This document shows positions 1 to 64,000 of a stretch of DNA of 64,000 nucleotides, piece after piece. A program made the translations under genes and the position numbers. Numbering within the stretch: position 1 is the first letter of the stretch; every line of letters starts with the position of its first letter. The stretch spans positions 2,480,001-2,544,000 of the forward strand of contig NZ_CP047357.1 of NCBI RefSeq assembly GCF_030408835.1. The letters run 5' to 3'. The notes under the pieces are model-generated. The model made no database searches. It worked only from the letters and a program-made list of their open reading frames with translations, and was not told the origin of the DNA. The DNA is from Corynebacterium freneyi. Lineage in GTDB: Bacteria > Actinomycetota > Actinomycetes > Mycobacteriales > Mycobacteriaceae.

Positions 1-622
1 CCGCGATCAACGACAGGGAATTCGTGTGCACCGGGCCGACCTTCACGCTGCGCGGACGCAACCACGACCTCGAACCCAGATCCAACTTCTCCCACAGCAG
101 AGCCATGAGCAGCAGAGGCGCCGCCATGCCCAACGCGTACACCGCCATCAAAGCCCCACCCTGCACGGGCGAGCCGCCGGCCAAGGCGACGGTCAGAATC
201 GCACCGAGCAGCGGCCCCGAACAAAATCCCGCCAACCCGTACACCGCACCGAGCACCGCGACATTGAGTACGCCGGTCCCCCGCGCCGTCGCCTCCGCAT
301 CAGGGCCGAACCGGCCACCGAACCGAAATCCGCCGCCCAACCCGGTGAACACGCCCAAAGCGATGACCACCACCCCCGCGACCATCGTGACGGTCGAACG
401 GTGCACCGTCAGCAGCGACCCGACCGCACCGACGCCGGCGCCCATCGGCACGAGCACCGCGATCATGCCCAGGTAAAACACGGCAGTGCGCTGCACCAAC
501 TTGCCCACGCCGTCGAAGGCGTACGCGAAAAACGACGGCAACAGCAACGCCGAACACGGGCTCAACAGCGACAGCAAACCGCCGAGAAACGCCCCTACGA
601 CACCGATCGAGCCGACTCCCAC
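1..622 (-). CDS. CcdA/DsbD-family thiol-disulfide membrane transporter (3' end outside window)
   Basis: Multi-pass membrane protein expected to carry reducing equivalents across the membrane to extracytoplasmic thioredoxin-like proteins. It begins with GTG at 622, four bases after the stop of the upstream dsbA-like gene, so the two are probably translationally coupled. The first helix carries LLSLLSPCSALLLPSFF and a later helix carries AGFCSGPLLGAIL, matching the two conserved CcdA cysteines (each next to Pro or Gly) that form the redox pair. Hydrophobic stretches follow at regular spacing. The window ends inside the gene, so its length cannot be judged. Family call is firm; the specific partner is inferred from adjacency. 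Confidence 0.85.
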   Translation of the reverse strand, partial: MGVGSIGVVGAFLGGLLSLLSPCSALLLPSFFAYAFDGVGKLVQRTAVFYLGMIAVLVPMGAGVGAVGSLLTVHRSTVTMVAGVVVIALGVFTGLGGGFRFGGRFGPDAEATARGTGVLNVAVLGAVYGLAGFCSGPLLGAILTVALAGGSPVQGGALMAVYALGMAAPLLLMALLWEKLDLGSRSWLRPRSVKVGPVHTNSLSLIA

Positions 623-625
623 GCG

Positions 626-1450
626 CTACTCCCCGGCCCCGTCGGGCAGCTGAGACTCGATGGCCTCGACGAACGACTCCAACGGCTGAGCACCGACGAT
701 CACGCCTTTGCCCACGATGAACGTCGGCGTCGAATTCACCCCGTACAGGGAGCCCTCCTCGGCGTCCTTCGCGATCGCCTCGTCGAAACGATCCGACATC
801 ATGTCCGCGCGGAACTTCTCCAGATCCGGGATGCCCGCCTGCTCGGCGAACTCCATCAGCGCCTGCTCGTTGAGGTCGGCGTGACCGCGCTCGGGGGCCG
901 CCGCCATGACGACCTCATGGAACTCGCGGAACGTGCCCTGCTCCGCGGCGGCACGGCCCGCGCGGGCGGCGAGCATCGATTCCTCGCCGAAGATCGGCAT
1001 GTCGCGCCACTCGATGCGCACCGTGCCCGCCTCCACGTAATCCGCCATCAGAGTCGGCTCGATGTCGCGGGCGAACTTCGCGCAGAACGGGCAGCGCCAG
1101 TCTGAATAATTGATCAGCACGACCGGCGCGTCGACGGCTCCCACCGCCATCGGGTCCCCCTCGTCGCGGCGGGCGAGGAAACTCAGGCCCTCACCTTCCG
1201 ACGCCCCCTCCGCCCCGGACCGGCCACCATCGACCGAATTCGAGGTGCCGCCGCCGGCCTCCGTCGCCGAACCAGAGCCCGAACCGGAGCCCGAACCCGA
1301 ACCAGAGCCTCCCCACACCATGTACCCGCCGACGCCGATGATGAGCAGAATGACCACCACCAGCGCGATCACGGCCGGCACCATCCCGGGTGCGGGCTTC
1401 TTCTTCCGGGGTGCGGTGGCCGGGGCGCCGGCCGGGGCGGTGTCGCTCAT
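626..1450 (-). CDS. Membrane-anchored DsbA-family thiol oxidoreductase
   Basis: Extracytoplasmic thioredoxin-fold protein likely to form or isomerise disulfides in secreted proteins. A short charged cytoplasmic tail is followed by one transmembrane helix (about residues 23-46), a Gly-Ser alternating linker (about 48-61) and a DsbA domain with the CPFC active site (Cys120, Cys123) and a cis-Pro loop NSTPTF. The start at 1450 is preferred because GGAG lies a few bases upstream; the frame stays open another 20 codons to 1510 without a comparable ribosome site. The downstream CcdA-like gene starts 4 bases after this stop, suggesting a redox pair. The linker is encoded by a short simple repeat and may vary in length between strains. 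Confidence 0.9.
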   Translation of the reverse strand: MSDTAPAGAPATAPRKKKPAPGMVPAVIALVVVILLIIGVGGYMVWGGSGSGSGSGSGSGSATEAGGGTSNSVDGGRSGAEGASEGEGLSFLARRDEGDPMAVGAVDAPVVLINYSDWRCPFCAKFARDIEPTLMADYVEAGTVRIEWRDMPIFGEESMLAARAGRAAAEQGTFREFHEVVMAAAPERGHADLNEQALMEFAEQAGIPDLEKFRADMMSDRFDEAIAKDAEEGSLYGVNSTPTFIVGKGVIVGAQPLESFVEAIESQLPDGAGE

Positions 1451-1587
1451 GGGGTCTCCACTTCCACGTCGGGTCGGGCGTGCATTGCTTTGCGACGGCC
1501 GCCCGTTCACGGCGACCGCCCGCCAATCGAATACGGCCTACCGTATCCCACGGCCGTGACGCGCGTGGGGCGCCCGCCACCGCGCAC

Positions 1588-1625
1588 GAAAAACCGGCCC
1601 TCCCGCCATCGCGGAAGAGCCGGTT
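1588..1625 (-). terminator. Intrinsic terminator after purL
   Basis: On the minus strand, just after the purL stop, AACCGGC pairs with GCCGGTT (1619-1625 with 1592-1598), with an inner CTTCCGC/GCGGGAG helix, followed by a run of T. It closes the purS-purQ-purL transcript. Confidence 0.8.
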
Positions 1626-1641
1626 CACGCCGAAAAACGGA

Positions 1642-3996
1642 TTACTCCGCCTCGACCACCGAGTTCGCGCCCGCCGCATGGGCGAACAGCTTCGGCAGGG
1701 TGTCGCGCCATGCGGACTCCGCCTCGGACACCGGGATCTCGAAGGAAATGTCGCCACCGGACACGCGGATGACCTTCTCGTCATCGGCGGTCAGGACGCG
1801 GCCGATCTTCGCGAACGGCACGCCCACCTCGGCGGCACGGGCCTCCAGGTCCGCAGCGGCACCGGCCGGCACCGCGACCAAAGCGCGCGAGGCCGACTCC
1901 GAGAACAGGGCCACGAACGGGTCGGCGGAGACGTCGTCAAGCGAAACCTCGATGCCGACGCCCGACTGAGCCGCAGCCTCGACGATGGCCTGCGACAGGC
2001 CGCCCTCCGACAGGTCACGGGCGGCGGAGACGAAATGCTCGCCGCGGGACTCGATGGTGCCGTGGAAGAACTCCGTCAGCTTCTCCTCGTTGGCCAGGTC
2101 GATGGCCGGCGGCATGCCGCCCAACGCATCGTGGGCGACCTGCTGCCAGATCGAACCACCCAGCTCGTCGAAGGTCTCGCCGAGCAGGTACAGGACCTCG
2201 TCGGCGACGCCGTCCTGGGCGAGGCGGTTGCCGATCACCTTCTCCACGTCCTCGACGATGCCCAGCACCGCGATGACCGGGGTCGGCAGAATCGGCTCGT
2301 CACCGGTCTGGTTGTAGAACGACACGTTGCCGCCGGTGACCGGAACGTTGAGCTCCGCCGCACCATCGGCCAGACCGCGGACGGCCTCGGCGAACTGCCA
2401 CATGGCGTCCGGGTTCTCCGGGGAACCGAAGTTCAGGCAGTTGGACACCGCATACGGCATCGCGCCGGTGACCGACACGTTGCGGTGCGCCTCCGCCAAC
2501 GCCAGACGGGTGCCCGTGCGCGGATCGAGCTTGGTGTAGCGGCCCGACGCGTCGGTGGACACCGCCACGCCGCGACCGGTCTCCTCGTTGACGCGCAGCA
2601 CGCCGGCGTCGGCATCCTTCGCGGCGACCGTGTTGCCGCGGACGTACCGGTCGTACTGCTCGGTGATGTGCGCACGCGAGCACAGCGCCGGCGACGCCGC
2701 CAGATCGAGCACGGTCGCGCGCAGCTCATCGGACGAGGCCGGGCGGGCCAGATCCGGGGTCTGCTGCAGCGCATCCTGCCACTCGGGACGGGCGTACGGA
2801 CGGTGGTAGGTCGGGCCCTCGTCGGCGATGGTCTTCGGCGGGGCGTCGACGACGACCTTGCCGTCGTGGGTGACCACCAGGTTCTCGCCGTCGGTGACCA
2901 CGCCGATGTCGGACGCGATGACGTCCCACTTCGCGCAGATGGCCATGAACTCGTCCATGTTCTCCGGCTTCACCACGGCGCACATGCGCTCCTGGGACTC
3001 CGACGACAGGATCTCCGCGGCGGTCATGTTCTCGGCACGCAGGTGCACGTTGTCCAGGTTGATTTCCATGCCGCCGTCGCCGGCGGCCGCCAGCTCGGAC
3101 ACCGCGCAGGACAGGCCCGCGCCGCCGAGGTCCTGGATGCCGACGACGACGCCGGCCTTGTACAGGTCGAGGCAGCACTCGATGAGCACCTTCTCGGCGA
3201 ACGGGTCGCCCACCTGGACGGCCGGCAGCTTGCGCTCCGCGCCCTCCTCGAAGGTGTCCGACGCCAGCACCGACACGCCGCCGATGCCGTCGAGACCCGT
3301 GCGGGAACCGAAGAGCACCACGCGGTTGCCCGTGCCCGACGCGAACGCCAGGTGGAGGTCCTCCACCGGCAGCACGCCGACGCACAGGGCGTTGACCAGG
3401 GGGTTGCCGGCGTAGGACTCGTCGAACACGGTCTCGCCGCCGATGTTCGGCAGGCCCAGGCAGTTGCCGTAGCCGCCGACGCCGGCGACGACGCCCGGCA
3501 GCACTCGCTGCGTGTCCGGGGCATCGGCGGGGCCGAAGCGCAGCTGGTCCATCACGGCGACCGGGCGGGCGCCCATGGCCATGATGTCGCGGACGATGCC
3601 GCCGACGCCGGTGGCCGCACCCTGGTACGGCTCGACGTACGACGGGTGGTTGTGGGACTCCACCTTGAAGGTGACGGCCCAGCCGTCGCCGATGTCGACG
3701 ACGCCGGCGTTTTCGCCGATGCCCGCCAGCATCTTCTCCTTCATGGCGTCCGTGGTGGTCTCGCCGAAGTAGCGCAGGTGCACCTTCGACGACTTGTAGG
3801 AGCAGTGCTCCGACCACATCACGGAGTACATGGCCAGCTCGGCGTCGGTGGGGCGGCGGCCGAGGATCTCGCGGATGCGGGCGTACTCGTCCTCCTTCAG
3901 GCCCAGCTCGGCCCAGGGCTGGGCGAGGTCCGGGGTGGCGGCGGCGTTGTCGACGGTGTCGTCGTGGACGTTGGCGTGCGGGGTGTTGTCGGTCAT
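1642..3996 (-). CDS. purL: Phosphoribosylformylglycinamidine synthase subunit II
   Basis: ATP-dependent conversion of FGAR to FGAM in de novo purine synthesis, using ammonia delivered by PurQ with PurS as the bridging subunit. At 784 residues it is the small, separate PurL type of Gram-positives. It contains the AIRS-type N-terminal segment ([16 protein letters not shown] near residue 60, VESHNHPS near 115) and the duplicated C-terminal half. A strong AGGGAGGA ribosome site overlaps the purQ stop 13 bases upstream. It is last in the purS-purQ-purL operon and is followed by an intrinsic terminator. One copy of the window's over-represented 11-base word lies inside it at 1932-1942. Confidence 0.97.
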
Positions 3997-4009
3997 GTCG
4001 GTCCTCCCT

Positions 4010-4681
4010 TTACGCGCCGATGGTGGAAACGGCGGACAGGAACAGCTCGAGACCGTCGAGCGACGGGCCGGTCAACGCCTCGACGGCGTGCTCCGGGTGC
4101 GGCATGAGGCCCACGACGCGGCCGTCGGCGCTGCACACGCCGGCGATGTCGTTGATGGAGCCGTTGGGGTTTTCGACGTAGCGGAACACCACGCGGCCCT
4201 CCTCCTCCAGCTCGCGGATGGTCTCCGGGGCGGCCTGGAATCGGCCCTCGCCGTGCTTCGACGGGATGAGGATCTCCTGGCCGGCGGACAGCTTCGACGT
4301 CCACGCGGTGTCGGTGTTCTCAACCTTGAGGTGCAGGTCGCGGCACACGAAGTGCAGGCCCTCGTTGCGGGTCAACGCGCCCGGCAGCAGGCCGGCTTCG
4401 GTGAGGATCTGGAAGCCGTTGCAGATGCCCAGCACCGGCATGCCCTTGCCCGCGGCGTCGATGACGGACCGCATGACGGGGGCCAGCGCCGAGATGGCGC
4501 CGCTGCGCAGGTAGTCGCCGTAGGAGAAGCCGCCGGGCACGACGACGGCGTCGACGCCCTTCAGGTCGGCGTCGGCGTGCCACAGGTCGACCGACTCGGC
4601 GCCGGCCAGCCGGACGGCGCGGGCGGCGTCGACGTCATCGAGGGTGCCGGGGAAGGTGATGACGCCGATCTTGGCGGTCAC
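4010..4681 (-). CDS. purQ: Phosphoribosylformylglycinamidine synthase subunit I (glutaminase)
   Basis: Class I glutamine amidotransferase that hydrolyses glutamine and supplies ammonia to PurL. The 223-residue protein has the nucleophile elbow LGICNGFQ (Cys87) and the C-terminal His-Glu pair in MPHPEHAVE. Its ATG overlaps the purS stop by 4 bases, and its stop lies 13 bases before purL, so the three subunits are made from one mRNA in near-stoichiometric order. Confidence 0.97.
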
Positions 4682-4920
4682 TTGCCCTCCTCGCGGACGA
4701 CCTCGAAGTCCTCGATGACCGTGTTCGCCAGCAGGGTTTCCGCCAGGCGGTTGAGGTCCTCGTCGGTGACGGAGTCGTCGACCTCGAGCTCGAATCGCTT
4801 GCCCTGGCGAACGTCCGAGATTCCGGAGACGCCGATGCGTCCCAGGGCCCGGTGGACGGCCTGGCCCTGCGGGTCGAGGATCTCCGCCTTGGGCATCACA
4901 TTGACAACTACACGCGCCAC
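4678..4920 (-). CDS. purS: Phosphoribosylformylglycinamidine synthase subunit PurS
   Basis: Small structural subunit (80 residues) that bridges PurQ and PurL. The sequence begins [19 protein letters not shown] and continues with the conserved VRQGKRFEL segment, the usual PurS pattern. I chose the GTG at 4920 because AGGAG lies 7 bases upstream and the family starts here; the frame is open further upstream but that extension has no PurS-like sequence. First gene of the operon. Confidence 0.95.
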
Positions 4921-5030
4921 GTAAGTGCTCCTGTTGTTCGGTGGGAAGCCCCGCCTGGTCGCGGGACGCATTTCCGGGGTCAACTCTACTAGGCGGGGGC
5001 GGCGACCATTGCCGTCGCTATCCTGAGCCC

Positions 5031-5807
5031 ATGACCGACGCCGACCGTTCCCGCCGTTTCCGGCTCGCCCCCTGGCCGATTCTGCTGTTGTCCTTCGTTT
5101 TCGTCTTCGGCGCGGCGATGTCGGCGTGGGGGCCGGTCAACGTGTTGGCGTGGCGCGGGGGCGAGTTCCCGGACGTCGATCCCGAGCGGCCGACGTACCA
5201 GCAGCGGATCGCGGAGATCGGGCGGGAGCAGTACGGGGAGCAGCCCGACGGTGCGCGGTATTTCTCGCGGGGCGATGAGGCGGCGGTGCTTGACGACGGC
5301 TCATCGGCTCCGGAGGGGCGGTGGGATGCGGCTTTCGTGTCGTGGGTGCTCAACGAGGCCGGTCTGCCGGTGCGCCCCGAGACGGCGGGTGACGTCGATG
5401 CGTGGTTGATCGACGACCCGCTGGAGTTGGCCGGGGTGATGGCGGATCGGGGCGCGTACATCGACGCCGACGACGACCCGGAGTTCTCCCCGCAGATCGG
5501 CGACCTGATCTTCTACGACTACCCCGGCCCGTTCGGCCATCACGTCAACATCGTCGTGGCGGTGTCCGGCGACGTGGTCACCGTCGGCGGCGACGAACTC
5601 GGCCGCGTCGGGTTGGCCCGCATGAACCTGCGCAACCGCAGCGGAATCATGGGCTGGGGCGCGACCGGACGGTTGGAGGACCCGATCGCACCGGAACCGT
5701 CGGCGGCCCTGGGCGACGCGAACGACGCGAACGACGGCGAGTACGGGGAGGCCGACCCGGAGTTCGCATCCGATCCGACGGCTACACCGGCAGATGCTCC
5801 TCGATGA
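5031..5807 (+). CDS. Secreted CHAP/NlpC-like domain protein lacking the catalytic cysteine
   Basis: A 258-residue protein with an N-terminal membrane anchor or signal (about residues 13-35) and an extracytoplasmic domain that resembles CHAP cell-wall amidases: RWDAAFVSWVLNEAG, then IGDLIFYDYPGPFGHHVNIVVAV, then VGG. In active CHAP enzymes the first motif is W-C-A-A-F-V-S-W; here the cysteine position is Asp99, though the His region (His170/His171) remains. It may therefore be a non-catalytic wall-binding protein. Starts at ATG 5031, divergent from purS. Its 3' end overlaps the converging peroxidase gene by 26 bases. Family call moderate, loss of the nucleophile seen directly. Confidence 0.7.
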   Translation: MTDADRSRRFRLAPWPILLLSFVFVFGAAMSAWGPVNVLAWRGGEFPDVDPERPTYQQRIAEIGREQYGEQPDGARYFSRGDEAAVLDDGSSAPEGRWDAAFVSWVLNEAGLPVRPETAGDVDAWLIDDPLELAGVMADRGAYIDADDDPEFSPQIGDLIFYDYPGPFGHHVNIVVAVSGDVVTVGGDELGRVGLARMNLRNRSGIMGWGATGRLEDPIAPEPSAALGDANDANDGEYGEADPEFASDPTATPADAPR

Positions 5808-6294
5808 GGTCGATGATCGCGTCGTCGTCGGGTGCGGTGCGGGGGCGGAATCGGCCGACGATCTCGCCGGAGTCGTCGACGACGAACTTCTCGAAGTTCC
5901 ACGCCACGTCGCCCGCCTCGCCGTCGGCGTCCGCGAACTGCGTCAGTCGCCGGTACAGCGGGTGGGCGTCGTCGCCGTTGACGTCGATCTTTGCGAACAT
6001 GGGGAACTCCACCCCGTAGGTGGACCGGCAGAACTGCTCGATCTGCTCCTCCGTGCCGGGTTCCTGGCCGCCGAACTGGTTGCACGGGAATCCGAGGACG
6101 AAGAAGCCGCGCATGGCGAACTCGTCCTGCAGCTCCTGCAGTGCCTCGTACTGCGGCGTCAGGCCGCATTCGCTGGCGACGTTGACGATGAGCAGGACGT
6201 GGCCCGCCCACTCCGCCAACGTGGTGTCGCGCCCGTCGATGGTGGTGACGGGAATGTCGTACAGGGAACCGGTGGTCTGCGTGCCGTCGCTCAT
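5782..6294 (-). CDS. mpx: Glutathione-peroxidase-family thiol peroxidase (mycothiol/thioredoxin type)
   Basis: Reduces hydroperoxides in the cytoplasm. The 170-residue protein has the peroxidatic cysteine in NVASECGLTPQY (Cys43), the FPCNQFGGQEPG loop (Cys71), a further Cys89, and the conserved WNFEKF motif. The active site is cysteine, not selenocysteine. In Corynebacterium glutamicum the corresponding enzyme beside the pur genes is reported as the mycothiol peroxidase Mpx; I assign the symbol by family and neighbourhood. The ATG at 6294 overlaps the stop of the upstream gene (ATGA). Antisense overlap of 26 bases with the CHAP-like gene. Confidence 0.85.
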   Translation of the reverse strand: MSDGTQTTGSLYDIPVTTIDGRDTTLAEWAGHVLLIVNVASECGLTPQYEALQELQDEFAMRGFFVLGFPCNQFGGQEPGTEEQIEQFCRSTYGVEFPMFAKIDVNGDDAHPLYRRLTQFADADGEAGDVAWNFEKFVVDDSGEIVGRFRPRTAPDDDAIIDLIEEHLPV

Positions 6295-6992
6295 GCCGCC
6301 CATCGTAGGGGCACCGCGCCGTAGCCCGCCGGGGCGACGCCCGCGGACATGGCCAGGTCGAGGAGGCGGAGAATGTCGCGGCGGACCTTCTCGTCGCGCA
6401 GACGGCCGGCGGACACGGAGATGCGGATCGGTCGGCCGTCGGCGATGGCGCGGTTGACGGAATTGCGCATCGCCCGACGCCACCAGCCGGCCGCGCCGAA
6501 GCCCTCTCCCACCGCCAGCACGCGGGTGGGGTCGGTGGCCCCGGTGACCAGGTCGTGGACGCCGTGCAAATCGGCGGCGATGCGGAAACCGAGGTCCGGC
6601 AGCACCTCCAGCGTGCCCGGCGACATCAGCCAGCGCGGCGGGGCGAACATGTCGGTGTCCAGGCTCAGGGCCCGCATCTGGCGCGTCGCCGCGGTCAACC
6701 GCAGACGGGCCTCGTGGGCGTCGAGCGCCGCGAACTCCCCGCGACGGCCCCGGTCGGACTGGTCGTAGCCGGCGAGCAGGATCTCGGCGCCCTCGTCCCG
6801 CCGACGCTGCACCCAATCCAGCACCGCCGGCGAATCGCGCAGGGACCAATCGGCGCCCAAATGCGGCGCGACCAGCAGCGACGGAGAAATGCCCCGGTAC
6901 TCCAGGGCGGCGGTGAAACGTGCGGCGTCGAGCAGCCGGTCATCCCGGATGCCCGACACCGACACCACGAGGGCGGGCGAGACGGCGGTCAT
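6291..6992 (-). CDS. DUF2334/polysaccharide-deacetylase-like protein
   Basis: A 233-residue cytoplasmic-looking protein with no signal peptide. It has the shape of deacetylase-fold DUF2334 proteins: a leading VSVSGIRDD strand, SLLVAPHLGADW, an acidic LLAGYDQSD motif and a FAPPRWLMSPGT segment that corresponds to the family's active-site loop. Substrate unknown. Coupled by an ATGA overlap to the downstream peroxidase gene. Fold call moderate; no role is claimed. Confidence 0.65.
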   Translation of the reverse strand: MTAVSPALVVSVSGIRDDRLLDAARFTAALEYRGISPSLLVAPHLGADWSLRDSPAVLDWVQRRRDEGAEILLAGYDQSDRGRRGEFAALDAHEARLRLTAATRQMRALSLDTDMFAPPRWLMSPGTLEVLPDLGFRIAADLHGVHDLVTGATDPTRVLAVGEGFGAAGWWRRAMRNSVNRAIADGRPIRISVSAGRLRDEKVRRDILRLLDLAMSAGVAPAGYGAVPLRWAA

Positions 6993-7084
6993 GAGCCAAG
7001 GAAAACATCACCGGATGAATTTTCGGTGACGGCCAGTGGACGCCCACTCAAACGGCGGGCTAATCCCCGGTCCTTCGCTCCCGG

Positions 7085-9217
7085 TCAGGCCGCCCCGGCC
7101 GCCCGCAGCAGCCACGCGTACTGGAACGCGGTCTCGCGCCACTTGGCGTAGCGGCCGGAGACGCCGCCGTGGCCCGCGCTCATCTCGGTCTTCAGCAAAA
7201 ACGGCCCCGATCCCTCGACGCCGCCGGCGACCTCGCGCAGCTTGGCAATCCACTTCGCCGGCTCCACGTACAGCACGCGGGTGTCGTTGAGGCTGGTCAC
7301 CGCCAGAATCGGCGGGTACTTCTTCGCCTCAACGTTTTCGTACGGGGCGTACGACGCCATGTAGTCGTAGACCTCCTCCTCATGGAAGGGGTCTCCCCAC
7401 TCGTCCCACTCCACCACCGTCAACGGCAGCTCGGGCATGAGCATCGACGTCAGCGGGTCGACGAAGGGCACGACCGCCTCGATGCCGGCGAACCGATCGC
7501 CCGCCATGTTCGCCACCGCGCCCATGAGCATGCCGCCGGCCGAACCACCGTCGGCGACCATGCGGTCCCGGGCGGTGATGCCGGCGTCGAGCAAGTCGTC
7601 GGCGACGTCGATGAAGTCGGTGAACGTGTTCTTCTTGGTCAACCCGCGGCCCTGCTCCCACCAGGCCCGGCCCATCTCGCCGCCGCCGCGGACGTGCGCG
7701 ATGGCGAAAATCATGCCGCGATCCAGCAGCGACAATCGCGCCACGGAGAAACCCGGGTCGATGGGCGCCTCATACGACCCGTAGCCGTACAGCAGCAGCG
7801 GATTCGGCACCGACGTGTCCAGGTCGGCGCGGCGCACCAGCGACACCGGCACCCTCGCACCGTCGCGGGCGGTGACCCACCGGCGCTCCGCCACGTAATC
7901 CGACGGCTCGTACCCGCCGCGCACGGGCTGACGCTTGAGCATCTCCCGCGCCCCGGTGGCCACGTCGAGCTGCCACACCTCCGTCGGCGTGGTGAACGAC
8001 CCGTAGGAAAAACGCAGCACCGGCGCCTCCCACTCCGGATTTCCCGCCGACGCCGCCGTGTAGAGCTCCTCCGGGAACTCGAGCTCGGAGAAAACCGGAT
8101 CGGCGTCGTCAAGCGAAGAACCGTCGAGCACCGACAGGGCGAGCCTGCCGATGCCGCCGGACCGGTACGCCACGACGAGGTGGCCGGCGAAGCAATCGAC
8201 GCCCTCGACGCGCACGTCGTCGCGGTGCGCGATGAGCTCGCGGAGGTCATCCACCGACTCGAAGGAACCGACCGGAACCGCGCCGAGGGCGAAATTCGGG
8301 CCCGTCATGTTGTGCGTGACCAGCCACACGTCCTCGCCGCCGATGACCGCATGATCCACGTCGTACTCGACGCCCCGCTCGCGCGGACGCACGCACGTCG
8401 GCTCCGCCGTCGGATCCGCGCACTCCAGGTACCAGGTCTCCGACGTGATCTTGGAGCCCGCCTCGAAGATCAGGTACTTCTCGCTGCGCGTCGTGCCGAC
8501 GCCCACCCAGTAGGCCTCGTCCGGCTCGTGGAAGACGCGCACGTCCTCCGATGCGGGCGTGCCGACGGCATGCCGCCACACCGAATCCGGCCGCCACGCC
8601 TCGTCGAGCCGCTGATAGAACAGGTGAGCCGAACCGACCCACGTGGCGCCCGCGGCGATGTCGGAGATGACGTCGTCGTACAGCTCGCCGGTGCGCAGAT
8701 CCTTGATGCGCAGCGTGTACCGCTCGTCGCCGACGACGTCCGTGGAATAGGCCAGCAGATTGCCGTCGACCGTGACCGACGCGGCGCCAAGCGAGAAGAA
8801 ATCATGGCCCTCGGCCAGCTCGTTGAGATCGAGCAGGATCTCCTCCCCCGGCACCGGCTCGCCAGGCGCGGCGTCCGGAATGGTCGGAGGGGTCCAGTCG
8901 TCGCCGTCGGCGCGCATGCGGCACGACAGCCCGTAGGACTTCCCCTCCAGGGTGCGCGAGTAGTACCACCAGTCGCCCGAACGCACCGGCACCGACATGT
9001 CGGTCTCCTGCACCCGGGACTTGATCTCGCCGAAAATCGACTCCGTCAGATCGCCGAGATCCGCAGTCATCGCGTCGGTGTGCGCGTTTTCCGCGTTGAG
9101 GTGCGCGATCACCTCCGGATCGGACTTGTCGCGCAACCACTCGTAGTCGTCGACGAACTCCCGCCCGTGATGGGCGCGGACGTGGGGGCGGCGGGCGGCG
9201 ACGGGGGCTTCGGTCAC
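7085..9217 (-). CDS. ptrB: Oligopeptidase B-type serine peptidase (S9A)
   Basis: Prolyl-oligopeptidase-family enzyme of 710 residues, expected to cleave small peptides after basic residues. The N-terminal two thirds form the seven-bladed propeller gate; the C-terminal hydrolase has the nucleophile in [11 protein letters not shown] (Ser near 557), the acid in [12 protein letters not shown] and the catalytic His in [11 protein letters not shown]. The GTG start at 9217 overlaps the purC stop (GTGA), giving coupled translation. Typical family length and motifs. Confidence 0.9.
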
Positions 9218-10107
9218 GCGGGGTCGCCGATCCAGTCGGAGAAGCGGCGGCCGGAGATGCGCTCGTAGGCCTCGATGTAGCGCTCACGGGTCGCCTCGAC
9301 GACGCCACCGGGCAGCGGCGGCGGGGGCGTGCCGGCGTTCTTGTCCCAGCCGGACTTCGCCGACGTCAGCCAATTGCGCACGTACTGCTTGTCGAACGAC
9401 GGATTGACCTGTCCCTCCACGTAGGAGTCCGCCGGCCAGTAGCGGGAGGAGTCCGGGGTGAGCACCTCATCGGCCAGGACCAGCCCGCCGTCGGCGTCGA
9501 GGCCGAACTCGAACTTCGTGTCCGCCAGGATGATGCCGCGCTCCAGGGCCAGCTCGGCGGCGCGGGAGTAGATGGACAGGGTGGCGTCGCGCAGCTCGTT
9601 GGCGCGGTCCTCGCCCAGCGACTCCACGACGCGGGAGAACGGGACGTTTTCGTCGTGGTCGCCGATCTCGGCCTTCGTCGCCGGGGTGAAGATCGGCTCG
9701 GGCAGCTTCGACCCCTCGGTCAGCCCCTCGGGCAGCTCGATGCCGCAGACGGTGCCGGACTCGCGGTACTCGACCAGGCCGGAGCCGGTCAGGTACCCGC
9801 GGGCGACGCACTCGAACGGCAGCATCTCCAGCTTCCGGCACACCAGCGCGCGGCCCAGCACCTCGGCCGGGATGCGCTCGTCGTCGGCGGCGCCGGCGAG
9901 GTGGTTGGGGAAGTCGAGTTCGTCGAAGAAGAAGACGCTCATCGCGGTGAGCACCCGGCCCTTGTCGGGGATGGGCGTGTCCAGGATGTGGTCGTACGCG
10001 GAGATCCGGTCGGAGACGACCATGAGCAGGGTGTCATCGTCGACTTCGTAGATCTCGCGCACCTTGCCCGCCGTCAGGTGGCTGTACGCGGAAAGTTCGG
10101 GTCGCAT
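9214..10107 (-). CDS. purC: SAICAR synthase
   Basis: Phosphoribosylaminoimidazole-succinocarboxamide synthase, joining aspartate to CAIR in purine synthesis. The 297-residue protein contains [20 protein letters not shown] near the start, the [12 protein letters not shown] loop and LADTKFEFG, all diagnostic. Start placed at ATG 10107, where the family begins; upstream open frame is uncharacteristic. Coupled to ptrB. Its genomic partner purB lies 30 kb away beyond the accessory genes. Confidence 0.96.
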
Positions 10108-10382
10108 GGGGATAGAGCATAGACCCCGGCCGATCGGTCTTCCCCGCGATGCCCCGATCGGGAGGGGGCGACCGCGTGGATCGCCGCGGTCGACTCCGGC
10201 AAGCGACCTCGGCGCAGCCCGGGAGCAGTTCGAGGGCGGCCCGGAAGAAGCTGGGGAGAGGCCGGGGCGAAGCCTCGAATCGGGGGGATTTCGCCAAGGA
10301 GGTGACATGGCCCGCAATACGGGATAATGTCTACATTTAGTTACTCAGATCACACATAGCGATCAAGGAAGGGACCAGTCAC

Positions 10383-11705
10383 ATGACGACCAAGCCCACC
10401 CAGAACACCCCGCGCCGCGCCGTCATCGTCGGCGGCAACCGCATCCCGTTCGCGCGTTCCAACAAGGAATACAGCAACGCGTCGAACCAGGACATGCTCA
10501 CCGCCGCCATCGACGGCCTCGTCGCCCGTTACGGCTTGTCCGGCGAGCGCCTCGGTTCCGTCGCCGCCGGCGCCGTGCTCAAGCATTCCCGCGACTTCAA
10601 CCTCGCCCGCGAGTGCGTCCTGGGCTCCGCCCTGGACCCGGCCACCCCGGCCTACGACATTCAGCAGGCCTGCGCCACCGGCATGGAGGCCCTGTCCTCC
10701 ATCTCCAACAAGATCAAGCTCGGCCAGATCGACGCCGGCATCGCCGGCGGCGTGGACACCACCTCCGACGCCCCGATCGCCGTCAACGACCGCCTGCGCA
10801 AGATCCTGCTGGAGGCCAGCCGCCAGAAGTCCACCCTGGACATGGCGAAGGTCTTCCTGAAGGTCCGCCCGGCCGACCTGGCTCCGGACACCCCGTCGAC
10901 CGGCGAGCCGCGCACCGGCCTGTCGATGGGCGAGCACCAGGCCATCACCACCGCCGAGTGGGGCGTCACCCGCGCCGAGCAGGACGAGCTGGCCGCCAAG
11001 TCGCACCAGAACCTGGCCCGCGCCTACGACGAGGGCTTCTTCGACGACCTGATCACCCCGTACAAGGGCGTCACCCGCGACACCAACCTGCGCGCCGACT
11101 CCACCCCGGAGAAGCTGGCCAAGCTGAAGCCGGTCTTCGGCCGCGGCCTGGAGGCCGAGCCGACCATGACCGCCGGCAACTCCACCCCGCTGACCGACGG
11201 CGCCTCCGCCGTGCTCATCTCCTCCGAGGAGTGGGCCGCCGAGCGCGGTCTGCCGGTGCTGGCCGACGTCGTCGACGTCGAGTCCGCCGCCGTCGACTTC
11301 GTCCACGGTGACGAGGGCCTGCTCATGGCCCCGGTCTACGCCACCCCGCGCCTGCTCGCCCGCCAGGGCCTGACCTTCGACGACATCGACTTCTTCGAGA
11401 TCCACGAGGCCTTCGCCGGCACCGTGTGCTCGACGATGAAGGCCTGGGAGGACGAGGACTACTGCCGCGAGAAGCTCGGTCTCGACGGTGCCCTGGGCTC
11501 CGTCCCGCGCGAGAAGCTCAACGTCAACGGTTCCTCGCTGGCCTGCGGCCACCCCTTCGCCGCCACCGGCGGCCGCATCACCGCTTCGCTGGCGAAAATG
11601 CTGCGCGCCAAGGCCGACGAGACCGGCAAGGTCGCCCGCGGGCTGATCTCCGTCTGCGCCGCAGGCGGCCAGGGCGTCGTCGCCATCCTCGAGGCCCGTC
11701 CGTAA
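10383..11705 (+). CDS. fadA2: Thiolase (acetyl-CoA C-acyltransferase), FadA2/FadI-like
   Basis: Catalyses the thiolytic or condensing step on 3-ketoacyl-CoA. The 440-residue protein has the acyl-binding Cys97 in QQACATGMEA, the catalytic His in EIHEAFAGT, NVNGSSLACGHPFAATGGR and the second Cys in SVCAAGGQG. A GGAAGGG ribosome site sits upstream of ATG 10383. Followed by fabG4 and htdX in the same order as the Mycobacterium tuberculosis Rv0243c-Rv0242c-Rv0241c block, which suggests a joint role in fatty-acid modification or beta-oxidation-like cycling; the symbol rests on that synteny. Confidence 0.88.
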   Translation: MTTKPTQNTPRRAVIVGGNRIPFARSNKEYSNASNQDMLTAAIDGLVARYGLSGERLGSVAAGAVLKHSRDFNLARECVLGSALDPATPAYDIQQACATGMEALSSISNKIKLGQIDAGIAGGVDTTSDAPIAVNDRLRKILLEASRQKSTLDMAKVFLKVRPADLAPDTPSTGEPRTGLSMGEHQAITTAEWGVTRAEQDELAAKSHQNLARAYDEGFFDDLITPYKGVTRDTNLRADSTPEKLAKLKPVFGRGLEAEPTMTAGNSTPLTDGASAVLISSEEWAAERGLPVLADVVDVESAAVDFVHGDEGLLMAPVYATPRLLARQGLTFDDIDFFEIHEAFAGTVCSTMKAWEDEDYCREKLGLDGALGSVPREKLNVNGSSLACGHPFAATGGRITASLAKMLRAKADETGKVARGLISVCAAGGQGVVAILEARP

Positions 11706-11764
11706 CCGACGCGTACCGCACCCCACATCAAGCCACGCGCTGAACACATTTAGGAGCATCTGAC

Positions 11765-13117
11765 ATGGCAGACAAGTACCAGGAACTGGTCAACGGCGGT
11801 CCGCTCACGGGCGTCGCCAAGTCCCTCGGCCTTCCCCAGCCCCCGCACCTGCGCCGCCACAAGCCCGGCGAGCCGCTGCTGAAGAACGACAAGGTCCTCG
11901 TGACCGGTTCCGGCGCCGACGCCGACGCCGTCGCCAAGCAGCTCGGCGAGTGGGACCTGAACGTCCGCCGCGACCAGGCCGGCGACGACAAGGTCGGCGC
12001 CATCGTGGTCGTGGTCACCGAGGCCAAGCGCCCGAAGGAGCTGCAGGGCCCGGTCCTCAACGCCGCGAAGCACCTGCGCAAGCTGGACAAGGGCGGCCGT
12101 TTCATCGTGATCTCCCGCGCCAAGGCGGAGCACGGCACCGACATCGACGTCGCGCTCAACGCCACCCGCGGCGGCGTCGAGGGTCTGGTCCGTTCGATGG
12201 GCCACGAGGTCCGCGGCGGCTCCACGGCCAACGGCATCCTCGTCCACGACGGCGTCGACGTCACCGCCCCGTCGGTGGTCGCGTCGCTGCACTTCTTCCT
12301 TTCGGGTCGTTCGGCGTTCGTCGACGGCCAGTTCCTCACCGTGTCCTCCTCCGCCGGCGAGATCCCGGCCGACTGGGACAAGCCGCTGGCCGGCAAGGTC
12401 GCGGCGATCACCGGTGCGGCCCGCGGCATCGGCGCGGCCATCGCCCGCCAGATGAAGGCCGACGGCGCTGACGTCATCGTCATCGACGTGCCCCCGGCCG
12501 GCGATGCGCTGTCGAAGGTCGCCAACGAGCTCGGCGGCCTGGCCCTGCAGCTCGACATCACCTCCGACGACGCCGGCAACCGCATCGCCGACGCCGCGAA
12601 GCAGCGTTTCGGCAAGCTGGACATCGTGGTGCACAACGCGGGCATCACCCGTGACAAGATGCTGGCGAACATGGACGAGGCCAAGTGGGGCTCGGTCATC
12701 GCCGTCAACATCGAGGCGCAGCTGACCATGAACGAGCAGCTGCTGAAGCACGAGGCGTTCCAGAAGTCGCCGCGCATCGCCACGATGGCGTCGACGTCGG
12801 GCATCGCGGGCAATCGCGGCCAGACGAACTACGCCACGTCGAAGGCCGGCGTGATCGCGATGGTGGAGGCCACCGCCGACCGCGTCGCGTCGATGGGCGG
12901 CAACATCAACGCCGTCGCCCCGGGCTTCATCGAGACCGACATGACCGCGGCGATTCCGTTCGTCAACCGTCAGGTCGCGCGTCGCGTGAACTCGCTGCAG
13001 CAGGGCGGTCAGCCGGGTGACGTCGCGCAGGCGATTTCGTTCCTGGTCTCCGACCGTGCGCTGGGCGTCAACGGCGAGGTTCTGCGCGTGTGCGGTCAGA
13101 ACATCGTGGGCCAGTAA
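11765..13117 (+). CDS. fabG4: High-molecular-weight 3-oxoacyl reductase (FabG4-like)
   Basis: Short-chain dehydrogenase with an extra N-terminal Rossmann-like domain (450 residues, versus about 250 for ordinary FabG). The N-terminal half has a degraded nucleotide-binding site; the C-terminal half has AAITGAARGIGAAIA, HNAGITRDKM, the catalytic NYATSKAG and APGFIETDM. Expected to reduce 3-oxoacyl-CoA or -ACP with NAD(H). It begins 60 bases after fadA2, behind a TTTAGGAGCATCTGAC leader with a clear ribosome site, and precedes htdX by 12 bases. Confidence 0.9.
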   Translation: MADKYQELVNGGPLTGVAKSLGLPQPPHLRRHKPGEPLLKNDKVLVTGSGADADAVAKQLGEWDLNVRRDQAGDDKVGAIVVVVTEAKRPKELQGPVLNAAKHLRKLDKGGRFIVISRAKAEHGTDIDVALNATRGGVEGLVRSMGHEVRGGSTANGILVHDGVDVTAPSVVASLHFFLSGRSAFVDGQFLTVSSSAGEIPADWDKPLAGKVAAITGAARGIGAAIARQMKADGADVIVIDVPPAGDALSKVANELGGLALQLDITSDDAGNRIADAAKQRFGKLDIVVHNAGITRDKMLANMDEAKWGSVIAVNIEAQLTMNEQLLKHEAFQKSPRIATMASTSGIAGNRGQTNYATSKAGVIAMVEATADRVASMGGNINAVAPGFIETDMTAAIPFVNRQVARRVNSLQQGGQPGDVAQAISFLVSDRALGVNGEVLRVCGQNIVGQ

Positions 13118-13129
13118 GGGGGCGCGGGC

Positions 13130-14041
13130 ATGACTGAAGCCAAGATCCTGTCCGAGGTTCCGTCGCTGGTTCCGCTGTACGCGAAGGCGGCGACGGGCGG
13201 CGCGCGTTCGAATCGGACGTCGAAGCTGAAGACCCCGGCTCTGGCGGTCAAGGGCGTGAAGGTGTCGGCGTCGCGCGACGAGGACTTCCGTCGCGTCGCC
13301 GGTGCCCCGCCGGTCGATCATGTTGCCAATTCGGCGTTCTTCGGCCACGTGCATGCGTTGATCATGCCGTTGCAGATGGAGTTGATGGCGGCCGATGATT
13401 TCCCGCTGCCGATGATGGGTCTGATCCACACGTCGAACACGTACCGCCAGCTCAAGCCGGTTCCGGTGGGTGCGGACGTCGACGTGGAGGTCCGTGTGGC
13501 GGGTTTCCGCGCGCACCGTTCGGGCACGGAGGTCGTGCACGAGGCGACCGTGTCGCGTGACGGCGAGGTGCTGGTCGAGGAGACCTCGGTGTACCTGGCC
13601 AAGGGCAAGAAGCTTGACGACGTCGAGCCTCTCGACGATTCGGCCGGCCAGTCCAAGCGGCCGCAGTTCAAGGTACCGCGTCCGACGGCGCAGTGGCGCA
13701 TTCCGGGTTCGATCGGTCGCACGTGGGCGAAGGTGTCCGGCGACTGGAACCCGATTCACGTCACGGGCCTGACGGCGAAGGCGCTGGGCATGCCGGGCGT
13801 CGTGGCGCACGGCATGTACACCGCGTCGCGCGCGTTGGCGGAGTCCGATGTGCCGGGCGGCGCCCCGTTCGAGTTCCACATCGACTTCGGCGCCCCGGTG
13901 ATCGTTCCGGCGACGGTGATGGTCGCCATCACCCGCGCCGGCGAGGTCGTCGACGGCGTGGGCCGCGGCGGCACCGACATCGTGGCCTGGGACCGCAAGA
14001 AGCGGCGCCCGCACTTCACGGGTCACGTGCGGGACGTGTAG
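13130..14041 (+). CDS. htdX: MaoC-like 3-hydroxyacyl dehydratase (HtdX-like)
   Basis: Double-hotdog MaoC dehydratase of 303 residues: an N-terminal degenerate hotdog and a C-terminal hydratase domain with GDWNPIHVTGLTAKALG and GVVAHGMYT (Asp and His of the active site). It should dehydrate the product of FabG4. It ends with a basic tail, DRKKRRPHFTGHVRDV. The last 70 bases of this gene (13972-14041) recur in altered form at 18723 and 22239. A strong terminator follows. Confidence 0.88.
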   Translation: MTEAKILSEVPSLVPLYAKAATGGARSNRTSKLKTPALAVKGVKVSASRDEDFRRVAGAPPVDHVANSAFFGHVHALIMPLQMELMAADDFPLPMMGLIHTSNTYRQLKPVPVGADVDVEVRVAGFRAHRSGTEVVHEATVSRDGEVLVEETSVYLAKGKKLDDVEPLDDSAGQSKRPQFKVPRPTAQWRIPGSIGRTWAKVSGDWNPIHVTGLTAKALGMPGVVAHGMYTASRALAESDVPGGAPFEFHIDFGAPVIVPATVMVAITRAGEVVDGVGRGGTDIVAWDRKKRRPHFTGHVRDV

Positions 14042-14073
14042 TTCACGCGCCGGGAACCGCCCCGAAGCAAGCT

Positions 14074-14119
14074 GACCCGACCCCCGAGATCAACGTCGAT
14101 CTCGGGGGTCGGGTCTTTT
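14074..14119 (+). terminator. Intrinsic terminator of fadA2-fabG4-htdX
   Basis: A long perfect hairpin, GACCCGACCCCCGAGATC paired with its complement around a short loop (14074-14115), is followed by TTTT. It closes the lipid operon just upstream of the iron-transport promoter. Confidence 0.92.
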
Positions 14120-14138
14120 CCTCAACCCAGGAGGCAGA

Positions 14139-14171
14139 TTAGCTACACCTAATCGAATTAGGCTACCCTTT
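14139..14171 (+). promoter_or_regulatory. Two DtxR-like iron boxes
   Basis: TTAGCTACACCTAA (14139-14152, TTAG-N6-CTAA dyad) and TTAGGCTACCCTTT (14158-14171) resemble the corynebacterial DtxR consensus built on TTAGGTTAGCCTAA. They lie 57 bases before the binding-protein start, so iron-replete repression of the ABC operon is likely. Match judged by eye. Confidence 0.6.
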
Positions 14172-14227
14172 CCCTTGCCTCGCTCCCGTCCATGAATTTC
14201 GACGAGACAAAGGAACGACCCATCACG

Positions 14228-15433
14228 ATGAATCCGACGCATCCTCCGGCCCCGCGCCCCGCACTCGACGGGGAGGGCCCGGACACCGGACGCCTCGCCA
14301 TGAGCCGCCGAACGGCCCTCCGCTCCGCGCTCATCCTCCTCGGTGGCAGCGCCCTCGCGCTCACCGGCTGCTCGACCCGCGACACCCACGCCGCCGACGC
14401 CGCCTCCGGCACCGCCGATGCCCCGGCCAACGGCAAGGGCCCGACGATCACCGACCAAAAGGGCCGCACCGTCTCCTTCGATGCCCCCGTGGAGCGCATC
14501 GCCACCACCGTCATTCCGGCGCCATCGATGATCATCGCCGCCGACCAGGGCATCTCCAAGATCGTCGCCGTCAACCGCGCCAGCCAGATGCAGGCGAAGA
14601 ATGGACTGCTCGCCGAGATGTTCCCCGAAATCATGGATCTTCCCATCGCCGCCGCAGGCAACGATTTCGTGCCGAACATCGAAACCATCGCCGCCCAGAA
14701 CCCGGACGTCGTCATTCAGTGGGCCCATATGGGCGACGAGATCATCACCCCTATCGAGCAAGCCGGTCTCGAGCTTCTGCTCATCATCTACGGCACCCAG
14801 GAGGACCTCGAGTACTGGGTGGAGATGTTCACCGAACTCGTCGGAAAGCCGGAACGGGGAGAGAAAATCCTGGCCGACATGCACCGCGACCGCGCCGCAG
14901 TGGAGAAGGCGGTGGGGACCGCGCACCGCCGTCCCCGCGCCGTCAACCTGTTCAACTACGACGAAATGCAGGTCTCCGGAACCGAGTCGTACATGGACTT
15001 TTGGCTCACCCTCTGCGGCGCCGACAACGTTGGAACCAAGGCCGGGCCCGGTTCCTCGGTGAAGGTCTCCCGCGAAGAGCTGCTCGCGTGGGATCCGGAG
15101 GTGGTGTTCATCGGGAACTTCTCCCCCGCCACCCCGGAGGACATGTACGGCGACCCCTTCTTCGCCGAAATGTCGGCGGTGAAGAACAAGCGCGTCTACA
15201 AGATCCCCAACGGCGGCTTCGCCTGGGATCCGCCGAGCAATGAATCCAACCTCATGTGGCAGTGGGCCGCGAAACTGCTCCACCCCGAGACCGCCGATTT
15301 CGACCTCCGACGGGCCATGAAGGACTCCTATTCCTTCCTCTACGACCACGAGCTGACCGACGAACAGATCGACCGGGTCCTCGCCGTCGACGCCAACTCG
15401 GGGAGCGCAAACTATGACGCGTTCACTCGTTAA
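14228..15433 (+). CDS. Iron/siderophore ABC transporter substrate-binding lipoprotein
   Basis: Class III (helical-backbone) periplasmic-type binding protein, about 401 residues, that captures a ferric siderophore or haem for the permease behind it. The N terminus carries a Tat-like lipoprotein signal: twin arginine in MSRRTALRS, hydrophobic stretch, and lipobox ALTGC (Cys48). The mature part has the usual ITDQKGRTVSFDAPVERI opening. ATG 14228 has AAAGGA upstream at a long spacing; ATG 14192 and ATG 14300 are alternatives. Overlaps the permease gene by 20 bases. Confidence 0.88.
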   Translation: MNPTHPPAPRPALDGEGPDTGRLAMSRRTALRSALILLGGSALALTGCSTRDTHAADAASGTADAPANGKGPTITDQKGRTVSFDAPVERIATTVIPAPSMIIAADQGISKIVAVNRASQMQAKNGLLAEMFPEIMDLPIAAAGNDFVPNIETIAAQNPDVVIQWAHMGDEIITPIEQAGLELLLIIYGTQEDLEYWVEMFTELVGKPERGEKILADMHRDRAAVEKAVGTAHRRPRAVNLFNYDEMQVSGTESYMDFWLTLCGADNVGTKAGPGSSVKVSREELLAWDPEVVFIGNFSPATPEDMYGDPFFAEMSAVKNKRVYKIPNGGFAWDPPSNESNLMWQWAAKLLHPETADFDLRRAMKDSYSFLYDHELTDEQIDRVLAVDANSGSANYDAFTR

Positions 15434-16535
15434 GCCGAAGTCCGCTTCCCGGGCGACCGTCGACGGCGTCGAACGCCCGGACGGCCCCGACGGCGTCGAA
15501 GTCCTCCACGCCGCCCACGCCCGACGGACGGCGATGATCCTGCTGCTTGCCGTCGCTGCGCTGGTGCTGTCGTTCATCGCCTCGCTGTCGATCGGCCGGT
15601 TCAACGTTCCGTTCAACGAAGTGGTGCGGATGCTCATCGGCCAGGTCGTCGACATCCGCCAAACGTGGACTCCGCAAGAAGAGCAGGTCGTGCTGGGATC
15701 GCGGCTCCCCCGGGTCCTGCTGGCGATGATCGTCGGCGGCGGCTTGGCCCTGGCCGGTGCGACCCTGCAGGCCGTGTTTCGGAATCCCCTGGTCAGCCCC
15801 CAGGTCGTCGGCGTTTCTTCGGGCGCTTCCTTCGGCGGCGTGCTCGCGTTAGCCCTGGGCCTGGGCACCGCGTGGCTCATCGGACTGTCCTTCGCGATGG
15901 GGGCGCTGGCCATCTGGGTCGTCATCGGCATCGGCCGAACGCGCACCGGTGGTTCGGTGCTGATGATCGTGCTCGGAGGCATCGTCGTCAGCGCCCTGTT
16001 CTCGGCACTGGTCTCGCTGGTGACCATGTTGGCGGACCCGTACACGACGCTGCCGTCGATCGTCTTCTGGCTGATGGGGTCCCTCACCGCGGCTTCCATG
16101 CAGAAGGTCGCCGTCGCCCTGGTGCCGGTGGCCATCGGCACGACGGTGATCCTCATCCTGCGGTGGCGCATCAACGTGCTCAGTCTCGGGGACTTCGAGG
16201 CACGGTCGCTGGGTTTGAGCCCGCAGCCGTTGCGGGTGCTTCTGCTCGCGATGGTGGCGCTGATCACCGCCGGCGCGGTCGCCGTATCCGGCGTCATCGG
16301 GTGGGTGGGGCTGGTGATCCCCCACGTCGCCAGGCTCATCGGCGGGCCGGATCACCGCATCCTGTTGCCGTTGTCGGTGCTCATCGGCGCCAGCTACCTG
16401 ACGCTAATCGACACCCTGTCGCGTTCGGTGGCGGCGACCGAACTGCCGGTGGGAATTCTCACCGCAGTCATCGGCGCGCCGGTGTTCATTTGGCTGCTGC
16501 GCAAGAACCGCGGCGGCTCCGCGATCGAAGATTAG
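15414..16535 (+). CDS. FecCD-family iron-siderophore permease
   Basis: Polytopic permease (373 residues, about 9-10 helices) of the BtuCD type, presumed a homodimer because only one permease gene is present. Typical blocks: LGSRLPRVLLAMIVGGGLALAG, FRNPLVSPQVVGVSSGA, and the C-terminal GWVGLVIPHVARLIGGPDHR. The N terminus has an extra 35-residue cytoplasmic tail. Start overlaps the binding-protein gene; ATPase gene follows after 10 bases. Confidence 0.93.
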   Translation: MTRSLVKPKSASRATVDGVERPDGPDGVEVLHAAHARRTAMILLLAVAALVLSFIASLSIGRFNVPFNEVVRMLIGQVVDIRQTWTPQEEQVVLGSRLPRVLLAMIVGGGLALAGATLQAVFRNPLVSPQVVGVSSGASFGGVLALALGLGTAWLIGLSFAMGALAIWVVIGIGRTRTGGSVLMIVLGGIVVSALFSALVSLVTMLADPYTTLPSIVFWLMGSLTAASMQKVAVALVPVAIGTTVILILRWRINVLSLGDFEARSLGLSPQPLRVLLLAMVALITAGAVAVSGVIGWVGLVIPHVARLIGGPDHRILLPLSVLIGASYLTLIDTLSRSVAATELPVGILTAVIGAPVFIWLLRKNRGGSAIED

Positions 16536-16545
16536 GGGAAAACCC

Positions 16546-17313
16546 ATGATTGAAGCCCGAAATCTCGGCTTCCGTTTCGGCGGCGGCCCGTGGGTGTTCC
16601 GCGGGCTCGACGTGACCGTGGAGCCTTCGTCCATCACGTCGTTGCTCGGCTCCAATGGCGTCGGCAAGTCGACGCTGCTGCGGTTGCTGGCCGGAATCTC
16701 CGAACCGTCGGAGGGCTCGGTGTCCACCCGGGGGCAGATCGGCTTCGTGCCGCAGGCGACGGCCGGTGTCTTCCCCTACCTCGTGTCCGACATGGTCCTC
16801 ATGGGCAGGGCACGGCAATTGAGCATGTTCTCCCAACCTGGCGCCGAGGACCGCAGGATCGCCGCCGAGGCCCTGGACCGGGTGGGCATGGCCCATCTGG
16901 CGTCGCGGCCGTTCACCGGTCTGTCCGGCGGACAGCAGCAGCTGATCCTCATCGCCCGCGCACTGGCCACCGGGTGCGACACCCTCATCCTCGACGAGCC
17001 GGTATCTGCACTCGACCTGCGCAATCAGGCGCTGGTGCTGGAACTGCTCTCCAATCTACGGCACGAGGGCCTGGCCGTCGTCCTGTCCACCCACAGTCCC
17101 GAGCACGCCCTCCACCTCGGGGGCCAGGCGCTCGTCCTCGACCCGTCGGACGGGCTGCGGGCCGGCCCCGCCGACGAATTGCTTTCCGACGACGTGCTCA
17201 CCCGCTTGTACGGCATCGACCTGTTCCGCGTCACCGTCCCCGACGGCGAACGCCCGCGGAACATCGTCGTCACGCGATACGAGGGCGTGCGCGACGCCGT
17301 CGCCGTGTCCTGA
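16546..17313 (+). CDS. Iron-siderophore ABC transporter ATPase
   Basis: Nucleotide-binding subunit of 255 residues powering the FecCD-type importer. Walker A LGSNGVGKSTLLRL, signature LSGGQQQ, Walker B LILDEP and the switch His in LSTHSPEHAL are all present. GGGGAAAACCC lies before the ATG. Same operon as the binding protein and permease, under the DtxR-like boxes. Confidence 0.94.
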   Translation: MIEARNLGFRFGGGPWVFRGLDVTVEPSSITSLLGSNGVGKSTLLRLLAGISEPSEGSVSTRGQIGFVPQATAGVFPYLVSDMVLMGRARQLSMFSQPGAEDRRIAAEALDRVGMAHLASRPFTGLSGGQQQLILIARALATGCDTLILDEPVSALDLRNQALVLELLSNLRHEGLAVVLSTHSPEHALHLGGQALVLDPSDGLRAGPADELLSDDVLTRLYGIDLFRVTVPDGERPRNIVVTRYEGVRDAVAVS

Positions 17314-17349
17314 CTCCCGCCTCCATCATCCAATCCCGAAAGGAAAAAA

Positions 17350-17964
17350 ATGACCGATACGCGTTCGGACCCCGGCAGGGTCCTCTACCTGCGCATGGGC
17401 GCCACGTCGATGGTCAATCCGCAGTCCCCCGCACTCGACGCCGTTTCCCACATCGACGCCTACGATTTCGCCGACACCGACCTTGCCGGGGTGCGCGGCA
17501 TCCTCGTGTCCATGTCCGCCGACCAGCGGTTCCTGGCGACGCAGGCCACGAGGTTCGAAGAGTTCATCCACCGCGGCGGACGCGTGGCCCTGATGGGACA
17601 CCCGGTGGTGAAGTTCCTCCCGAAGCAAGGCGACTTCCGCACGCTCGACTACGCGGCCCCCGCCGAACTCCACCTCTCCCCCGGAGCCCCGCACCCGGTG
17701 TGGACCGGCGTGGATTTCCTGGACGTCAGCGCACGCCGCGGAATCACCGGCTTCTACGCCAGGGGGTACACGCTCAACCACCCGCCGGGGGCGATCATCA
17801 CATCGCGGATCGGCCCGGAGAAGCTTCCCGTCGACTACGTGTACGCGCACGGCCGTGGCCGCGTGCTCATCCACCCCGGCATCGAGTTAGGGGTGTTCGC
17901 CGACGACGGCAACACCGCCGCCCGAATTCAACCGCAACTGATCGATTGGCTGATGCTGCGATGA
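17350..17964 (+). CDS. GATase1/ThuA-fold protein A in the iron operon
   Basis: A 204-residue soluble protein with no signal. The pattern GVRGILVSMSADQRFLA, then FEEFIHRGGRVALMGHPV, then the C-terminal GRGRVLIHPGIELGVF is that of the class I amidotransferase/ThuA fold (open flavodoxin-like sheet with a gly-rich turn). I see no Cys nucleophile, as in ThuA-like members. It starts 36 bases after the ABC ATPase behind a purine-rich GAAAGGAAAAAA, and its stop overlaps the next gene (ATGA). Context suggests a role in handling the imported iron chelate; function unknown. Confidence 0.6.
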   Translation: MTDTRSDPGRVLYLRMGATSMVNPQSPALDAVSHIDAYDFADTDLAGVRGILVSMSADQRFLATQATRFEEFIHRGGRVALMGHPVVKFLPKQGDFRTLDYAAPAELHLSPGAPHPVWTGVDFLDVSARRGITGFYARGYTLNHPPGAIITSRIGPEKLPVDYVYAHGRGRVLIHPGIELGVFADDGNTAARIQPQLIDWLMLR

Positions 17965-18665
17965 ACAATCCCCTTCCCGAAGTGGTTCTCCCCGACGGGT
18001 CCGTCCTCCGCCGCTGCGATGAGGCTCCCGCCGGCGGCGGCCGCCTGGCCATCGTCCACAACGGCACGTACTTCCACCTCACGGCCATGCGCGACCCGGC
18101 GATTCTCGCCCATCAACCGACGTGGTTCTACCTGCCGGAACTTGAGCCGGGTGATCTCGACGGCTTCGAAACCGTGATTGTCGCCGACCGCATGCACCCC
18201 GGGCTCCTCCGGGCGCGTGCTGCGGAACTGCGGGCTGTCGCGGAGGCCGGCAACACGCTGGTGGTCCTGGGCATCAACGAGGTGGAGTCCTGGTTGCCGG
18301 GCCTGCGCCACTTCGATCGGCCGACGAATTTCTGGTGGTGGTCGGTCGGGGAGGATCCCGGCATCCGCATGTCGTCCGGTGACCATCCCGCATGGAAATA
18401 CTTCTCGTCGAAGGCGGTCATCTGGCACCACCACGGCGCATTCGTTTCCGACGCCGCGACGACCACGTTGGTCCGCCTCGACGAACGGGACGGCAACGGC
18501 GATTGGGCCGAGGTCGGCGCGATCCTGTTGGAAGACCGGGAGTCCACGCCGGGGCGCATCATCGTCACCTCGTTGGACCCGTTCTTCCATCACGGCAGCA
18601 ACTTCATGCCCGGATCGACGCGCTTCCTCTATGGGCTGCTGCGCTGGGTCGATCACCGAGAGTAG
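17961..18665 (+). CDS. GATase1/ThuA-fold protein B in the iron operon
   Basis: A 234-residue soluble protein, coupled to the preceding gene by ATGA. It resembles a diverged, larger version of it: LPELEPGDLDGFETVIVADRM, a glycine-less core strand NTLVVLGINEVESW, an aromatic-rich patch PTNFWWWSV, a His-rich KAVIWHHHGAF, and GRIIVTSLDPFFHHGSNF near the end. The clustered His/Trp residues could bind a metal or chelate, but this is inference. Not recognised as a named family beyond the fold. Confidence 0.55.
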   Translation: MNNPLPEVVLPDGSVLRRCDEAPAGGGRLAIVHNGTYFHLTAMRDPAILAHQPTWFYLPELEPGDLDGFETVIVADRMHPGLLRARAAELRAVAEAGNTLVVLGINEVESWLPGLRHFDRPTNFWWWSVGEDPGIRMSSGDHPAWKYFSSKAVIWHHHGAFVSDAATTTLVRLDERDGNGDWAEVGAILLEDRESTPGRIIVTSLDPFFHHGSNFMPGSTRFLYGLLRWVDHRE

Positions 18666-18670
18666 GTGAT

Positions 18671-18721
18671 CCCGCATCCGGCACGGCCGGGGCCGCCCGG
18701 GCCCCGGCAACGCCACGCCGA
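18671..18721 (+). repeat. 51-bp direct repeat, copy A
   Basis: Identical over 51 bases to 21186-21236 and in the same orientation. It contains a perfect hairpin, GCCGGGGC-N7-GCCCCGGC. The pair bounds a 2.5-kb segment holding the DUF3800 gene and the insertion sequence. Confidence 0.9.
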
Positions 18722-18722
18722 G

Positions 18723-18792
18723 CACCGACATCGTGGCCTGGGACCGCAAGAAGCGGCGCCGGCGCTTCACGGGCGACATCCGCGACATGTAG
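18723..18792 (+). repeat. Displaced copy of the htdX 3' end (copy 2)
   Basis: Seventy bases ending in TAG that match 13972-14041 at roughly 61-62 positions, with the first 38 identical. Translated in the htdX frame it still reads TDIVAWDRKKRR and stops at the same place. No upstream MaoC sequence is attached. Confidence 0.85.
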
Positions 18793-18823
18793 CTCGCAGA
18801 CCAGTCCACCAACGCACTGGACG

Positions 18824-18882
18824 TGCTTAGCGCGCTAAGCATGCGCACTGCGCTAGACATGCGGGGGCACGCATCCTACACT
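18824..18882 (+). promoter_or_regulatory. Orphan promoter with palindromic operator
   Basis: A perfect 18-base palindrome TGCTTAGCGCGCTAAGCA (18824-18841) precedes a plausible promoter: TAGACA (18854-18859), 17-base spacer, TACACT (18877-18882). A similar half-site, GCGCTAGACATGC, overlaps the -35. No plus-strand gene follows; transcription would run into a hairpin at 18909 and then the antisense strand of the DUF3800 gene. Confidence 0.5.
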
Positions 18883-18908
18883 GGCAGCACAAAGGTTCCA
18901 CCCCACTG

Positions 18909-18927
18909 AAAAGAGCCCCCGGGCTTT
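18909..18927. terminator. Bidirectional terminator-like hairpin
   Basis: AAAGAGCCCCCGGGCTTT forms a short stem with A-rich and T-rich flanks on both strands. It can end the minus-strand DUF3800 transcript (stop at 18953) and any RNA from the orphan promoter. A larger CCACCCCAC/GTGGGGTGG pair encloses it. Confidence 0.5.
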
Positions 18928-18952
18928 CCGGCCTGTCCGGTAGGTGGGGTGG

Positions 18953-19630
18953 TCATTTTTTCTCCGGCCCCTCCCAGTACTGAGTCATCCCGGATTTAAA
19001 GAGGTCGAACTGGGTCCACCGGGTCGTCTTACTTAGTTCGTCGTAGTACTGACTGTCACCATGTTCGATTTTCCTGAACCAGGACCATGAGAAGTAGTCG
19101 GCGATCTGCCCATTGAGATCCTGCTTCACGGGGTGGAACAGGATCTTGTAGCGAAAGTTTAGCTTTTGAAGTTCGGGCTTAAGCTTCTTTTTAAACGCTT
19201 CCCGCTCCTTGCCCGTCAAGACCGAGTCGAAGATGAGTACAACGCCTTCAAAATCCGACGATCGATAAACGGAATCGATCCATCTGCCCATTGAACGCGC
19301 AAACAGCCCAAAGAGCGCCGTATTGCTCTGCAGAGCCGGGTGCGTGTATCGCTTATCAATCCACATGGTATGAACCCGCAGATCAGGAATTCCGCAGATC
19401 ACGTCAATGACCCGCCTTCTGGTTCCCGGACTATTGTTCGTGGCATGAAATTCCAGGTCCTCGCTTCTCGCGGCCATGAGTTCGTACTTGAGTTCCTGCA
19501 TTAGAGCCGCAGAATACGCGGGACGTGGAGTACATACCGCCGTAACCAGAAAGTGACGCGTACCCTTAGACTTAAACTGCATGTCGCCGGACTCGTCCAT
19601 AAAGACGAAGAGCGTTTTATCTTCCATCAT
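18953..19630 (-). CDS. DUF3800 family protein
   Basis: A 225-residue DUF3800 protein: N-terminal FVFMDESGDMQF (the family's acidic DES motif), a central variable part and ADYFSWSWFRK near the end (the A-D-x3-W/Y element). The fold is thought to be RNase H-like and members often occur among defence or mobile genes; activity is unproven. Base composition is visibly lower in GC than the neighbours, suggesting transfer. An insertion sequence sits about 10 bases upstream of the ATG, so its native promoter and ribosome site are displaced, and it may be silent or driven from the element. Confidence 0.8.
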   Translation of the reverse strand: MMEDKTLFVFMDESGDMQFKSKGTRHFLVTAVCTPRPAYSAALMQELKYELMAARSEDLEFHATNNSPGTRRRVIDVICGIPDLRVHTMWIDKRYTHPALQSNTALFGLFARSMGRWIDSVYRSSDFEGVVLIFDSVLTGKEREAFKKKLKPELQKLNFRYKILFHPVKQDLNGQIADYFSWSWFRKIEHGDSQYYDELSKTTRWTQFDLFKSGMTQYWEGPEKK

Positions 19631-19647
19631 GGGATCTCAGCTTAACC

Positions 19648-21100
19648 GGCCCTTCCGGTTTTAGAGTGCGTTGATCTTGGCCTGGAACCCTCCGGAGTGG
19701 ATCAGTGACCGCAAGATGTAGTGGTTGAGGTTCCTGAACCCGAGTGCGATGCCACGCAGGTGCTCCAACCGTCCGTTGATGGCCTCGACGGGGCCATTGG
19801 AAGCGCCGGTGTCGAAGTACGCGAGGATCTCGGCCCGTCGTTTCCACATCGTCCGGCCCAACTGCCCCAGCTCCTGGACCCCGGCGGGAAGATCTTTCCG
19901 GATCCGGCACATGATTTTGTACATCCACCTCTTCCCGACCCGACGGTCAGGATGCTCATAGGCTGCGATGATGTCCTGATACGTCCAGTGCGTGACATCC
20001 ACAGCCGTGTGCCGCTCATCAGCGAACACCGCGTCCAGCTTCGCTTTCTGCCTGTCGGTCAGCAGTCCCATCCGGGTTAGCAGGATCCGACGCACCCCGT
20101 ACAAGGGATCCCCTGACCGGCCGCGATGCCCACAGGTGTCCTGTTGGATCCGCTGCCGGGTCATAGTCAGCTTGTCGGCGGCCAGGTGCACGACGTGGAA
20201 CGGGTCCATCACCTTCCTCGCCTTCGGCAGCTGCTCGGTGGTGGCGGTGTGGTAGCCGGCGAATCCGTCCATCGCCACGACTTTCACCCGGTCGCGGAAG
20301 GACTTCTCCCGGGCGGCGAGCCAGCGGCGCAGCACCTCAGCGGATCTGCCCGGCACCATGTCCAACAGCCGGGCGGGCCCGGTGCCGTCCACGTTCGGCG
20401 TCAGGTCGACGATGACGGTGACGAAACCGGGAGTACCGTCGCCGCGGCGGTGTTTCCATTTGTGCTCGTCCACCCCCAGGACGCGGACTCCGGCCAGGTG
20501 GGTGGGATCAGCGTAGATCAGCTCCCAGGCCTGTTCGAGGGCTACCTGGTTGACCAGATCCCAGCCGATGTCCAGGGACTTCGAGATCGCGGCAACGCTC
20601 ATGCGGTCAATCGCCAGGCGCTGGAGGATCCAGCGGGTGCAGCGGTCGGTGAGCTTGGCTTTCCGCTTCGCGCACACGAGTTGCTGTTGAAAGATCTTTG
20701 TCGCACAGGCGGTGTTGGTGCAGGTGAAACGGGGTAGCCGGATCCGTAACCGGGTGGGATGCCCGACGACGGGCAGGTCCACGAGTTCACGGATCCGGTG
20801 ATCACGCAGCCGGCCTTTCATCCCGCAGGCCGGGCAGGAGGCATCCTGTTCCACCGGGCGGCAGGTGATCCACGTGTGGCGCTCATCGATCGCGGCGCCC
20901 GTGATGGTCAGGCCGAGTTCAACGGTCCGGATGATGGTGTCAGCAATAAGAGACGTAGAATCGGGCATAGGTCCTCGGGGCGAAAGATGGTTGTGTAGGA
21001 GCTTTCATCTTCGCACCAGGGACCCCTATATCTTGTGGTGGGTCCCGATCCTCATACTTGGTACCTCATCCCGGCTACGCACCCCAGATCCGGAAGAGCC
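19648..21100 (-). mobile_element. Complete ISL3-family insertion sequence
   Basis: Imperfect terminal inverted repeats: GGCCCTTCCGG at 19648 and, on the other strand, GGCTCTTCCGG ending at 21100, with further matches inwards. Both ends are flanked by the identical 8-base direct repeat GCTTAACC (19640-19647 and 21101-21108), the target duplication size expected of ISL3. Length 1453 bases with one intact transposase gene. The perfect duplication and intact gene suggest a recent insertion. Confidence 0.95.
19661..20968 (-). CDS. ISL3-family transposase
   Basis: A 435-residue DDE transposase. The N-terminal zinc-binding region has CPACGMKG and a second Cys pair; the catalytic core shows LGVDEHKWK (Asp), VVAMDGFAGY (Asp), DPFHVVHLA and, near the C terminus, SNGPVEAINGRLEHL with the catalytic Glu. 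Related to IS elements known from Corynebacterium such as IS31831 by family features. No frameshift or truncation seen. Confidence 0.95.
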   Translation of the reverse strand: MPDSTSLIADTIIRTVELGLTITGAAIDERHTWITCRPVEQDASCPACGMKGRLRDHRIRELVDLPVVGHPTRLRIRLPRFTCTNTACATKIFQQQLVCAKRKAKLTDRCTRWILQRLAIDRMSVAAISKSLDIGWDLVNQVALEQAWELIYADPTHLAGVRVLGVDEHKWKHRRGDGTPGFVTVIVDLTPNVDGTGPARLLDMVPGRSAEVLRRWLAAREKSFRDRVKVVAMDGFAGYHTATTEQLPKARKVMDPFHVVHLAADKLTMTRQRIQQDTCGHRGRSGDPLYGVRRILLTRMGLLTDRQKAKLDAVFADERHTAVDVTHWTYQDIIAAYEHPDRRVGKRWMYKIMCRIRKDLPAGVQELGQLGRTMWKRRAEILAYFDTGASNGPVEAINGRLEHLRGIALGFRNLNHYILRSLIHSGGFQAKINAL

Positions 21101-21185
21101 GCTTAACCTGGATTCCACATCGAACCTCACAGCAAGATGATTGGATCAATCCGGCACGCTTGATCCGATTCCCGGCAGTCGTCGT

Positions 21186-21236
21186 CCCGCATCCGGCACG
21201 GCCGGGGCCGCCCGGGCCCCGGCAACGCCACGCCGA
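21186..21236 (+). repeat. 51-bp direct repeat, copy B
   Basis: Perfect match to 18671-18721, lying just upstream of the EamA transporter gene. Recombination between the two would delete the DUF3800 gene, the IS and the orphan promoter. Confidence 0.9.
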
Positions 21237-21253
21237 CCACTAACATCGCAGCG

Positions 21254-22219
21254 GTGTCTAGAGAGAACAACCACACCGGAATCGCCCCGCGGATCACCGG
21301 GCGGCCGCCCCGGCGGGTTCCCCGGCAGGGGCCGTTACTGCGGAGCGTCAACCGGTTTCTGACTCTGCCGGTGGCCCCGGTCGTTCTGGTTCTCATCGGT
21401 TCCATCGGAACCCAGGCCGCGGCGGTGCTGGTGACGGACATGCTGTCCACGGTCGGTGCCCCGGGTATTTCGGGACTGCGCATGGCCGCCGCGGCCATCA
21501 TCATGGTGGTGTTGTTCCGCCCGAAGCTGTCCGGGATGACGCGCGCCCGGGCGATCAACATCGTGGTCTACGGCATCGCGATGGGCATGATGAGCATGAT
21601 GGTCTACGCGGCCATCGCCCGCCTCCCCCAGGGCGTCGCCGTGACCATCGACTTCCTCGGCCCCTGCGTCGTGTCCTTCCTGGGGCTGACGATGTGGCGC
21701 TCGCGGCTGTGGGCCGTCGTCGCGTTCATCGGCGTCGCCCTGATCGCGCAGCCGTCCAACGACCTGGACGTCATCGGCATCGCATACGCCGCAGTCGGCG
21801 CGATCTTCTTCGGCGCCTACACGCTCTTCGCCGCCCGGATGGGAGGCGCCGAGGGCGGATGCATGCCGGACCTGGCGCTGTCCGTGGTCGTCGCCGCGCT
21901 GATCCTCACGCCGTTTTCCGTCCCCGCCGCACCGCTTGTCGACGGTTCGATGTGGGTCACCATCATCATCTCCGGCTTCATCGGCGCCGTCGTCCCCTAC
22001 GTGGTCGACACCATCGCCGCCGGCATCACGTCAGCGGCGATCGTCGGCACGCTCTTCGCGTTGGACCCGGTCATCGGCGCCCTCCTGGGGTGGACGTTTT
22101 CCGGTGACCGGCTGACGGGGTCCATGGCCGCCGGCATCGTTTTGGTGGCGGTGGCCGGTGCGGTCATCACCTGGCGCGGGGCGGGGGAATCACGGGAACC
22201 GGAAACTGCGGTGGCGTAG
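21254..22219 (+). CDS. EamA/RhtA-type drug or metabolite exporter
   Basis: Ten-helix inner-membrane transporter (321 residues from GTG 21254) of the DMT superfamily, resembling RhtA threonine/homoserine exporters: two EamA repeats, with GVAVTIDFLGPCVVSFLGL ending the first and TLFALDPVIGALLGWTF the second. The basic N-terminal 30 residues (many Arg) are unlike the family, so the true start may lie nearer the first helix. Substrate unknown. Followed by a degenerate htdX tail copy. Confidence 0.85.
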   Translation: MSRENNHTGIAPRITGRPPRRVPRQGPLLRSVNRFLTLPVAPVVLVLIGSIGTQAAAVLVTDMLSTVGAPGISGLRMAAAAIIMVVLFRPKLSGMTRARAINIVVYGIAMGMMSMMVYAAIARLPQGVAVTIDFLGPCVVSFLGLTMWRSRLWAVVAFIGVALIAQPSNDLDVIGIAYAAVGAIFFGAYTLFAARMGGAEGGCMPDLALSVVVAALILTPFSVPAAPLVDGSMWVTIIISGFIGAVVPYVVDTIAAGITSAAIVGTLFALDPVIGALLGWTFSGDRLTGSMAAGIVLVAVAGAVITWRGAGESREPETAVA

Positions 22220-22238
22220 CCTTACTCGGCCGCAGCGG

Positions 22239-22309
22239 CACCGACATCGTGGGCTGGGACCGCAAGAAGCGACACCCCGCACGTCACGGGCCACGTGCGG
22301 GAGGTGTAA
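22239..22309 (+). repeat. Displaced copy of the htdX 3' end (copy 3)
   Basis: Seventy-one bases matching 13972-14041 with several substitutions and a one-base insertion, ending in TAA where htdX has TAG. The insertion breaks the original reading frame. It overlies the short gap between the EamA gene and the converging AlkZ-like gene. Confidence 0.8.
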
Positions 22310-22310
22310 G

Positions 22311-23417
22311 TCAGCGCCCCGCGAACCTCAGGTAGTCCGATGCCGCCGGGTGGTCCTCGTCCCAAGTGTCGACGATCCGACCGGCCTTCATCGTCGCCCG
22401 GTTTACCAGGCCGTTCTTTGTCGGCCCGATCAGCGCGAACAGCTCCGGCTCCGCGTCCTTGTCCAGCACGAGCGCCCGGTCGCCGTAGCCCATCAGGTAC
22501 TCGTCGAACGCGGGCAGCGCGATCGGCCCACGCGGCGGTCGGGCCTTCGGGTTCGCCGCCGCCTCCTCGGCCGCCTCGGCGAGCATCAGGTACCGCTCCC
22601 CCGCCACCGACACCTCCGCCACCGCGTCGCCCGCGATGTCCACGGCCCGCCGGATGGTGGCGTTCGCGTGCCCCGACCACCACGCGATGTCGGAGACCTG
22701 CGCCGGTCCCCGGCCACGCAAATGCTTGACGACGAGCCGACGCAGCAATTCATCGGTCTCCGCGTCGTCGGCGCCGTCGTCGGCCGCCGGCACCCACGCC
22801 TCGAACGCGGTGAAGGTGTCCGCGGTGCCGACCGGCGGGCCCTGCACCAGGACGCGTTCCTCGCACAGAAAACGCAGCATGTGGGAACCGCGGCTCGACG
22901 ACGAATCGATGCCGACCGTCGCCCACAGCTCGCGCACTCCGTCCCTGGTCAACGCGACCGCGGCACCTCTCGGGCCGACGAAGGGGACGGCCTTCTCGGC
23001 GACGTGTTCGGGCAGTCGTCCGGGGTCGGCGGTGGCCTCGACCAGGGCGGCACCGGCGCGGAGCACGTCGTCGAGCGTGAGCCCCAGGGCCGCTCGACGC
23101 TTCTCCACGCCCGAACGCGCCCGGTGGGAACACAGGCCCGTCAGCCAGGAGACGTCTTCGGCGGCCATGACGTGGTGCGTGCCACGCATGGGCCACGTGC
23201 GGATAAGCGCGCCGGATTCCAGCGCGGCCTGCACGTCCGAATACTTCGCGCCCTTCGTGCGGATGCCCACCGCCCACCGCGCCGCCTTCGCGTTCTGAGC
23301 CTGCATGGCCAGCATGTGCCGCACGGCGGACACAGCATCGGCGGCGCGATCCTTCGCGGTGAGCAGCTGCGCCCGGCAACGGGCGGCGCGGGCTGCGGTG
23401 GGAGTGAGCTCGAGCAT
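22311..23417 (-). CDS. AlkZ-like winged-helix DNA glycosylase family protein (HTH_42)
   Basis: A 368-residue protein of the tandem winged-helix HTH_42/YcaQ family. The N terminus has MLAMQAQNAKAARW, containing the Q-x-Q element that in AlkZ and YcaQ enzymes excises bulky alkyl or crosslinked bases; RTWPMRGTHHVM and the C-terminal LPAFDEYLMGY are further family landmarks. Likely acts in repair of alkylation damage; the exact lesion is unknown. Stands alone on this strand with the small hydrolase upstream. Confidence 0.8.
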   Translation of the reverse strand: MLELTPTAARAARCRAQLLTAKDRAADAVSAVRHMLAMQAQNAKAARWAVGIRTKGAKYSDVQAALESGALIRTWPMRGTHHVMAAEDVSWLTGLCSHRARSGVEKRRAALGLTLDDVLRAGAALVEATADPGRLPEHVAEKAVPFVGPRGAAVALTRDGVRELWATVGIDSSSSRGSHMLRFLCEERVLVQGPPVGTADTFTAFEAWVPAADDGADDAETDELLRRLVVKHLRGRGPAQVSDIAWWSGHANATIRRAVDIAGDAVAEVSVAGERYLMLAEAAEEAAANPKARPPRGPIALPAFDEYLMGYGDRALVLDKDAEPELFALIGPTKNGLVNRATMKAGRIVDTWDEDHPAASDYLRFAGR

Positions 23418-23431
23418 CAGGGCTGCTCCGG

Positions 23432-24049
23432 CTACGTCGACAGGATCCGCAGCGCGGCGTCGCGAACCTCGGGCACCTCGGTCACCCCGTCGGAGTACAG
23501 GAAGTGCTTCGCACCGGGGACGACAGTTGGTTCGACGCCGAGCCTCTTCGCCATCGCCGCAGTGTCGGCGTTGGGCACGACGTGGTCGCCGTCGGACATG
23601 ACCACTTCCACGTCACCGAGCCTCGGCAGCAGCGCCTCGGTGCCCACGCCGTCGCCGATGTAGTCGTCGAGCTCCGGCAGCGCGGCCACCCGCGCATCGA
23701 AACCGGCGACGAACACCAGGCCGCGCGGACGCTGCTCCGGGTGCCGCTCCAGATGCGACAGCACGGTGATGCAGCCGAGGGAGTGGGCGACCACCACGGC
23801 CCCGTCCAACGTGCCGGCCTGCTCGGCCAGCGCCGCCGCCCACGCCCCCGGGTCCGGCCGCGTCGGATCGGGCAGCGCCACGCGGGTGACGGGGAAACCC
23901 GCCCCGACCAGTTCGGAGGCCAGCCACGGGTACCAGTGCTTGGCGGGGTAGCCGTTGTATCCGTGGACGATGACCACGCGCGGGCGGCCGGAGTCGGCGT
24001 CGACCCCGTCCGGAAGGTCCGTGACGGGGTCGTGGTGCTTTTCGCTCAT
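23432..24049 (-). CDS. RBBP9/YdeN-family serine hydrolase
   Basis: A 205-residue alpha/beta hydrolase: VIVHGYNGYPAKHWYPW near the N terminus, nucleophile elbow VVAHSLGCIT, acid in SDGDHVVPN and His in PGAKHFLYSDG. Small size and these motifs fit the RBBP9/YdeN group. Substrate unknown. It lies 14 bases upstream of the AlkZ-like gene and may share its transcript. Confidence 0.85.
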   Translation of the reverse strand: MSEKHHDPVTDLPDGVDADSGRPRVVIVHGYNGYPAKHWYPWLASELVGAGFPVTRVALPDPTRPDPGAWAAALAEQAGTLDGAVVVAHSLGCITVLSHLERHPEQRPRGLVFVAGFDARVAALPELDDYIGDGVGTEALLPRLGDVEVVMSDGDHVVPNADTAAMAKRLGVEPTVVPGAKHFLYSDGVTEVPEVRDAALRILST

Positions 24050-24103
24050 GCCCGCGAGGGTAGGCGATCCGCGGCGGAGCCGGGCGGAATCGGCCCGCAG
24101 GGG

Positions 24104-24940
24104 TCAATCCCAGGAGGCGGTCTCCGGGTCGACGCCGTGGGCGCGGGCATCGGCCTCGATGGCCGCGACCAGCCACTTCGTCGGCTCCACTCCGCCGTAA
24201 GCCTCGTGGAACCGCTCGTCGACCAGGTACATCCGGGCCAGGATCACCTGGCGGCCGTGGCCGCATTCGTAATGCTTCTCCACGCCCGCGCGGTGCATGG
24301 CGGACACCTCCCGGCCGAGCTCCGAATCGGGGTCGACGTCGTCGCCGATGGCCTGCGCCAGCTTCGCCACCAGCGCTTCCTGGTCGGCGTACATCTGCGC
24401 CCACTCCTCCTCGGTGCGGTTCGCGTTCGCCTGCTGCGACTGCTCCCACGCCTCGGTGTCGCCCCAGCGGGCCTCGGCCTCGTCGGCGAAGTCCTGGCGC
24501 CACCCGCCGCCGAACTTCTCGGCCGCGGCGCGGGCGTCCATCGTGGTGTTCTTTCCGTCGTTCATGCTCATCTCCTCCAGCATCTCGTCGACTGCGCCGA
24601 TGATCCGGCGCAGATGCGAGGCGCGATCGACCAGCAGCCGACGCTGGCGCTCCAGGTGTTCCCGGGCGTCGCCGTCACCGTCGACCAGGCCGCGGACCTC
24701 CGCCAGCGGCAGTCCGATCTCCCGGTACACCAGGATCCGCTGCGCGCGTTCCAGGTCGGCGTCGACGTAGAGCCGGTGGCCGCCGAGCGTCCGCCACGAC
24801 GGCACCAGCAGGTCGATCGACTCCCAGTGCCGCAGCGTCCGCACGGTGATCCCGAGCAGCTCGGCTGCCTCGCCGATGGTCAGCTCGGTGCCGTCGCCGT
24901 CGCAGGTGCCGTCGGTGGTCGGAATCGCTTCGTCTCGCAT
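24104..24940 (-). CDS. MerR/TipA-family transcriptional regulator
   Basis: A 278-residue regulator: N-terminal MerR helix-turn-helix (LTIGEAAELLGITVRTLRHWE, about residues 20-40, and GGHRLYVDADLERAQRI), coiled-coil linker and a C-terminal TipAS-type drug-binding domain (FGGGWRQDFADEAEARWGD, ARMYLVDERF). TipA proteins bind thiopeptides or other amphipathic drugs and activate their own promoters. No neighbouring exporter is co-directional, so the target is unknown. Confidence 0.88.
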   Translation of the reverse strand: MRDEAIPTTDGTCDGDGTELTIGEAAELLGITVRTLRHWESIDLLVPSWRTLGGHRLYVDADLERAQRILVYREIGLPLAEVRGLVDGDGDAREHLERQRRLLVDRASHLRRIIGAVDEMLEEMSMNDGKNTTMDARAAAEKFGGGWRQDFADEAEARWGDTEAWEQSQQANANRTEEEWAQMYADQEALVAKLAQAIGDDVDPDSELGREVSAMHRAGVEKHYECGHGRQVILARMYLVDERFHEAYGGVEPTKWLVAAIEADARAHGVDPETASWD

Positions 24941-24949
24941 GAACCGGAC

Positions 24950-25207
24950 TCAATCACCTGACGCGACGTCAGGTTCAACCCCGGGCGCCAAACCCAGCTC
25001 CCCGATCGCGGTCAGCGCCGCCTGCGCCGCGTCGTCGTCGATGACGTCCATGGCGAATCCGTTCTGGATGAGCACCCAATCGCCGACCTGCGCCTCGGGC
25101 ACGTACGCCAAGCAGCATTGGCGGGCGGTGCCGCCGAAGTCGAGGTCGGCCATCGGCATGAGCCCGTCGTGGATGGCCAGGATCTTCCCCGGAACCCCGA
25201 TGCACAT
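24950..25207 (-). CDS. hypC: HypC-family hydrogenase chaperone (copy beside the orphan large subunit)
   Basis: An 85-residue HypC/HupF protein starting MCIGVPGKI; Cys2 carries the Fe(CN)2CO unit with HypD, then docks to the apo large subunit. VGDWVLIQNGFAMDVID is the conserved OB-fold strand. It starts one base after the orphan large-subunit-like gene, distinct from the second hypC at 38580 in the hypCDE operon, so it may be dedicated to that protein. Confidence 0.93.
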   Translation of the reverse strand: MCIGVPGKILAIHDGLMPMADLDFGGTARQCCLAYVPEAQVGDWVLIQNGFAMDVIDDDAAQAALTAIGELGLAPGVEPDVASGD

Positions 25208-25208
25208 G

Positions 25209-26498
25209 TCAGCGTCCGCCTTCCTTTTGCTCCGCGTCTTCCACGGTAACGCCCATGCCGCCTTCGGGTGCCGACGTGCACGGCAGGCACGGGTCGGCGG
25301 CCCTGATCGCGGCCTCGGCCCATGCTTCGCGGTCGGCGTCCCCGTCGCCGGCCGCCGCCAGCGAGGCGCGCAGCATTCCGGCCAGCCACCCTTCGTTTTG
25401 GGCGGTGGGCGTCAGGATGCGGCAGCCGGTCACCGTCCCTGCCTCATCCACCTCGTATTCGTGCGCGAGCAGTCCGCGCGGGCCGTCGACGACGCCGATT
25501 CCGGTTCCCCGCTTCATGCTTGACGACGCCCCCTCCCCCGCGTTCACCGTGCTCCCGCCCGTGCCGTCGGAGGGCGCGACGGCCAGGGATCCGACCAGAC
25601 GAGCCAAGGCGGCGACGGAGTCGACGAGGCCGAGCACCTGCGCCTCGAACGGGTCGTCGGTGGCGCCGGTGTCCCCGGCAATCGCCCGGAACCGCGCCCG
25701 AGCCAGCGGCCCCACCCGGTACGGCCACCGACGCACGCCGCCGTCGATGGTCTCGAGTTCGATGACCGGCCGCGGGTCGGGGGCGCCGGGGCGGCTCTCC
25801 GTCACGTGCGACGCCCATTGCGCCGCGGTCATCGTTTCCTCCACGCCGTCGCCGACGAGCCCGACGTGGCCGCCCAGCGGATCGAGCTCGCCGCTGGCAT
25901 CGACCACCGCGACATCCAGGCCGTCGAACCGCGCCGTCGCCGCCGCCCGAGCGCCCGCGGCCGGCAGGCCGAGAAGGAGGGACGCCAGATCGTCGTCAAG
26001 CACGGGAAGCCCTGCCGCAAGTTCGGCCAGCGCCTCCGCATCGACGGGAACGCGCACGCCGCCGGGGACCGCGACGTCGGGGAAATGGCCCGGCGCGCCC
26101 GCCGCCTTCATGGCCAACTTGCCCAGGCGGCGCAGGCGCACGGCGAGGTCGCGGTCGCGGCCGATGAAACGGGAGGACAGGGAATCGAGGACGCTGCCGT
26201 GATGCAACAGCAACCGCTGCTCCCGCACGTGGCGCGGCAGATTCTCCGGCGCGATGCCCGCCAACGACTCCAACGCCGCCACCCCCGCCAAATGATGGGC
26301 GACGGGACAGATGCCGCAGAGCATCTTCACCAGATCCGGCACCCCCGCGACGTCCTTGCCCACCAGCATCGGATCCAGGCGCGGCAGGCCCGACAGATCG
26401 AAACGGGCATCGGCGACCGTCCCATCGGCGGCGCGGACGACCACGACCCTCGCCTCGAACGGATCGACCAGCTGATCCAGGTGAATGGTCTCGCTCAT
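25209..26498 (-). CDS. Orphan [NiFe]-hydrogenase large-subunit-like protein
   Basis: A 429-residue protein, shorter than the true large subunit at 28451 (580). It keeps both cysteine pairs that hold Ni and Fe: L1 LCGICPVAHH (Cys61, Cys64, His68) and L2 DPCLPC (Cys404, Cys407). Two positions differ from active enzymes: the Arg before the first pair is Leu, and the cleavage-site His after DPCxxC is replaced (TSA follows), leaving a 20-residue acidic tail. No small-subunit gene accompanies it; hypC follows and hypA is divergent. It could be a sensor, scaffold or cofactor reservoir. Function inferred only from sequence. Confidence 0.75.
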   Translation of the reverse strand: MSETIHLDQLVDPFEARVVVVRAADGTVADARFDLSGLPRLDPMLVGKDVAGVPDLVKMLCGICPVAHHLAGVAALESLAGIAPENLPRHVREQRLLLHHGSVLDSLSSRFIGRDRDLAVRLRRLGKLAMKAAGAPGHFPDVAVPGGVRVPVDAEALAELAAGLPVLDDDLASLLLGLPAAGARAAATARFDGLDVAVVDASGELDPLGGHVGLVGDGVEETMTAAQWASHVTESRPGAPDPRPVIELETIDGGVRRWPYRVGPLARARFRAIAGDTGATDDPFEAQVLGLVDSVAALARLVGSLAVAPSDGTGGSTVNAGEGASSSMKRGTGIGVVDGPRGLLAHEYEVDEAGTVTGCRILTPTAQNEGWLAGMLRASLAAAGDGDADREAWAEAAIRAADPCLPCTSAPEGGMGVTVEDAEQKEGGR

Positions 26499-26542
26499 GA
26501 CACCAACGCTTTCACATTCGAACGACGTGCCACACTTGGGGC

Positions 26543-26911
26543 ATGCATGAATTGGGGCTTTTGACTGGCGTGGTCGAGGTCATCGTCGACGCCGCCGACG
26601 GCCGACGCGTGCGGCGCGTCGCCCTCGACGTGGGCACCCGCTCCGGCGTCATCGAAGACGCCCTGCACGCCGCCTGGCCACTGGCCACCGGCGGCACCGT
26701 CTGCGCCGGGGCCGACCTGGAAATCGACATCATCCCCGCCACCGTGTGGTGCCCGGCCTGCGCGGCCGAACACGAAATCGACGAATTCTTCGCCCTCGCC
26801 TGCCCCGCCTGCGGCGCCCCCACCGCCGACCTGCGGCACGGGCGGGAATTCGCGATCCGGGAAGTCGACGTGGACGTGGGCGCGGACACCGGCACGGGCA
26901 CAGGCACCTAA
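26543..26911 (+). CDS. hypA: HypA-type nickel chaperone (two-CxxC form)
   Basis: A 122-residue Ni-delivery protein for hydrogenase maturation. It starts MHEL (His2 is the Ni ligand) and has the zinc site CPAC-N17-CPAC as two complete CxxC pairs. The tail is an unusual DVGADTGTGTGT repeat. Divergent from the orphan large-subunit-like gene by 44 bases, and its 3' end overlaps the converging protease gene by 4 bases. A second, diverged hypA is at 32419. Confidence 0.9.
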   Translation: MHELGLLTGVVEVIVDAADGRRVRRVALDVGTRSGVIEDALHAAWPLATGGTVCAGADLEIDIIPATVWCPACAAEHEIDEFFALACPACGAPTADLRHGREFAIREVDVDVGADTGTGTGT

Positions 26912-27582
26912 TCCGCCGCCCACCGCGCCAACACGTCCTCCGCCGCGGCGACCGCCGCCGGCACGCCCGCGGCGACCTCCGGGGTCAGGCGCACCTCCAG
27001 CTCGGCGCTGGCGCACACCACGCCGACGACGCCGACGAGCTCCGGCTCCCGGCCCAGCAGCCGCGCCGTGGCCAGCAGATCCAGCAGCCCCACCTGGTGC
27101 GGCGACAACTTCGAATTGAGCAGACGCGGCACCTGGTCGCCCTCCAGCACCACCACGTCGCCGGGGTCCCCCGGGCCGGTCAGCCCATCGAGGACCAGCA
27201 ACTTGCGCGCCTCGCCGACCACGCCCACCAATTCCAGGCCGGACGTGCCCCCTTCGACGAACGCGACGTCGCCGATGCGCCCGTCGGGACCGGCGGCGAT
27301 GTCCGTGGCCGTGGCCGTCGCCGTCGTCACGTGCGACGGCGTCGACGGCGTCGACGACGCACTGGTCAACGGAACGAGGGCGTCCACGTCGACGGAGTGG
27401 GCGCCGTCGGCGTCGCGGACGTCGCCGGTGTGGTCGGCATCATCGCCGCGCCCCGCGAACCGGGCCTTGAGCAAACGGAGGATCTCCAGCCCGGCGGCGT
27501 CGTCGCCCATGACGGCGTTGCCGACGCCCAGGACCGTGATCGCCGGGCCCGCAGGGTCCGCCGGGTCCGCCGGGCCCGTCAC
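26908..27582 (-). CDS. Hydrogenase maturation protease (HyaD/HybD family)
   Basis: Endopeptidase that removes the large-subunit C-terminal tail after Ni insertion. GTG 27582 overlaps the cytochrome b stop (GTGA). The N terminus has the family signature VLGVGNAVMGDDAAGLEI with the metal-sensing acidic residue; LSPHQVGLLDLL carries the conserved His. At 224 residues it is longer than the usual 160, mainly because of a low-complexity Ser/Thr/Pro insertion (about residues 45-85) and an alanine-rich end. Confidence 0.85.
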   Translation of the reverse strand: MTGPADPADPAGPAITVLGVGNAVMGDDAAGLEILRLLKARFAGRGDDADHTGDVRDADGAHSVDVDALVPLTSASSTPSTPSHVTTATATATDIAAGPDGRIGDVAFVEGGTSGLELVGVVGEARKLLVLDGLTGPGDPGDVVVLEGDQVPRLLNSKLSPHQVGLLDLLATARLLGREPELVGVVGVVCASAELEVRLTPEVAAGVPAAVAAAEDVLARWAAD

Positions 27583-28454
27583 TTCGCCGTCCACCGGTTC
27601 GCCCGCGCCCACCGGAAACGACGGGCCTTCTCCTCCTTGTGCTCCGGCGGACCGACGCGATCGCCGTCGACCGGCTTGGCGTCGCGGTGCAACCACATGC
27701 CGCCGTTGATCATCGAGGAGATGCCGCCGTGCTTCTCCACGACGTCGGACCGCACGGCCAGGTACACGTGAATGACCACGAACACCCAGATGAGGAACAT
27801 CAACACCGTGTGGATCAGCCGGACGACCGGAATGCCGACCCAATGGATCGGGTACGACAGCACCATGAGGAACCAATTCGACTGGTCGTACAGCCCGAAC
27901 AGCGCCAGGCCCGTGATCACCTGCAGCAGGCACATCGCGTAGATGCCCGTGTAGGACAACTGCTGCAGCGGATTGTGGGCGATGTACAGCGGCGCTTCCT
28001 TCTTCAGGAACGCGTAGTACAACGTCACGTCCCACAGGCCCTTGACGTCCTTCATCGAATGGACCGGCGACAGTGCCCTCCACCGCGACTGTTTGCCGCG
28101 CGCGAAGAACAGCATGAACAACCGCGCCAACGCCACGCCACACCACAGGAAACCCGCGGTGATGTGGATGAAGCGGATGATGCCCATCAAATACCCGGTG
28201 TCCCCCGACGCCGCGGACGTCGCCGCGTCCGGGCCGAAGAACGGGTCCATGATGTACCAGCCGGTCGCCGACATCACCACGATGAGCAGCACCGACGCCC
28301 AATGCTGGAACCGCAGGCTCGCCGACCACAGGTCGACGCGGACGTACTCCTCGCCGTCGATGATCCGCCGCGGAGCACCGGGCTCGCGCAACGAATCCGC
28401 CGACATCTCCTGGGCTTCCATGCCCCGATCCGGGGTCTTGTCCGGGGCGGTCAT
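27579..28454 (-). CDS. [NiFe]-hydrogenase cytochrome b subunit
   Basis: Membrane dihaem cytochrome b (291 residues, four main helices) that anchors the hydrogenase and passes electrons to menaquinone. Candidate haem ligands are the His residues in RFQHWASV, IRFIHITAGF and FVVIHVYLAV. The ATG at 28454 overlaps the large-subunit stop (ATGA). A 35-residue cytoplasmic extension precedes the first helix. HyaC/HupC family. Confidence 0.92.
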   Translation of the reverse strand: MTAPDKTPDRGMEAQEMSADSLREPGAPRRIIDGEEYVRVDLWSASLRFQHWASVLLIVVMSATGWYIMDPFFGPDAATSAASGDTGYLMGIIRFIHITAGFLWCGVALARLFMLFFARGKQSRWRALSPVHSMKDVKGLWDVTLYYAFLKKEAPLYIAHNPLQQLSYTGIYAMCLLQVITGLALFGLYDQSNWFLMVLSYPIHWVGIPVVRLIHTVLMFLIWVFVVIHVYLAVRSDVVEKHGGISSMINGGMWLHRDAKPVDGDRVGPPEHKEEKARRFRWARANRWTAK

Positions 28455-30193
28455 GACGTCACCGTCTTGAAGATCTCCGTCCCCTCCGGGTCCAGCACGT
28501 GGACCGCGCAGGACATGCAGGGGTCGAAGGAGTGGATGGTGCGGATGGGCTCCAGCGGCTGCTCCGGATCGACCAGCGGATGGCCGCCGGCCAGCGACTC
28601 CTCGTAGGGGCCGAGGTTGCCCTCCGGGTCCCGGCCGCCGGCCAGCCACGTGGTGGGCACGACCGCCTGGTAGTTGCTGACCTTCCCGTCCTTGATGGAC
28701 GTGAAATGGCTGAGCATGCCGCGCGCGACCTCCGTGAAGGCCATGCCCGAGCATTCGTCCGGCCAACTCGACGGCTCCCACTTGGAGGCGTCGAACACGT
28801 CGATGTCGCCGTTGCGGATGCCCTCGACGAACTGCGGCATGACCACCTCGGACATGTACTCCGCGGCGGTGACCGCCTCGACGGCGCGGGCGTACGTGCG
28901 TCCGGCCGTGGAATTGAGCTGCCCGACCTCGATGCCCAGCGTCCGGCGGGCCTCGTCGACAAGCTCCCTGGTGCGGGGCTCGCCCTGCACGTACGCGTTG
29001 AGCACGCGGGCGACGGGGCCGACCTGGATGACGCGACCGTCGTAGCGCGGCGCCTTCGACCACGTGTACTTGTCGTCGTCGCCCAACCATTCGTACGGCG
29101 GCGTCGGGCCGGTGTAGTCCACGGTCGTTTCGCCGACCAGCGGGTGCAGACCCTTGTCGTCGCCGTCCTCGTAGGTGAACCACGCCGAGGACACGAACTC
29201 CTCGATCTTCTGCGGATCAAACGGCGCCACCTTCGAGTAATCGCCGTCGAGGATCACGCCGGGCTTGACCTCCGGGTGCGTCGTCTCGACCCGCGACGTC
29301 GCCGGGTCACCCGCATACGTCGCGCCGGCCATGCCGACCGCCAGGAAATTCGGGGCGGCGGCTCCGATGTCGAAGTAGTCCTTGTACGCGCCCATGATCG
29401 CCACCGCGTCCGGGTAGTAGCAGTCGCGCACGAACTCGACCATCTCGGCGACCCACGTCTCGACCTGGTCCAGGTGGACCTGGTTGACCGTCTCCGACTT
29501 GTCCGGGTCAATCGAGCAGGCCATGCCGCCGACCAGGAAATTCGGGTGCGGGTTCTTGCCGCCGAAGACCGTGTTGATGCGGATGATCGACCGCTGGAAC
29601 TCCAGGGCGTCGAGGTAATGGGACACCGCCATCAGGTTCGCCTCGGGAGGAAGACGGTAGTCGGGGTGGTCCCAGTAGCCGCCGGTGAAGATCGACAGCT
29701 GGCCGGACTCGATGACCTGATTCAGGGTCTCCTTGACCTTGGCGAACTTGTCGTAGGTGTTGCCCCGCCACGTCGATCCGATGGACCGGGCGAACTCCAG
29801 GGCCTTGTCGACGTCGGCCTCCGCGGCGGAGACGACGTTGACCCAGTCCAGGGCGTGCAGGTGATAGAAGTGCACCGTATGGTCGTGGATCTCCTGCGAC
29901 CCCAGGACCAGATCGCGGATGCGGCGGGCCTGCGGCGGCGGGTTCGAACCGATGGCGTCTTCCACCGCGACGACGGAGGCGACCGAATGCACGCCGGTGC
30001 ACACGCCGCAGATGCGGCCGACGAACGCCCACACGTCGCGGGGGTCACGGCCCCGGCAGATCTCCTCGATGCCGCGGAACATGGTCGTCTCGCTCCACGC
30101 GTCGGAAATCTTGCCGTTTTCGTGCTCCAGCTCGATGCGCAGGTGCCCCTCGATGCGGGTCAGCGGATCGATGACGAGTCTTTCCGTGGCCAT
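28451..30193 (-). CDS. [NiFe]-hydrogenase large (catalytic) subunit
   Basis: Catalytic subunit of a group 1-type uptake hydrogenase, 580 residues. Both active-site motifs are intact: RICGVCTGVH (Cys62, Cys65, His69) and DPCMSCAVH (Cys559, Cys562, His565). The protease should cut after His565, removing the last 15 residues. LVIDPLTRIEGHL opens the protein as in the family. Its ATG directly abuts the small-subunit stop. No signal peptide; it is expected to be carried through the Tat pathway by the small subunit. Confidence 0.96.
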   Translation of the reverse strand: MATERLVIDPLTRIEGHLRIELEHENGKISDAWSETTMFRGIEEICRGRDPRDVWAFVGRICGVCTGVHSVASVVAVEDAIGSNPPPQARRIRDLVLGSQEIHDHTVHFYHLHALDWVNVVSAAEADVDKALEFARSIGSTWRGNTYDKFAKVKETLNQVIESGQLSIFTGGYWDHPDYRLPPEANLMAVSHYLDALEFQRSIIRINTVFGGKNPHPNFLVGGMACSIDPDKSETVNQVHLDQVETWVAEMVEFVRDCYYPDAVAIMGAYKDYFDIGAAAPNFLAVGMAGATYAGDPATSRVETTHPEVKPGVILDGDYSKVAPFDPQKIEEFVSSAWFTYEDGDDKGLHPLVGETTVDYTGPTPPYEWLGDDDKYTWSKAPRYDGRVIQVGPVARVLNAYVQGEPRTRELVDEARRTLGIEVGQLNSTAGRTYARAVEAVTAAEYMSEVVMPQFVEGIRNGDIDVFDASKWEPSSWPDECSGMAFTEVARGMLSHFTSIKDGKVSNYQAVVPTTWLAGGRDPEGNLGPYEESLAGGHPLVDPEQPLEPIRTIHSFDPCMSCAVHVLDPEGTEIFKTVTS

Positions 30194-31417
30194 TTACCTG
30201 TCCTTCCCCGTCTCTCCACCGGAGATGTTGTCCTCGGCGTCGACGCCGCGGCCGGCGGCACCGGCGTCCGGGCCATCGCCGAACGTGGCGATCACCTTTT
30301 CGTCACCCGACTTCTGCCGGATGCCGATCTGCTTGATGGTCGTGATTCCCCCGTGCACCGCCACGCCGGCGGCGGCGACGCCGACTGCGCCGAGCCCCAG
30401 CTTCGCGGCCGTCGACTCCACGCCGAAGCCGGTGACGTTCGGCAGCTCCTCGTAGAACGGGGTGAACTTGTCGAAGAAATCCTTCTCCGTGCAACCGATG
30501 CACGGATGGCCCTGGCCGATCGGCCACCCCGACTTCAGGTTCCACTGGATGATCGGGCACGGGCTGAACGTCGACGGGCCCTTGCACCCGACCTCGTACA
30601 GGCACCAACCGTTGCGGGCGGCCTCGTCGTCGAAGGTGCGGACGAACTGACCGGCGTCGAAATGCGGGCGACGCGGGCAGGAGTCGTGAATGCGCTGGTC
30701 GTAGGCGAACAGCGGGCGCCCCTCGGCGTCGACCTTCGGGGCCTCGCCGTGGGTGAGGATGTACGTGATCGTCGCGGTGATCACCTCGCCGATCGGCGGG
30801 CACCCGGCGACGTTGATGACCGGCTTGTCCTTGATCAGCTCGTCCACGCCGACCGCACCGGTCGGATTCGGCTTCGCCGCCTGCACCGACCCCCACACCG
30901 CGCACGCGCCGACCGCCAAAATCGCCGTGGCGTTCTCCGCGGCCTCCATGAGCACCTGCTCGGCCGTCTTGCCGCCGATGGTGCAGTAGATGCCGCCGTC
31001 CTTCATCGGCACCGAACCGTTGACCACCAGGATGTGCGGCTCCTTGTTGGCCTCGTCCAGCGCCTCCTCCGCGGCATGACCCGACGGGGCCATCAGCAGC
31101 TCGTTGTACGGCATGGACAACCGGTTGAGCACCAGGTCCTCCACCGTCGCCCCGCCCGAACGCAGCACCGACTCCATGCAGCCGGTGCACTCCTGCAACT
31201 GGAGCCACACCACATTGGGCTTCTTCACCGCCCCCAGCTTCTCCGCGATCTCCTCCGCGGCCGGCGTCAGCTCCTGCGCCCCGGCCATGGCGGGCGTCCC
31301 CGCCGCAAAGATCGCGGCGAGCCCGCCGCAGAATTTCATGAAGTCCCGGCGCGATACGCCCGACCTCTCCAGATTCTCGGCGAGCGTCTCACCCCGCCAG
31401 CCATCGCCGATGTTCAC
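30194..31417 (-). CDS. [NiFe]-hydrogenase small (Fe-S) subunit, Tat-exported
   Basis: Electron-transfer subunit with three Fe-S clusters, 407 residues. The Tat signal SRRDFMKFCGGLAAIFAAG is at residues 22-40. Cluster ligands include ECTGCMES, HDSCPRRPHFDAGQF, CLYEVGCKGPSTFSPCPI and HPCIGCTEKDFF. The proximal motif has the standard four-cysteine form, not the extra cysteines of oxygen-tolerant enzymes. A C-terminal hydrophobic segment (LGAVGVAAAGVAVHGG) would anchor it to the membrane. GTG 31417 has GGAGG 8 bases upstream; GTG 31462 lacks this. Confidence 0.95.
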   Translation of the reverse strand: MNIGDGWRGETLAENLERSGVSRRDFMKFCGGLAAIFAAGTPAMAGAQELTPAAEEIAEKLGAVKKPNVVWLQLQECTGCMESVLRSGGATVEDLVLNRLSMPYNELLMAPSGHAAEEALDEANKEPHILVVNGSVPMKDGGIYCTIGGKTAEQVLMEAAENATAILAVGACAVWGSVQAAKPNPTGAVGVDELIKDKPVINVAGCPPIGEVITATITYILTHGEAPKVDAEGRPLFAYDQRIHDSCPRRPHFDAGQFVRTFDDEAARNGWCLYEVGCKGPSTFSPCPIIQWNLKSGWPIGQGHPCIGCTEKDFFDKFTPFYEELPNVTGFGVESTAAKLGLGAVGVAAAGVAVHGGITTIKQIGIRQKSGDEKVIATFGDGPDAGAAGRGVDAEDNISGGETGKDR

Positions 31418-31559
31418 TTCCGTGTCCTCCCAATCCCCGATGAATCCGAGGACCGGCACCACGATCGGCGGTGCGCACCCCCGTCATCGTCATATGTCGC
31501 GGGCGATGTCGCCGCCCGCAGGTTCGTCGTAAAGCTCCGTGAATCCGACGCCGCCCGAA

Positions 31560-32417
31560 TCATCGGTCCCGACTCCCCTCGAGCAGCCACTCCAGCCACG
31601 CGTCGAGGCCCTCGCCCGTCTTGGCCGACACCTCGAACACCTTCGCATCCGGATTGACCTTCCGCAGATTCGCCAGGAACAGATCCATGTCGAAATCCAG
31701 GTACGGCAGCAAATCGATCTTGTTGACCGCCACCGCCTCCACCGCCCGGAACATCACCGGGTACTTCAGGGGCTTGTCCTCACCCTCCGTGACGGAGTAG
31801 ACCATCATCTTCCGGTGCTCGCCGACCTCGAACTCCGCCGGGCACACCAAGTTGCCCACGTTTTCGATGAACACCAGATCCAGCTCCGCCAGATCCAGGC
31901 CCTTCAACGCGGCGGAAATCATCGGCGCATCCAGGTGGCACTCGCCGCCGAAACCCTGGCCCGTGTTGAGCAGCGAAATCTGCGCCCCGAGGCCCTCGAG
32001 CCGCTGCGCATCCAGCGGGGTCTCGATGTCGCCCTCGATGACGCCGACCCGAACCTTGCCCCGCAACTTCTCCAGCGCATGCCGCAGCAGAGCGGTCTTT
32101 CCGGAGCCGGGAGAACTCATCACGTTGACGGCCGTGACGTCGTTGTCGTCGAAAAGCGCCCTGTTCTCCGCGGCGCGGACGTCGTTTTCCGTGAAGATGT
32201 CCTCGAGGATCAGCACCCGCTCACGGCCGGTGTCGTACCCGGTGTGATCGCCGTGCTCCGCGCTGTTCGCGTCGACGTGGTTCAGATCGTGGGCATGCGC
32301 ATGTCCGTGATCGTGCGCATGTCCGTGGTCGTGATGGTGATGGTGGTGATCGTGCGGATGATCGCCGTGCTCATGCGAATGCACCGTGCCGTCGTCGTGC
32401 CTGTGGAAGCGGCCCAT
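31560..32417 (-). CDS. hypB: HypB GTPase with histidine-rich nickel-storage tail
   Basis: GTPase that works with HypA to insert nickel into the large subunit. The N-terminal 60 residues are extremely His-rich (a run of six His plus many HxH), a likely Ni/Zn store. The G domain has P-loop SSPGSGKTALL, GDIETPLD, FIENVGNLVCPAEFEVGE and NKIDLLPY. Start chosen at ATG 32417, one base after the hypA stop, with AAAGAG upstream. A 142-base gap separates it from the structural genes. Confidence 0.95.
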   Translation of the reverse strand: MGRFHRHDDGTVHSHEHGDHPHDHHHHHHDHGHAHDHGHAHAHDLNHVDANSAEHGDHTGYDTGRERVLILEDIFTENDVRAAENRALFDDNDVTAVNVMSSPGSGKTALLRHALEKLRGKVRVGVIEGDIETPLDAQRLEGLGAQISLLNTGQGFGGECHLDAPMISAALKGLDLAELDLVFIENVGNLVCPAEFEVGEHRKMMVYSVTEGEDKPLKYPVMFRAVEAVAVNKIDLLPYLDFDMDLFLANLRKVNPDAKVFEVSAKTGEGLDAWLEWLLEGSRDR

Positions 32418-32418
32418 G

Positions 32419-32778
32419 TCACGCTCTTTCCCGAGTCTGTCCGGATCGTGGCTCAAGTTCTATGTCCAGCACCCGAAACTCTTCGCCGCCCACGACTTTC
32501 GCCGGCTGCCCGCAGGTGCGGCAGTCGAACCCCCACGACTCGGGCATCTCCGCGACGTGGCCGGCGGGGCATTCCAGCACCACCGGTTTCCAATCGACGT
32601 CGAGACGGGACGCCCCGAGGTTGGTGTCCTTGACCACGAACCTCCAGGCATGGGCCAGAGTGTCGGGCACCACCTGACGCAGCGCGCCGATTTCCAGCCG
32701 GACGACCAGGACTTTTCGGTTGTCTGCGGCCTTGGAGACGATGCGCGCAAGCTGCATGCTCAAGGCCACTTCGTGCAT
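32419..32778 (-). CDS. hypA: HypA-type nickel chaperone (diverged zinc site)
   Basis: A 119-residue HypA starting MHEVALSM (His2 Ni ligand), with AAGGTGGG placed properly for ATG 32778. The zinc region reads CPAGH, then CRTC: the second cysteine of the first CxxC is replaced, though a His nearby may substitute. First gene of the hypA-hypB operon leading into the hydrogenase genes. Compare the fully conserved HypA at 26543. Confidence 0.9.
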   Translation of the reverse strand: MHEVALSMQLARIVSKAADNRKVLVVRLEIGALRQVVPDTLAHAWRFVVKDTNLGASRLDVDWKPVVLECPAGHVAEMPESWGFDCRTCGQPAKVVGGEEFRVLDIELEPRSGQTRERA

Positions 32779-32988
32779 ATGTCCCACCTTAGACCCGTAT
32801 ATGAATTACGTGTAGCCCAGCGAAGCCCCGCGACCGGCGACCTGCGGAAACGGCGGCGTTAGTTTGAGCACATCGACGAAAGCGATGGGGAACACCTGTC
32901 CAGCCGATTCGGGCGGGCGTTCGCACGGTCACAGGCCTGGCACTACTCGGCGACCGACTTCATCCGCGGGGCGGGATACCCTCGCCCC

Positions 32989-33714
32989 ATGCTGCACGCA
33001 TTCGTCGACGAGTCGGAATCCGACGCCGACTATTTCTTTCTGTCGGCTCTCATCGTCAAAGAAGACGAGCTCGAGCCGTTGAACCGGGCATTGGACGACT
33101 TGATGGTGCAGTACAGCACGTCGACGCCCATTCCGGCAGCAGCGGAGCTGCACGGGCACGACATGATGCAGCAGAAGTGCGATTGGAAAGGCCTGCCGGT
33201 CCGGTTATGCGCCGCCGTCTACCTCAAAGCCATGACGATCATCGACGAGCACGCGACAGCGCTCTACGTCGAATGCATTGACCGAGTCGCACAATCGGAA
33301 CGCTACGCGCGGCCATTCAACCACCGGACGATCAGCATCGGTTTCATCCTGGAGCGGATCAACGAGTTCGCCGAAAAACACGATGAAACCGTGACGGTCT
33401 ACCTCGATGACCATTACACGGCGGAGGAAGGACGCAAGGAATTCGTCAACTACAAAGCGAACGGGACGTTCGGCTTTCGAAGCTCGAAACTCGCGAGGAT
33501 CGACTCACTAGACTTCTACGACTCGCGCGCCCACCGCGGGCTCCAGGCCGCCGACCTGTGCACGTACATCGCGAACAGGATTCTCACCCAGAAGGCGGCC
33601 GCCCCGAAGGTGGTGAAGCTCCAAAACCAGCTGTGGGGGCGAGTGTCCACCATCCGTGACCGGGGTCGGTATCGGGTCTGGCCCACGCGCACGAAACCCC
33701 GCTACCAGGGGTAA
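32989..33714 (+). CDS. DUF3800 family protein (second copy)
   Basis: A 241-residue DUF3800 protein inserted between hypA and hypF. It has HAFVDESESDADYFFLSAL at the start (DES motif), a central YLDDHYT, and DSRAHRGLQAADLCTYIANR near the end (the Q-A-A-D-x3-Y element). Not closely similar to the 18953 member. The frame is open for about 40 codons upstream but without a usable start. No Hyp-related role is known; it looks like a guest in the cluster. Confidence 0.8.
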   Translation: MLHAFVDESESDADYFFLSALIVKEDELEPLNRALDDLMVQYSTSTPIPAAAELHGHDMMQQKCDWKGLPVRLCAAVYLKAMTIIDEHATALYVECIDRVAQSERYARPFNHRTISIGFILERINEFAEKHDETVTVYLDDHYTAEEGRKEFVNYKANGTFGFRSSKLARIDSLDFYDSRAHRGLQAADLCTYIANRILTQKAAAPKVVKLQNQLWGRVSTIRDRGRYRVWPTRTKPRYQG

Positions 33715-33734
33715 CGGGGTTCGGCAATGCGGAG

Positions 33735-33797
33735 TCGTTCACACGAACGATCTCTACGCCTCTGATCCTACAAGCCGTTGAGTCTTTTGATCAACGG
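33735..33797. other. Two dyad symmetries upstream of hypF
   Basis: TCGTTC-ACAC-GAACGA (33735-33750) is a perfect dyad, and CCGTTGA/TCAACGG (33775-33781 and 33791-33797) is a second. They lie between the DUF3800 stop and the hypF start; one may terminate the DUF3800 transcript and the other may be an operator for hypF. Function not known. Confidence 0.4.
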
Positions 33798-33873
33798 TCG
33801 ACGCCTGGTCAATCGTCGCAAACCGCGCCAACTGCACCGATGAGGTGCCGGCACCCACGGTTAAGCTCGCATC

Positions 33874-36237
33874 ATGACCGAAATCCGGCGCGAACATCTG
33901 CTGCGCGGGGTGATCCAGGGCGTGGGGTTCCGCCCGCACGTCGCCGCCGTCGCCGCCCGGCATCGCGTCTCCGGGTTCTGCGGCAACGACGACCGCGAGG
34001 TGTTCATCGAGGTCCAGGGCGAGTCGGCGGAGGTCGACGCCTTCATCACGCAGGTGCTTGACGACGCCCCGCCGCTGGCCCGCGTCCTGTCGCACGTGGT
34101 GCGCGATCTGCCCGTCCGGAATGGCGAATCCGGTTTCCGCATTCTCCCGTCGCGGCGGGCCGATGGCGCCCGCACGCTGCTGCCGCCGGACGTGGCGACG
34201 TGCCCGGAGTGCCTGGCGGAGATGCGCGATCCGGACAACCGGCGTTTCGGTTACCCCTTCATCACCTGCGTCAACTGCGGGCCACGGCTGACCATCATCG
34301 AGGACGTCCCCTACGACCGTCCGAACACCACGATGCGGCAGTTCCCCATGTGCCCGGCGTGCACCGCCGAGTACGCGGACCCGGGCAACCGGCGTCATCA
34401 CGCGCAGCCGATCAGCTGCTTCGACTGCGGTCCGCGGCTGTGGTTGGAGGAGGGCGGCCGGGCCACCGCCCCGGAGCGTTCCCCCGCGTTCATGCGCGCG
34501 ACGATCGACCGCGCCCGGCGGTTGCTCGACGACGGCGCCATCCTGGCGGTGAAGGGCATCGGCGGTTTCCACCTGATGTGCGACGCCGCGAACGAGGACG
34601 CCGTCGCCGAGCTGCGCCGCCGCAAGCACCGTCCGGCCAAGCCCTTCGCGGTGATGGTCCCCGACGTCGACGCCGCCCGGGCTCTGGCCGACGTCGGCGA
34701 CCCCGAGTTGTCGCTGCTGGCCTCGCCGGCCCGCCCGATCGTCATCGCGCCGCTTCTCCCCGACGCCCGCCTCGCCCCGTCGGTCGCCCCCGGGTTGGGC
34801 GACGTCGGCGTGATGTTGCCGTATTCGCCGCTGCACGAATTGCTCGTCGGCAAGCCCCTGGTGGCCACGTCCGGCAACCCGCCCGGCGAGGCCCTGTGCC
34901 ACGACAACGCGTCGGCGCAGGCGCGGTTGGGCCACATCGCGGACGCGTTCGTGCTGCACGATCGCGGCATCCACGTGCCGGTGGAGGATTCCGTTTTCCT
35001 CGGCGTCCGTCCCGTCCGGCGGTCGCGCGGCATCGCGCCGCTGCCGCTTCCCATGCCGGCCCCGCCTGACGACGGCGACTCCCCCGCCCACGTCCTCGCA
35101 GTCGGCGGTGAACTGAAGAACACGTTCGCCGTGGTCGACGACGGGATGGCGCACGTGTCGCCGCACATCGGGGACATGCGCTCGGCCGTGACGCAGGCGT
35201 CCTATGGGCGGGCCGTCGAGCGGATGCTGCGGATGCGGCGCGTGGAACCCGACGTCGTCGTCCACGACCTGCACCCCGACTACGCGACGACCGCCTGGGC
35301 GGAGCGGTACGCGGACGAGCGCGAGGACGAGGGTGCGCGGGTGCGGTTGCTCGCCGTCCAACACCACTACGCCCACGCGCTGTCGTTGCTGGCCGAACAC
35401 GGCATCGCAGAGGGACCGGCGGTCGTCGCCACCCTCGACGGCACGGGGTACGGCACCGACGGGACGATCTGGGGCGGCGAAATTCTGACGCTCGGCATCG
35501 GCGATGGGGGCGACCTGCGCGACTGGGAGCGGACGTGGCACGTGCCCGCCTTCGACTTCGCCGGCGGCGACCGATCGATCGAGCGGCCGTGGCGGACGGT
35601 GGCGTGCATCGCCCATTCATGGGGCCTGGATCTGCCGCTCGACGACCATGACGGCCCGGAGCTCACCCTGCTCCGGTCGCAGCTGGCCGCGGGCGTCGGC
35701 GTGGTGACGTCCACGTCGCTGGGCCGCATATTCGACGCCGCCGCCGTCCTCGCCGGCTGCGGGGACACCTGGCCCGACGGGGCCGTCACCCACGAAGCCC
35801 AGGCCCCCATGGAATTCGAGCAGCTGGCCCGCACCGCCGTGGGCCACGTCGACGCGGAATCCGCGGCCGGTTCGGCGACCACGATTCCGGAGCTGCTCAT
35901 CGAGCTTGCCGGGGCCCGCTCATCGGCTCCGGCGGGGCGGGCAGTGCGGGCGATGCGGGCGCTGCGGTTCCACGTCGGCCTGGCGCGGATCATCGGCGAG
36001 CAGCTGTCCATCGCCGCCGACGCCGCGGGCACGGACGTCGTCGGCGTCACCGGCGGCTGCGCCCTGAACCGACTGTTGATGACGGCCCTGCGCGACGACC
36101 TCGCCGCCCGGGGACTGTCGCTGCTCGAGCACCGCGTGATCCCCGCCAACGACGGCGGACTCGGCGTCGGTCAGGCGATGGCCGGGTGGCTGGCGACGCG
36201 GGACCGTCGCGCCGCAGGGCCGGGCGTCGGAAACTAG
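33874..36237 (+). CDS. hypF: HypF carbamoyltransferase
   Basis: Makes thiocarbamate on HypE from carbamoyl phosphate, the source of the active-site cyanides. The 787-residue protein has the full domain order: acylphosphatase (GVIQGVGFRPHV near residue 15), two zinc fingers (CPECLAEM, CVNCGP, CPACTAEY, CFDCGP), a YrdC-like domain (AVKGIGGFHLMCDA) and a Kae1-like domain (VQHHYAHALSLLAEH, VTGGCALN). Monocistronic on the plus strand, overlapping hypE tail-to-tail by 4 bases. Confidence 0.96.
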   Translation: MTEIRREHLLRGVIQGVGFRPHVAAVAARHRVSGFCGNDDREVFIEVQGESAEVDAFITQVLDDAPPLARVLSHVVRDLPVRNGESGFRILPSRRADGARTLLPPDVATCPECLAEMRDPDNRRFGYPFITCVNCGPRLTIIEDVPYDRPNTTMRQFPMCPACTAEYADPGNRRHHAQPISCFDCGPRLWLEEGGRATAPERSPAFMRATIDRARRLLDDGAILAVKGIGGFHLMCDAANEDAVAELRRRKHRPAKPFAVMVPDVDAARALADVGDPELSLLASPARPIVIAPLLPDARLAPSVAPGLGDVGVMLPYSPLHELLVGKPLVATSGNPPGEALCHDNASAQARLGHIADAFVLHDRGIHVPVEDSVFLGVRPVRRSRGIAPLPLPMPAPPDDGDSPAHVLAVGGELKNTFAVVDDGMAHVSPHIGDMRSAVTQASYGRAVERMLRMRRVEPDVVVHDLHPDYATTAWAERYADEREDEGARVRLLAVQHHYAHALSLLAEHGIAEGPAVVATLDGTGYGTDGTIWGGEILTLGIGDGGDLRDWERTWHVPAFDFAGGDRSIERPWRTVACIAHSWGLDLPLDDHDGPELTLLRSQLAAGVGVVTSTSLGRIFDAAAVLAGCGDTWPDGAVTHEAQAPMEFEQLARTAVGHVDAESAAGSATTIPELLIELAGARSSAPAGRAVRAMRALRFHVGLARIIGEQLSIAADAAGTDVVGVTGGCALNRLLMTALRDDLAARGLSLLEHRVIPANDGGLGVGQAMAGWLATRDRRAAGPGVGN

Positions 36238-37346
36238 CAGATCCGCGGCAACGGATCGCCGACGAGCATGTCCACCATGCGGGTGCCGCCGAAACCGGTG
36301 ACCAGCACCACCGATGCGGCGGGTTCGGCGACGACGCGGCCGATGACGCGGGCCTCCGGGGCACCGGCCCCGTGCAGCGCCGCGATGGCCGCCTCGGCGG
36401 AGGCATCCGGGACGACGGCGGTGAACGTGCCTTCGTTGGCCACGTACAGGGGGTCGATGCCGAGCATGTCGCACGCGGCGCGGGTCATGTCGCGCACGGC
36501 GATCGCCGAGTCGTCGAGGACGATGCCTTTGCCGGAACCGCGGGCGAGTTCGTTCATGACCGTGGCCACGCCGCCGCGGGTGGCGTCGCGGAGGAAACGG
36601 ACGTCCGGCACGGCGGCGAACAGGGCCTCCACCAGATCGTTGACGGCGCGGGTGTCGGACTGGATCGGCGCGTCGATGGCCAGGTCGCCGCGGGCCATCA
36701 TCACCGACATGCCGTGATCGGCGATGGGGCCCGACACGATGATCCGGTCGCCTTCCCCGATTTCGCCGTATCCGGTGCGCCGACCGGCGGGCACCACGCC
36801 CACGCCCGCGGTGGTGACGTACATCTTGTCGCACGCCCCGCGGGGCACGACCTTCGTGTCCCCGGCGACGATGTCCACCCCGGCCCGCCGGGCCGCACGC
36901 GCCATCGATTCGACGATGCGCCGCAGCACATCGATGGGCAGGCCCTCCTCCAGCACGAACGCCGCCGTGATCGCCTTCGGCGCCGCGCCGGCCATCGCCA
37001 GGTCGTTGACCGTGCCGTTGACGGCCAGCTCCCCGATGTCGCCGCCGGGGAACTCGATGGGGTTGACCACGTACGAGTCGGTGGACATGGCCAGGGACCC
37101 GCCGGCCGCGGCCTCCCCCAGCACCCCGGCCAGGGGCAGCACCGCGGAGTCGCCGCCGTCGGGCAGGACGTCTCCGCCGAAGATCTCCCAGAAGACGTTT
37201 TCCACCAGCGCCGCCGACGCCTTGCCACCGGCTCCGTGGGCGAGCGTCACGTGGTCGTCGCGAAGCCTGTGCTTGCGCGCCCGCACGCGGTCGATGTTGG
37301 CGTTGACCCGGCCCTCGTCGTCGTTGAGGCGGTTTTTGGGATCCAC
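36234..37346 (-). CDS. hypE: HypE thiocarboxamide dehydratase
   Basis: Dehydrates the HypF-carbamoylated C-terminal cysteine to a thiocyanate. The 370-residue protein begins its core with VTLAHGAGGKA and ends in PLPRIC, with the essential terminal Cys370. AIRS/PurM-like fold motifs (GDSAVLPLAG, ADHGMSVMMARG) are present. GTG 37346 has AAGGAG at good spacing. Last gene of the hypC-hypD-hypE operon. Confidence 0.96.
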   Translation of the reverse strand: MDPKNRLNDDEGRVNANIDRVRARKHRLRDDHVTLAHGAGGKASAALVENVFWEIFGGDVLPDGGDSAVLPLAGVLGEAAAGGSLAMSTDSYVVNPIEFPGGDIGELAVNGTVNDLAMAGAAPKAITAAFVLEEGLPIDVLRRIVESMARAARRAGVDIVAGDTKVVPRGACDKMYVTTAGVGVVPAGRRTGYGEIGEGDRIIVSGPIADHGMSVMMARGDLAIDAPIQSDTRAVNDLVEALFAAVPDVRFLRDATRGGVATVMNELARGSGKGIVLDDSAIAVRDMTRAACDMLGIDPLYVANEGTFTAVVPDASAEAAIAALHGAGAPEARVIGRVVAEPAASVVLVTGFGGTRMVDMLVGDPLPRIC

Positions 37347-37415
37347 TGCTGCTCCTTCGTCGGGCGGGTTGTCGTCGCGGTGTCGGGCCGGGTCAGCCGG
37401 CTCAGTCGTGCCGGG

Positions 37416-38567
37416 TCAGTTCGGACGGGAGCCCAGCTCGACGGTGACCTTCCGGTCGATGCGGCCGAAGTTGTAATACGCCGCGCAGGCGCCCTCGGGC
37501 GAGACCATGCACGTGCCGATCGGCGTGTCCGGGGTGCATGCCGTGCCGAACACCCGACATTCCCACGGCTTGATCCGGCCGGTGAGCACCGACCCGCATT
37601 CGCAGGCCACGGGATCCGGGATCAGCGCACCGGGGACGGTGAACCGCTTCTCCGCGTCCCACTGGGCGTACTCGTCGGCGATGCCCAGGCCGGAGTCGTC
37701 GAGCCACCCCAGGCCGCGCCATTCGAAGCGGTCGCGGACGGTGAAGACCCGATCCAGCAGAGCCTCCGCGGCGGGATTGCCCTCGGCCCGGACGACGCGC
37801 GCGTACTGGTTGCCCACCGTCGCCTTGCCGGCGGCGACGTCGCCGGAAACGAACTGTTCCAGGAGCATCGCCGCCGCCTGCAGGATGTCGAGCGGTTCGA
37901 AGCCGGCGACGACGCACGGCATGCCGAACTCGTCCGGCAGGAAATCGAACGCCTTCGTACCCACGACCGTGGCCACGTGGCCGGGGCCGATGAACCCGTC
38001 GACCTCCGTTTCCCCGCCGTCGACGATCGCCCGCAGCGGAGGTTCGATGGTGACGTGGTTGGAGAACACCGAAAAATTCGGCACCGCTTTACGACGGGCC
38101 GCCTCCAGCGTCACCGCCGTGGACGGCGCGGTCGTCTCGAACCCCACGGCGAAGAACACGACGTGCTTGTCCGGGTTTTCCTGCGCCAACTTCAACGCGT
38201 CCAACGGCGAATACACGAAACGGACGTCTGCGCCCCGCGCGCGGGCGTCGAGAAGCGAACCATCCGACCCCGGCACCCGCATCATGTCGCCGAACGTGGC
38301 CAGGATGACGTCGTCCTGGGCGGCGAGCCACAGCGCATCGTCGACGCGGCCCATCGGGATCACGCACACCGGACACCCGGGGCCGTGGACCAGCTCGATG
38401 TTCTCCGGCAGGAGGTTCTCCAGGCCATAGCGGTAAATGGTGTGCGTATGGCCGCCGCAGACCTCCATCAAGGCGATGGGGGCCTCCAGCTTCGCGGCAT
38501 TGGCCTCGATGGCCCGCAGCAGCTTCTTCGCCGCCGCCGGGTCACGGAATTCGTCGACGTACTTCAT
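37416..38567 (-). CDS. hypD: HypD Fe-S scaffold protein
   Basis: With HypC it assembles the Fe(CN)2CO unit. The 383-residue protein shows LMEVCGGHTHTIYRYG, HGPGCPVCVIP, GFETTAPSTA and the C-terminal [4Fe-4S] region (GALIPDPVACECG, CRVFGTACTPDTPIGTCMVSPEG). All catalytic cysteines are present. Lies 12 bases after hypC. Confidence 0.97.
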   Translation of the reverse strand: MKYVDEFRDPAAAKKLLRAIEANAAKLEAPIALMEVCGGHTHTIYRYGLENLLPENIELVHGPGCPVCVIPMGRVDDALWLAAQDDVILATFGDMMRVPGSDGSLLDARARGADVRFVYSPLDALKLAQENPDKHVVFFAVGFETTAPSTAVTLEAARRKAVPNFSVFSNHVTIEPPLRAIVDGGETEVDGFIGPGHVATVVGTKAFDFLPDEFGMPCVVAGFEPLDILQAAAMLLEQFVSGDVAAGKATVGNQYARVVRAEGNPAAEALLDRVFTVRDRFEWRGLGWLDDSGLGIADEYAQWDAEKRFTVPGALIPDPVACECGSVLTGRIKPWECRVFGTACTPDTPIGTCMVSPEGACAAYYNFGRIDRKVTVELGSRPN

Positions 38568-38579
38568 CTGCTCCCCCGC

Positions 38580-38849
38580 TCATTCGATCCGGCTGGTGGT
38601 GAACGAATCGACTTCGTCGGCGAGCACGTCCCCGCCGAGCCTCTCGATCTGCGTCAACGTCAACGCCGCCTCTTCCTCGTCGATCTTGCTCAACGCGAAA
38701 CCGACGTGCACCAGCACCCAATCCCCCACGGCGAGCGCTTCGTCGAGAAGCAGATCCGTGGCGATCATCCGTTCGACGCCGCTGATGGCCACCTTCGCCC
38801 GGGAAGGGTCCGGGATATCGACGATCTGGGCGGGAATGCCGAGGCACAT
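38580..38849 (-). CDS. hypC: HypC hydrogenase chaperone (hypCDE operon copy)
   Basis: An 89-residue HypC starting MCLGIPAQIVDI; Cys2 binds the Fe(CN)2CO precursor. VGDWVLVHVGFALSKID is the typical core. ATG 38849 is preferred over an in-frame ATG four codons upstream because Cys2 must be second; GGAG lies 6 bases before it. First gene of the hypC-hypD-hypE operon and the presumed partner of the main large subunit. Confidence 0.94.
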   Translation of the reverse strand: MCLGIPAQIVDIPDPSRAKVAISGVERMIATDLLLDEALAVGDWVLVHVGFALSKIDEEEAALTLTQIERLGGDVLADEVDSFTTSRIE

Positions 38850-39024
38850 GACGTTCTCCACGTTCTTCTACGGAGGCGTTGTCGTTCTCTGCGGAGGCGC
38901 CGTCGACGGGGACGATCCCGACCCCGCCTGGCAAAGACGCATCCAGGTTACGGATCCGACCTTACAACCTCCCCCGGATCGCAAGCCGAATGCTCGGCCC
39001 ACGCACGACGGTGGTGAACATGGG

Positions 39025-39040
39025 TAACATGCCATGTCAC
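39025..39040. promoter_or_regulatory. Dyad between hypC and sodC
   Basis: GTAACATGCCATGTCAC centres on a perfect ACATG-C-CATGT dyad in the divergent gap between hypC and sodC. It is placed like an operator for one or both; the regulator is unknown. Confidence 0.3.
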
Positions 39041-39110
39041 GGGTCACACCGACTGACCGGCCTTCGACGCGGCGCACCGCCGATCGATTCCCGACACGAC
39101 AGGAGAGACC

Positions 39111-39776
39111 ATGCGACACCGCACCACCCGCCTCACCGCAGCGACGCTCGGCGCCGCCGCCCTGACGCTCGGCCTCGCGGCCTGCGCGGACGACGACGGC
39201 GGAACCACGGCAGCCACCACCGACGCGTCGCCGACCGGCTCGTCCGCGGCCGCCGACGACGAAGCCTTCGCGACGGCCACCCTCAAAAACCCCGACGGCG
39301 CCGAAGCTGGCACGGTCACCTTCGCCGAGGACGGCGAGCGCGTCACCGTCACCGTGGAGGTCGGCGACCTCGAACCCGGATTCCGCGGCTTCCACATCCA
39401 CGCCACGGGCCTGTGCGAGCCGAACAGCCAGTCCCCCGACGGCGAGAAGACCGGCGACTTCCTCTCCGCGGGCGGCCATCTGACCGGCGACGCCGACGCC
39501 GAGGGCCACGGCAACCCGGATGGCGGAGTCGGCCATGCCGGCGACCTGCCCTCGCTGCTGGTCGGCGAGGACGGCACCGCGTCGATGACGTTCACCACCG
39601 ACAGACTGACCAAGGACCTGCTTCTCGACGACGACGGTTCGGCCGTCATGGTCCACTCCAAGGCGGACAACTACGCCAACATCCCCGAGCGATACGCCGA
39701 GGATGGCCCGGACGCCGACACCTTGAAGACCGGCGACGCCGGCGACCGCGCGCTGTGCGGAGTGATCGAGGAGTAG
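39111..39776 (+). CDS. sodC: Cu/Zn superoxide dismutase lipoprotein
   Basis: Extracytoplasmic superoxide dismutase, 221 residues, with a lipoprotein signal (lipobox GLAAC, Cys25). Copper and zinc ligands occur in FRGFHIHATGLC, SAGGHLTG, GHGNPDGGVGHAGDLP and AVMVHSKADNY, and the disulfide partner in GDRALCGVIEE. Divergent from hypC. It probably protects surface proteins; a link to the neighbouring hydrogenase is only inference. AGGAGAGACC precedes the ATG. Confidence 0.93.
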   Translation: MRHRTTRLTAATLGAAALTLGLAACADDDGGTTAATTDASPTGSSAAADDEAFATATLKNPDGAEAGTVTFAEDGERVTVTVEVGDLEPGFRGFHIHATGLCEPNSQSPDGEKTGDFLSAGGHLTGDADAEGHGNPDGGVGHAGDLPSLLVGEDGTASMTFTTDRLTKDLLLDDDGSAVMVHSKADNYANIPERYAEDGPDADTLKTGDAGDRALCGVIEE

Positions 39777-39824
39777 CCGAGCCGCAGAGCCCGGACTACC
39801 CCGGAGCCCGGACCGGTGCCCGGC

Positions 39825-41255
39825 CTAGAGGATGTCGCCCGGCGTGTAGGCGGCGGCCTCCGGGTACTTGTCGACGAGCGCGTTGACCCGCGCGACGACC
39901 CGGTCGACCTGGGACTCCGCGGCGCCGATGAACGCGTGACGGTCGGCGAGGGCGGCGCGCAGGCCCTCCTCGTCCAGCGGGATGCGGTCATCGGCGGCCA
40001 GACGCTCGACCAGCGACTGCTCGGCGCCCTTCTCGCGCATGTCCAGCGCGGAACCGACGGCGTGTTCCTTGATGACCTCGTGGGCCTCCTCGCGGCCGAC
40101 GCCCGCGCGCACGCAGGCCATGAGGACCTTGGTGGACGCCAGGAACGGCAGGTAGCGCTCCAACTCGCGGTCGATCATGGCCGGGAAGGCGCCGAACTCG
40201 TCGAGGACGGTGAGGAACGTCTCGAACATGCCGTCCATCGCGAAAAACGCGTCCGGCAACGCGACGCGGCGGACCACGGAGCAGGACACGTCGCCCTCGT
40301 TCCACTGGTTGCCGGCCAGCTCCGACAGCATGGTCATGTAGCCGCGCAGGATCACCTGGAAACCGCCGACGCGCTCGCAGGAGCGGGCGTTCATCTTGTG
40401 CGGCATCGCCGACGAGCCGACCTGGCCCTCCTTGAAGCCCTCGGTGACGATCTCGTTGCCGGCCATCAGGCGAATGGTCGTGGCCAGCGACGACGGGCCG
40501 GCGCCGAGCTCGACCAGCGCGGACAGGGCGTCGAAGTCGAGGGTGCGCGGGTAGACCTGGCCGACCGAGTCGAAGACGCGGGTGAAGCCCAGGCCCTCGG
40601 CGATCTCCGCCTCCAGCGACGCCAGCGCGGACTCGTCGCCGTCGAGCAGATCCAGCATGTCCTGCGCGGTGCCCATCGGGCCCTTGATGCCGCGCAGCGG
40701 GTACCGGTCGATGAGGTCCTCGATGCGCTCGATGCCCAGCAGCATCTCGTCGGCGGCGGAGGCGAAGCGCTTGCCCAGCGTCGTCGCCTGCGCGGCGACG
40801 TTGTGCGACCGGCCGGCCATGACCAGCGACTGGTAGGCCGCGGCCTTTTCCGCGGTGCGGGCGACGACGGCGACGGCCTTGTCGCGCACCGCACGCAGCG
40901 ACTGCAGGATCTGCAGCTGCTCGACGTTTTCCGTCAGGTCGCGGCTGGTCATGCCCTTGTGAATGTGCTCCGTGCCCGCCAGGTCGCAGAACTCCTCGAT
41001 GCGGGCCTTGACGTCATGGCGCGTGATGCGCTCGCGTCGGGCGATGGAATCGAGGTCCACCTGGTCGATGACTGCCTCGTACTTCTCGATGGTGCCCTCC
41101 GGCACCTCGATGCCGCGCGCCGCCTGCGCCTTCAGCACGGCGAGCCACAGCCGCCGCTCCAGGATGATCTTGTGCTCGGGGCTCCACAGTTCCGCGAGTT
41201 CCGCGGACGCGTAGCGGTTTGCCAGGACGTTTGCGATCTTCTTCTTGTTGGCCAC
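39825..41255 (-). CDS. purB: Adenylosuccinate lyase
   Basis: Cleaves SAICAR and adenylosuccinate in purine synthesis. The 476-residue protein carries the TSRDLTENVEQLQI segment (catalytic loop), AGRSHNVAAQATTLG with the catalytic His, and the superfamily signature GSSAMPHKMN. Converges on sodC with a 48-base gap. It restarts the core purine neighbourhood beyond the accessory region. Confidence 0.96.
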   Translation of the reverse strand: MANKKKIANVLANRYASAELAELWSPEHKIILERRLWLAVLKAQAARGIEVPEGTIEKYEAVIDQVDLDSIARRERITRHDVKARIEEFCDLAGTEHIHKGMTSRDLTENVEQLQILQSLRAVRDKAVAVVARTAEKAAAYQSLVMAGRSHNVAAQATTLGKRFASAADEMLLGIERIEDLIDRYPLRGIKGPMGTAQDMLDLLDGDESALASLEAEIAEGLGFTRVFDSVGQVYPRTLDFDALSALVELGAGPSSLATTIRLMAGNEIVTEGFKEGQVGSSAMPHKMNARSCERVGGFQVILRGYMTMLSELAGNQWNEGDVSCSVVRRVALPDAFFAMDGMFETFLTVLDEFGAFPAMIDRELERYLPFLASTKVLMACVRAGVGREEAHEVIKEHAVGSALDMREKGAEQSLVERLAADDRIPLDEEGLRAALADRHAFIGAAESQVDRVVARVNALVDKYPEAAAYTPGDIL

Positions 41256-41313
41256 GCACCCAAGTATTCCATGACGGGCGGATCGCCCGGTTCCGGCTCA
41301 CCCCGCCCCCGGC

Positions 41314-42705
41314 TCACCCTCTCCCGGTGTGCCGCTCCGCCAGGGTTCGGAACCCGCGGTCGAGGTCGTCGATGAGATCGGCGACGTCCTCGAGGCCTAT
41401 GGACAGCCGGATGGTCGAATCCGTGATGCCGGCGGCGGCATTGGCCTCCGGCGTCCCCTGCCGATGCGTGGTCGAGTTCGGGTGCACGACCAGCGAACGC
41501 ACGTCGCCGACGTTGACCAGGTTGCTGAACAACCGCAACGCGTCGATGAAGGCCCAGGCGTCTTCGCGGCCGCCGTCGATGTCAAAGGAGAACACCGAAC
41601 CGGCGCCGTCCAGCCCCAGCCTTTCCTTCACCGGATGCCATGGCGACCCGGGCAGTCCCGCATGGTTCACCTTCACCACCTCGGGACGCCCGGCGAGGTA
41701 CCTCGCAATGGCTGCGGCGGAGTCGTTGTGGCGGGCGACCCGAAGATCGAGGGTGTCCAGCCCCTGCGCCAACTGCCAAGCCGCCTGCGCCGACTGGCAC
41801 CCGCCGGTGTCGCGCAGGACACCGGTGCGGGCTCGGATGGCGAACGCCTCCGGCCCGAAGGCCTCCGTGAACACCAGACCGTGGTACGTCGGATCGGGCT
41901 CGGACAGCGTGGGAAACACCGGTCTGCCGTCGCGTCGCACGTTCCAATCGAACGTGCCCCCGTCGGTCAATGCGCCGCCGACGTACGAGGAGTTGCCGGT
42001 GAGGAACTTGGTGGTCGAGTTGACGACGATGTCCGCGCCCAGCTCGATCGGCCGCACGAGCGCGGGCGTGGCGAACGTGTTGTCGACGATCAGGGGAACC
42101 CCATGTGCGTGGGCGGCGTCGGCCACCGCCGGAATGTCCAGGATGTCGGCCAGCGGGTTGCCGATGGTCTCGCCGAAGAACGCTACGGTCTCCGGCTCCG
42201 CGGCCGCCGACCAGCTGCCCGGGTCGTCCGGATCGTCGACGAACGTGGTCCGCACCCCGAATCTCGCCAATGTGGAGGTCAGCAGCGTAACGGTTCCTCC
42301 GTACAGCCGCGGAGATGCGACGACGTGGGACCCCGCCGCCGTCAGCGTGACCAGGGCGGCGTGGATGGCCGCCATGCCTGAGGAGAACAGCACCGTGTGT
42401 ACGCCGCCTTCCAGGGAGGTGATCCGCTTTTCCACCGCCTCCACCGTGGGATTCGTCGTGCGGCTATAGGTGTATCCGACCTCGGCCAGGTCAAACAGGG
42501 CCGCGCCCGTGCGGGAGTCCGGGAAGACGAAGGACGCCGATTGGTGGATCGGCAGGCCACGGGCGTGCGCGTCCGAGTCCACGACATGCCCGACGTGGAT
42601 CTGCCGCGTGGCAAAGCCCCACGCTCCCGGTTCGGAATTGTCGTAGTTCGTCGACGACGCGGGCCGAGCGACGTCGACGGCAGGGGAAACGCTGTTCGTG
42701 TTCAT
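41314..42705 (-). CDS. metY: O-acetylhomoserine sulfhydrylase
   Basis: PLP enzyme making homocysteine from O-acetylhomoserine and sulfide. The 463-residue protein has VFSSGMAAIHAAL-like FSSGMAAIHAAL, FGETIGNPLADI, the PLP lysine in NSTTKFLTGNSS and the C-terminal NLVNVGDVRSLVVHP loop typical of MetY. Start at ATG 42705. A McbR-type operator lies 22 bases upstream, consistent with sulfur-dependent repression. Confidence 0.95.
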   Translation of the reverse strand: MNTNSVSPAVDVARPASSTNYDNSEPGAWGFATRQIHVGHVVDSDAHARGLPIHQSASFVFPDSRTGAALFDLAEVGYTYSRTTNPTVEAVEKRITSLEGGVHTVLFSSGMAAIHAALVTLTAAGSHVVASPRLYGGTVTLLTSTLARFGVRTTFVDDPDDPGSWSAAAEPETVAFFGETIGNPLADILDIPAVADAAHAHGVPLIVDNTFATPALVRPIELGADIVVNSTTKFLTGNSSYVGGALTDGGTFDWNVRRDGRPVFPTLSEPDPTYHGLVFTEAFGPEAFAIRARTGVLRDTGGCQSAQAAWQLAQGLDTLDLRVARHNDSAAAIARYLAGRPEVVKVNHAGLPGSPWHPVKERLGLDGAGSVFSFDIDGGREDAWAFIDALRLFSNLVNVGDVRSLVVHPNSTTHRQGTPEANAAAGITDSTIRLSIGLEDVADLIDDLDRGFRTLAERHTGRG

Positions 42706-42726
42706 GGCGGGATCATGACACACATA

Positions 42727-42742
42727 CAGACAGAGCGGTCTA
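42727..42742. promoter_or_regulatory. McbR-type operator between metY and the 2-oxoglutarate oxygenase
   Basis: CAGAC-AGAGCG-GTCTA matches the McbR consensus TAGAC-N6-GTCTA known from Corynebacterium glutamicum sulfur metabolism, with one difference. It sits in the 135-base divergent gap and could control both genes. Confidence 0.7.
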
Positions 42743-42840
42743 GTTTGTTTCATGGCGAACGGAACGGTTCCCCGTTCCGCTCCGCCGGGCCAGAGTGGGC
42801 TGTGACCCAAAAGACGAAAGCGAAAGGACGAGCACTTCCC

Positions 42841-43857
42841 ATGAACGCCACGACGACCACGACCACCGCCGCCGATACCGATGCTTTGCCGGTAGTCGAC
42901 CTGTCCCGCGCCGGCGAACCCGGTTTCCGCGACCACCTACTCCGCGCCGCGCACGAGGTGGGATTCTTCTACCTCACCGGAACGGGGATCCCGCAGGAGA
43001 CCTTCGACGAGCTCTTCGCCCTCGCCGAGGAATTCTTCGCGCTGCCCGACGACGCGAAGAAGAAAGTGGAGAACCTGGCCAGCCCCCACTTCCGCGGCTG
43101 GGCCCGCCACGGTGGCGAGTACACCAACGGAGAGATCGACTGGCGCGAACAGATCGACATCGGCATCGACCGCGATCCCATCCCCGTGGAGGACATCCGC
43201 CACGACTACGAAATCCTCATCGGGCCGAACCTCTGGCCGGAGGAACTCCCCCGCTTCCGCGAGGCGATCATCACGTACCGCGAGCGACTCCACGACGTCG
43301 CCCGCTCCCTGCTCCACGAGTGGCTGGCGGCCCTCGGGCAGGATCCCGGCGCCCTCGACGACGCCTTCGCCGACCCCGACACGCTGATCAAGGTGATTCG
43401 CTACCCCGGCCGCTCGGAGGACGAGGGCCGCCAGGGCGTCGGCGCGCACAAGGACTCCGGCATCCTCACTCTCCTGTTGCTGGCGCCGGGCAGCACGGGA
43501 CTGCAGGTGAAAACGGACTCCGGTTGGCGCGACGTGCCGCCGCGCGAGGGCAGCCTGGTGGTCAACATCGGCGAGATGCTGGAGCTGGTCACCGACGGAT
43601 ACCTCAAGGCCACGGTCCATCGCGTGCTGTCGCCGGAGCCGGGTACCACGCGCCTGAGCATCCCCCTGTTCTTCAACCCGAATTACTCCGCCACCCTCGA
43701 GCGCCTGCCCCTGCCCGCCGAACTGGCCCGCGAGGCGACGGGGTACCGCAGCACCGACGATGACGTGCTGCACCGGACCTACGGGAAGAACACCCTGAAG
43801 TTCCGGGTGCGCTCCCACCCCGACGTCACGGCGAAGCACCACCCTCACCTGCTCTGA
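42841..43857 (+). CDS. Isopenicillin-N-synthase-family Fe(II)/2-oxoglutarate oxygenase
   Basis: A 338-residue non-haem iron oxygenase: N-terminal DIOX domain (PVVDLSR, HEVGFFYLTGTGIP) and the double-stranded helix domain with the iron facial triad HKD in GAHKDSGILTLL and His in ATVHRVLSP, plus the R-x-S pair in TTRLSIPLFF that binds 2-oxoglutarate. Substrate unknown. Divergent from metY across a McbR-like operator, which hints at sulfur-compound metabolism. AAAGGA lies upstream at somewhat long spacing. Confidence 0.85.
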   Translation: MNATTTTTTAADTDALPVVDLSRAGEPGFRDHLLRAAHEVGFFYLTGTGIPQETFDELFALAEEFFALPDDAKKKVENLASPHFRGWARHGGEYTNGEIDWREQIDIGIDRDPIPVEDIRHDYEILIGPNLWPEELPRFREAIITYRERLHDVARSLLHEWLAALGQDPGALDDAFADPDTLIKVIRYPGRSEDEGRQGVGAHKDSGILTLLLLAPGSTGLQVKTDSGWRDVPPREGSLVVNIGEMLELVTDGYLKATVHRVLSPEPGTTRLSIPLFFNPNYSATLERLPLPAELAREATGYRSTDDDVLHRTYGKNTLKFRVRSHPDVTAKHHPHLL

Positions 43858-43875
43858 GCGGGTGTCCGCCGCCTC

Positions 43876-44610
43876 TCACCTCCGCGCGGCGAACTTCTCC
43901 AGTTCGTCGACGGGCCCGGCGGCGATGACGAGGTCACCGGCCCGGAGCACGTCATCTGCGATGGCCCGTCGGAAAGCCTCGCCGCGCGGGCGGATGGCCA
44001 GGATCTGCACCGGGGAATCGCCGCGGGCGTTGACCTCGCCGACGCGGTGGTCGAGCACGGACACCGGTGGCGCGATCTTCGCCACGGCGAAGCCCCGCTC
44101 GAATTCGGCGTACTCCTGCACCTTGCCGCCCATGAGGTGGGCCACGCGCCGCCCCATGTCCGACTCGGGTCGGATGACGTGGTGCACGCCGATCTGGCCG
44201 AGGATCTTCGCGTGCGCCTGGTTGTCCGCCTTCGCCCAGACGCTGGGCACGCCCATGTCCACGACCGCCGAGGCGGTGAGCACCGACGCCTCGATGTTGG
44301 ATCCGATGGCGATGACCACGCGCCCCGCGTCCGCGACCCCCAGTTGGCGCAGCGCCTCGGGGTTGGTGGTGTCGGCGGTGACCACGTGGTCGAAGGTGGT
44401 CGCGCATTCCTGCACGACCCGGGGGTCGGCGTCGACGCACAGCACTTCGACGCCGCCGTCGACGAGTTCTTCGCCGAGGGCCTGGCCGAAGCGGCCCAGG
44501 CCGAGGATCACGACGAGTCCCGAGCCCGGCTCGGAGCGGTGTCCGTGGTGGGACACGGATTCGGCGGTTTCGTCTGCCGCGCGGTGTCCGCGGCGGAATG
44601 CGTTAGCCAA
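43876..44610 (-). CDS. ktrA: TrkA/KtrA potassium-channel regulatory subunit
   Basis: Cytoplasmic RCK protein (244 residues) that gates the KtrB channel. It has a Rossmann NAD/ATP site VVILGLGRFGQALGEEL, the acidic end of strand 2 (VLCVDADP) and a C-terminal RCK_C domain. A 30-residue basic, His-rich leader precedes the first strand. It overlaps ktrB by 8 bases, so the two are coupled. Confidence 0.92.
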   Translation of the reverse strand: MANAFRRGHRAADETAESVSHHGHRSEPGSGLVVILGLGRFGQALGEELVDGGVEVLCVDADPRVVQECATTFDHVVTADTTNPEALRQLGVADAGRVVIAIGSNIEASVLTASAVVDMGVPSVWAKADNQAHAKILGQIGVHHVIRPESDMGRRVAHLMGGKVQEYAEFERGFAVAKIAPPVSVLDHRVGEVNARGDSPVQILAIRPRGEAFRRAIADDVLRAGDLVIAAGPVDELEKFAARR

Positions 44611-45976
44611 TGAAGGGACTCTCTTCCGGGAAGTCGTACAGGCGGTCGCGGCTGCGGGCGGCCAGCGCGGTGGCCAGCGCCAACGGGCCGACGCGCCCGG
44701 CGAACATGAGCGGGATCAGGATGAGTTGGGCCGCCACCGGCAGTTGAGCGGTGATGCCGGTGGACAACCCGACGGTGGCGAATGCGCTGACCACCTCGAA
44801 CAGGATCTGGTCGGAGGTGAATTGCGGCGCGAGGATCAGCAGCGCCATCGTCGCGGCGACGACCAGGGTCAGGCCGGCGGTCAGCACGGCCAGGGATTGC
44901 CTGACGACGCGTCCGTTCAGGCGTCGGCCGTGCGAAACCACGGAGGGGTCGCCCCGCACTTCTGCGATGATCGCCGCGATGAGCACCGCCGTGGTGGTGA
45001 TCTTCACTCCGCCGGTGGTGCCGCCGGAGCCGCCGCCGATGAACATGAGGATGTCCGTGCCCAGCAGCGTCGCCGGGCTGAAGTCCGCGTAGTCGACGGC
45101 GTTGAAGCCTGCGGTGCGGGGGCTGACCCCGGCGAAGAACGCGTTGAGCAGCCGGACCGGCCAGGAGCCCAGATGGCCCAGCGCCCCGTTCCATTCGCCC
45201 AGCGCCACGAGCGCCGTGCCGGCGGGCACGAGGATCGCGATGCCGATGAGCGTGAACCGGGCGGTCAGGCTCCAGCGTCGGCGCGGACGGCCGTCGATGC
45301 GGGCGCGGAACCGGCGGGCTATCTCCAGCAGCACGGGGAAGCCGAAACCGCCGATCATCAGCGCGAACGCCAGCGGCAGCAGGATCCACGCGTCGGCGGC
45401 GAAACCGATGACGTTGTCCGTGTACAGCGCGAATCCGGCGTTGTTGAACCCGGAGATGGCGTGGAAGACGCCCTCCCACGCCGCACGCCCCCAGCCGTAG
45501 CCGTACCCGACGTGGAAACGCACCGTGAGCACAGCCATCACCAGCGTTTCGACGAGCAACGTGAACAGCACGGTCGCCCGTACCACCCACGCGACTTCGC
45601 CGAGGTCGATGCCGCGGCCCTCCGCAGTCGCGCCCAGTCGGCGCCGAAGTCCCAGACGCCCGGCGGTGAGCAGGGCGAGCAGGGACGCCATCGTCATGAA
45701 GCCGAGGCCGCCCAGCTGGATCAGCGCCATGATGGTCACCTGCCCGGCGGCCGACCAATGCGTCGCGGTGTCCACCGTGATCAGGCCCGTCAAGCACGTC
45801 GCCGACGTGGCGGTGAACAGTGCGTCGGACAAGGGTGTCGATGCGCCGGACGCCGACGACCAGGGCGCGGCCAACAGGGCCGTGCCGACCACGATGACCC
45901 CGAGGAAACCCAGGGCCACCGCCATGGTGGGGCGCAGGTGCCTGCGGCGCCGCCCCACGCTCAACGTGATGCTCAC
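44603..45976 (-). CDS. ktrB: TrkH/KtrB-family potassium transporter
   Basis: K+-translocating membrane subunit of 457 residues with four pore-loop repeats. Recognisable selectivity segments include TSATCLTGLITVD, GFNNAGFAL, SPRTAGFN and FATVGLSTG, one glycine per loop. The N terminus is short and basic (GRRRRHLRP). Together with ktrA it makes a Na+-coupled K+ uptake system. Confidence 0.94.
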   Translation of the reverse strand: MSITLSVGRRRRHLRPTMAVALGFLGVIVVGTALLAAPWSSASGASTPLSDALFTATSATCLTGLITVDTATHWSAAGQVTIMALIQLGGLGFMTMASLLALLTAGRLGLRRRLGATAEGRGIDLGEVAWVVRATVLFTLLVETLVMAVLTVRFHVGYGYGWGRAAWEGVFHAISGFNNAGFALYTDNVIGFAADAWILLPLAFALMIGGFGFPVLLEIARRFRARIDGRPRRRWSLTARFTLIGIAILVPAGTALVALGEWNGALGHLGSWPVRLLNAFFAGVSPRTAGFNAVDYADFSPATLLGTDILMFIGGGSGGTTGGVKITTTAVLIAAIIAEVRGDPSVVSHGRRLNGRVVRQSLAVLTAGLTLVVAATMALLILAPQFTSDQILFEVVSAFATVGLSTGITAQLPVAAQLILIPLMFAGRVGPLALATALAARSRDRLYDFPEESPFIG

Positions 45977-46015
45977 CGCGATGACGTTAGACCCGTCGCG
46001 GACGCAAGGGAAGAG

Positions 46016-47200
46016 CTATTTTCCGTTGAATTCGCCGATGCGCCGACAGGCCTCGGCCATATCCTCCGTCGATCCGGCGAAGCACAGCCGCACCCACCGG
46101 TGGCCGGACACGGTGTCGAAGTCGACGCCCGGCGCGACGGCGACTCCGGTGGCGTCGAGAAGCCCCCTCGCCCAGGTCAACGAATCATCGGTGAGGTGCG
46201 AGACGTCGGCGTAGATGTAGAAACCCCCGTCCGGCGGGGCGAACGTGCCCAACCCGGCGTCGGGAAGCCGCTCGATGAGCAGTTCGCGGTTGGCGGCGTA
46301 GCGGCGCACATGCCCGTCGAGCTCGGCGATGGACTCCGGGTGGAACGCCTCGATGGCCGCGACCTGCGACACCGCGGGCGGGCACACCGTCAGGTTCGCC
46401 GCCAGCCGGTCGCAGGGGCCGCGCAGCCATTCGGGGATGATCAACCAGCCGACGCGCCACCCCGTCATGGAGTGGTACTTGCTCACCGACCCCACGACGA
46501 CGGCGGCGTCGCTGAACTCCCGGGCGCTGACGCATTCGCGGCCGTAGGAAATGCCGTGGTAGATCTCGTCGCTGACCAGCAGGACGTCGTTTTCCTCGCA
46601 CCAGCGGGCGATGCGTCCGAGCTCGTCGGCGTCGATGATGGTGCCGGTCGGGTTGTCGGGGCTGGTCACGATCACCGCCCGCGGCGTCCGCTCCAGCCCT
46701 TCGAGCAGTTCGACGGTGAGCTGGAACCGCGTCTCCGGCCCGCAGTCGATCTCCACGACGTTGGCGCCCAACGCCTTGAGCGTGTTCCGGTACGCCGGGT
46801 ACCCCGGCCGCGCCAGGACGATGCCGTCGCCGGGATCCAGCGCCGCCAGGAACAACGTCACGAACCCACCGGACGAGCCCGTCGTGACCACCACGTCCTC
46901 CGGCTCCACCGCCCGGTACGTCCGCGCTCCGTCGGCTCCCCCGCGCGCGGCCATCCGCCGGTTGTGGTCATCGGCGATCGCGCGCTTCAACTCCGGAATG
47001 CCGGTCGCCTCGGTGTACCCGAGAATCTGCGACCCCACCGCCGACTGCACCGCCTCCAGCGCCCGCCGCGGCGCGGGCGTCGACGGCTGCCCCGCGCACA
47101 GGAACAGCGCGTCGCCATGCGTCCGTTGCCTTTCCTGCGCCGCCGCCAACACATCCATCACGTGGAACGGGGCTACGTCGGACCGCTTCGAAGGCATCAT
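46016..47200 (-). CDS. Class I/II PLP-dependent aminotransferase
   Basis: A 394-residue fold-type I aminotransferase: TTGSSGGFVTLFLAA, the VTSPDNPTGTIID loop, LVSDEIYHGI (PLP Asp) and the lysine in VVVGSVSKYHSMTGWRVGW. Most similar in style to aspartate/aromatic aminotransferases, but the substrate cannot be told from sequence alone. It sits between purD and ktrB, 99 bases after purD. Confidence 0.88.
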   Translation of the reverse strand: MMPSKRSDVAPFHVMDVLAAAQERQRTHGDALFLCAGQPSTPAPRRALEAVQSAVGSQILGYTEATGIPELKRAIADDHNRRMAARGGADGARTYRAVEPEDVVVTTGSSGGFVTLFLAALDPGDGIVLARPGYPAYRNTLKALGANVVEIDCGPETRFQLTVELLEGLERTPRAVIVTSPDNPTGTIIDADELGRIARWCEENDVLLVSDEIYHGISYGRECVSAREFSDAAVVVGSVSKYHSMTGWRVGWLIIPEWLRGPCDRLAANLTVCPPAVSQVAAIEAFHPESIAELDGHVRRYAANRELLIERLPDAGLGTFAPPDGGFYIYADVSHLTDDSLTWARGLLDATGVAVAPGVDFDTVSGHRWVRLCFAGSTEDMAEACRRIGEFNGK

Positions 47201-47299
47201 GACCCCAGCTTATCGCTGCATGACGCCGCCCCCGTCCCCAGGTTGCACGACCCGGAGGCGGGGGCGTCGTCAAGCAAAAAACGGCGCGGGCGCCGACCG

Positions 47300-48586
47300 T
47301 CACTCCGGAATGGTGATGCGACCCTCCACCGCAGGCAGCGCAATGTCGGTACGGTAGTGCGAACCCTCCAGCTCAAGGGTCGGCAGCACAGCGTAGGCGC
47401 GCTCGCGGGCCTCCTCCAGCGTCGCGCCGACGCCGACGACGTTGAGCACCCGACCACCCGACGACACCAGGTTGCCCTCCTCGTCGCGGGCCGTGCCGGC
47501 ATGGAGCACGCCCTCGGCCTCGCGGCCCGGCTCGGCGCCGCCGATGACGTCGCCCGTGCGGGTGTCCTGCGGGTAGCCCTTGGCCGCCAGCACCACCGTC
47601 AGCGCGTAGCCGTCGCGCCACTCCAGCTCCGGCTGCTCCGCCAGCGTGCCCGTCGCCGCCGCGTACAGCACCTGGGCCAACGGCGACTCGAGCAGCGCCA
47701 GCACCGCCTGCGTCTCCGGATCACCGAAACGGCAGTTGAACTCCACCACCGACGGGCCGTCCGCACCCCACGCCAGCCCCGCGTACAGCAGACCCTGGAA
47801 CGGGCAACCCCGGGCGACCATCTCCTTGGCCACCGGCACGCACACCTCATCGACGATGCGCTGCACGCCGTCGTCCGGCAGCCAATCCAGCGGGGCGTAG
47901 GCGCCCATGCCGCCGGTGTTCGGACCCTCGTCGTTGTTTCCGACGCGCTTGTGGTCCTGCGCCGGCTGCAACGGCACCACCGTCTCACCGTCGACCAGGC
48001 AGAAGAGGCTGACCTCCGGGCCGTCGAGGAAGGACTCCAGCAGCACCGGGTTGCCCGCGGCGAGGACGTCGACGGCGTGGGCGCGCGCGGCGGCGCGATC
48101 CGGCGTGACCACCACGCCCTTGCCCGCGGCCAGACCATCGTCCTTGACCACCCACGTCGGGCCGAAACGGTCGATGGCGGCGTCGATGTCGGCGTCGGAC
48201 GCGCCCGGCTGAATGGCCTCCGCATGGGCGGTCTTCACGCCCGCCGCGGCCATGACGTCCTTGGCGAACGCCTTCGACCCCTCGATGCGGGCGGCATCCT
48301 TGTTCGGGCCGAACACCGGGTATCCCTTCTCCCGCAGCGCATCGGCCACGCCCGCCACCAGCGGAACCTCCGGGCCGATCACCACCAGATCCGGGTCGAT
48401 CTCATCCGCCAACGCGGCGCACGCGGCCGGGTCGTCGACCTGCACCGGATGCATCGTGGCCAACTGGGACATGCCGGCATTGCCCGGCGCGACGTGCAGA
48501 TCGGACTCGCCGACCTGCGGGTCCTTGCTCATGGCGTAAAGGAGGGCGTGCTCGCGGGCACCGGAACCGATAACGAGGATGCGCAT
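47300..48586 (-). CDS. purD: Phosphoribosylamine-glycine ligase (GAR synthetase)
   Basis: ATP-grasp enzyme joining glycine to phosphoribosylamine. The 428-residue protein starts [15 protein letters not shown] and carries [37 protein letters not shown] and [11 protein letters not shown]. Start at ATG 48586, where the family begins; the upstream open frame is low-complexity. A hairpin and one copy of the 11-base word follow its stop. Confidence 0.96.
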
Positions 48587-49426
48587 GCCCGTGATTCTAC
48601 GCACCAGGTCGCGGCCCACATTTCCGGCTCCCCCGCCGCCACCGGCCGCCCGCGCACTCCCCCCATGTGCCGCGGGCGGCCGCCCGTCGGGTGAGCGGCC
48701 CGGTTTTCGGCCATCCGGCGAGATTCCCCCATCATCTCCGGACGCCGACCGGGCGGTGTCCGCGACCGATCCCCGTCTTCGACCATCGCTCCCCCGGCGC
48801 ATGGCCCATCGAGGAATCCGTCGCGCTTTCCCCTCCCGAAGCGCGGGTGCCCCACCCCCGGGTCACGCCCCGGCGGCGACGTGCGGTGGACGGTTCCCAT
48901 CCGGTCACCGCCGTATGCCGCCGGGGCTTCTCGCACCCGCCGCGACCCTCTTACCTCGGTCGCCCCACTGGCTCACCCCGCGGACAATCTTGTCCGCACC
49001 GACTGATCGGCGCATGCGATCGACGGGGGCGATTACCCCCGCCACTCCGGTTCCGTCACGGTGGCGGCACGCATTCCACCTCAAGCACCCATCGCGCTAA
49101 CCGATCGGCGCGATTCCCGCACGTCAATACCCCGCACTGCGACTTCATACTGCAGTTTTGCTGCAAAACAATTCACGGAGACACCCCCGAATTAGGTGTC
49201 CGGCACCGCCCGAATTCACACACGCCCCACCGGCCACCACGCACATACCGGGAAAGAAGGCCGCAAAGCCACGCAGACGGGCCGTCGTCACGCACAACGA
49301 AGCACCGCGAATGGGGCCGCGAAAAATACCCCCGCAGAACGAATTACACGGACGTGGTTCACCGCCGCCCGCGACCGGGCACGATTGCCCTGCACCCGCC
49401 CCGGGTTCGCCGCTACCCTGGGCGGC
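48587..49426. other. Gene-poor 840-bp interval between purD and the HIT gene
   Basis: No reading frame here looks coding and I find no tRNA. Visible structure: an 18-base dyad GCGGACAATCTTGTCCGC (48980-48997), a GGGGGCGATTACCCCCG hairpin near 49028, a short A/T-rich patch GTTTTGCTGCAAAAC (49155-49169) in very GC-rich surroundings, and GACACC-N9-GGTGTC (49180-49200). The patch could be the promoter of purD or the HIT operon; a small RNA is possible but unsupported. Confidence 0.6.
48980..48997. promoter_or_regulatory. 18-base palindromic operator candidate
   Basis: GCGGACAA-TC-TTGTCCGC is a perfect 8-base inverted repeat around two bases, upstream of purD. Length and symmetry fit a dimeric repressor site. 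Regulator unknown. Confidence 0.45.
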
Positions 49427-49837
49427 ATGAGCACCGTCTTCACGAAGATCATCAACGGCGAACTGCCCGGACGTTTCGTCTACCGGGACGACAAAGTCGT
49501 CGCCTTCCTGACCATCGAGCCGGTCGCCTACGGCCACACCCTCGTCATCCCCGTCGAGGAAGTCGACAAGTGGACCGACGCCGACCCCGCCCTGTGGGCC
49601 CACATGAACGAGGTTGCGCAGAAGGTCGGCCAGGCCGTCGTCGAGGCGTTCGACGCCCCGCGCGCCGGCTACCTCATCGCCGGCTTCGAGGTCCCGCACG
49701 CGCACATCCACGTCTTCCCGGCCTCCGACATGAGCGGCTTCAACCTGGCCAACGTCAACCGCGACCCCGACCCCGCCAAAATGGACGAGGCCGCAGACAA
49801 GCTCCGCAACGCGCTGGGAACCACGGAACTGGCGTAA
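49427..49837 (+). CDS. HIT-family nucleotide-binding hydrolase
   Basis: A 136-residue histidine-triad protein: HAHIHVF at residues 91-97 (His91, His93, His95) and the N-terminal CIxK-like segment replaced by TKIINGELP. Likely hydrolyses adenosine phosphoramidates or similar small nucleotides. Its TAA shares a base with the next gene's ATG (TAATG), so translation is coupled to the lipase-like gene. Confidence 0.93.
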
Positions 49838-51012
49838 TGGCCGACCAGAACCCGCAGGTCCCCTACGCCACGTACCGCACGCGGCGCGGGATTTTCGAGG
49901 ATGATTGGCGGGCGACCGTGTCGCCGCAACGCCCGTGGCCGATCGTGCTGCTCCACGGCACCGGCCACGCCAAGGGGGTGTGGGAGGACCTCGGGGCAGA
50001 ACTGCGCAAAGACGGTTGGGCGGTGTTCGCCCCCGACTACGGCTACCGGGCGACCGGGCCGCTGACGGAGTCGATGGACCAGCTCGCCGCGTACATCCGG
50101 CAGGTGCTGGCCGCCACGGGCGGGCGGCGCGCCATCATCGTCGGCCATTCGCAGGGCGGACTGCTGGCGACGCTGCTGTCGTTCCACCACCCGCAGATCA
50201 CACGGCACGTCGTGTGCCTGGCCGCACCCAACCACGGCACTTCGCTCGGCGGCGTCGCATCCGGGCTGCTGAAGATCCCGGGCACGAAATCGCTGGTCAA
50301 CAACTTCGTGCAGAGCTACTGGGGACAGTCCGGCCTCGAACAGCTGACGGGATCGCCGCTGCTGGAGGACATCGCGCAACGGGACGTGACCGCACCGGGC
50401 GTGACATACACGTGCCTCGCCAGCCGCACGGACCAGCTGATCAACCCGCCGTCGTCGTGCTTCCTCGACGACGGCGGGCAGGGAACGGTCGACAACATCT
50501 GGGTGCAGGACCGGTTCCCCCAGGCGGTGGTGCTCCACGAGCACGTGGCCACCGACCGCCGCGTGCGGGCGCTGGTGCGCGAACAGCTGCTGCTGCTGGT
50601 CAACGAGTCGTTCACGGGCGGCGCGTTCGTCGCCGATGGAAATGACGACGACGGCGACGGCGGCGCCGGGGCCAGCTCGGATGAGCGGGCCGATGCGATG
50701 CGCGAGGAGTTCGGCGGCGACGACTCAAACGACGGTGGCGGCGGACCGAACTTCGCGTCTCTGCTGTCGGCGCTGATGTACCGCGAGGGTTTCGCCGAAT
50801 GGGCCGAACGGTCGGGCTTCGCGGAATGGGCCGAGCGGGCGGGCTGGTCGGGTCTGCAACAGCTGACCGAACCGAAGGGCACGGGCCCGAAGTTTTCGTG
50901 GAACTGGGGTGACGGCTCCGATTCCCGCGACGGCAGTGGCGAGGATGACGGCGACGCCGACGACGCCGCCGATGGCACCGCCGACGATCCGGACGACGCA
51001 GCCGACCGGTGA
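49837..51012 (+). CDS. Lipase-like alpha/beta hydrolase with acidic C-terminal tail
   Basis: A 391-residue hydrolase: oxyanion segment VLLHGTGHAKGVW, nucleophile VGHSQGGLL (Ser105), AAPNHGTSLGG as in class 2/triacylglycerol lipases, and a candidate His in LHEHVATDRR. The last 130 residues are Asp/Gly-rich and include a duplicated segment (GFAEWAERSGFAEWAERAGW) before a disordered acidic end. No signal peptide is seen. Coupled on both sides, to the HIT gene and to a second hydrolase (GTGA overlap). Confidence 0.82.
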   Translation: MADQNPQVPYATYRTRRGIFEDDWRATVSPQRPWPIVLLHGTGHAKGVWEDLGAELRKDGWAVFAPDYGYRATGPLTESMDQLAAYIRQVLAATGGRRAIIVGHSQGGLLATLLSFHHPQITRHVVCLAAPNHGTSLGGVASGLLKIPGTKSLVNNFVQSYWGQSGLEQLTGSPLLEDIAQRDVTAPGVTYTCLASRTDQLINPPSSCFLDDGGQGTVDNIWVQDRFPQAVVLHEHVATDRRVRALVREQLLLLVNESFTGGAFVADGNDDDGDGGAGASSDERADAMREEFGGDDSNDGGGGPNFASLLSALMYREGFAEWAERSGFAEWAERAGWSGLQQLTEPKGTGPKFSWNWGDGSDSRDGSGEDDGDADDAADGTADDPDDAADR

Positions 51013-51797
51013 AGCCGCTGCTGCTGGCCTTCCCGCCGACGGGTTTCATCCCCGACGGCGTGCTCGACGTCTCGGCCGCATCCGCCGCCCCGCTCGCCGA
51101 GCCGCCGACCGCACCACCCGTCGTTTGCCTGCACGGGACGGTGGCCAACGGCGGCAATTGGGCGGCGTTGGCGCAGTTGTTGCTCGCACGGGGGCGTGTG
51201 GTGGTGACACCGACGTACGGCAATCGGGGCACGGCGCCGCTGGCGGACAATCGTGCGGAGGTCACCCGCATCGTCCGCCGCACCCTCGAGTTGACGGGTG
51301 CCGACCGGGTGGACCTGGTCGGGCACTCGCAGGGCGGACTGTTGGCGGGTCTGGTGGTCGCGGATGCGCTTGACGACGACGTCGTCCGCCGCGTCATCTG
51401 CCTGTCGGGGACTCACCGCGGGGTGCGCATGCCCCGTGGGGTGCCGATGTCGGCGATCTCGGCGACATTCGGGCCCGCGTTGGCCGATCAGGTCCGCCTT
51501 CGACGGCAGCTGCTCGCCGGGTCGGGGCTCCCCGAGGTCGCGCGGGCGGTCCGCGACCGCCTCAACGCAGACGGCGCCGCCGGCGGCACCGTTGGCGATG
51601 GTGCCCGGCTACCCCGGTGGTTCGACCTGGTCAGCGACGCCGACCACGTCGTGCCGCCCGACTGCGCGCTCACGCCCGACGAATACCCGGGCGCGACGAC
51701 GATCCGTCTGGAGGACCGCCTCGGCCGCGGGGTGGCCCACCACCTGCAGCCCCACGACCGCGGCGTCGCCGGGCTGGTCGCGGAGCTGCTGGGCTGA
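51009..51797 (+). CDS. Second lipase-like alpha/beta hydrolase
   Basis: A 262-residue hydrolase paralogous to the preceding gene: VVCLHGTVANGGNW, nucleophile LVGHSQGGLL (Ser107), CLSGTHRG, an acid in LVSDADHVVPP and His in VAHHLQPHDR. It lacks the acidic tail. GTG 51009 overlaps the previous stop. One copy of the 11-base word is inside it (51368). Substrate unknown. Confidence 0.82.
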   Translation: MKPLLLAFPPTGFIPDGVLDVSAASAAPLAEPPTAPPVVCLHGTVANGGNWAALAQLLLARGRVVVTPTYGNRGTAPLADNRAEVTRIVRRTLELTGADRVDLVGHSQGGLLAGLVVADALDDDVVRRVICLSGTHRGVRMPRGVPMSAISATFGPALADQVRLRRQLLAGSGLPEVARAVRDRLNADGAAGGTVGDGARLPRWFDLVSDADHVVPPDCALTPDEYPGATTIRLEDRLGRGVAHHLQPHDRGVAGLVAELLG

Positions 51798-51830
51798 GGT
51801 CGGCGCCCGCCCCTTTCGCCCCCTCCCCTT

Positions 51831-53570
51831 CTAAGGCCGGGGAATGTTGCGCAGGTTGGTGCGCGCGAGTTCGACCATCTTGCCCACGCCGCCGTCGAGG
51901 ACGGTGCGCACGGAGGCCTTGGTGAACCCGGCGACCTGCTCGAGCGAAATCTCCGGCGGAATCGACAGGGCGTCGGCGTCGGTGACGACGTCGACGAGCA
52001 CCGGCCCGTCGAATGCCAGGGCGTCGGCGAGCTGCTCGCGCAGGCGCGTCGGGTCGGTGATGCGCACCGACCGCATGCCCAATGCGGAGGCGACGGCCGC
52101 GTAGTCGACGTCGTCCTGGTCGGTGCCGAAGTCGGGCATGCCCTCGACGAGCATCTCCAACTTCACCATGCCCAGCGACGAGTTGTTGAACACGATGGTC
52201 TTCACCGGCAGGCCGTTGCGACGCACGGTGAGCAGTTCGCCGAGCAACATGGACAGGCCGCCGTCGCCGGACATCGAAATCACCTGGCGGTCGCGGTCCG
52301 GGCCCTGGGCGCCGATGGCGTGCGGCAGGGCGTTGGCCATGGTGCCGTGGCGCCACGAACCGAGCACCCGGCGGCGGCCATTGGGGGTGATGTAGCGGGC
52401 GGCCCACACGTTGCACATGCCGGTGTCGACGGTGAACACCGCGTCGTCGTCGGCGAGTTCGTCGAGCACGCGGGCGACGTACTCGGGGTGGATGGGGGTC
52501 TTGTCCTCGATGCCGCTGGTGTACGCCTCGATGACGTGCTCGAGCTGGCGTTCGTGGTGGCGGAGCATCTTCACCAGGAAGGAGTCGTCGGTTTTCTCGG
52601 CGACGAGCGGCAGCAGGGCGCGGACGGTTTCCCCGACGTCGCCGTGGACGGGGTGGGCGACGGTGGTGCGGCGGCCGAGGTTGGCGGCGTTGGCGTCGAT
52701 CTGCGCGACGTTCTTCGTCGGCAGGAAGTCGGTGTAGGGGAAATCGGTGCCGATCATGATGAACAGGTCGGCGTCGTCCATCGCCTTCTGCAACCCGCCG
52801 TAACCCAGCAGGCCGGACATGCCCACGTCGTGGGGGTTGTCGTGCTGGATGATCTCCTTGCCGCCGAGCGAATGCCCGACGGGCGCGTTGAGGCGGCGGG
52901 CCAGCGCGAGCACGTCGTCGCGTGCGCCGGCGGCACCCGCGCCGACCATGAACGTCACCGTGTCGGCGTCGTTGATGGCCCGGGCCAGGTCGTCCACCTG
53001 GGCGGGGTCGGGCTTGACGACGCCTGCGGCCGGCACGATCGTCGACCCCAGGGCGGGCACGTCGACGGCGTCCTCGGCCGCCAGATCACCCGGCATGACC
53101 AGCACCGACACGCCATTTCCCGCCATCGTCGACTGGATCGCCCCGTGCAGGACCTTCGCGCCCTGCTCGGCCGAATTGACCATCTCGCAGTAGCCGGAGC
53201 ACTCGCCGAAGATCTGCTCCGGGTGCGTCTCCTGGAAGAAGGAGGACCCGATCATCTGCGACGGGATGTGCGATGCGATCGCCAACACCTTGGCGCCGTT
53301 GCGGTGCGCGTCGTAAAGCCCCTGGATCAGGTGCGTGTTGCCGGGGCCGCACGACGCGGCGCACACCGCCAACCCACCCGTGATCAGCGACTCCGCACCC
53401 GCGGCGAACGCGGCGGACTCCTCGTTGTGGACGTGCACCCACTCGATGTCGTCGCTGCGGCGCACCGCGTCGACGACCGGGTTGAGGCTGTCGCCGACCA
53501 ACCCGTAAATGCGCCGCACCCCCTGCGCCGCGAGGGTCTCCACCAGTTGACGTGCGTAGTTTCCGCTCAT
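51831..53570 (-). CDS. pqo: Pyruvate:menaquinone oxidoreductase
   Basis: TPP- and FAD-dependent enzyme converting pyruvate to acetate and CO2 with electrons to menaquinone at the membrane. The 579-residue length equals the C. glutamicum enzyme. N-terminal IYGLVGDSLNPVVDA and HNEESAAFAAGAE (TPP Glu), FAD domain in the middle, C-terminal GDGGLSMLLGELL and VFNNSSLGM for Mg-TPP. ATG 53570 is chosen for its AGGCGGA site and family start. Confidence 0.94.
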   Translation of the reverse strand: MSGNYARQLVETLAAQGVRRIYGLVGDSLNPVVDAVRRSDDIEWVHVHNEESAAFAAGAESLITGGLAVCAASCGPGNTHLIQGLYDAHRNGAKVLAIASHIPSQMIGSSFFQETHPEQIFGECSGYCEMVNSAEQGAKVLHGAIQSTMAGNGVSVLVMPGDLAAEDAVDVPALGSTIVPAAGVVKPDPAQVDDLARAINDADTVTFMVGAGAAGARDDVLALARRLNAPVGHSLGGKEIIQHDNPHDVGMSGLLGYGGLQKAMDDADLFIMIGTDFPYTDFLPTKNVAQIDANAANLGRRTTVAHPVHGDVGETVRALLPLVAEKTDDSFLVKMLRHHERQLEHVIEAYTSGIEDKTPIHPEYVARVLDELADDDAVFTVDTGMCNVWAARYITPNGRRRVLGSWRHGTMANALPHAIGAQGPDRDRQVISMSGDGGLSMLLGELLTVRRNGLPVKTIVFNNSSLGMVKLEMLVEGMPDFGTDQDDVDYAAVASALGMRSVRITDPTRLREQLADALAFDGPVLVDVVTDADALSIPPEISLEQVAGFTKASVRTVLDGGVGKMVELARTNLRNIPRP

Positions 53571-53698
53571 GCCGATCCGCCTTTCGCTCGTATCCACTGC
53601 ACGGCACCGCATGATCCGGCCAATGGTGGTGACCGGCATTCATCGGTGTTCGCCACCGTACTCTCGACGGCGAATTCCCGCAGTGGGACGAAAGGCTG

Positions 53699-54541
53699 TC
53701 AGTACTTGCCCAGCGACTCCCGGGCGTCGATGACCTCGGCACGCAGCGACATCGCGGCGGACCCCGGATTATCGGACGTCAACGCCTCGATGACGACGTC
53801 GGGCAGCCCCGCCGCCCGGTAGTCGTCCAGCGTCACCGCACCGTACTCGAGCACCCCGTCGAGCCACGCGACGGCGCGGGCCTCGGGTCGCACGCATCGA
53901 CGGGCCATGCGCTCATGCTCGGTCAACAGCTCGCGGTGCTCCGCCCCACGCAACCCCAGACGGGCCAGCGTGCGGCCCGCGGCGATGAGGTTCTCGCCCG
54001 CGACGTGCTCGATCTGCGCCGGATTCGGCGGCGGCTTGCCCACGCCCCGCCGGCGCACGTACAGGTCCTGCTGCCCGATGCCGACGATCCCGCCGTCCTT
54101 GTCCCGGATGACGGACGTGTAGGGGACGACCGTCGAAAAGCCGCCCTCGGTCTCCGCCAGGATCTGCTCGATCAGCTCATCACTGGCCTCCACGTCCAGG
54201 TAGGCGCCGCGACGACCCGGTCGGATGTACTCGAACGAACCCGTACGCGTCCACGCCTCGTAACGGTCGACGCCCAGGCGCTGCATGACCAGCGTGCCGA
54301 AAAGCACATCCGTCATGGAAAACAGCGTGCCGCCGAACGCCGCACCATGCATGTTCGCGTTGAGGCGATTGAGGCGCAGCTCCAGATGACCCCGCGACCA
54401 GTCATCCGCGATGTGCGTGATGCGGATGCCCATCGCGATCAGCGGCGGCCACGCATTGAGCAGATGGCGCAGACGGTTGGGCGTCAGCTTCGTTCCCGCG
54501 GCGTTGACGAGCACGCGACGGAGAGATGGTCCCATTTTCAT
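53699..54541 (-). CDS. DUF4442 hotdog thioesterase-like protein
   Basis: A 280-residue protein whose first 150 residues form a PaaI/DUF4442 hotdog domain (NRLNANMHGAAFGGTLFSMTD, FGTLVMQRLG). In DUF4442 proteins this pocket binds acyl-CoA. The C-terminal 120 residues are an unassigned extension (ERMARRCVRPEARAVAWLDG). Substrate unknown; single gene 128 bases upstream of pqo. Confidence 0.7.
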   Translation of the reverse strand: MKMGPSLRRVLVNAAGTKLTPNRLRHLLNAWPPLIAMGIRITHIADDWSRGHLELRLNRLNANMHGAAFGGTLFSMTDVLFGTLVMQRLGVDRYEAWTRTGSFEYIRPGRRGAYLDVEASDELIEQILAETEGGFSTVVPYTSVIRDKDGGIVGIGQQDLYVRRRGVGKPPPNPAQIEHVAGENLIAAGRTLARLGLRGAEHRELLTEHERMARRCVRPEARAVAWLDGVLEYGAVTLDDYRAAGLPDVVIEALTSDNPGSAAMSLRAEVIDARESLGKY

Positions 54542-54640
54542 GGGTACCCAGCGTAGGCTACGCGACCGTCACCCGAGGCGAAGGGGCCGAAATCACGGGC
54601 CGACGGACGGAAGGAAAGGCGGGACGCCGGTGTCGACGCC

Positions 54641-55063
54641 TCAGTGGGCCGTCGGATCGTCGCCGAGCTCCTTGAGCACGCCGATGATCCGCTCGCGCAG
54701 ATCGTCGCGCAGCCGGCGGTAACGCTCCACGCCGCGAATGCCGTCGTCGGCGGGATCGCGGATCTCCCAACGCTGCGTGGCGACGTCCGGGGCGACGTGA
54801 TCGGAAACGTCGATGTCGCCGAGCACGACGACGACGTCGGCGCGGTCGGCCAACGACGCGGTCAACTGCAGCGGATCACCGTCGCAGCGGGCCCCGATCT
54901 CGGCGCACGCCAGGCGCGCGTCCTCGTCCACGCCGCGATCGTCCGGGTCGACGTCGATGCCCGCGGAAAAAACCGTCACGGAGGGGGCGACGTGGCGCGT
55001 GAGCCCCTCGGCGATGCGCGACATCCCCATGTTCGATCCGCTGACGTACAAGATCTCCGACAT
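54641..55063 (-). CDS. Low-molecular-weight phosphatase/arsenate-reductase fold protein without catalytic Cys
   Basis: A 140-residue protein aligned with ArsC/LMW-PTP enzymes: SEILYVSGSNMGMSRIAEGL at the start, VFSAGIDVDPDDRGVDEDA in the middle, ADVVVVLGDIDVSDH and WEIRDPADDGIRGVERYRRLRDDLRERI at the end. In active enzymes the loop is C-x5-R; here Ser8 and Met14 replace the cysteine and arginine, so it should not form a phosphoenzyme or reduce arsenate by that route. Possibly a binding or regulatory protein. Confidence 0.75.
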   Translation of the reverse strand: MSEILYVSGSNMGMSRIAEGLTRHVAPSVTVFSAGIDVDPDDRGVDEDARLACAEIGARCDGDPLQLTASLADRADVVVVLGDIDVSDHVAPDVATQRWEIRDPADDGIRGVERYRRLRDDLRERIIGVLKELGDDPTAH

Positions 55064-55150
55064 CTTTACGCACCCTGCCTTCCGCATGATCGGAATATTC
55101 GGATTCCCCGTGCGGGCGCATGTCGCCGCAGCGGTGGCGGCGGAGACGGT

Positions 55151-55183
55151 GCCGGTGCGATGCCGGTGCGATGCCGGTGCGAC
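55151..55183 (+). repeat. Three tandem 11-bp units
   Basis: GCCGGTGCGAT is repeated twice exactly and a third time with one change, in the 218-base gap before the phosphatase-fold gene. Likely prone to slippage. Confidence 0.85.
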
Positions 55184-55281
55184 GACCCCCGGTCGCCCCC
55201 TTCCGTCCGCGCCCCAGCATAGGTGCTTTCGACATGTGCAGCACCCGGAGCAGCCGGCGCGGGGAATCGGGTGCGGGCGAG

Positions 55282-56013
55282 TTACGGCTCCGCGGACCAG
55301 AGGGTGACGATCGACCCGTCTTCGGCGGTGCAGCGCAGCACCTTCTCCGCGACCGGACGGCACCGGTAGGCGTGGCCGGCGGCGTTGACGTCGCGGGCGG
55401 TGCCCAGCAGATCGCCGTCGCCGTCGGCCATGATCAGCGCGCCGGTCAACCGCAGCGCGTCGGCGCACAGGCGCTCGGAGTCGGCTGCGGTGGCGTCACC
55501 GTCGGCACCGGCCTCGAGGGTCACGCCCACGTGGCTGAGGCCGAACCCATTGCCGGTGAGGCACACCAGGACGTCCTCGCCCTCGATCTCGATGACGTCG
55601 CCCTGCACGGCGTAGCCGGTGCGGCCACTGCTGCCCTTGCCGGACTCGGGGGTCGGCGAAGGAGCATCGGCTCCACCAGCACCGGCGTCACCGGCACCGC
55701 CGCCGTCACCGGAATCGCCGTCGGCATCGGCCGCGCCGCCATCGCGTCCCGCCGAGGACCCCGGCGCCGACGATCCGGACGACGAGGAGCCGAAGAAGGT
55801 GGACTCGTAGGCGACCTCCGAAGCGTCGTCGGCGCCGCCGGAGTTCTGCCCCACCGCGGCCCCGACGAAGAACCCGCCGCCGGCGAGCACGAGGGCCCCC
55901 AACACCGCGCCCACGACGGTCCGCGCCGTACGACGCCCGCCGTCAACGCCGTCGGCCGCCGAAATGACTGCGGGCTTCCTGGCGATGATGTTGTCAGAGT
56001 CGTTGTCCGACAT
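55282..56013 (-). CDS. Single-pass membrane protein with acidic Gly/Ser linker, unknown
   Basis: A 243-residue protein: short cytoplasmic part, one helix (VVGAVLGALVLAGGGFFVGAA, about residues 34-54), a long low-complexity Asp/Gly/Ser/Ala linker, and a small C-terminal extracytoplasmic domain with four cysteines (VLVCLTGNG, RLCADALR, YRCRPVAEKVLRC) that could form two disulfides. GGAGGA precedes ATG 56013. I do not recognise the domain; possibly substrate of the Dsb-like system at the window start. Confidence 0.7.
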   Translation of the reverse strand: MSDNDSDNIIARKPAVISAADGVDGGRRTARTVVGAVLGALVLAGGGFFVGAAVGQNSGGADDASEVAYESTFFGSSSSGSSAPGSSAGRDGGAADADGDSGDGGGAGDAGAGGADAPSPTPESGKGSSGRTGYAVQGDVIEIEGEDVLVCLTGNGFGLSHVGVTLEAGADGDATAADSERLCADALRLTGALIMADGDGDLLGTARDVNAAGHAYRCRPVAEKVLRCTAEDGSIVTLWSAEP

Positions 56014-56198
56014 GCGTCCTCCCTGGTTCTCGCGCCGGCGGGGTGGGGTCGTCACCCCACTTGAGCACGCTCCAGCTTACGCCAAAACCAATAACGGAAG
56101 AAACGCAAGTGACGGATGTGACCAACGAAAGCCCTCCCCCGAGCGCACGAAACACCTCCGGCGATCGGGGAAGGGCGGCCGTCGTCAAGCAAAAACGG

Positions 56199-58073
56199 CT
56201 AATCCTTCTCCCAGTACTCCCGCTCGCGGCGCAGCTCCACCGGAGCCTCCGGATCGGTCTCCGCCTCCGGACGCGCCAACTCACTGTTGCGCAACTCGAC
56301 GCGACGGATCTTGCCCGACGCCGTCTTCGGCAGATCGTCCGAGAACTCCAGACGACGCACGCGCTTGAAACCGGCCAGACGCTCGGCGGTGTGCGCCATG
56401 ATCGACTTCGCCGTCTCCAGGTTCTCCTCCGCGCCCGCGGCCAGGCGGACCACGCCCTTCGGCACCGCCAACCGCAGCGGATCCGGCGACGGAATCACCG
56501 CCGCCTCGGCCACCGCCGGATGCTCCAACAGCACCGACTCCAACTCGAACGGCGAAATCCGGTAGTCCGACGCCTTGAACACGTCGTCGATGCGCCCCTC
56601 GAACGTGATGTAGCCGTCCTCGTCACGGATGCCCCGGTCACCCGTGTGATAGTGCCCGCCGAACATCACCGCGCCCGTCTTGTCGGCGTCCTCGTGGTAG
56701 CCCGGCGTCAGGAACAGCGGATGGCCGTCCATGACCACGCAAATCTCGCCGTCATCGACGAGCTCGCCGGTCTCCGGGTCGACCAGCACGATGTCGACGC
56801 CCGGACAGGGCCGCCCCATCGACCCCGGACGCACCGCCTGGCCCGGCGAGTTGCACACCAGCGCCGTCGTCTCCGTCTGCCCGTACCCGTCGCGGATGGT
56901 CACGCCCCAGTCCCGCTCCACGCGGGCGATGACCTCCGGATTCAGCGGCTCGCCGGCGCCGAGGGCCTCGCGGGGCACGCGGGACATGCCCGTCATGTCG
57001 GCCTGGATGAGCATGCGCCACACCGTCGGCGGCGCGCAGAACGTGTCCACGCCGCAACGCTCGAGCTGGCCCATCAACGCGCCGGCCTCGAAGCGGTCCG
57101 TGTTGTAGATGAAGATGCACGCCTCCGCCGACCACGGCGCGAACACCTGCGACCACGAATGCTTCGCCCACCCCGGCTGCGAGATCGACATGTGCACGTC
57201 GCCGGGCTGCACGCCGAGCCAGTACATGGTGGTCAGCGTGCCCACCGGGTAGCTGGCGTGGGTGTGCGCGACCAACTTCGGCTTCGACGTCGTGCCGGAA
57301 GTGAAGTACAGCAGCAGCAGATCATCGGGGCGGGTCGGACCGTCGGCTTCGAATTCGTCGGAGGCGATGTAGGCCTCGTGGAAGTTGAGCACCGGGATGG
57401 CGGGCATGCGGCCGTCGCCGGTCATCGGCTCCTCGTCCTCGTCGGCGGCCAGCAGGATGACGTCGCTGTCCGCGGGAACGTCGGCGAAGCGGTCCAGGTA
57501 GCGGCGGGAGGTGACGGCCATCTTGACCCGCGCGCGCTCCAGACGCTCCGGGGTTTCGGCGGCGGGCAGCTGGATCGACGCGGGGCTGACGACGGCGCCG
57601 AGCTTCATCGCGGCGAGCAGCGTCTCCCACAGCTCGACCTGGTTGTCCAGCATGAGCATGATGCGGTCGCCGCGACCGATGCCGAGGCTGCGCAGGTGGT
57701 TGGCCACGCGGTTGGAGCGGCGGCGCATGAGGTCGAAGGAGTAGATCGCCTCGGAGCCGTCGGGCTCGACGATCCACAGCGCCGGCTCGGGGTTCTGGTA
57801 GGCGATGACGTCGAACCAGTTGAGCGCCCAGTTGAAGTCCTGCAGTTCAGGCCATTCGAAGGCTTCGCGGGCGCCGTCGTAGTCGGTGCGGGTGGCCAGC
57901 AGGGTGTCGCGGGCGGCGCGGAAGGCCTCGCTGTCGCGGGTGTGGCCCGGGGTGCTCAGGCGGTCGTCCTTTTGCTGCGGCGCCTGCACCCGCTTGGGGT
58001 GGCGGGGCTGATGCGGGGCTCCGAAGTGGGCGGTGCGATCGAGGCCGGGGGCGGGGGATGCGGAAGCGTTCAT
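56199..58073 (-). CDS. AMP-dependent acyl-CoA synthetase (MACS/ACS type)
   Basis: Adenylate-forming ligase of 624 residues that activates a carboxylic acid to acyl-CoA. Motifs: YFTSGTTSKPKLVAH (P-loop), GYGQTET, TGDRG, the hinge FKASDYRISPFELE and PKTASGKIRR with the catalytic Lys. A 45-residue basic N-terminal extension precedes the usual start. ATG 58073 has AAGGA at 6 bases. Substrate chain length is uncertain. Confidence 0.9.
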   Translation of the reverse strand: MNASASPAPGLDRTAHFGAPHQPRHPKRVQAPQQKDDRLSTPGHTRDSEAFRAARDTLLATRTDYDGAREAFEWPELQDFNWALNWFDVIAYQNPEPALWIVEPDGSEAIYSFDLMRRRSNRVANHLRSLGIGRGDRIMLMLDNQVELWETLLAAMKLGAVVSPASIQLPAAETPERLERARVKMAVTSRRYLDRFADVPADSDVILLAADEDEEPMTGDGRMPAIPVLNFHEAYIASDEFEADGPTRPDDLLLLYFTSGTTSKPKLVAHTHASYPVGTLTTMYWLGVQPGDVHMSISQPGWAKHSWSQVFAPWSAEACIFIYNTDRFEAGALMGQLERCGVDTFCAPPTVWRMLIQADMTGMSRVPREALGAGEPLNPEVIARVERDWGVTIRDGYGQTETTALVCNSPGQAVRPGSMGRPCPGVDIVLVDPETGELVDDGEICVVMDGHPLFLTPGYHEDADKTGAVMFGGHYHTGDRGIRDEDGYITFEGRIDDVFKASDYRISPFELESVLLEHPAVAEAAVIPSPDPLRLAVPKGVVRLAAGAEENLETAKSIMAHTAERLAGFKRVRRLEFSDDLPKTASGKIRRVELRNSELARPEAETDPEAPVELRREREYWEKD

Positions 58074-58331
58074 GTCGGGTCCTTGAGCGTGAGGCGGTGG
58101 GGCCGGACGCCTTGCCGGACGGTGACCCGCCAACGTGGCGCGGATCACAGGCAGTGCGTGGCGAACAGTATTAGGTGAATCCCCATTAACCGGCAAGGTT
58201 TCGTTCACTGAACTGTTTTCGGGGGTGGACCATCAATTACCGACGAGTGAAAAGTGTCCCAGGTCACACGTTTTTTGCTTTACGACGCCCGCCTCTCGAC
58301 GGGGGTGCCCCACCGTGGCAGACCGAAACGA

Positions 58332-58366
58332 ATGCAGACCGGGACGATCACCGTCCCGGCCTGCAT
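58332..58366 (-). terminator. Terminator hairpin after tRNA-Thr
   Basis: ATGCAG-A-CCGGGACG pairs with CGTCCCGG-C-CTGCAT (one mismatch) immediately downstream of the minus-strand tRNA; the following T tract is weak. Confidence 0.7.
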
Positions 58367-58373
58367 GCTTTGG

Positions 58374-58446
58374 GGCCGGAGACGGGACTTGAACCCGCAA
58401 CCATCCGCTTACAAGGCGGGCGCGCTGCCAATTGCGCCACTCCGGC
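58374..58446 (-). tRNA. tRNA-Thr(UGU)
   Basis: The minus strand folds as a tRNA: acceptor GCCGGAG/CTCCGGC, D-arm GCGC-AATTGGCA-GCGC, anticodon arm CCCGC-CTTGTAA-GCGGA with anticodon TGT, and T-arm GCGGG-TTCAAGT-CCCGT. The 3' CCA is not encoded. It lies 213 bases upstream of, and divergent to, the threonine exporter gene. Confidence 0.93.
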
Positions 58447-58659
58447 ATGAAACGGCATTCTACCCGGTCGCACCATCGCCCCGGGGACGCACCCGCATCC
58501 GCACTTCGCCCACGTCAGCGGGCCGCGGTCACCGCCCCGACCGGGCGGGTGTCTACGGGCGAATGCGCATGTAGACTCCCCGCGACGCGGAACCACCCGC
58601 CACTAAGACGCGACGAGACACGGGGATCCCCACCACGGGACCCCCGGGGACGGAGGAAC

Positions 58660-60261
58660 ATGGCCGAGGACCAGCAGGCGACCACCGCCGCGGCGATCCC
58701 CGGATTCGCCGGAGCGTTCCGCACCAAGGTGCGCAACGCCCTGTTCGGACCCCAGTCGACGGTCGACCTCGTCCAGTCGACCCGCACTCCCCTGCCCCTC
58801 GCCCCGATCGACTACACCGACCCCGACCAGGTCACGTCGGTGCTCGACCTCGCCGCCCAACTCGGCGGGCTGCTGCTGTCCTGCGGCTCCGGCAACTCCG
58901 ACACCGTCCTGCAGATCAAAGCCGTGACCTCGGCCTACGGCCTCACCCGAGTGCAGGTCGACATCACCCTGACGTCCGTGACGGTCTACCACCTCATCGG
59001 CGCCCGCCGAACGCCGGTGACCGCCATGCGCGTCGTCGACGCCCCCTCCGTGGACTTCCACCGACTGCGCAACGTCGACAAGCTGCTCCGCGCCATCCGC
59101 GGCGGCCAGGTCTCCCTCGACGACGCCATCGAACGCGCCGACGCAATCGAAAACGCCCCTCCCCTGTACCGGCTGCGCATCATCTACCTCGGCTGGGCCG
59201 CCATGGCCGCCGCAGTGTCGATCCTGCTCGGCGGCAGCGCCCTCGTCGGGGCGATCGCGGCGGTGGTCACGGCGATCATCGTCGCCACCATCGGCGAACT
59301 CAACGTCCGGGCGTTGCCACCGTTCTTCCAGAACGCCACCGGCGGATTCATCGCCACCTTCATGGCCGCCCTCGCCTACGCGGGGGCGACGTGGGCGGGC
59401 ATCGAGATGCAACCATCGCGCGTCGTCGCCTCCGGCATCATCGTCATGCTCGCCGGCCTCACGCTCGTCCAATCCCTCCAGGACGGCATCACCGGCGCCC
59501 CCGTCACCGGCTCCGCGAGATTCTTCGACACGATGCTGCTCACCGGAGGCATCATCGCCGGCATCGCCATCGGCTTCGAAGTCACCGCCTTCATCGGCAT
59601 CCCCCTACCGCCCATCGGCGCCGCCGCCGACCCCAACTTCACCCAGTCCACCGTCCGCGTGCTGGCCGGAACCGCAGCCAGCGTCGCCTTCGCCCTGGCC
59701 TCCAACGCAGGCGGAAAGGCGCTCGCAGTCTCCGGCGCGACCGCCCTGATGGGCTCGATGCTCTACTACTGGATGCTCCTGCCCGTCGGCGTCCACCCCG
59801 TCGCCGCAGCCGGCGCCGCCGCCACCGCAGTCGGCCTCGCCGGCGGCCTGCTCTCCCGCCGCTCCTCCATTCCCCCGCTGGTCACCGCCATCGCCGGCGT
59901 TACCCCCTTCCTGCCCGGCATGGCCATCTACCGCGGCCTCCACGCCCTGCTCAACGGCCAACCCCTCAACGGCTTCACCGCACTCGCCGCCGCCCTGGCC
60001 ACCGCCACGGCACTGGCCGCCGGCATCGCCCTCGGCGAATGGCTGGCCCGCCAGATGCGCCGCCCGCCGAGCCTGATCCGCCACGGCGACGTCAAACGCC
60101 CGAAGGTCCAGCGCCGTCGCCGCCGCCAAGCCGCCGGCACCGACTCCGCCGACGGCACCGCCAACCCCACCGACCCCCGCACGCGCCTCAGCCGCAGCGC
60201 CCGCGCCAAATTCGGCCGCCGCTACGGACGCGCCCCCGGCGACGACGGCGTCGAGTGGTAA
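58660..60261 (+). CDS. thrE: Threonine/serine exporter ThrE
   Basis: Membrane exporter of threonine and serine, 533 residues. A soluble N-terminal domain (LLLSCGSGNSDTVLQIKAV, VTSAYGLTRVQVDIT, the ThrE domain) is followed by ten helices. The tail is a basic, RRRRRQ-containing disordered segment somewhat longer than in C. glutamicum (489 residues). ATG 58660 has GGAGGA; the open frame extends upstream to 58432 through the tRNA region but is not coding. Confidence 0.93.
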   Translation: MAEDQQATTAAAIPGFAGAFRTKVRNALFGPQSTVDLVQSTRTPLPLAPIDYTDPDQVTSVLDLAAQLGGLLLSCGSGNSDTVLQIKAVTSAYGLTRVQVDITLTSVTVYHLIGARRTPVTAMRVVDAPSVDFHRLRNVDKLLRAIRGGQVSLDDAIERADAIENAPPLYRLRIIYLGWAAMAAAVSILLGGSALVGAIAAVVTAIIVATIGELNVRALPPFFQNATGGFIATFMAALAYAGATWAGIEMQPSRVVASGIIVMLAGLTLVQSLQDGITGAPVTGSARFFDTMLLTGGIIAGIAIGFEVTAFIGIPLPPIGAAADPNFTQSTVRVLAGTAASVAFALASNAGGKALAVSGATALMGSMLYYWMLLPVGVHPVAAAGAAATAVGLAGGLLSRRSSIPPLVTAIAGVTPFLPGMAIYRGLHALLNGQPLNGFTALAAALATATALAAGIALGEWLARQMRRPPSLIRHGDVKRPKVQRRRRRQAAGTDSADGTANPTDPRTRLSRSARAKFGRRYGRAPGDDGVEW

Positions 60262-60359
60262 CACGCCGAACGCGAACCCGACGGACGTCGCAAAGCAACG
60301 AAGCCACGCGAGCCGCAGGCGAGAAACCGCCCGGCTCACCCCGGAAAGCCCACCTTGGT

Positions 60360-60365
60360 ACACTG
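60360..60365 (+). promoter_or_regulatory. Extended -10 promoter for the lysine-tail gene and otsA
   Basis: TTGGTACACT contains a TACACT -10 hexamer with an upstream TGG extension, 105 bases before the GTG at 60470, in otherwise very GC-rich sequence. No clear -35. Confidence 0.45.
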
Positions 60366-60469
60366 GAAGGCCTGTAATGGGGCCACCGGCGAGGCGGACG
60401 ACCGGACCCCGGGGGACGAGCCCGACCCCACCCGAACCATTCGCAGACCGCCACGAGCCAGGAGGATCC

Positions 60470-60829
60470 GTGCCACCCAAGGTCACCGACACCCGCACCG
60501 CCCAGAACGAGGCACTGCACCAGGTCGAGGCCGAAACGGCGGCGGGCGCGCGACGAATCGTCGCGACGTTCTCCGATGACTTCCACGACTGCGTCACCCT
60601 CATGTGCATGCTCGGCGTCGAACCCGAGGGCCTGAACTACAAGAAGGTCCACGAAGAGCACCTCGAGGCCACCGCCCCGAAGACCGCCAAGCGCACCCGC
60701 AAGTCGACGAAGAAGGCCGCCAAGAAGACCACCAAGAAGACGACGGCGAAGAAGACCACGAAGAAGACGACGGCCAAGAAGGCCACCGCCAAAAAGACCA
60801 CCGCCAAGAAGACCGCGAAGAAGGCGTGA
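60470..60829 (+). CDS. Small protein with histone-H1-like lysine-rich tail
   Basis: A 119-residue protein: an N-terminal 65-residue folded part ([44 protein letters not shown]) and a C-terminal tail of repeated K-K-T/A-T-K units, as in bacterial H1-like proteins. The tail suggests non-specific DNA or RNA binding. GTG 60470 is preceded by AGGAGG. It lies 5 bases upstream of otsA. The N-terminal domain is not one I recognise. Confidence 0.75.
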
Positions 60830-60834
60830 CCCCC

Positions 60835-62330
<1,496 letters not shown>

Positions 62331-62334
<4 letters not shown>

Positions 62335-62828
62335 GGCGGGCCGGACGCGCGATCGCCGTTTTCTGCGTGACGACGGCCACCGCGCTGGGTCTGGCGGCGT
62401 GCGGCGCCGGAGACGGCCCGGGTGAAACCGCCGACGACGGCGTGGGCGGAGACGAGCGGATCGTCGGCAAGCGCTGGCAGGTCACCGAGGTCTACGACGA
62501 CCCGACGCTGCCCCACGGGGTGCCGGAGGGCACCGTGCCGCCGGTGATCGTGTTCGGCCGCGAGTCGTACACCGGCGACGGCGCGTGCGGCTCGTTCCAG
62601 GGCACGCTGACCTGGCGCGACCGCGGCATCGTCCACGTCGGCGAGCCGGAGACCGTGCGCGAGACCGGCTGCGACGCCGCGGCGCGGACCTACGACGAAC
62701 GCCTGCGGGCGCAGCTGCCCGGCGAATTCGTCGTGGGCGCCCCCGACCCCGACCTGCGGATGACCGCCGTCGGCGACTACCCCGCCGGCGAGGCCGCGCC
62801 CGGGTGGGCGGCGGTGTCGAGGGGATAG
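62331..62828 (+). CDS. Lipoprotein between otsA and otsB
   Basis: A 165-residue lipoprotein with lipobox GLAAC (Cys24). The mature part ([46 protein letters not shown]) recalls META/HslJ-type small beta domains, with two further cysteines likely disulfide-bonded. Translationally coupled to otsA by ATGA. Function unknown. Confidence 0.7.
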
Positions 62829-62838
62829 CGGAGCCGGG

Positions 62839-63396
62839 CTACACCGAGGGGCGCTGGCGCCAGCTCTCGCCGGCCGGGGCGTCCTCGCCTGCGGCGACGA
62901 CGTTGGCGTACGACCCGCGATGGTACAGCAGCGGCCGCGAATCCGACCGATGCCCGATCTCGGCGACGGCGCCGACGACGATGAAGTGGTCGCCAGCCTC
63001 GTGGACCGCCTCGATGGTGCAGTCGATCCACGTGGCGCAGTCGCGCAGCAACGGGTTGCCCAGGTCGGAGCGGATCCACTCGCCGTGGGCGAACTTGTCG
63101 GGGCCGCGGCGGCCGAACGCGGCGGACACGTCGCGCTGGTCCTCGGTGAGCACGTTGACCGAAAACCGACCGGTCGCCTCGATGCGGGGCCACGACCGCG
63201 ACGTCTTCATCACCGTGAACAGCACCAGCGGCGGGTTCAGGCTCAGCGAGGAAAACGACTGGCAGGCGAAACCGACCGGTTCGCCGTCGTCGGAGGCGAC
63301 GATGGTCACGCCCGTCGCGAATTCGCCGAACGCCTTGCGGATGGACATCTCGTCGAACGTCTCCATGGGGGCGGGGCGGGGGTCGGTGTGCGTCAT
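62839..63396 (-). CDS. Flavin reductase-like FMN-binding protein
   Basis: A 185-residue split-barrel flavoprotein: RKAFGEFATGVTIVAS, GFACQSFSSLSLNPPLVLF, SRSWPRIEATGRFSVNVL and GDHFIVVGAVAEIG, typical of short-chain flavin reductases that supply FMNH2 to monooxygenases. ATG 63396 is the family-like start. Inserted antisense between the otsA-lipoprotein pair and otsB; partner monooxygenase not in the window. Confidence 0.9.
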   Translation of the reverse strand: MTHTDPRPAPMETFDEMSIRKAFGEFATGVTIVASDDGEPVGFACQSFSSLSLNPPLVLFTVMKTSRSWPRIEATGRFSVNVLTEDQRDVSAAFGRRGPDKFAHGEWIRSDLGNPLLRDCATWIDCTIEAVHEAGDHFIVVGAVAEIGHRSDSRPLLYHRGSYANVVAAGEDAPAGESWRQRPSV

Positions 63397-63466
63397 GGGC
63401 CGCACTTTACCCATGGCCGCCTCCAACCGCGCCGCCGGGGCGGGACCGTTGCGTAGGCTGGGTGAC

Positions 63467-64000
63467 GTGAGCAACAAGTCACCGTCCCAGTCCGCCATCG
63501 ACGCCGTCGCTTCGGCCGACACCGTTTTGGTCGCGCTCGACTTCGACGGCACCCTGGCGGATCTCGGCGACGACCCGATGGCCGTGCGCCCCCGCGAAGG
63601 CAACCTCGAGCTGGTGTCGCGCCTGTCCGCGCTGCCCCGCACCGAGGTGGTCATCCTCTCCGGGCGGCAGCTGCGCGACCTGCGGTACCTGTCCGGGATG
63701 GAACACGTCGCCCGGCTCGTCGGCAGCCACGGCGCCGAACCTCAGGACGGACTGGCCCTGTCGGAGGCGGAGTCCGCGCTGCTCGAGGCCGTCGACCTGC
63801 GGCTGCGCGAAGTCCTCGCCGACGCCGACGACGATCGGGTGTGGGTGGAGCGCAAACCCGCCGCCCGCGTCCTCCACGTGCGGCTGCTGGAGGATGCCGT
63901 GCGCAAGCGCCGCGTCCTCGACCACGCCATGTCCTTCTTCCGCCCCATCAAGGGCGTCCACGTCACGGAGGGCAAGGACATCCTCGAGCTCGCCGTCCTC
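63467..64000 (+). CDS. otsB: Trehalose-6-phosphate phosphatase (3' end outside window)
   Basis: HAD phosphatase completing trehalose synthesis. GTG 63467 starts an open frame to the window end (178 codons): VALDFDGTLADL (nucleophile Asp25, Asp27), VVILSGRQLRDL (motif II) and LVGSHGAEPQDG, all OtsB-like. It directly follows the flavin reductase on the other strand with 70 bases between. Partial. Confidence 0.9.
   Translation, partial: MSNKSPSQSAIDAVASADTVLVALDFDGTLADLGDDPMAVRPREGNLELVSRLSALPRTEVVILSGRQLRDLRYLSGMEHVARLVGSHGAEPQDGLALSEAESALLEAVDLRLREVLADADDDRVWVERKPAARVLHVRLLEDAVRKRRVLDHAMSFFRPIKGVHVTEGKDILELAVL

Follow-up and report, generated by a model that had tools for sequence, protein, structure and literature searches.

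To our knowledge, recognition of self-DNA by means of an uptake word has so far been described only in two Gram-negative families, the Neisseriaceae and the Pasteurellaceae. The DUS of Neisseriaceae are described, in the part of the source available (PMC3630211), as occurring in very many copies, as inverted pairs tied to gene ends and in lineage dialects that share a common core. For the USS of Pasteurellaceae, the accessible text of PMC5217627 gives approximately 1,300 copies in H. influenzae, with pairs in opposite orientation located in terminators. Among actinobacteria, transformation involving comEA, comEC and a Flp/tad-type pilus is reported for Micrococcus luteus (PMC6370729, partial text).

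This work describes a bipartite word, CGTCG-NN-AAGC, that is probably a DNA uptake sequence of the genus Corynebacterium and that comes in dialects. As far as our literature search reaches, it would be the first DNA uptake sequence outside the Neisseriaceae and Pasteurellaceae.

Results

The window analyzed is a 64-kb stretch of Corynebacterium freneyi DNA. It holds 12 exact copies of GCTTGACGACG, both strands counted, versus a mean of 0.03 and a maximum of 1 in 100 dinucleotide shuffles, in agreement with the earlier note on this DNA, which expected well under one copy. That note had listed 11 copies; ten positions are right, 22734 is corrected to 22724 and the copy at 53012-53022 was missed. 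Its word is real, but is only one spacer variant of the bipartite motif CGTCG-NN-AAGC, of which the window carries 36 copies (Table 1). Leu-Asp-Asp with the codon CTT (3.1% of the Leu codons in 744 called genes) is encoded by seven of the ten genic GCTTGACGACG copies, as had been claimed for most of them. At three copies the coding strand carries CGTCGTCAAGC, namely at 22724 and 53012 (Val-Val-Lys) and at 25518 (Ser-Ser); the peptides given earlier for such antisense copies stand, whereas their number increases from two to three with the copy at 53012. The two intergenic GCTTGACGACG copies (47265 and 56180) were correctly placed directly behind stop codons.

Table 1. Copies of CGTCG-NN-AAGC in the 64-kb window. 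Strand refers to CGTCG-NN-AAGC.
Motif	Position	Strand	Context	Remark
CGTCG-CA-AAGC	1487..1497	-	intergenic	
CGTCG-TC-AAGC	1932..1942	+	genic	GCTTGACGACG of the earlier note on - strand
CGTCG-TC-AAGC	5288..5298	-	genic	GCTTGACGACG of the earlier note on + strand
CGTCG-TC-AAGC	8104..8114	+	genic	
CGTCG-CC-AAGC	11929..11939	+	genic	
CGTCG-TC-AAGC	13612..13622	-	genic	
CGTCG-GA-AAGC	14839..14849	+	genic	
CGTCG-GA-AAGC	17181..17191	-	genic	
CGTCG-AC-AAGC	21934..21944	-	genic	
CGTCG-TC-AAGC	22724..22734	-	on coding strand	previously given as 22734
CGTCG-TC-AAGC	25518..25528	-	on coding strand	
CGTCG-TC-AAGC	25991..26001	+	genic	
CGTCG-AC-AAGC	28954..28964	+	genic	
CGTCG-TA-AAGC	31525..31535	+	intergenic	
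CGTCG-AA-AAGC	32147..32157	+	genic	
CGTCG-TC-AAGC	34056..34066	-	genic	
CGTCG-GC-AAGC	34845..34855	+	genic	
CGTCG-CG-AAGC	37256..37266	+	genic	
CGTCG-TA-AAGC	38086..38096	-	genic	
CGTCG-AG-AAGC	38246..38256	+	genic	
CGTCG-AG-AAGC	38741..38751	+	genic	
CGTCG-AG-AAGC	39620..39630	-	genic	
CGTCG-GA-AAGC	43967..43977	+	genic	
CGTCG-AG-AAGC	46153..46163	+	genic	
CGTCG-GG-AAGC	46258..46268	+	genic	
CGTCG-TC-AAGC	47265..47275	+	intergenic	~25 bp past stop of gene 47300-48619; predicted hairpin, without shuffle control
CGTCG-TC-AAGC	51368..51378	-	genic	
CGTCG-TC-AAGC	53012..53022	-	on coding strand	absent from the earlier list
CGTCG-TA-AAGC	53309..53319	+	genic	
CGTCG-AA-AAGC	54131..54141	+	genic	
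CGTCG-TC-AAGC	56180..56190	+	intergenic	directly past stop of gene 56199-58073
CGTCG-TA-AAGC	58277..58287	-	intergenic	
CGTCG-AC-AAGC	59073..59083	+	genic	
CGTCG-CA-AAGC	60286..60296	+	intergenic	
CGTCG-GA-AAGC	61802..61812	+	genic	
CGTCG-GC-AAGC	62462..62472	+	genic	

A genome-wide count, which the earlier note had proposed as a check, yields 487 copies of GCTTGACGACG (247 + 240) against 13 (7 + 6) of the reversed pattern. The full motif is present in 1,720 copies, one per 1.7 kb, and its reversed control in 119. In 864 kb of the C. freneyi genome, the arms are separated by a 2-base spacer in 561 copies and by each of 11 other spacer lengths in 9 to 64 copies; outside the 11 motif bases only weak preferences were detected (G at -1, A at +12). 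Tested for the full motif in 864 kb, 421 genic copies were observed versus 67 (sd 5.5) and 77 (sd 5.8) under two synonymous-codon nulls, so the match to a codon-aware background that had been named as refuting the word was not found. An artefact of codon usage or composition was rejected on these nulls and on the shuffles of the window. In number the motif behaves like an uptake sequence, its copies running into the hundreds to thousands and greatly exceeding what composition or codons predict.

When C. freneyi was compared with C. xerosis, 104 of 138 sites retained both arms (with C. xerosis as the starting point, 104 of 151), versus 62 of 165 sites for permuted-word controls, and the spacer was altered in 26 of the 104 arm-conserved sites. 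The codon nulls, the conserved arms around a changeable spacer and the use of several reading frames as well as intergenic DNA support the conclusion, already drawn in the earlier note, that selection acts on the DNA word rather than on the peptide.

Both strands are used equally (859/861 genome-wide; 113/115, 88/77 and 90/78 in three genome segments), without strand polarity at the level of whole-genome and segment counts; use of both strands is a further trait of uptake sequences. Copies are spaced nearly at random (mean 1,540 bp, CV 1.1). Of the 561 copies, 421 lie inside genes, where two reading frames are favored (231 and 118), and 134 are intergenic, although intergenic DNA makes up 11% of the sequence. 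The intergenic copies are closer to stop codons than random places (median 43 versus 75 bp, n = 101). Within 100 bp, 25 of 35 pairs are ordered as GCTT..CGACG followed by CGTCG..AAGC (p 1e-8); the bias concerns order only, as close pairs are not commoner than chance (34 versus 35 expected). Intergenic excess, proximity to stops and inverted pairs are likewise uptake-sequence traits. Some copies lie within or adjoin hairpins. CTTAC..GTAAG repeats proved local and were dropped.

Among 121 Corynebacterium genomes, 89 contain 280-1,891 copies of CGTCG-NN-AAGC, six carry a CATCG-NN-AAGC dialect (213-1,080 CATCG and only 28-97 CGTCG copies) and 26 have neither form clearly; no clear enrichment was seen in any of the 149 genomes sampled from the rest of the order. 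The environmental species C. pollutisoli, which is not known to cause disease, is among the motif-rich ones with 1,582 copies. The reversed pattern is an imperfect control for CATCG, whose copies outnumber the reversed ones a few times in most genomes (66 versus 13 in G000). In genome G006, 78 CATCG copies stand against 9.9 (sd 2.2) under its own codon null. A CGTCA dialect occurs in C. ulceribovis (41 copies in 100 kb versus 1.4 expected) and is raised in none of the 121 genomes. These CGTCG, CATCG and CGTCA arms, each joined to AAGC, constitute lineage dialects with a common core, as uptake sequences have. At 41 of 73 CATCG sites of G006 the aligned site in G004 is CGTCG (permuted-word control 0 of 53). 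Part of this exchange is ordinary GAC-to-GAT drift: the change affects 86% of 44 cases in motifs, a set chosen by its state in G006, versus 65% of 93 in codon-matched context (p 0.008), and 42% of 867 overall. Because much of it reflects this general drift and the set was so chosen, we count the alignment as modest support for a dialect change in place. Dialect comparison at named 21-kb loci gave small numbers, and nothing usable for C. ulceribovis.

The phage DNA examined is poor in the motif, with two copies in a 39.1-kb prophage and three in phage Stiles of C. xerosis (42.8 kb), both of nearly host GC. Rarity in foreign DNA, another trait of uptake sequences, is thus seen in one prophage and one phage only, and such scarcity would also hold for any old chromosomal site. 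A phage terminase search matched phages of other hosts.

The host encodes uptake machinery, including a Tad/Flp-type locus, but so do genomes without the word. ComEC was found in all 61 genomes checked (37 Corynebacterium and 24/24 from other families), T2SSE (TadA-type ATPase) in 118, ComEA-like SLBB in 113 and DprA in 121 of the 121 Corynebacterium genomes. Being nearly universal, these four do not co-vary with the word and therefore cannot explain its presence; no co-varying specificity factor was found among them. A best T2SSE match that begins at profile position 10 or later is found in 18 of the 26 genomes that lack the word, against 3 of the 95 that have it, a difference that follows phylogeny. 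In many genomes lacking the word TadA has a different appearance, and the gene calls of G030, G015 and G033 suggest a fusion of TadB with TadC; both observations also follow phylogeny. Among the matches listed in our literature search, titles and abstract beginnings revealed no report of natural competence in Corynebacterium.

Discussion

The inverted pairs, proximity to stops, dialects and phage scarcity are consistent with a candidate uptake sequence, the role that the earlier note had named first. We propose that a DNA receptor on the cell surface, possibly a minor Tad/Flp pilin or a ComEA partner, would grip both arms across about one helical turn, after which the pilus would pull in the word-bearing DNA and ComEA and ComEC would hand a single strand into the cell, to be recombined by DprA and RecA. 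Since word-bearing alleles would enter more often, biased recombination could spread copies, which may settle where their cost is lowest, in codon frames that tolerate them and, paired in inverted order, close to gene ends. If the taste of the receptor shifted in a lineage, the sites would follow, giving rise to the CGTCG, CATCG and CGTCA dialects.

The high density, strand symmetry, nearly random spacing and conserved arms of the word, together with its scarcity in phage DNA, would also suit the binding site of a sequence-specific chromosome-organizing or nucleoid protein particular to Corynebacterium. We consider this unlikely, as a housekeeping protein would have to shift specificity in more than one lineage with hundreds of sites following, 26 of the 121 genomes have no clear form of either word, and inverted pairs near gene ends would not be expected. 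A target of a methyltransferase, kept or spread by some route, has a parallel in HIP1, an iterated word that the available text of PMC4390886 links to methyltransferases, and each of the two dialect shifts would amount to a C-to-T change at a CpG on one strand, the kind that deamination produces. However, CGTCG-NN-AAGC is asymmetric rather than palindromic as HIP1-type words are, and deamination alone keeps no new word, whereas CATCG in G006 far exceeds its codon null, which makes a tie to DNA modification quite improbable.

A recombination or segregation signal such as Chi or KOPS would likewise be frequent in the chromosome and scarce in phage DNA, but we give it very little credence: the strand polarity of Chi is absent from the genome and its segments alike, and RecC (PF04257), needed for RecBCD-Chi, was found in 0 of 121 genomes. 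The same observations oppose a RecBCD-Chi form of the Chi-like role suggested earlier, and the chromosome-orientation role. It is scarcely credible that the word is a by-product of codon usage, terminators or a dispersed mobile repeat, even though genic copies favor two frames and hairpins accompany some copies, as codon-aware nulls yield only 67-77 of the 421 genic copies, most copies lie inside genes, and little beyond the 11 bases is shared.

Returning to the uptake sequence, we lean, on balance, towards a code for recognizing self-DNA that evolved independently, as the third of its kind. It would be a bipartite uptake word used by a Gram-positive genus of actinobacteria and as old as that genus, with a putative receptor reading it via a Tad/Flp pilus; its dialect switches may separate species in the manner of mating barriers, and in some species without the standard word it would be reshaped on the same CGTCG core (TGGCGTCG in G010). 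If true, a genus-wide word with dialects would extend such recognition to another phylum as its third case, motif-rich species are predicted to be naturally transformable, with the word on donor DNA raising uptake, and a handle on hard-to-transform species would become available. The receptor could be found by dialect comparison, and the genus would offer a natural experiment on the rise, change and fading of uptake words.

Compared with known systems, the Corynebacterium word resembles cyanobacterial HIP1 in being very frequent in the chromosome and low in some relatives (PMC4390886, in part), but HIP1 is a palindrome associated with orphan methyltransferases, unlike the asymmetric word described here with its dialects. 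The gene set is similar to that of M. luteus, for which the accessible part of PMC6370729 mentions no uptake word. With the Pasteurellaceae USS it shares the scale of copy number and the opposite-orientation pairs (available text of PMC5217627); the word and the phylum differ, and uptake is experimentally established for the USS whereas for the Corynebacterium word it is predicted. With the Neisseriaceae DUS it has in common abundance, inverted pairs at gene ends and dialects sharing a core (PMC3630211, as far as available). The DUS of Neisseria, however, is a continuous word read by the minor pilin ComP, whereas the Corynebacterium word consists of two arms around a loose 2-base spacer, its uptake role is proposed on genomic grounds, and it occurs in an actinobacterium that carries a Tad/Flp-type locus.

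Shape and abundance of the motif

The earlier note had counted 11 exact copies of the 11-base word GCTTGACGACG in the window. Its over-representation holds (shuffle mean 0.03), and the total is 12; a copy at 53012 was overlooked and one position was 10 off (22724, not 22734). Genome-wide, on the single 2.88-Mb contig that holds the window at 2,480,001-2,544,000, GCTTGACGACG occurs 247 and 240 times on the two strands, versus 7 and 6 for the reversed pattern. Frequent k-mers across 110 loci, of which 80 are named, indicated words related to it. An unbiased scan of 5-mer/2-base-gap/4-mer patterns in 77 loci ranked CGTCG-NN-AAGC top in 24, CATCG-NN-AAGC in two and CGTCA-NN-AAGC in one. GCTTGACGACG is the TC-spacer form of CGTCG-NN-AAGC, which has 36 copies in the window and 859 + 861 by strand in the whole Corynebacterium freneyi genome (G000; reversed pattern, 52 + 67).

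Within 864 kb of this genome, the 2-base spacer is found in 561 copies and each of 11 other spacer lengths in 9-64. Variants with one altered arm base have 1-51 copies; the exceptions are GC-richer forms at the two A's, which number 104, 142 and 198 (raw counts without background control). The spacer is loose yet non-random: TC (167), TA (80) and CA (55) lead, falling to TT (3).

Codon usage, strand and base composition

Genes for the codon-aware nulls (744 in the same 864 kb) came from a simple, purpose-made gene caller. Genic copies number 421, against 67 (sd 5.5) expected from synonymous shuffling inside genes and 77 (sd 5.8) from a context-preserving shuffle, which rules out codon usage as the source; the full motif thus exceeds the kind of background that the earlier note had proposed for comparison. 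No strand polarity is seen either: three separate segments all have balanced plus and minus copies (113/115, 88/77 and 90/78). These segments probably cover both replichores, since GC skew is mostly positive in two and mostly negative in one.

The longest motif-free stretch (28.7 kb) lies nearly entirely within a prophage, recognized from eight proteins put to PHROGs: integrase, RecT-like, SSB, terminase, portal, major head, minor tail and endolysin. As bounded here (39.1 kb, GC 0.681), the prophage carries 2 motif copies versus 23-25 expected at host density, and the C. xerosis phage Stiles (42.8 kb, GC 0.677) carries 3. Because both are motif-poor near host GC, base composition by itself does not produce CGTCG-NN-AAGC. 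The endolysins of the prophage and of Stiles, which is recorded from C. xerosis, share 97.6% identity across 95% of their length.

Conservation and siting

The nearest named genome found is that of C. xerosis (PurB 96% identical, aligned DNA 84.9% identical). In a 219-kb alignment, all nine arm bases are intact at 104/138 sites with C. freneyi as reference and at 104/151 with C. xerosis, compared with 62/165 sites for 60 permuted control words. Where the arms are intact, the spacer is altered at 26/104 motif and 12/62 control sites. Constraint thus falls on the arms.

In the 864 kb, intergenic sequence (11% of the total) holds 134 of the 561 copies, and 6 more straddle gene ends. Intergenic copies behind genes (n = 101) lie a median of 43 bp from the nearest stop, versus 75 bp for positions drawn at random from those gaps. 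Close pairs (≤ 100 bp) are no more numerous than expected by chance; of these 35, 25 are arranged as GCTT..CGACG then CGTCG..AAGC (binomial p 1e-8; 12 intergenic, 11 genic, 2 mixed), five have the opposite inversion and five are direct. Several pairs flank hairpin-like inverted repeats, as judged by eye.

A gene run at 24950-38861 of the window looks like a hydrogenase cluster of the [NiFe] type that includes hyp maturation genes.

Distribution and dialects

Among 121 Corynebacterium genomes, 89 carry 280-1,891 copies of CGTCG-NN-AAGC and 32 carry 8-134. CATCG-NN-AAGC replaces it in six of the latter (table), and neither form is clearly present in 26 of the 121, with G108 borderline (CGTCG/CATCG 63/159). 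In G065, G086 and G144, CGTCG copies reach about twice their reversed count. Among the genomes of 38 loci searched, C. jeikeium, C. falsenii, C. suicordis, C. phocae, C. spheniscorum, C. glyciniphilum, C. variabile and C. macginleyi are at background level; the C. macginleyi locus has 6 CATCG-NN-AAGC copies in 21 kb. In C. ulceribovis, CGTCA-NN-AAGC occurs 41 times in 100 kb (1.4 expected) alongside 22 CGTCG copies (343 genome-wide); this dialect is not elevated in any of the 121 genomes. Outside Corynebacterium, the 149 genomes examined from the order each stay within about 1.7x their own reversed control.

In a PurB tree (one gene, 77 rows, midpoint root, 17 open forks, word labels by thresholds that we set), the word-bearing xerosis-amycolatum-ulceribovis group branches separately from all other Corynebacterium. 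This suggests that the word is ancestral, was lost in the jeikeium-variabile-falsenii group and changed dialect in the macginleyi group.

Dialect change in place has modest support from two aligned genomes, G006 and G004. Of 73 CATCG sites in G006, 41 read CGTCG in G004 and 7 read CATCG there as well. Conversely, 67 CGTCG sites in G004 include 41 that read CATCG and 6 that read CGTCG in G006. Of the 41 changes, 34 leave the amino acid as it is, 5 turn Val into Ile and 2 fall between genes. CATCG-NN-AAGC in G006 is far above its own codon null (78 versus 9.9, sd 2.2). Asp codons made the corresponding GAC-to-GAT change in 38/44 cases inside motifs versus 60/93 matched cases outside (p 0.008). 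Motif sites seem to have followed the new word, though much of the traffic is general drift, because the matched codons change likewise.

In some species that lack the motif, it may have been reshaped rather than lost, as the CGTCG core recurs in words of G010 and G033. In G010, TGGCGTCG has 106 copies in 320 kb (27 by Markov model), 85 of them genic (27, sd 5, by codon shuffling), split 50/56 by strand and with an A-rich 3' flank. GGCGTCG-R in G033 shows a weaker excess (33 vs 8 and 31 vs 7.5), and no comparable word heads the list of G030.

GGCGTCAAAA was met in the C. jeikeium group (11 copies vs 0.15 expected, a non-independent count as the loci are orthologous). Operator-like CTTAC..GTAAG tandem palindromes occupy a similar position across the glyciniphilum-variabile group.

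Locations of features and dialect counts in CATCG-bearing genomes
Feature	Location	Size or CGTCG/CATCG copies
Prophage, outside the window	G000:C1:908592-947728 (L117-L119)	39 kb
CATCG dialect	G006	97/1,021
CATCG dialect	G077	28/680
CATCG dialect	G097	64/213
CATCG dialect	G118	35/736
CATCG dialect	G129	90/974
CATCG dialect	G135	92/1,080
TGGCGTCG	G010: L207-L221, L167	
GGCGTCG-R	G033: L222-L226, L170	
GGCGTCAAAA	L070, L080, L082, L083	
CTTAC..GTAAG palindromes	L072 3770-3820	
CTTAC..GTAAG palindromes	L064 3751-3800	
CTTAC..GTAAG palindromes	L057 3481-3520	
Partial ComEC matches	G001:C4:524862-525658	

Uptake machinery

ComEC is matched in 61/61 genomes (37 of them Corynebacterium), DprA in 121/121, T2SSE (Tad-type ATPase) in 118/121 (115 above cut-off) and SLBB (ComEA-like) in 113/121 (93 above cut-off). 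The SLBB gene adjoins comEC in C. freneyi. The Tad locus of this genome encodes proteins resembling TadZ, TadA, TadB and TadC, along with one small pilin, a protein resembling TadE and another small protein, names read from the gene sequences, with T2SSE alone a profile match. Since these matches are near-universal and Tad loci are alike in word-bearing and word-less relatives, the machinery is general, common to genomes with and without the word.

TadB and TadC look fused in the word-less G030, G015 and G033 (L168, L169 and L170), where T2SSE matches begin late in the profile. In G001, which has 1,618 word copies, ComEC gives two overlapping partial matches, as if frameshifted.

Interpretation

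The main rival to an uptake sequence is a nucleoid or chromosome-organising site, which the dialect changes and the inverted pairs make less likely. For the uptake sequence the support is genomic, and from it we infer an uptake bias, competence and a receptor. Neither this word nor any Corynebacterium uptake sequence is reported, by title or abstract opening, among the open-access matches listed. In the accessible part of a spaced-motif survey, what is given for Corynebacterium is confined to CRISPR-related patterns in three species (PMC5217627).

Transformation of another actinobacterium, Micrococcus luteus, depends on Flp/Tad pili, with comEA and comEC in its genome, according to the available sections of PMC6370729; C. 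freneyi has a similar Tad locus, comEC and ComEA-like gene. We consider it quite probable that CGTCG-NN-AAGC is a DNA uptake sequence, because its density, inverted pairs near gene ends, conserved-core dialects and uptake-gene host match traits of the DNA uptake sequence of Neisseriaceae, as described in the accessible portion of PMC3630211.
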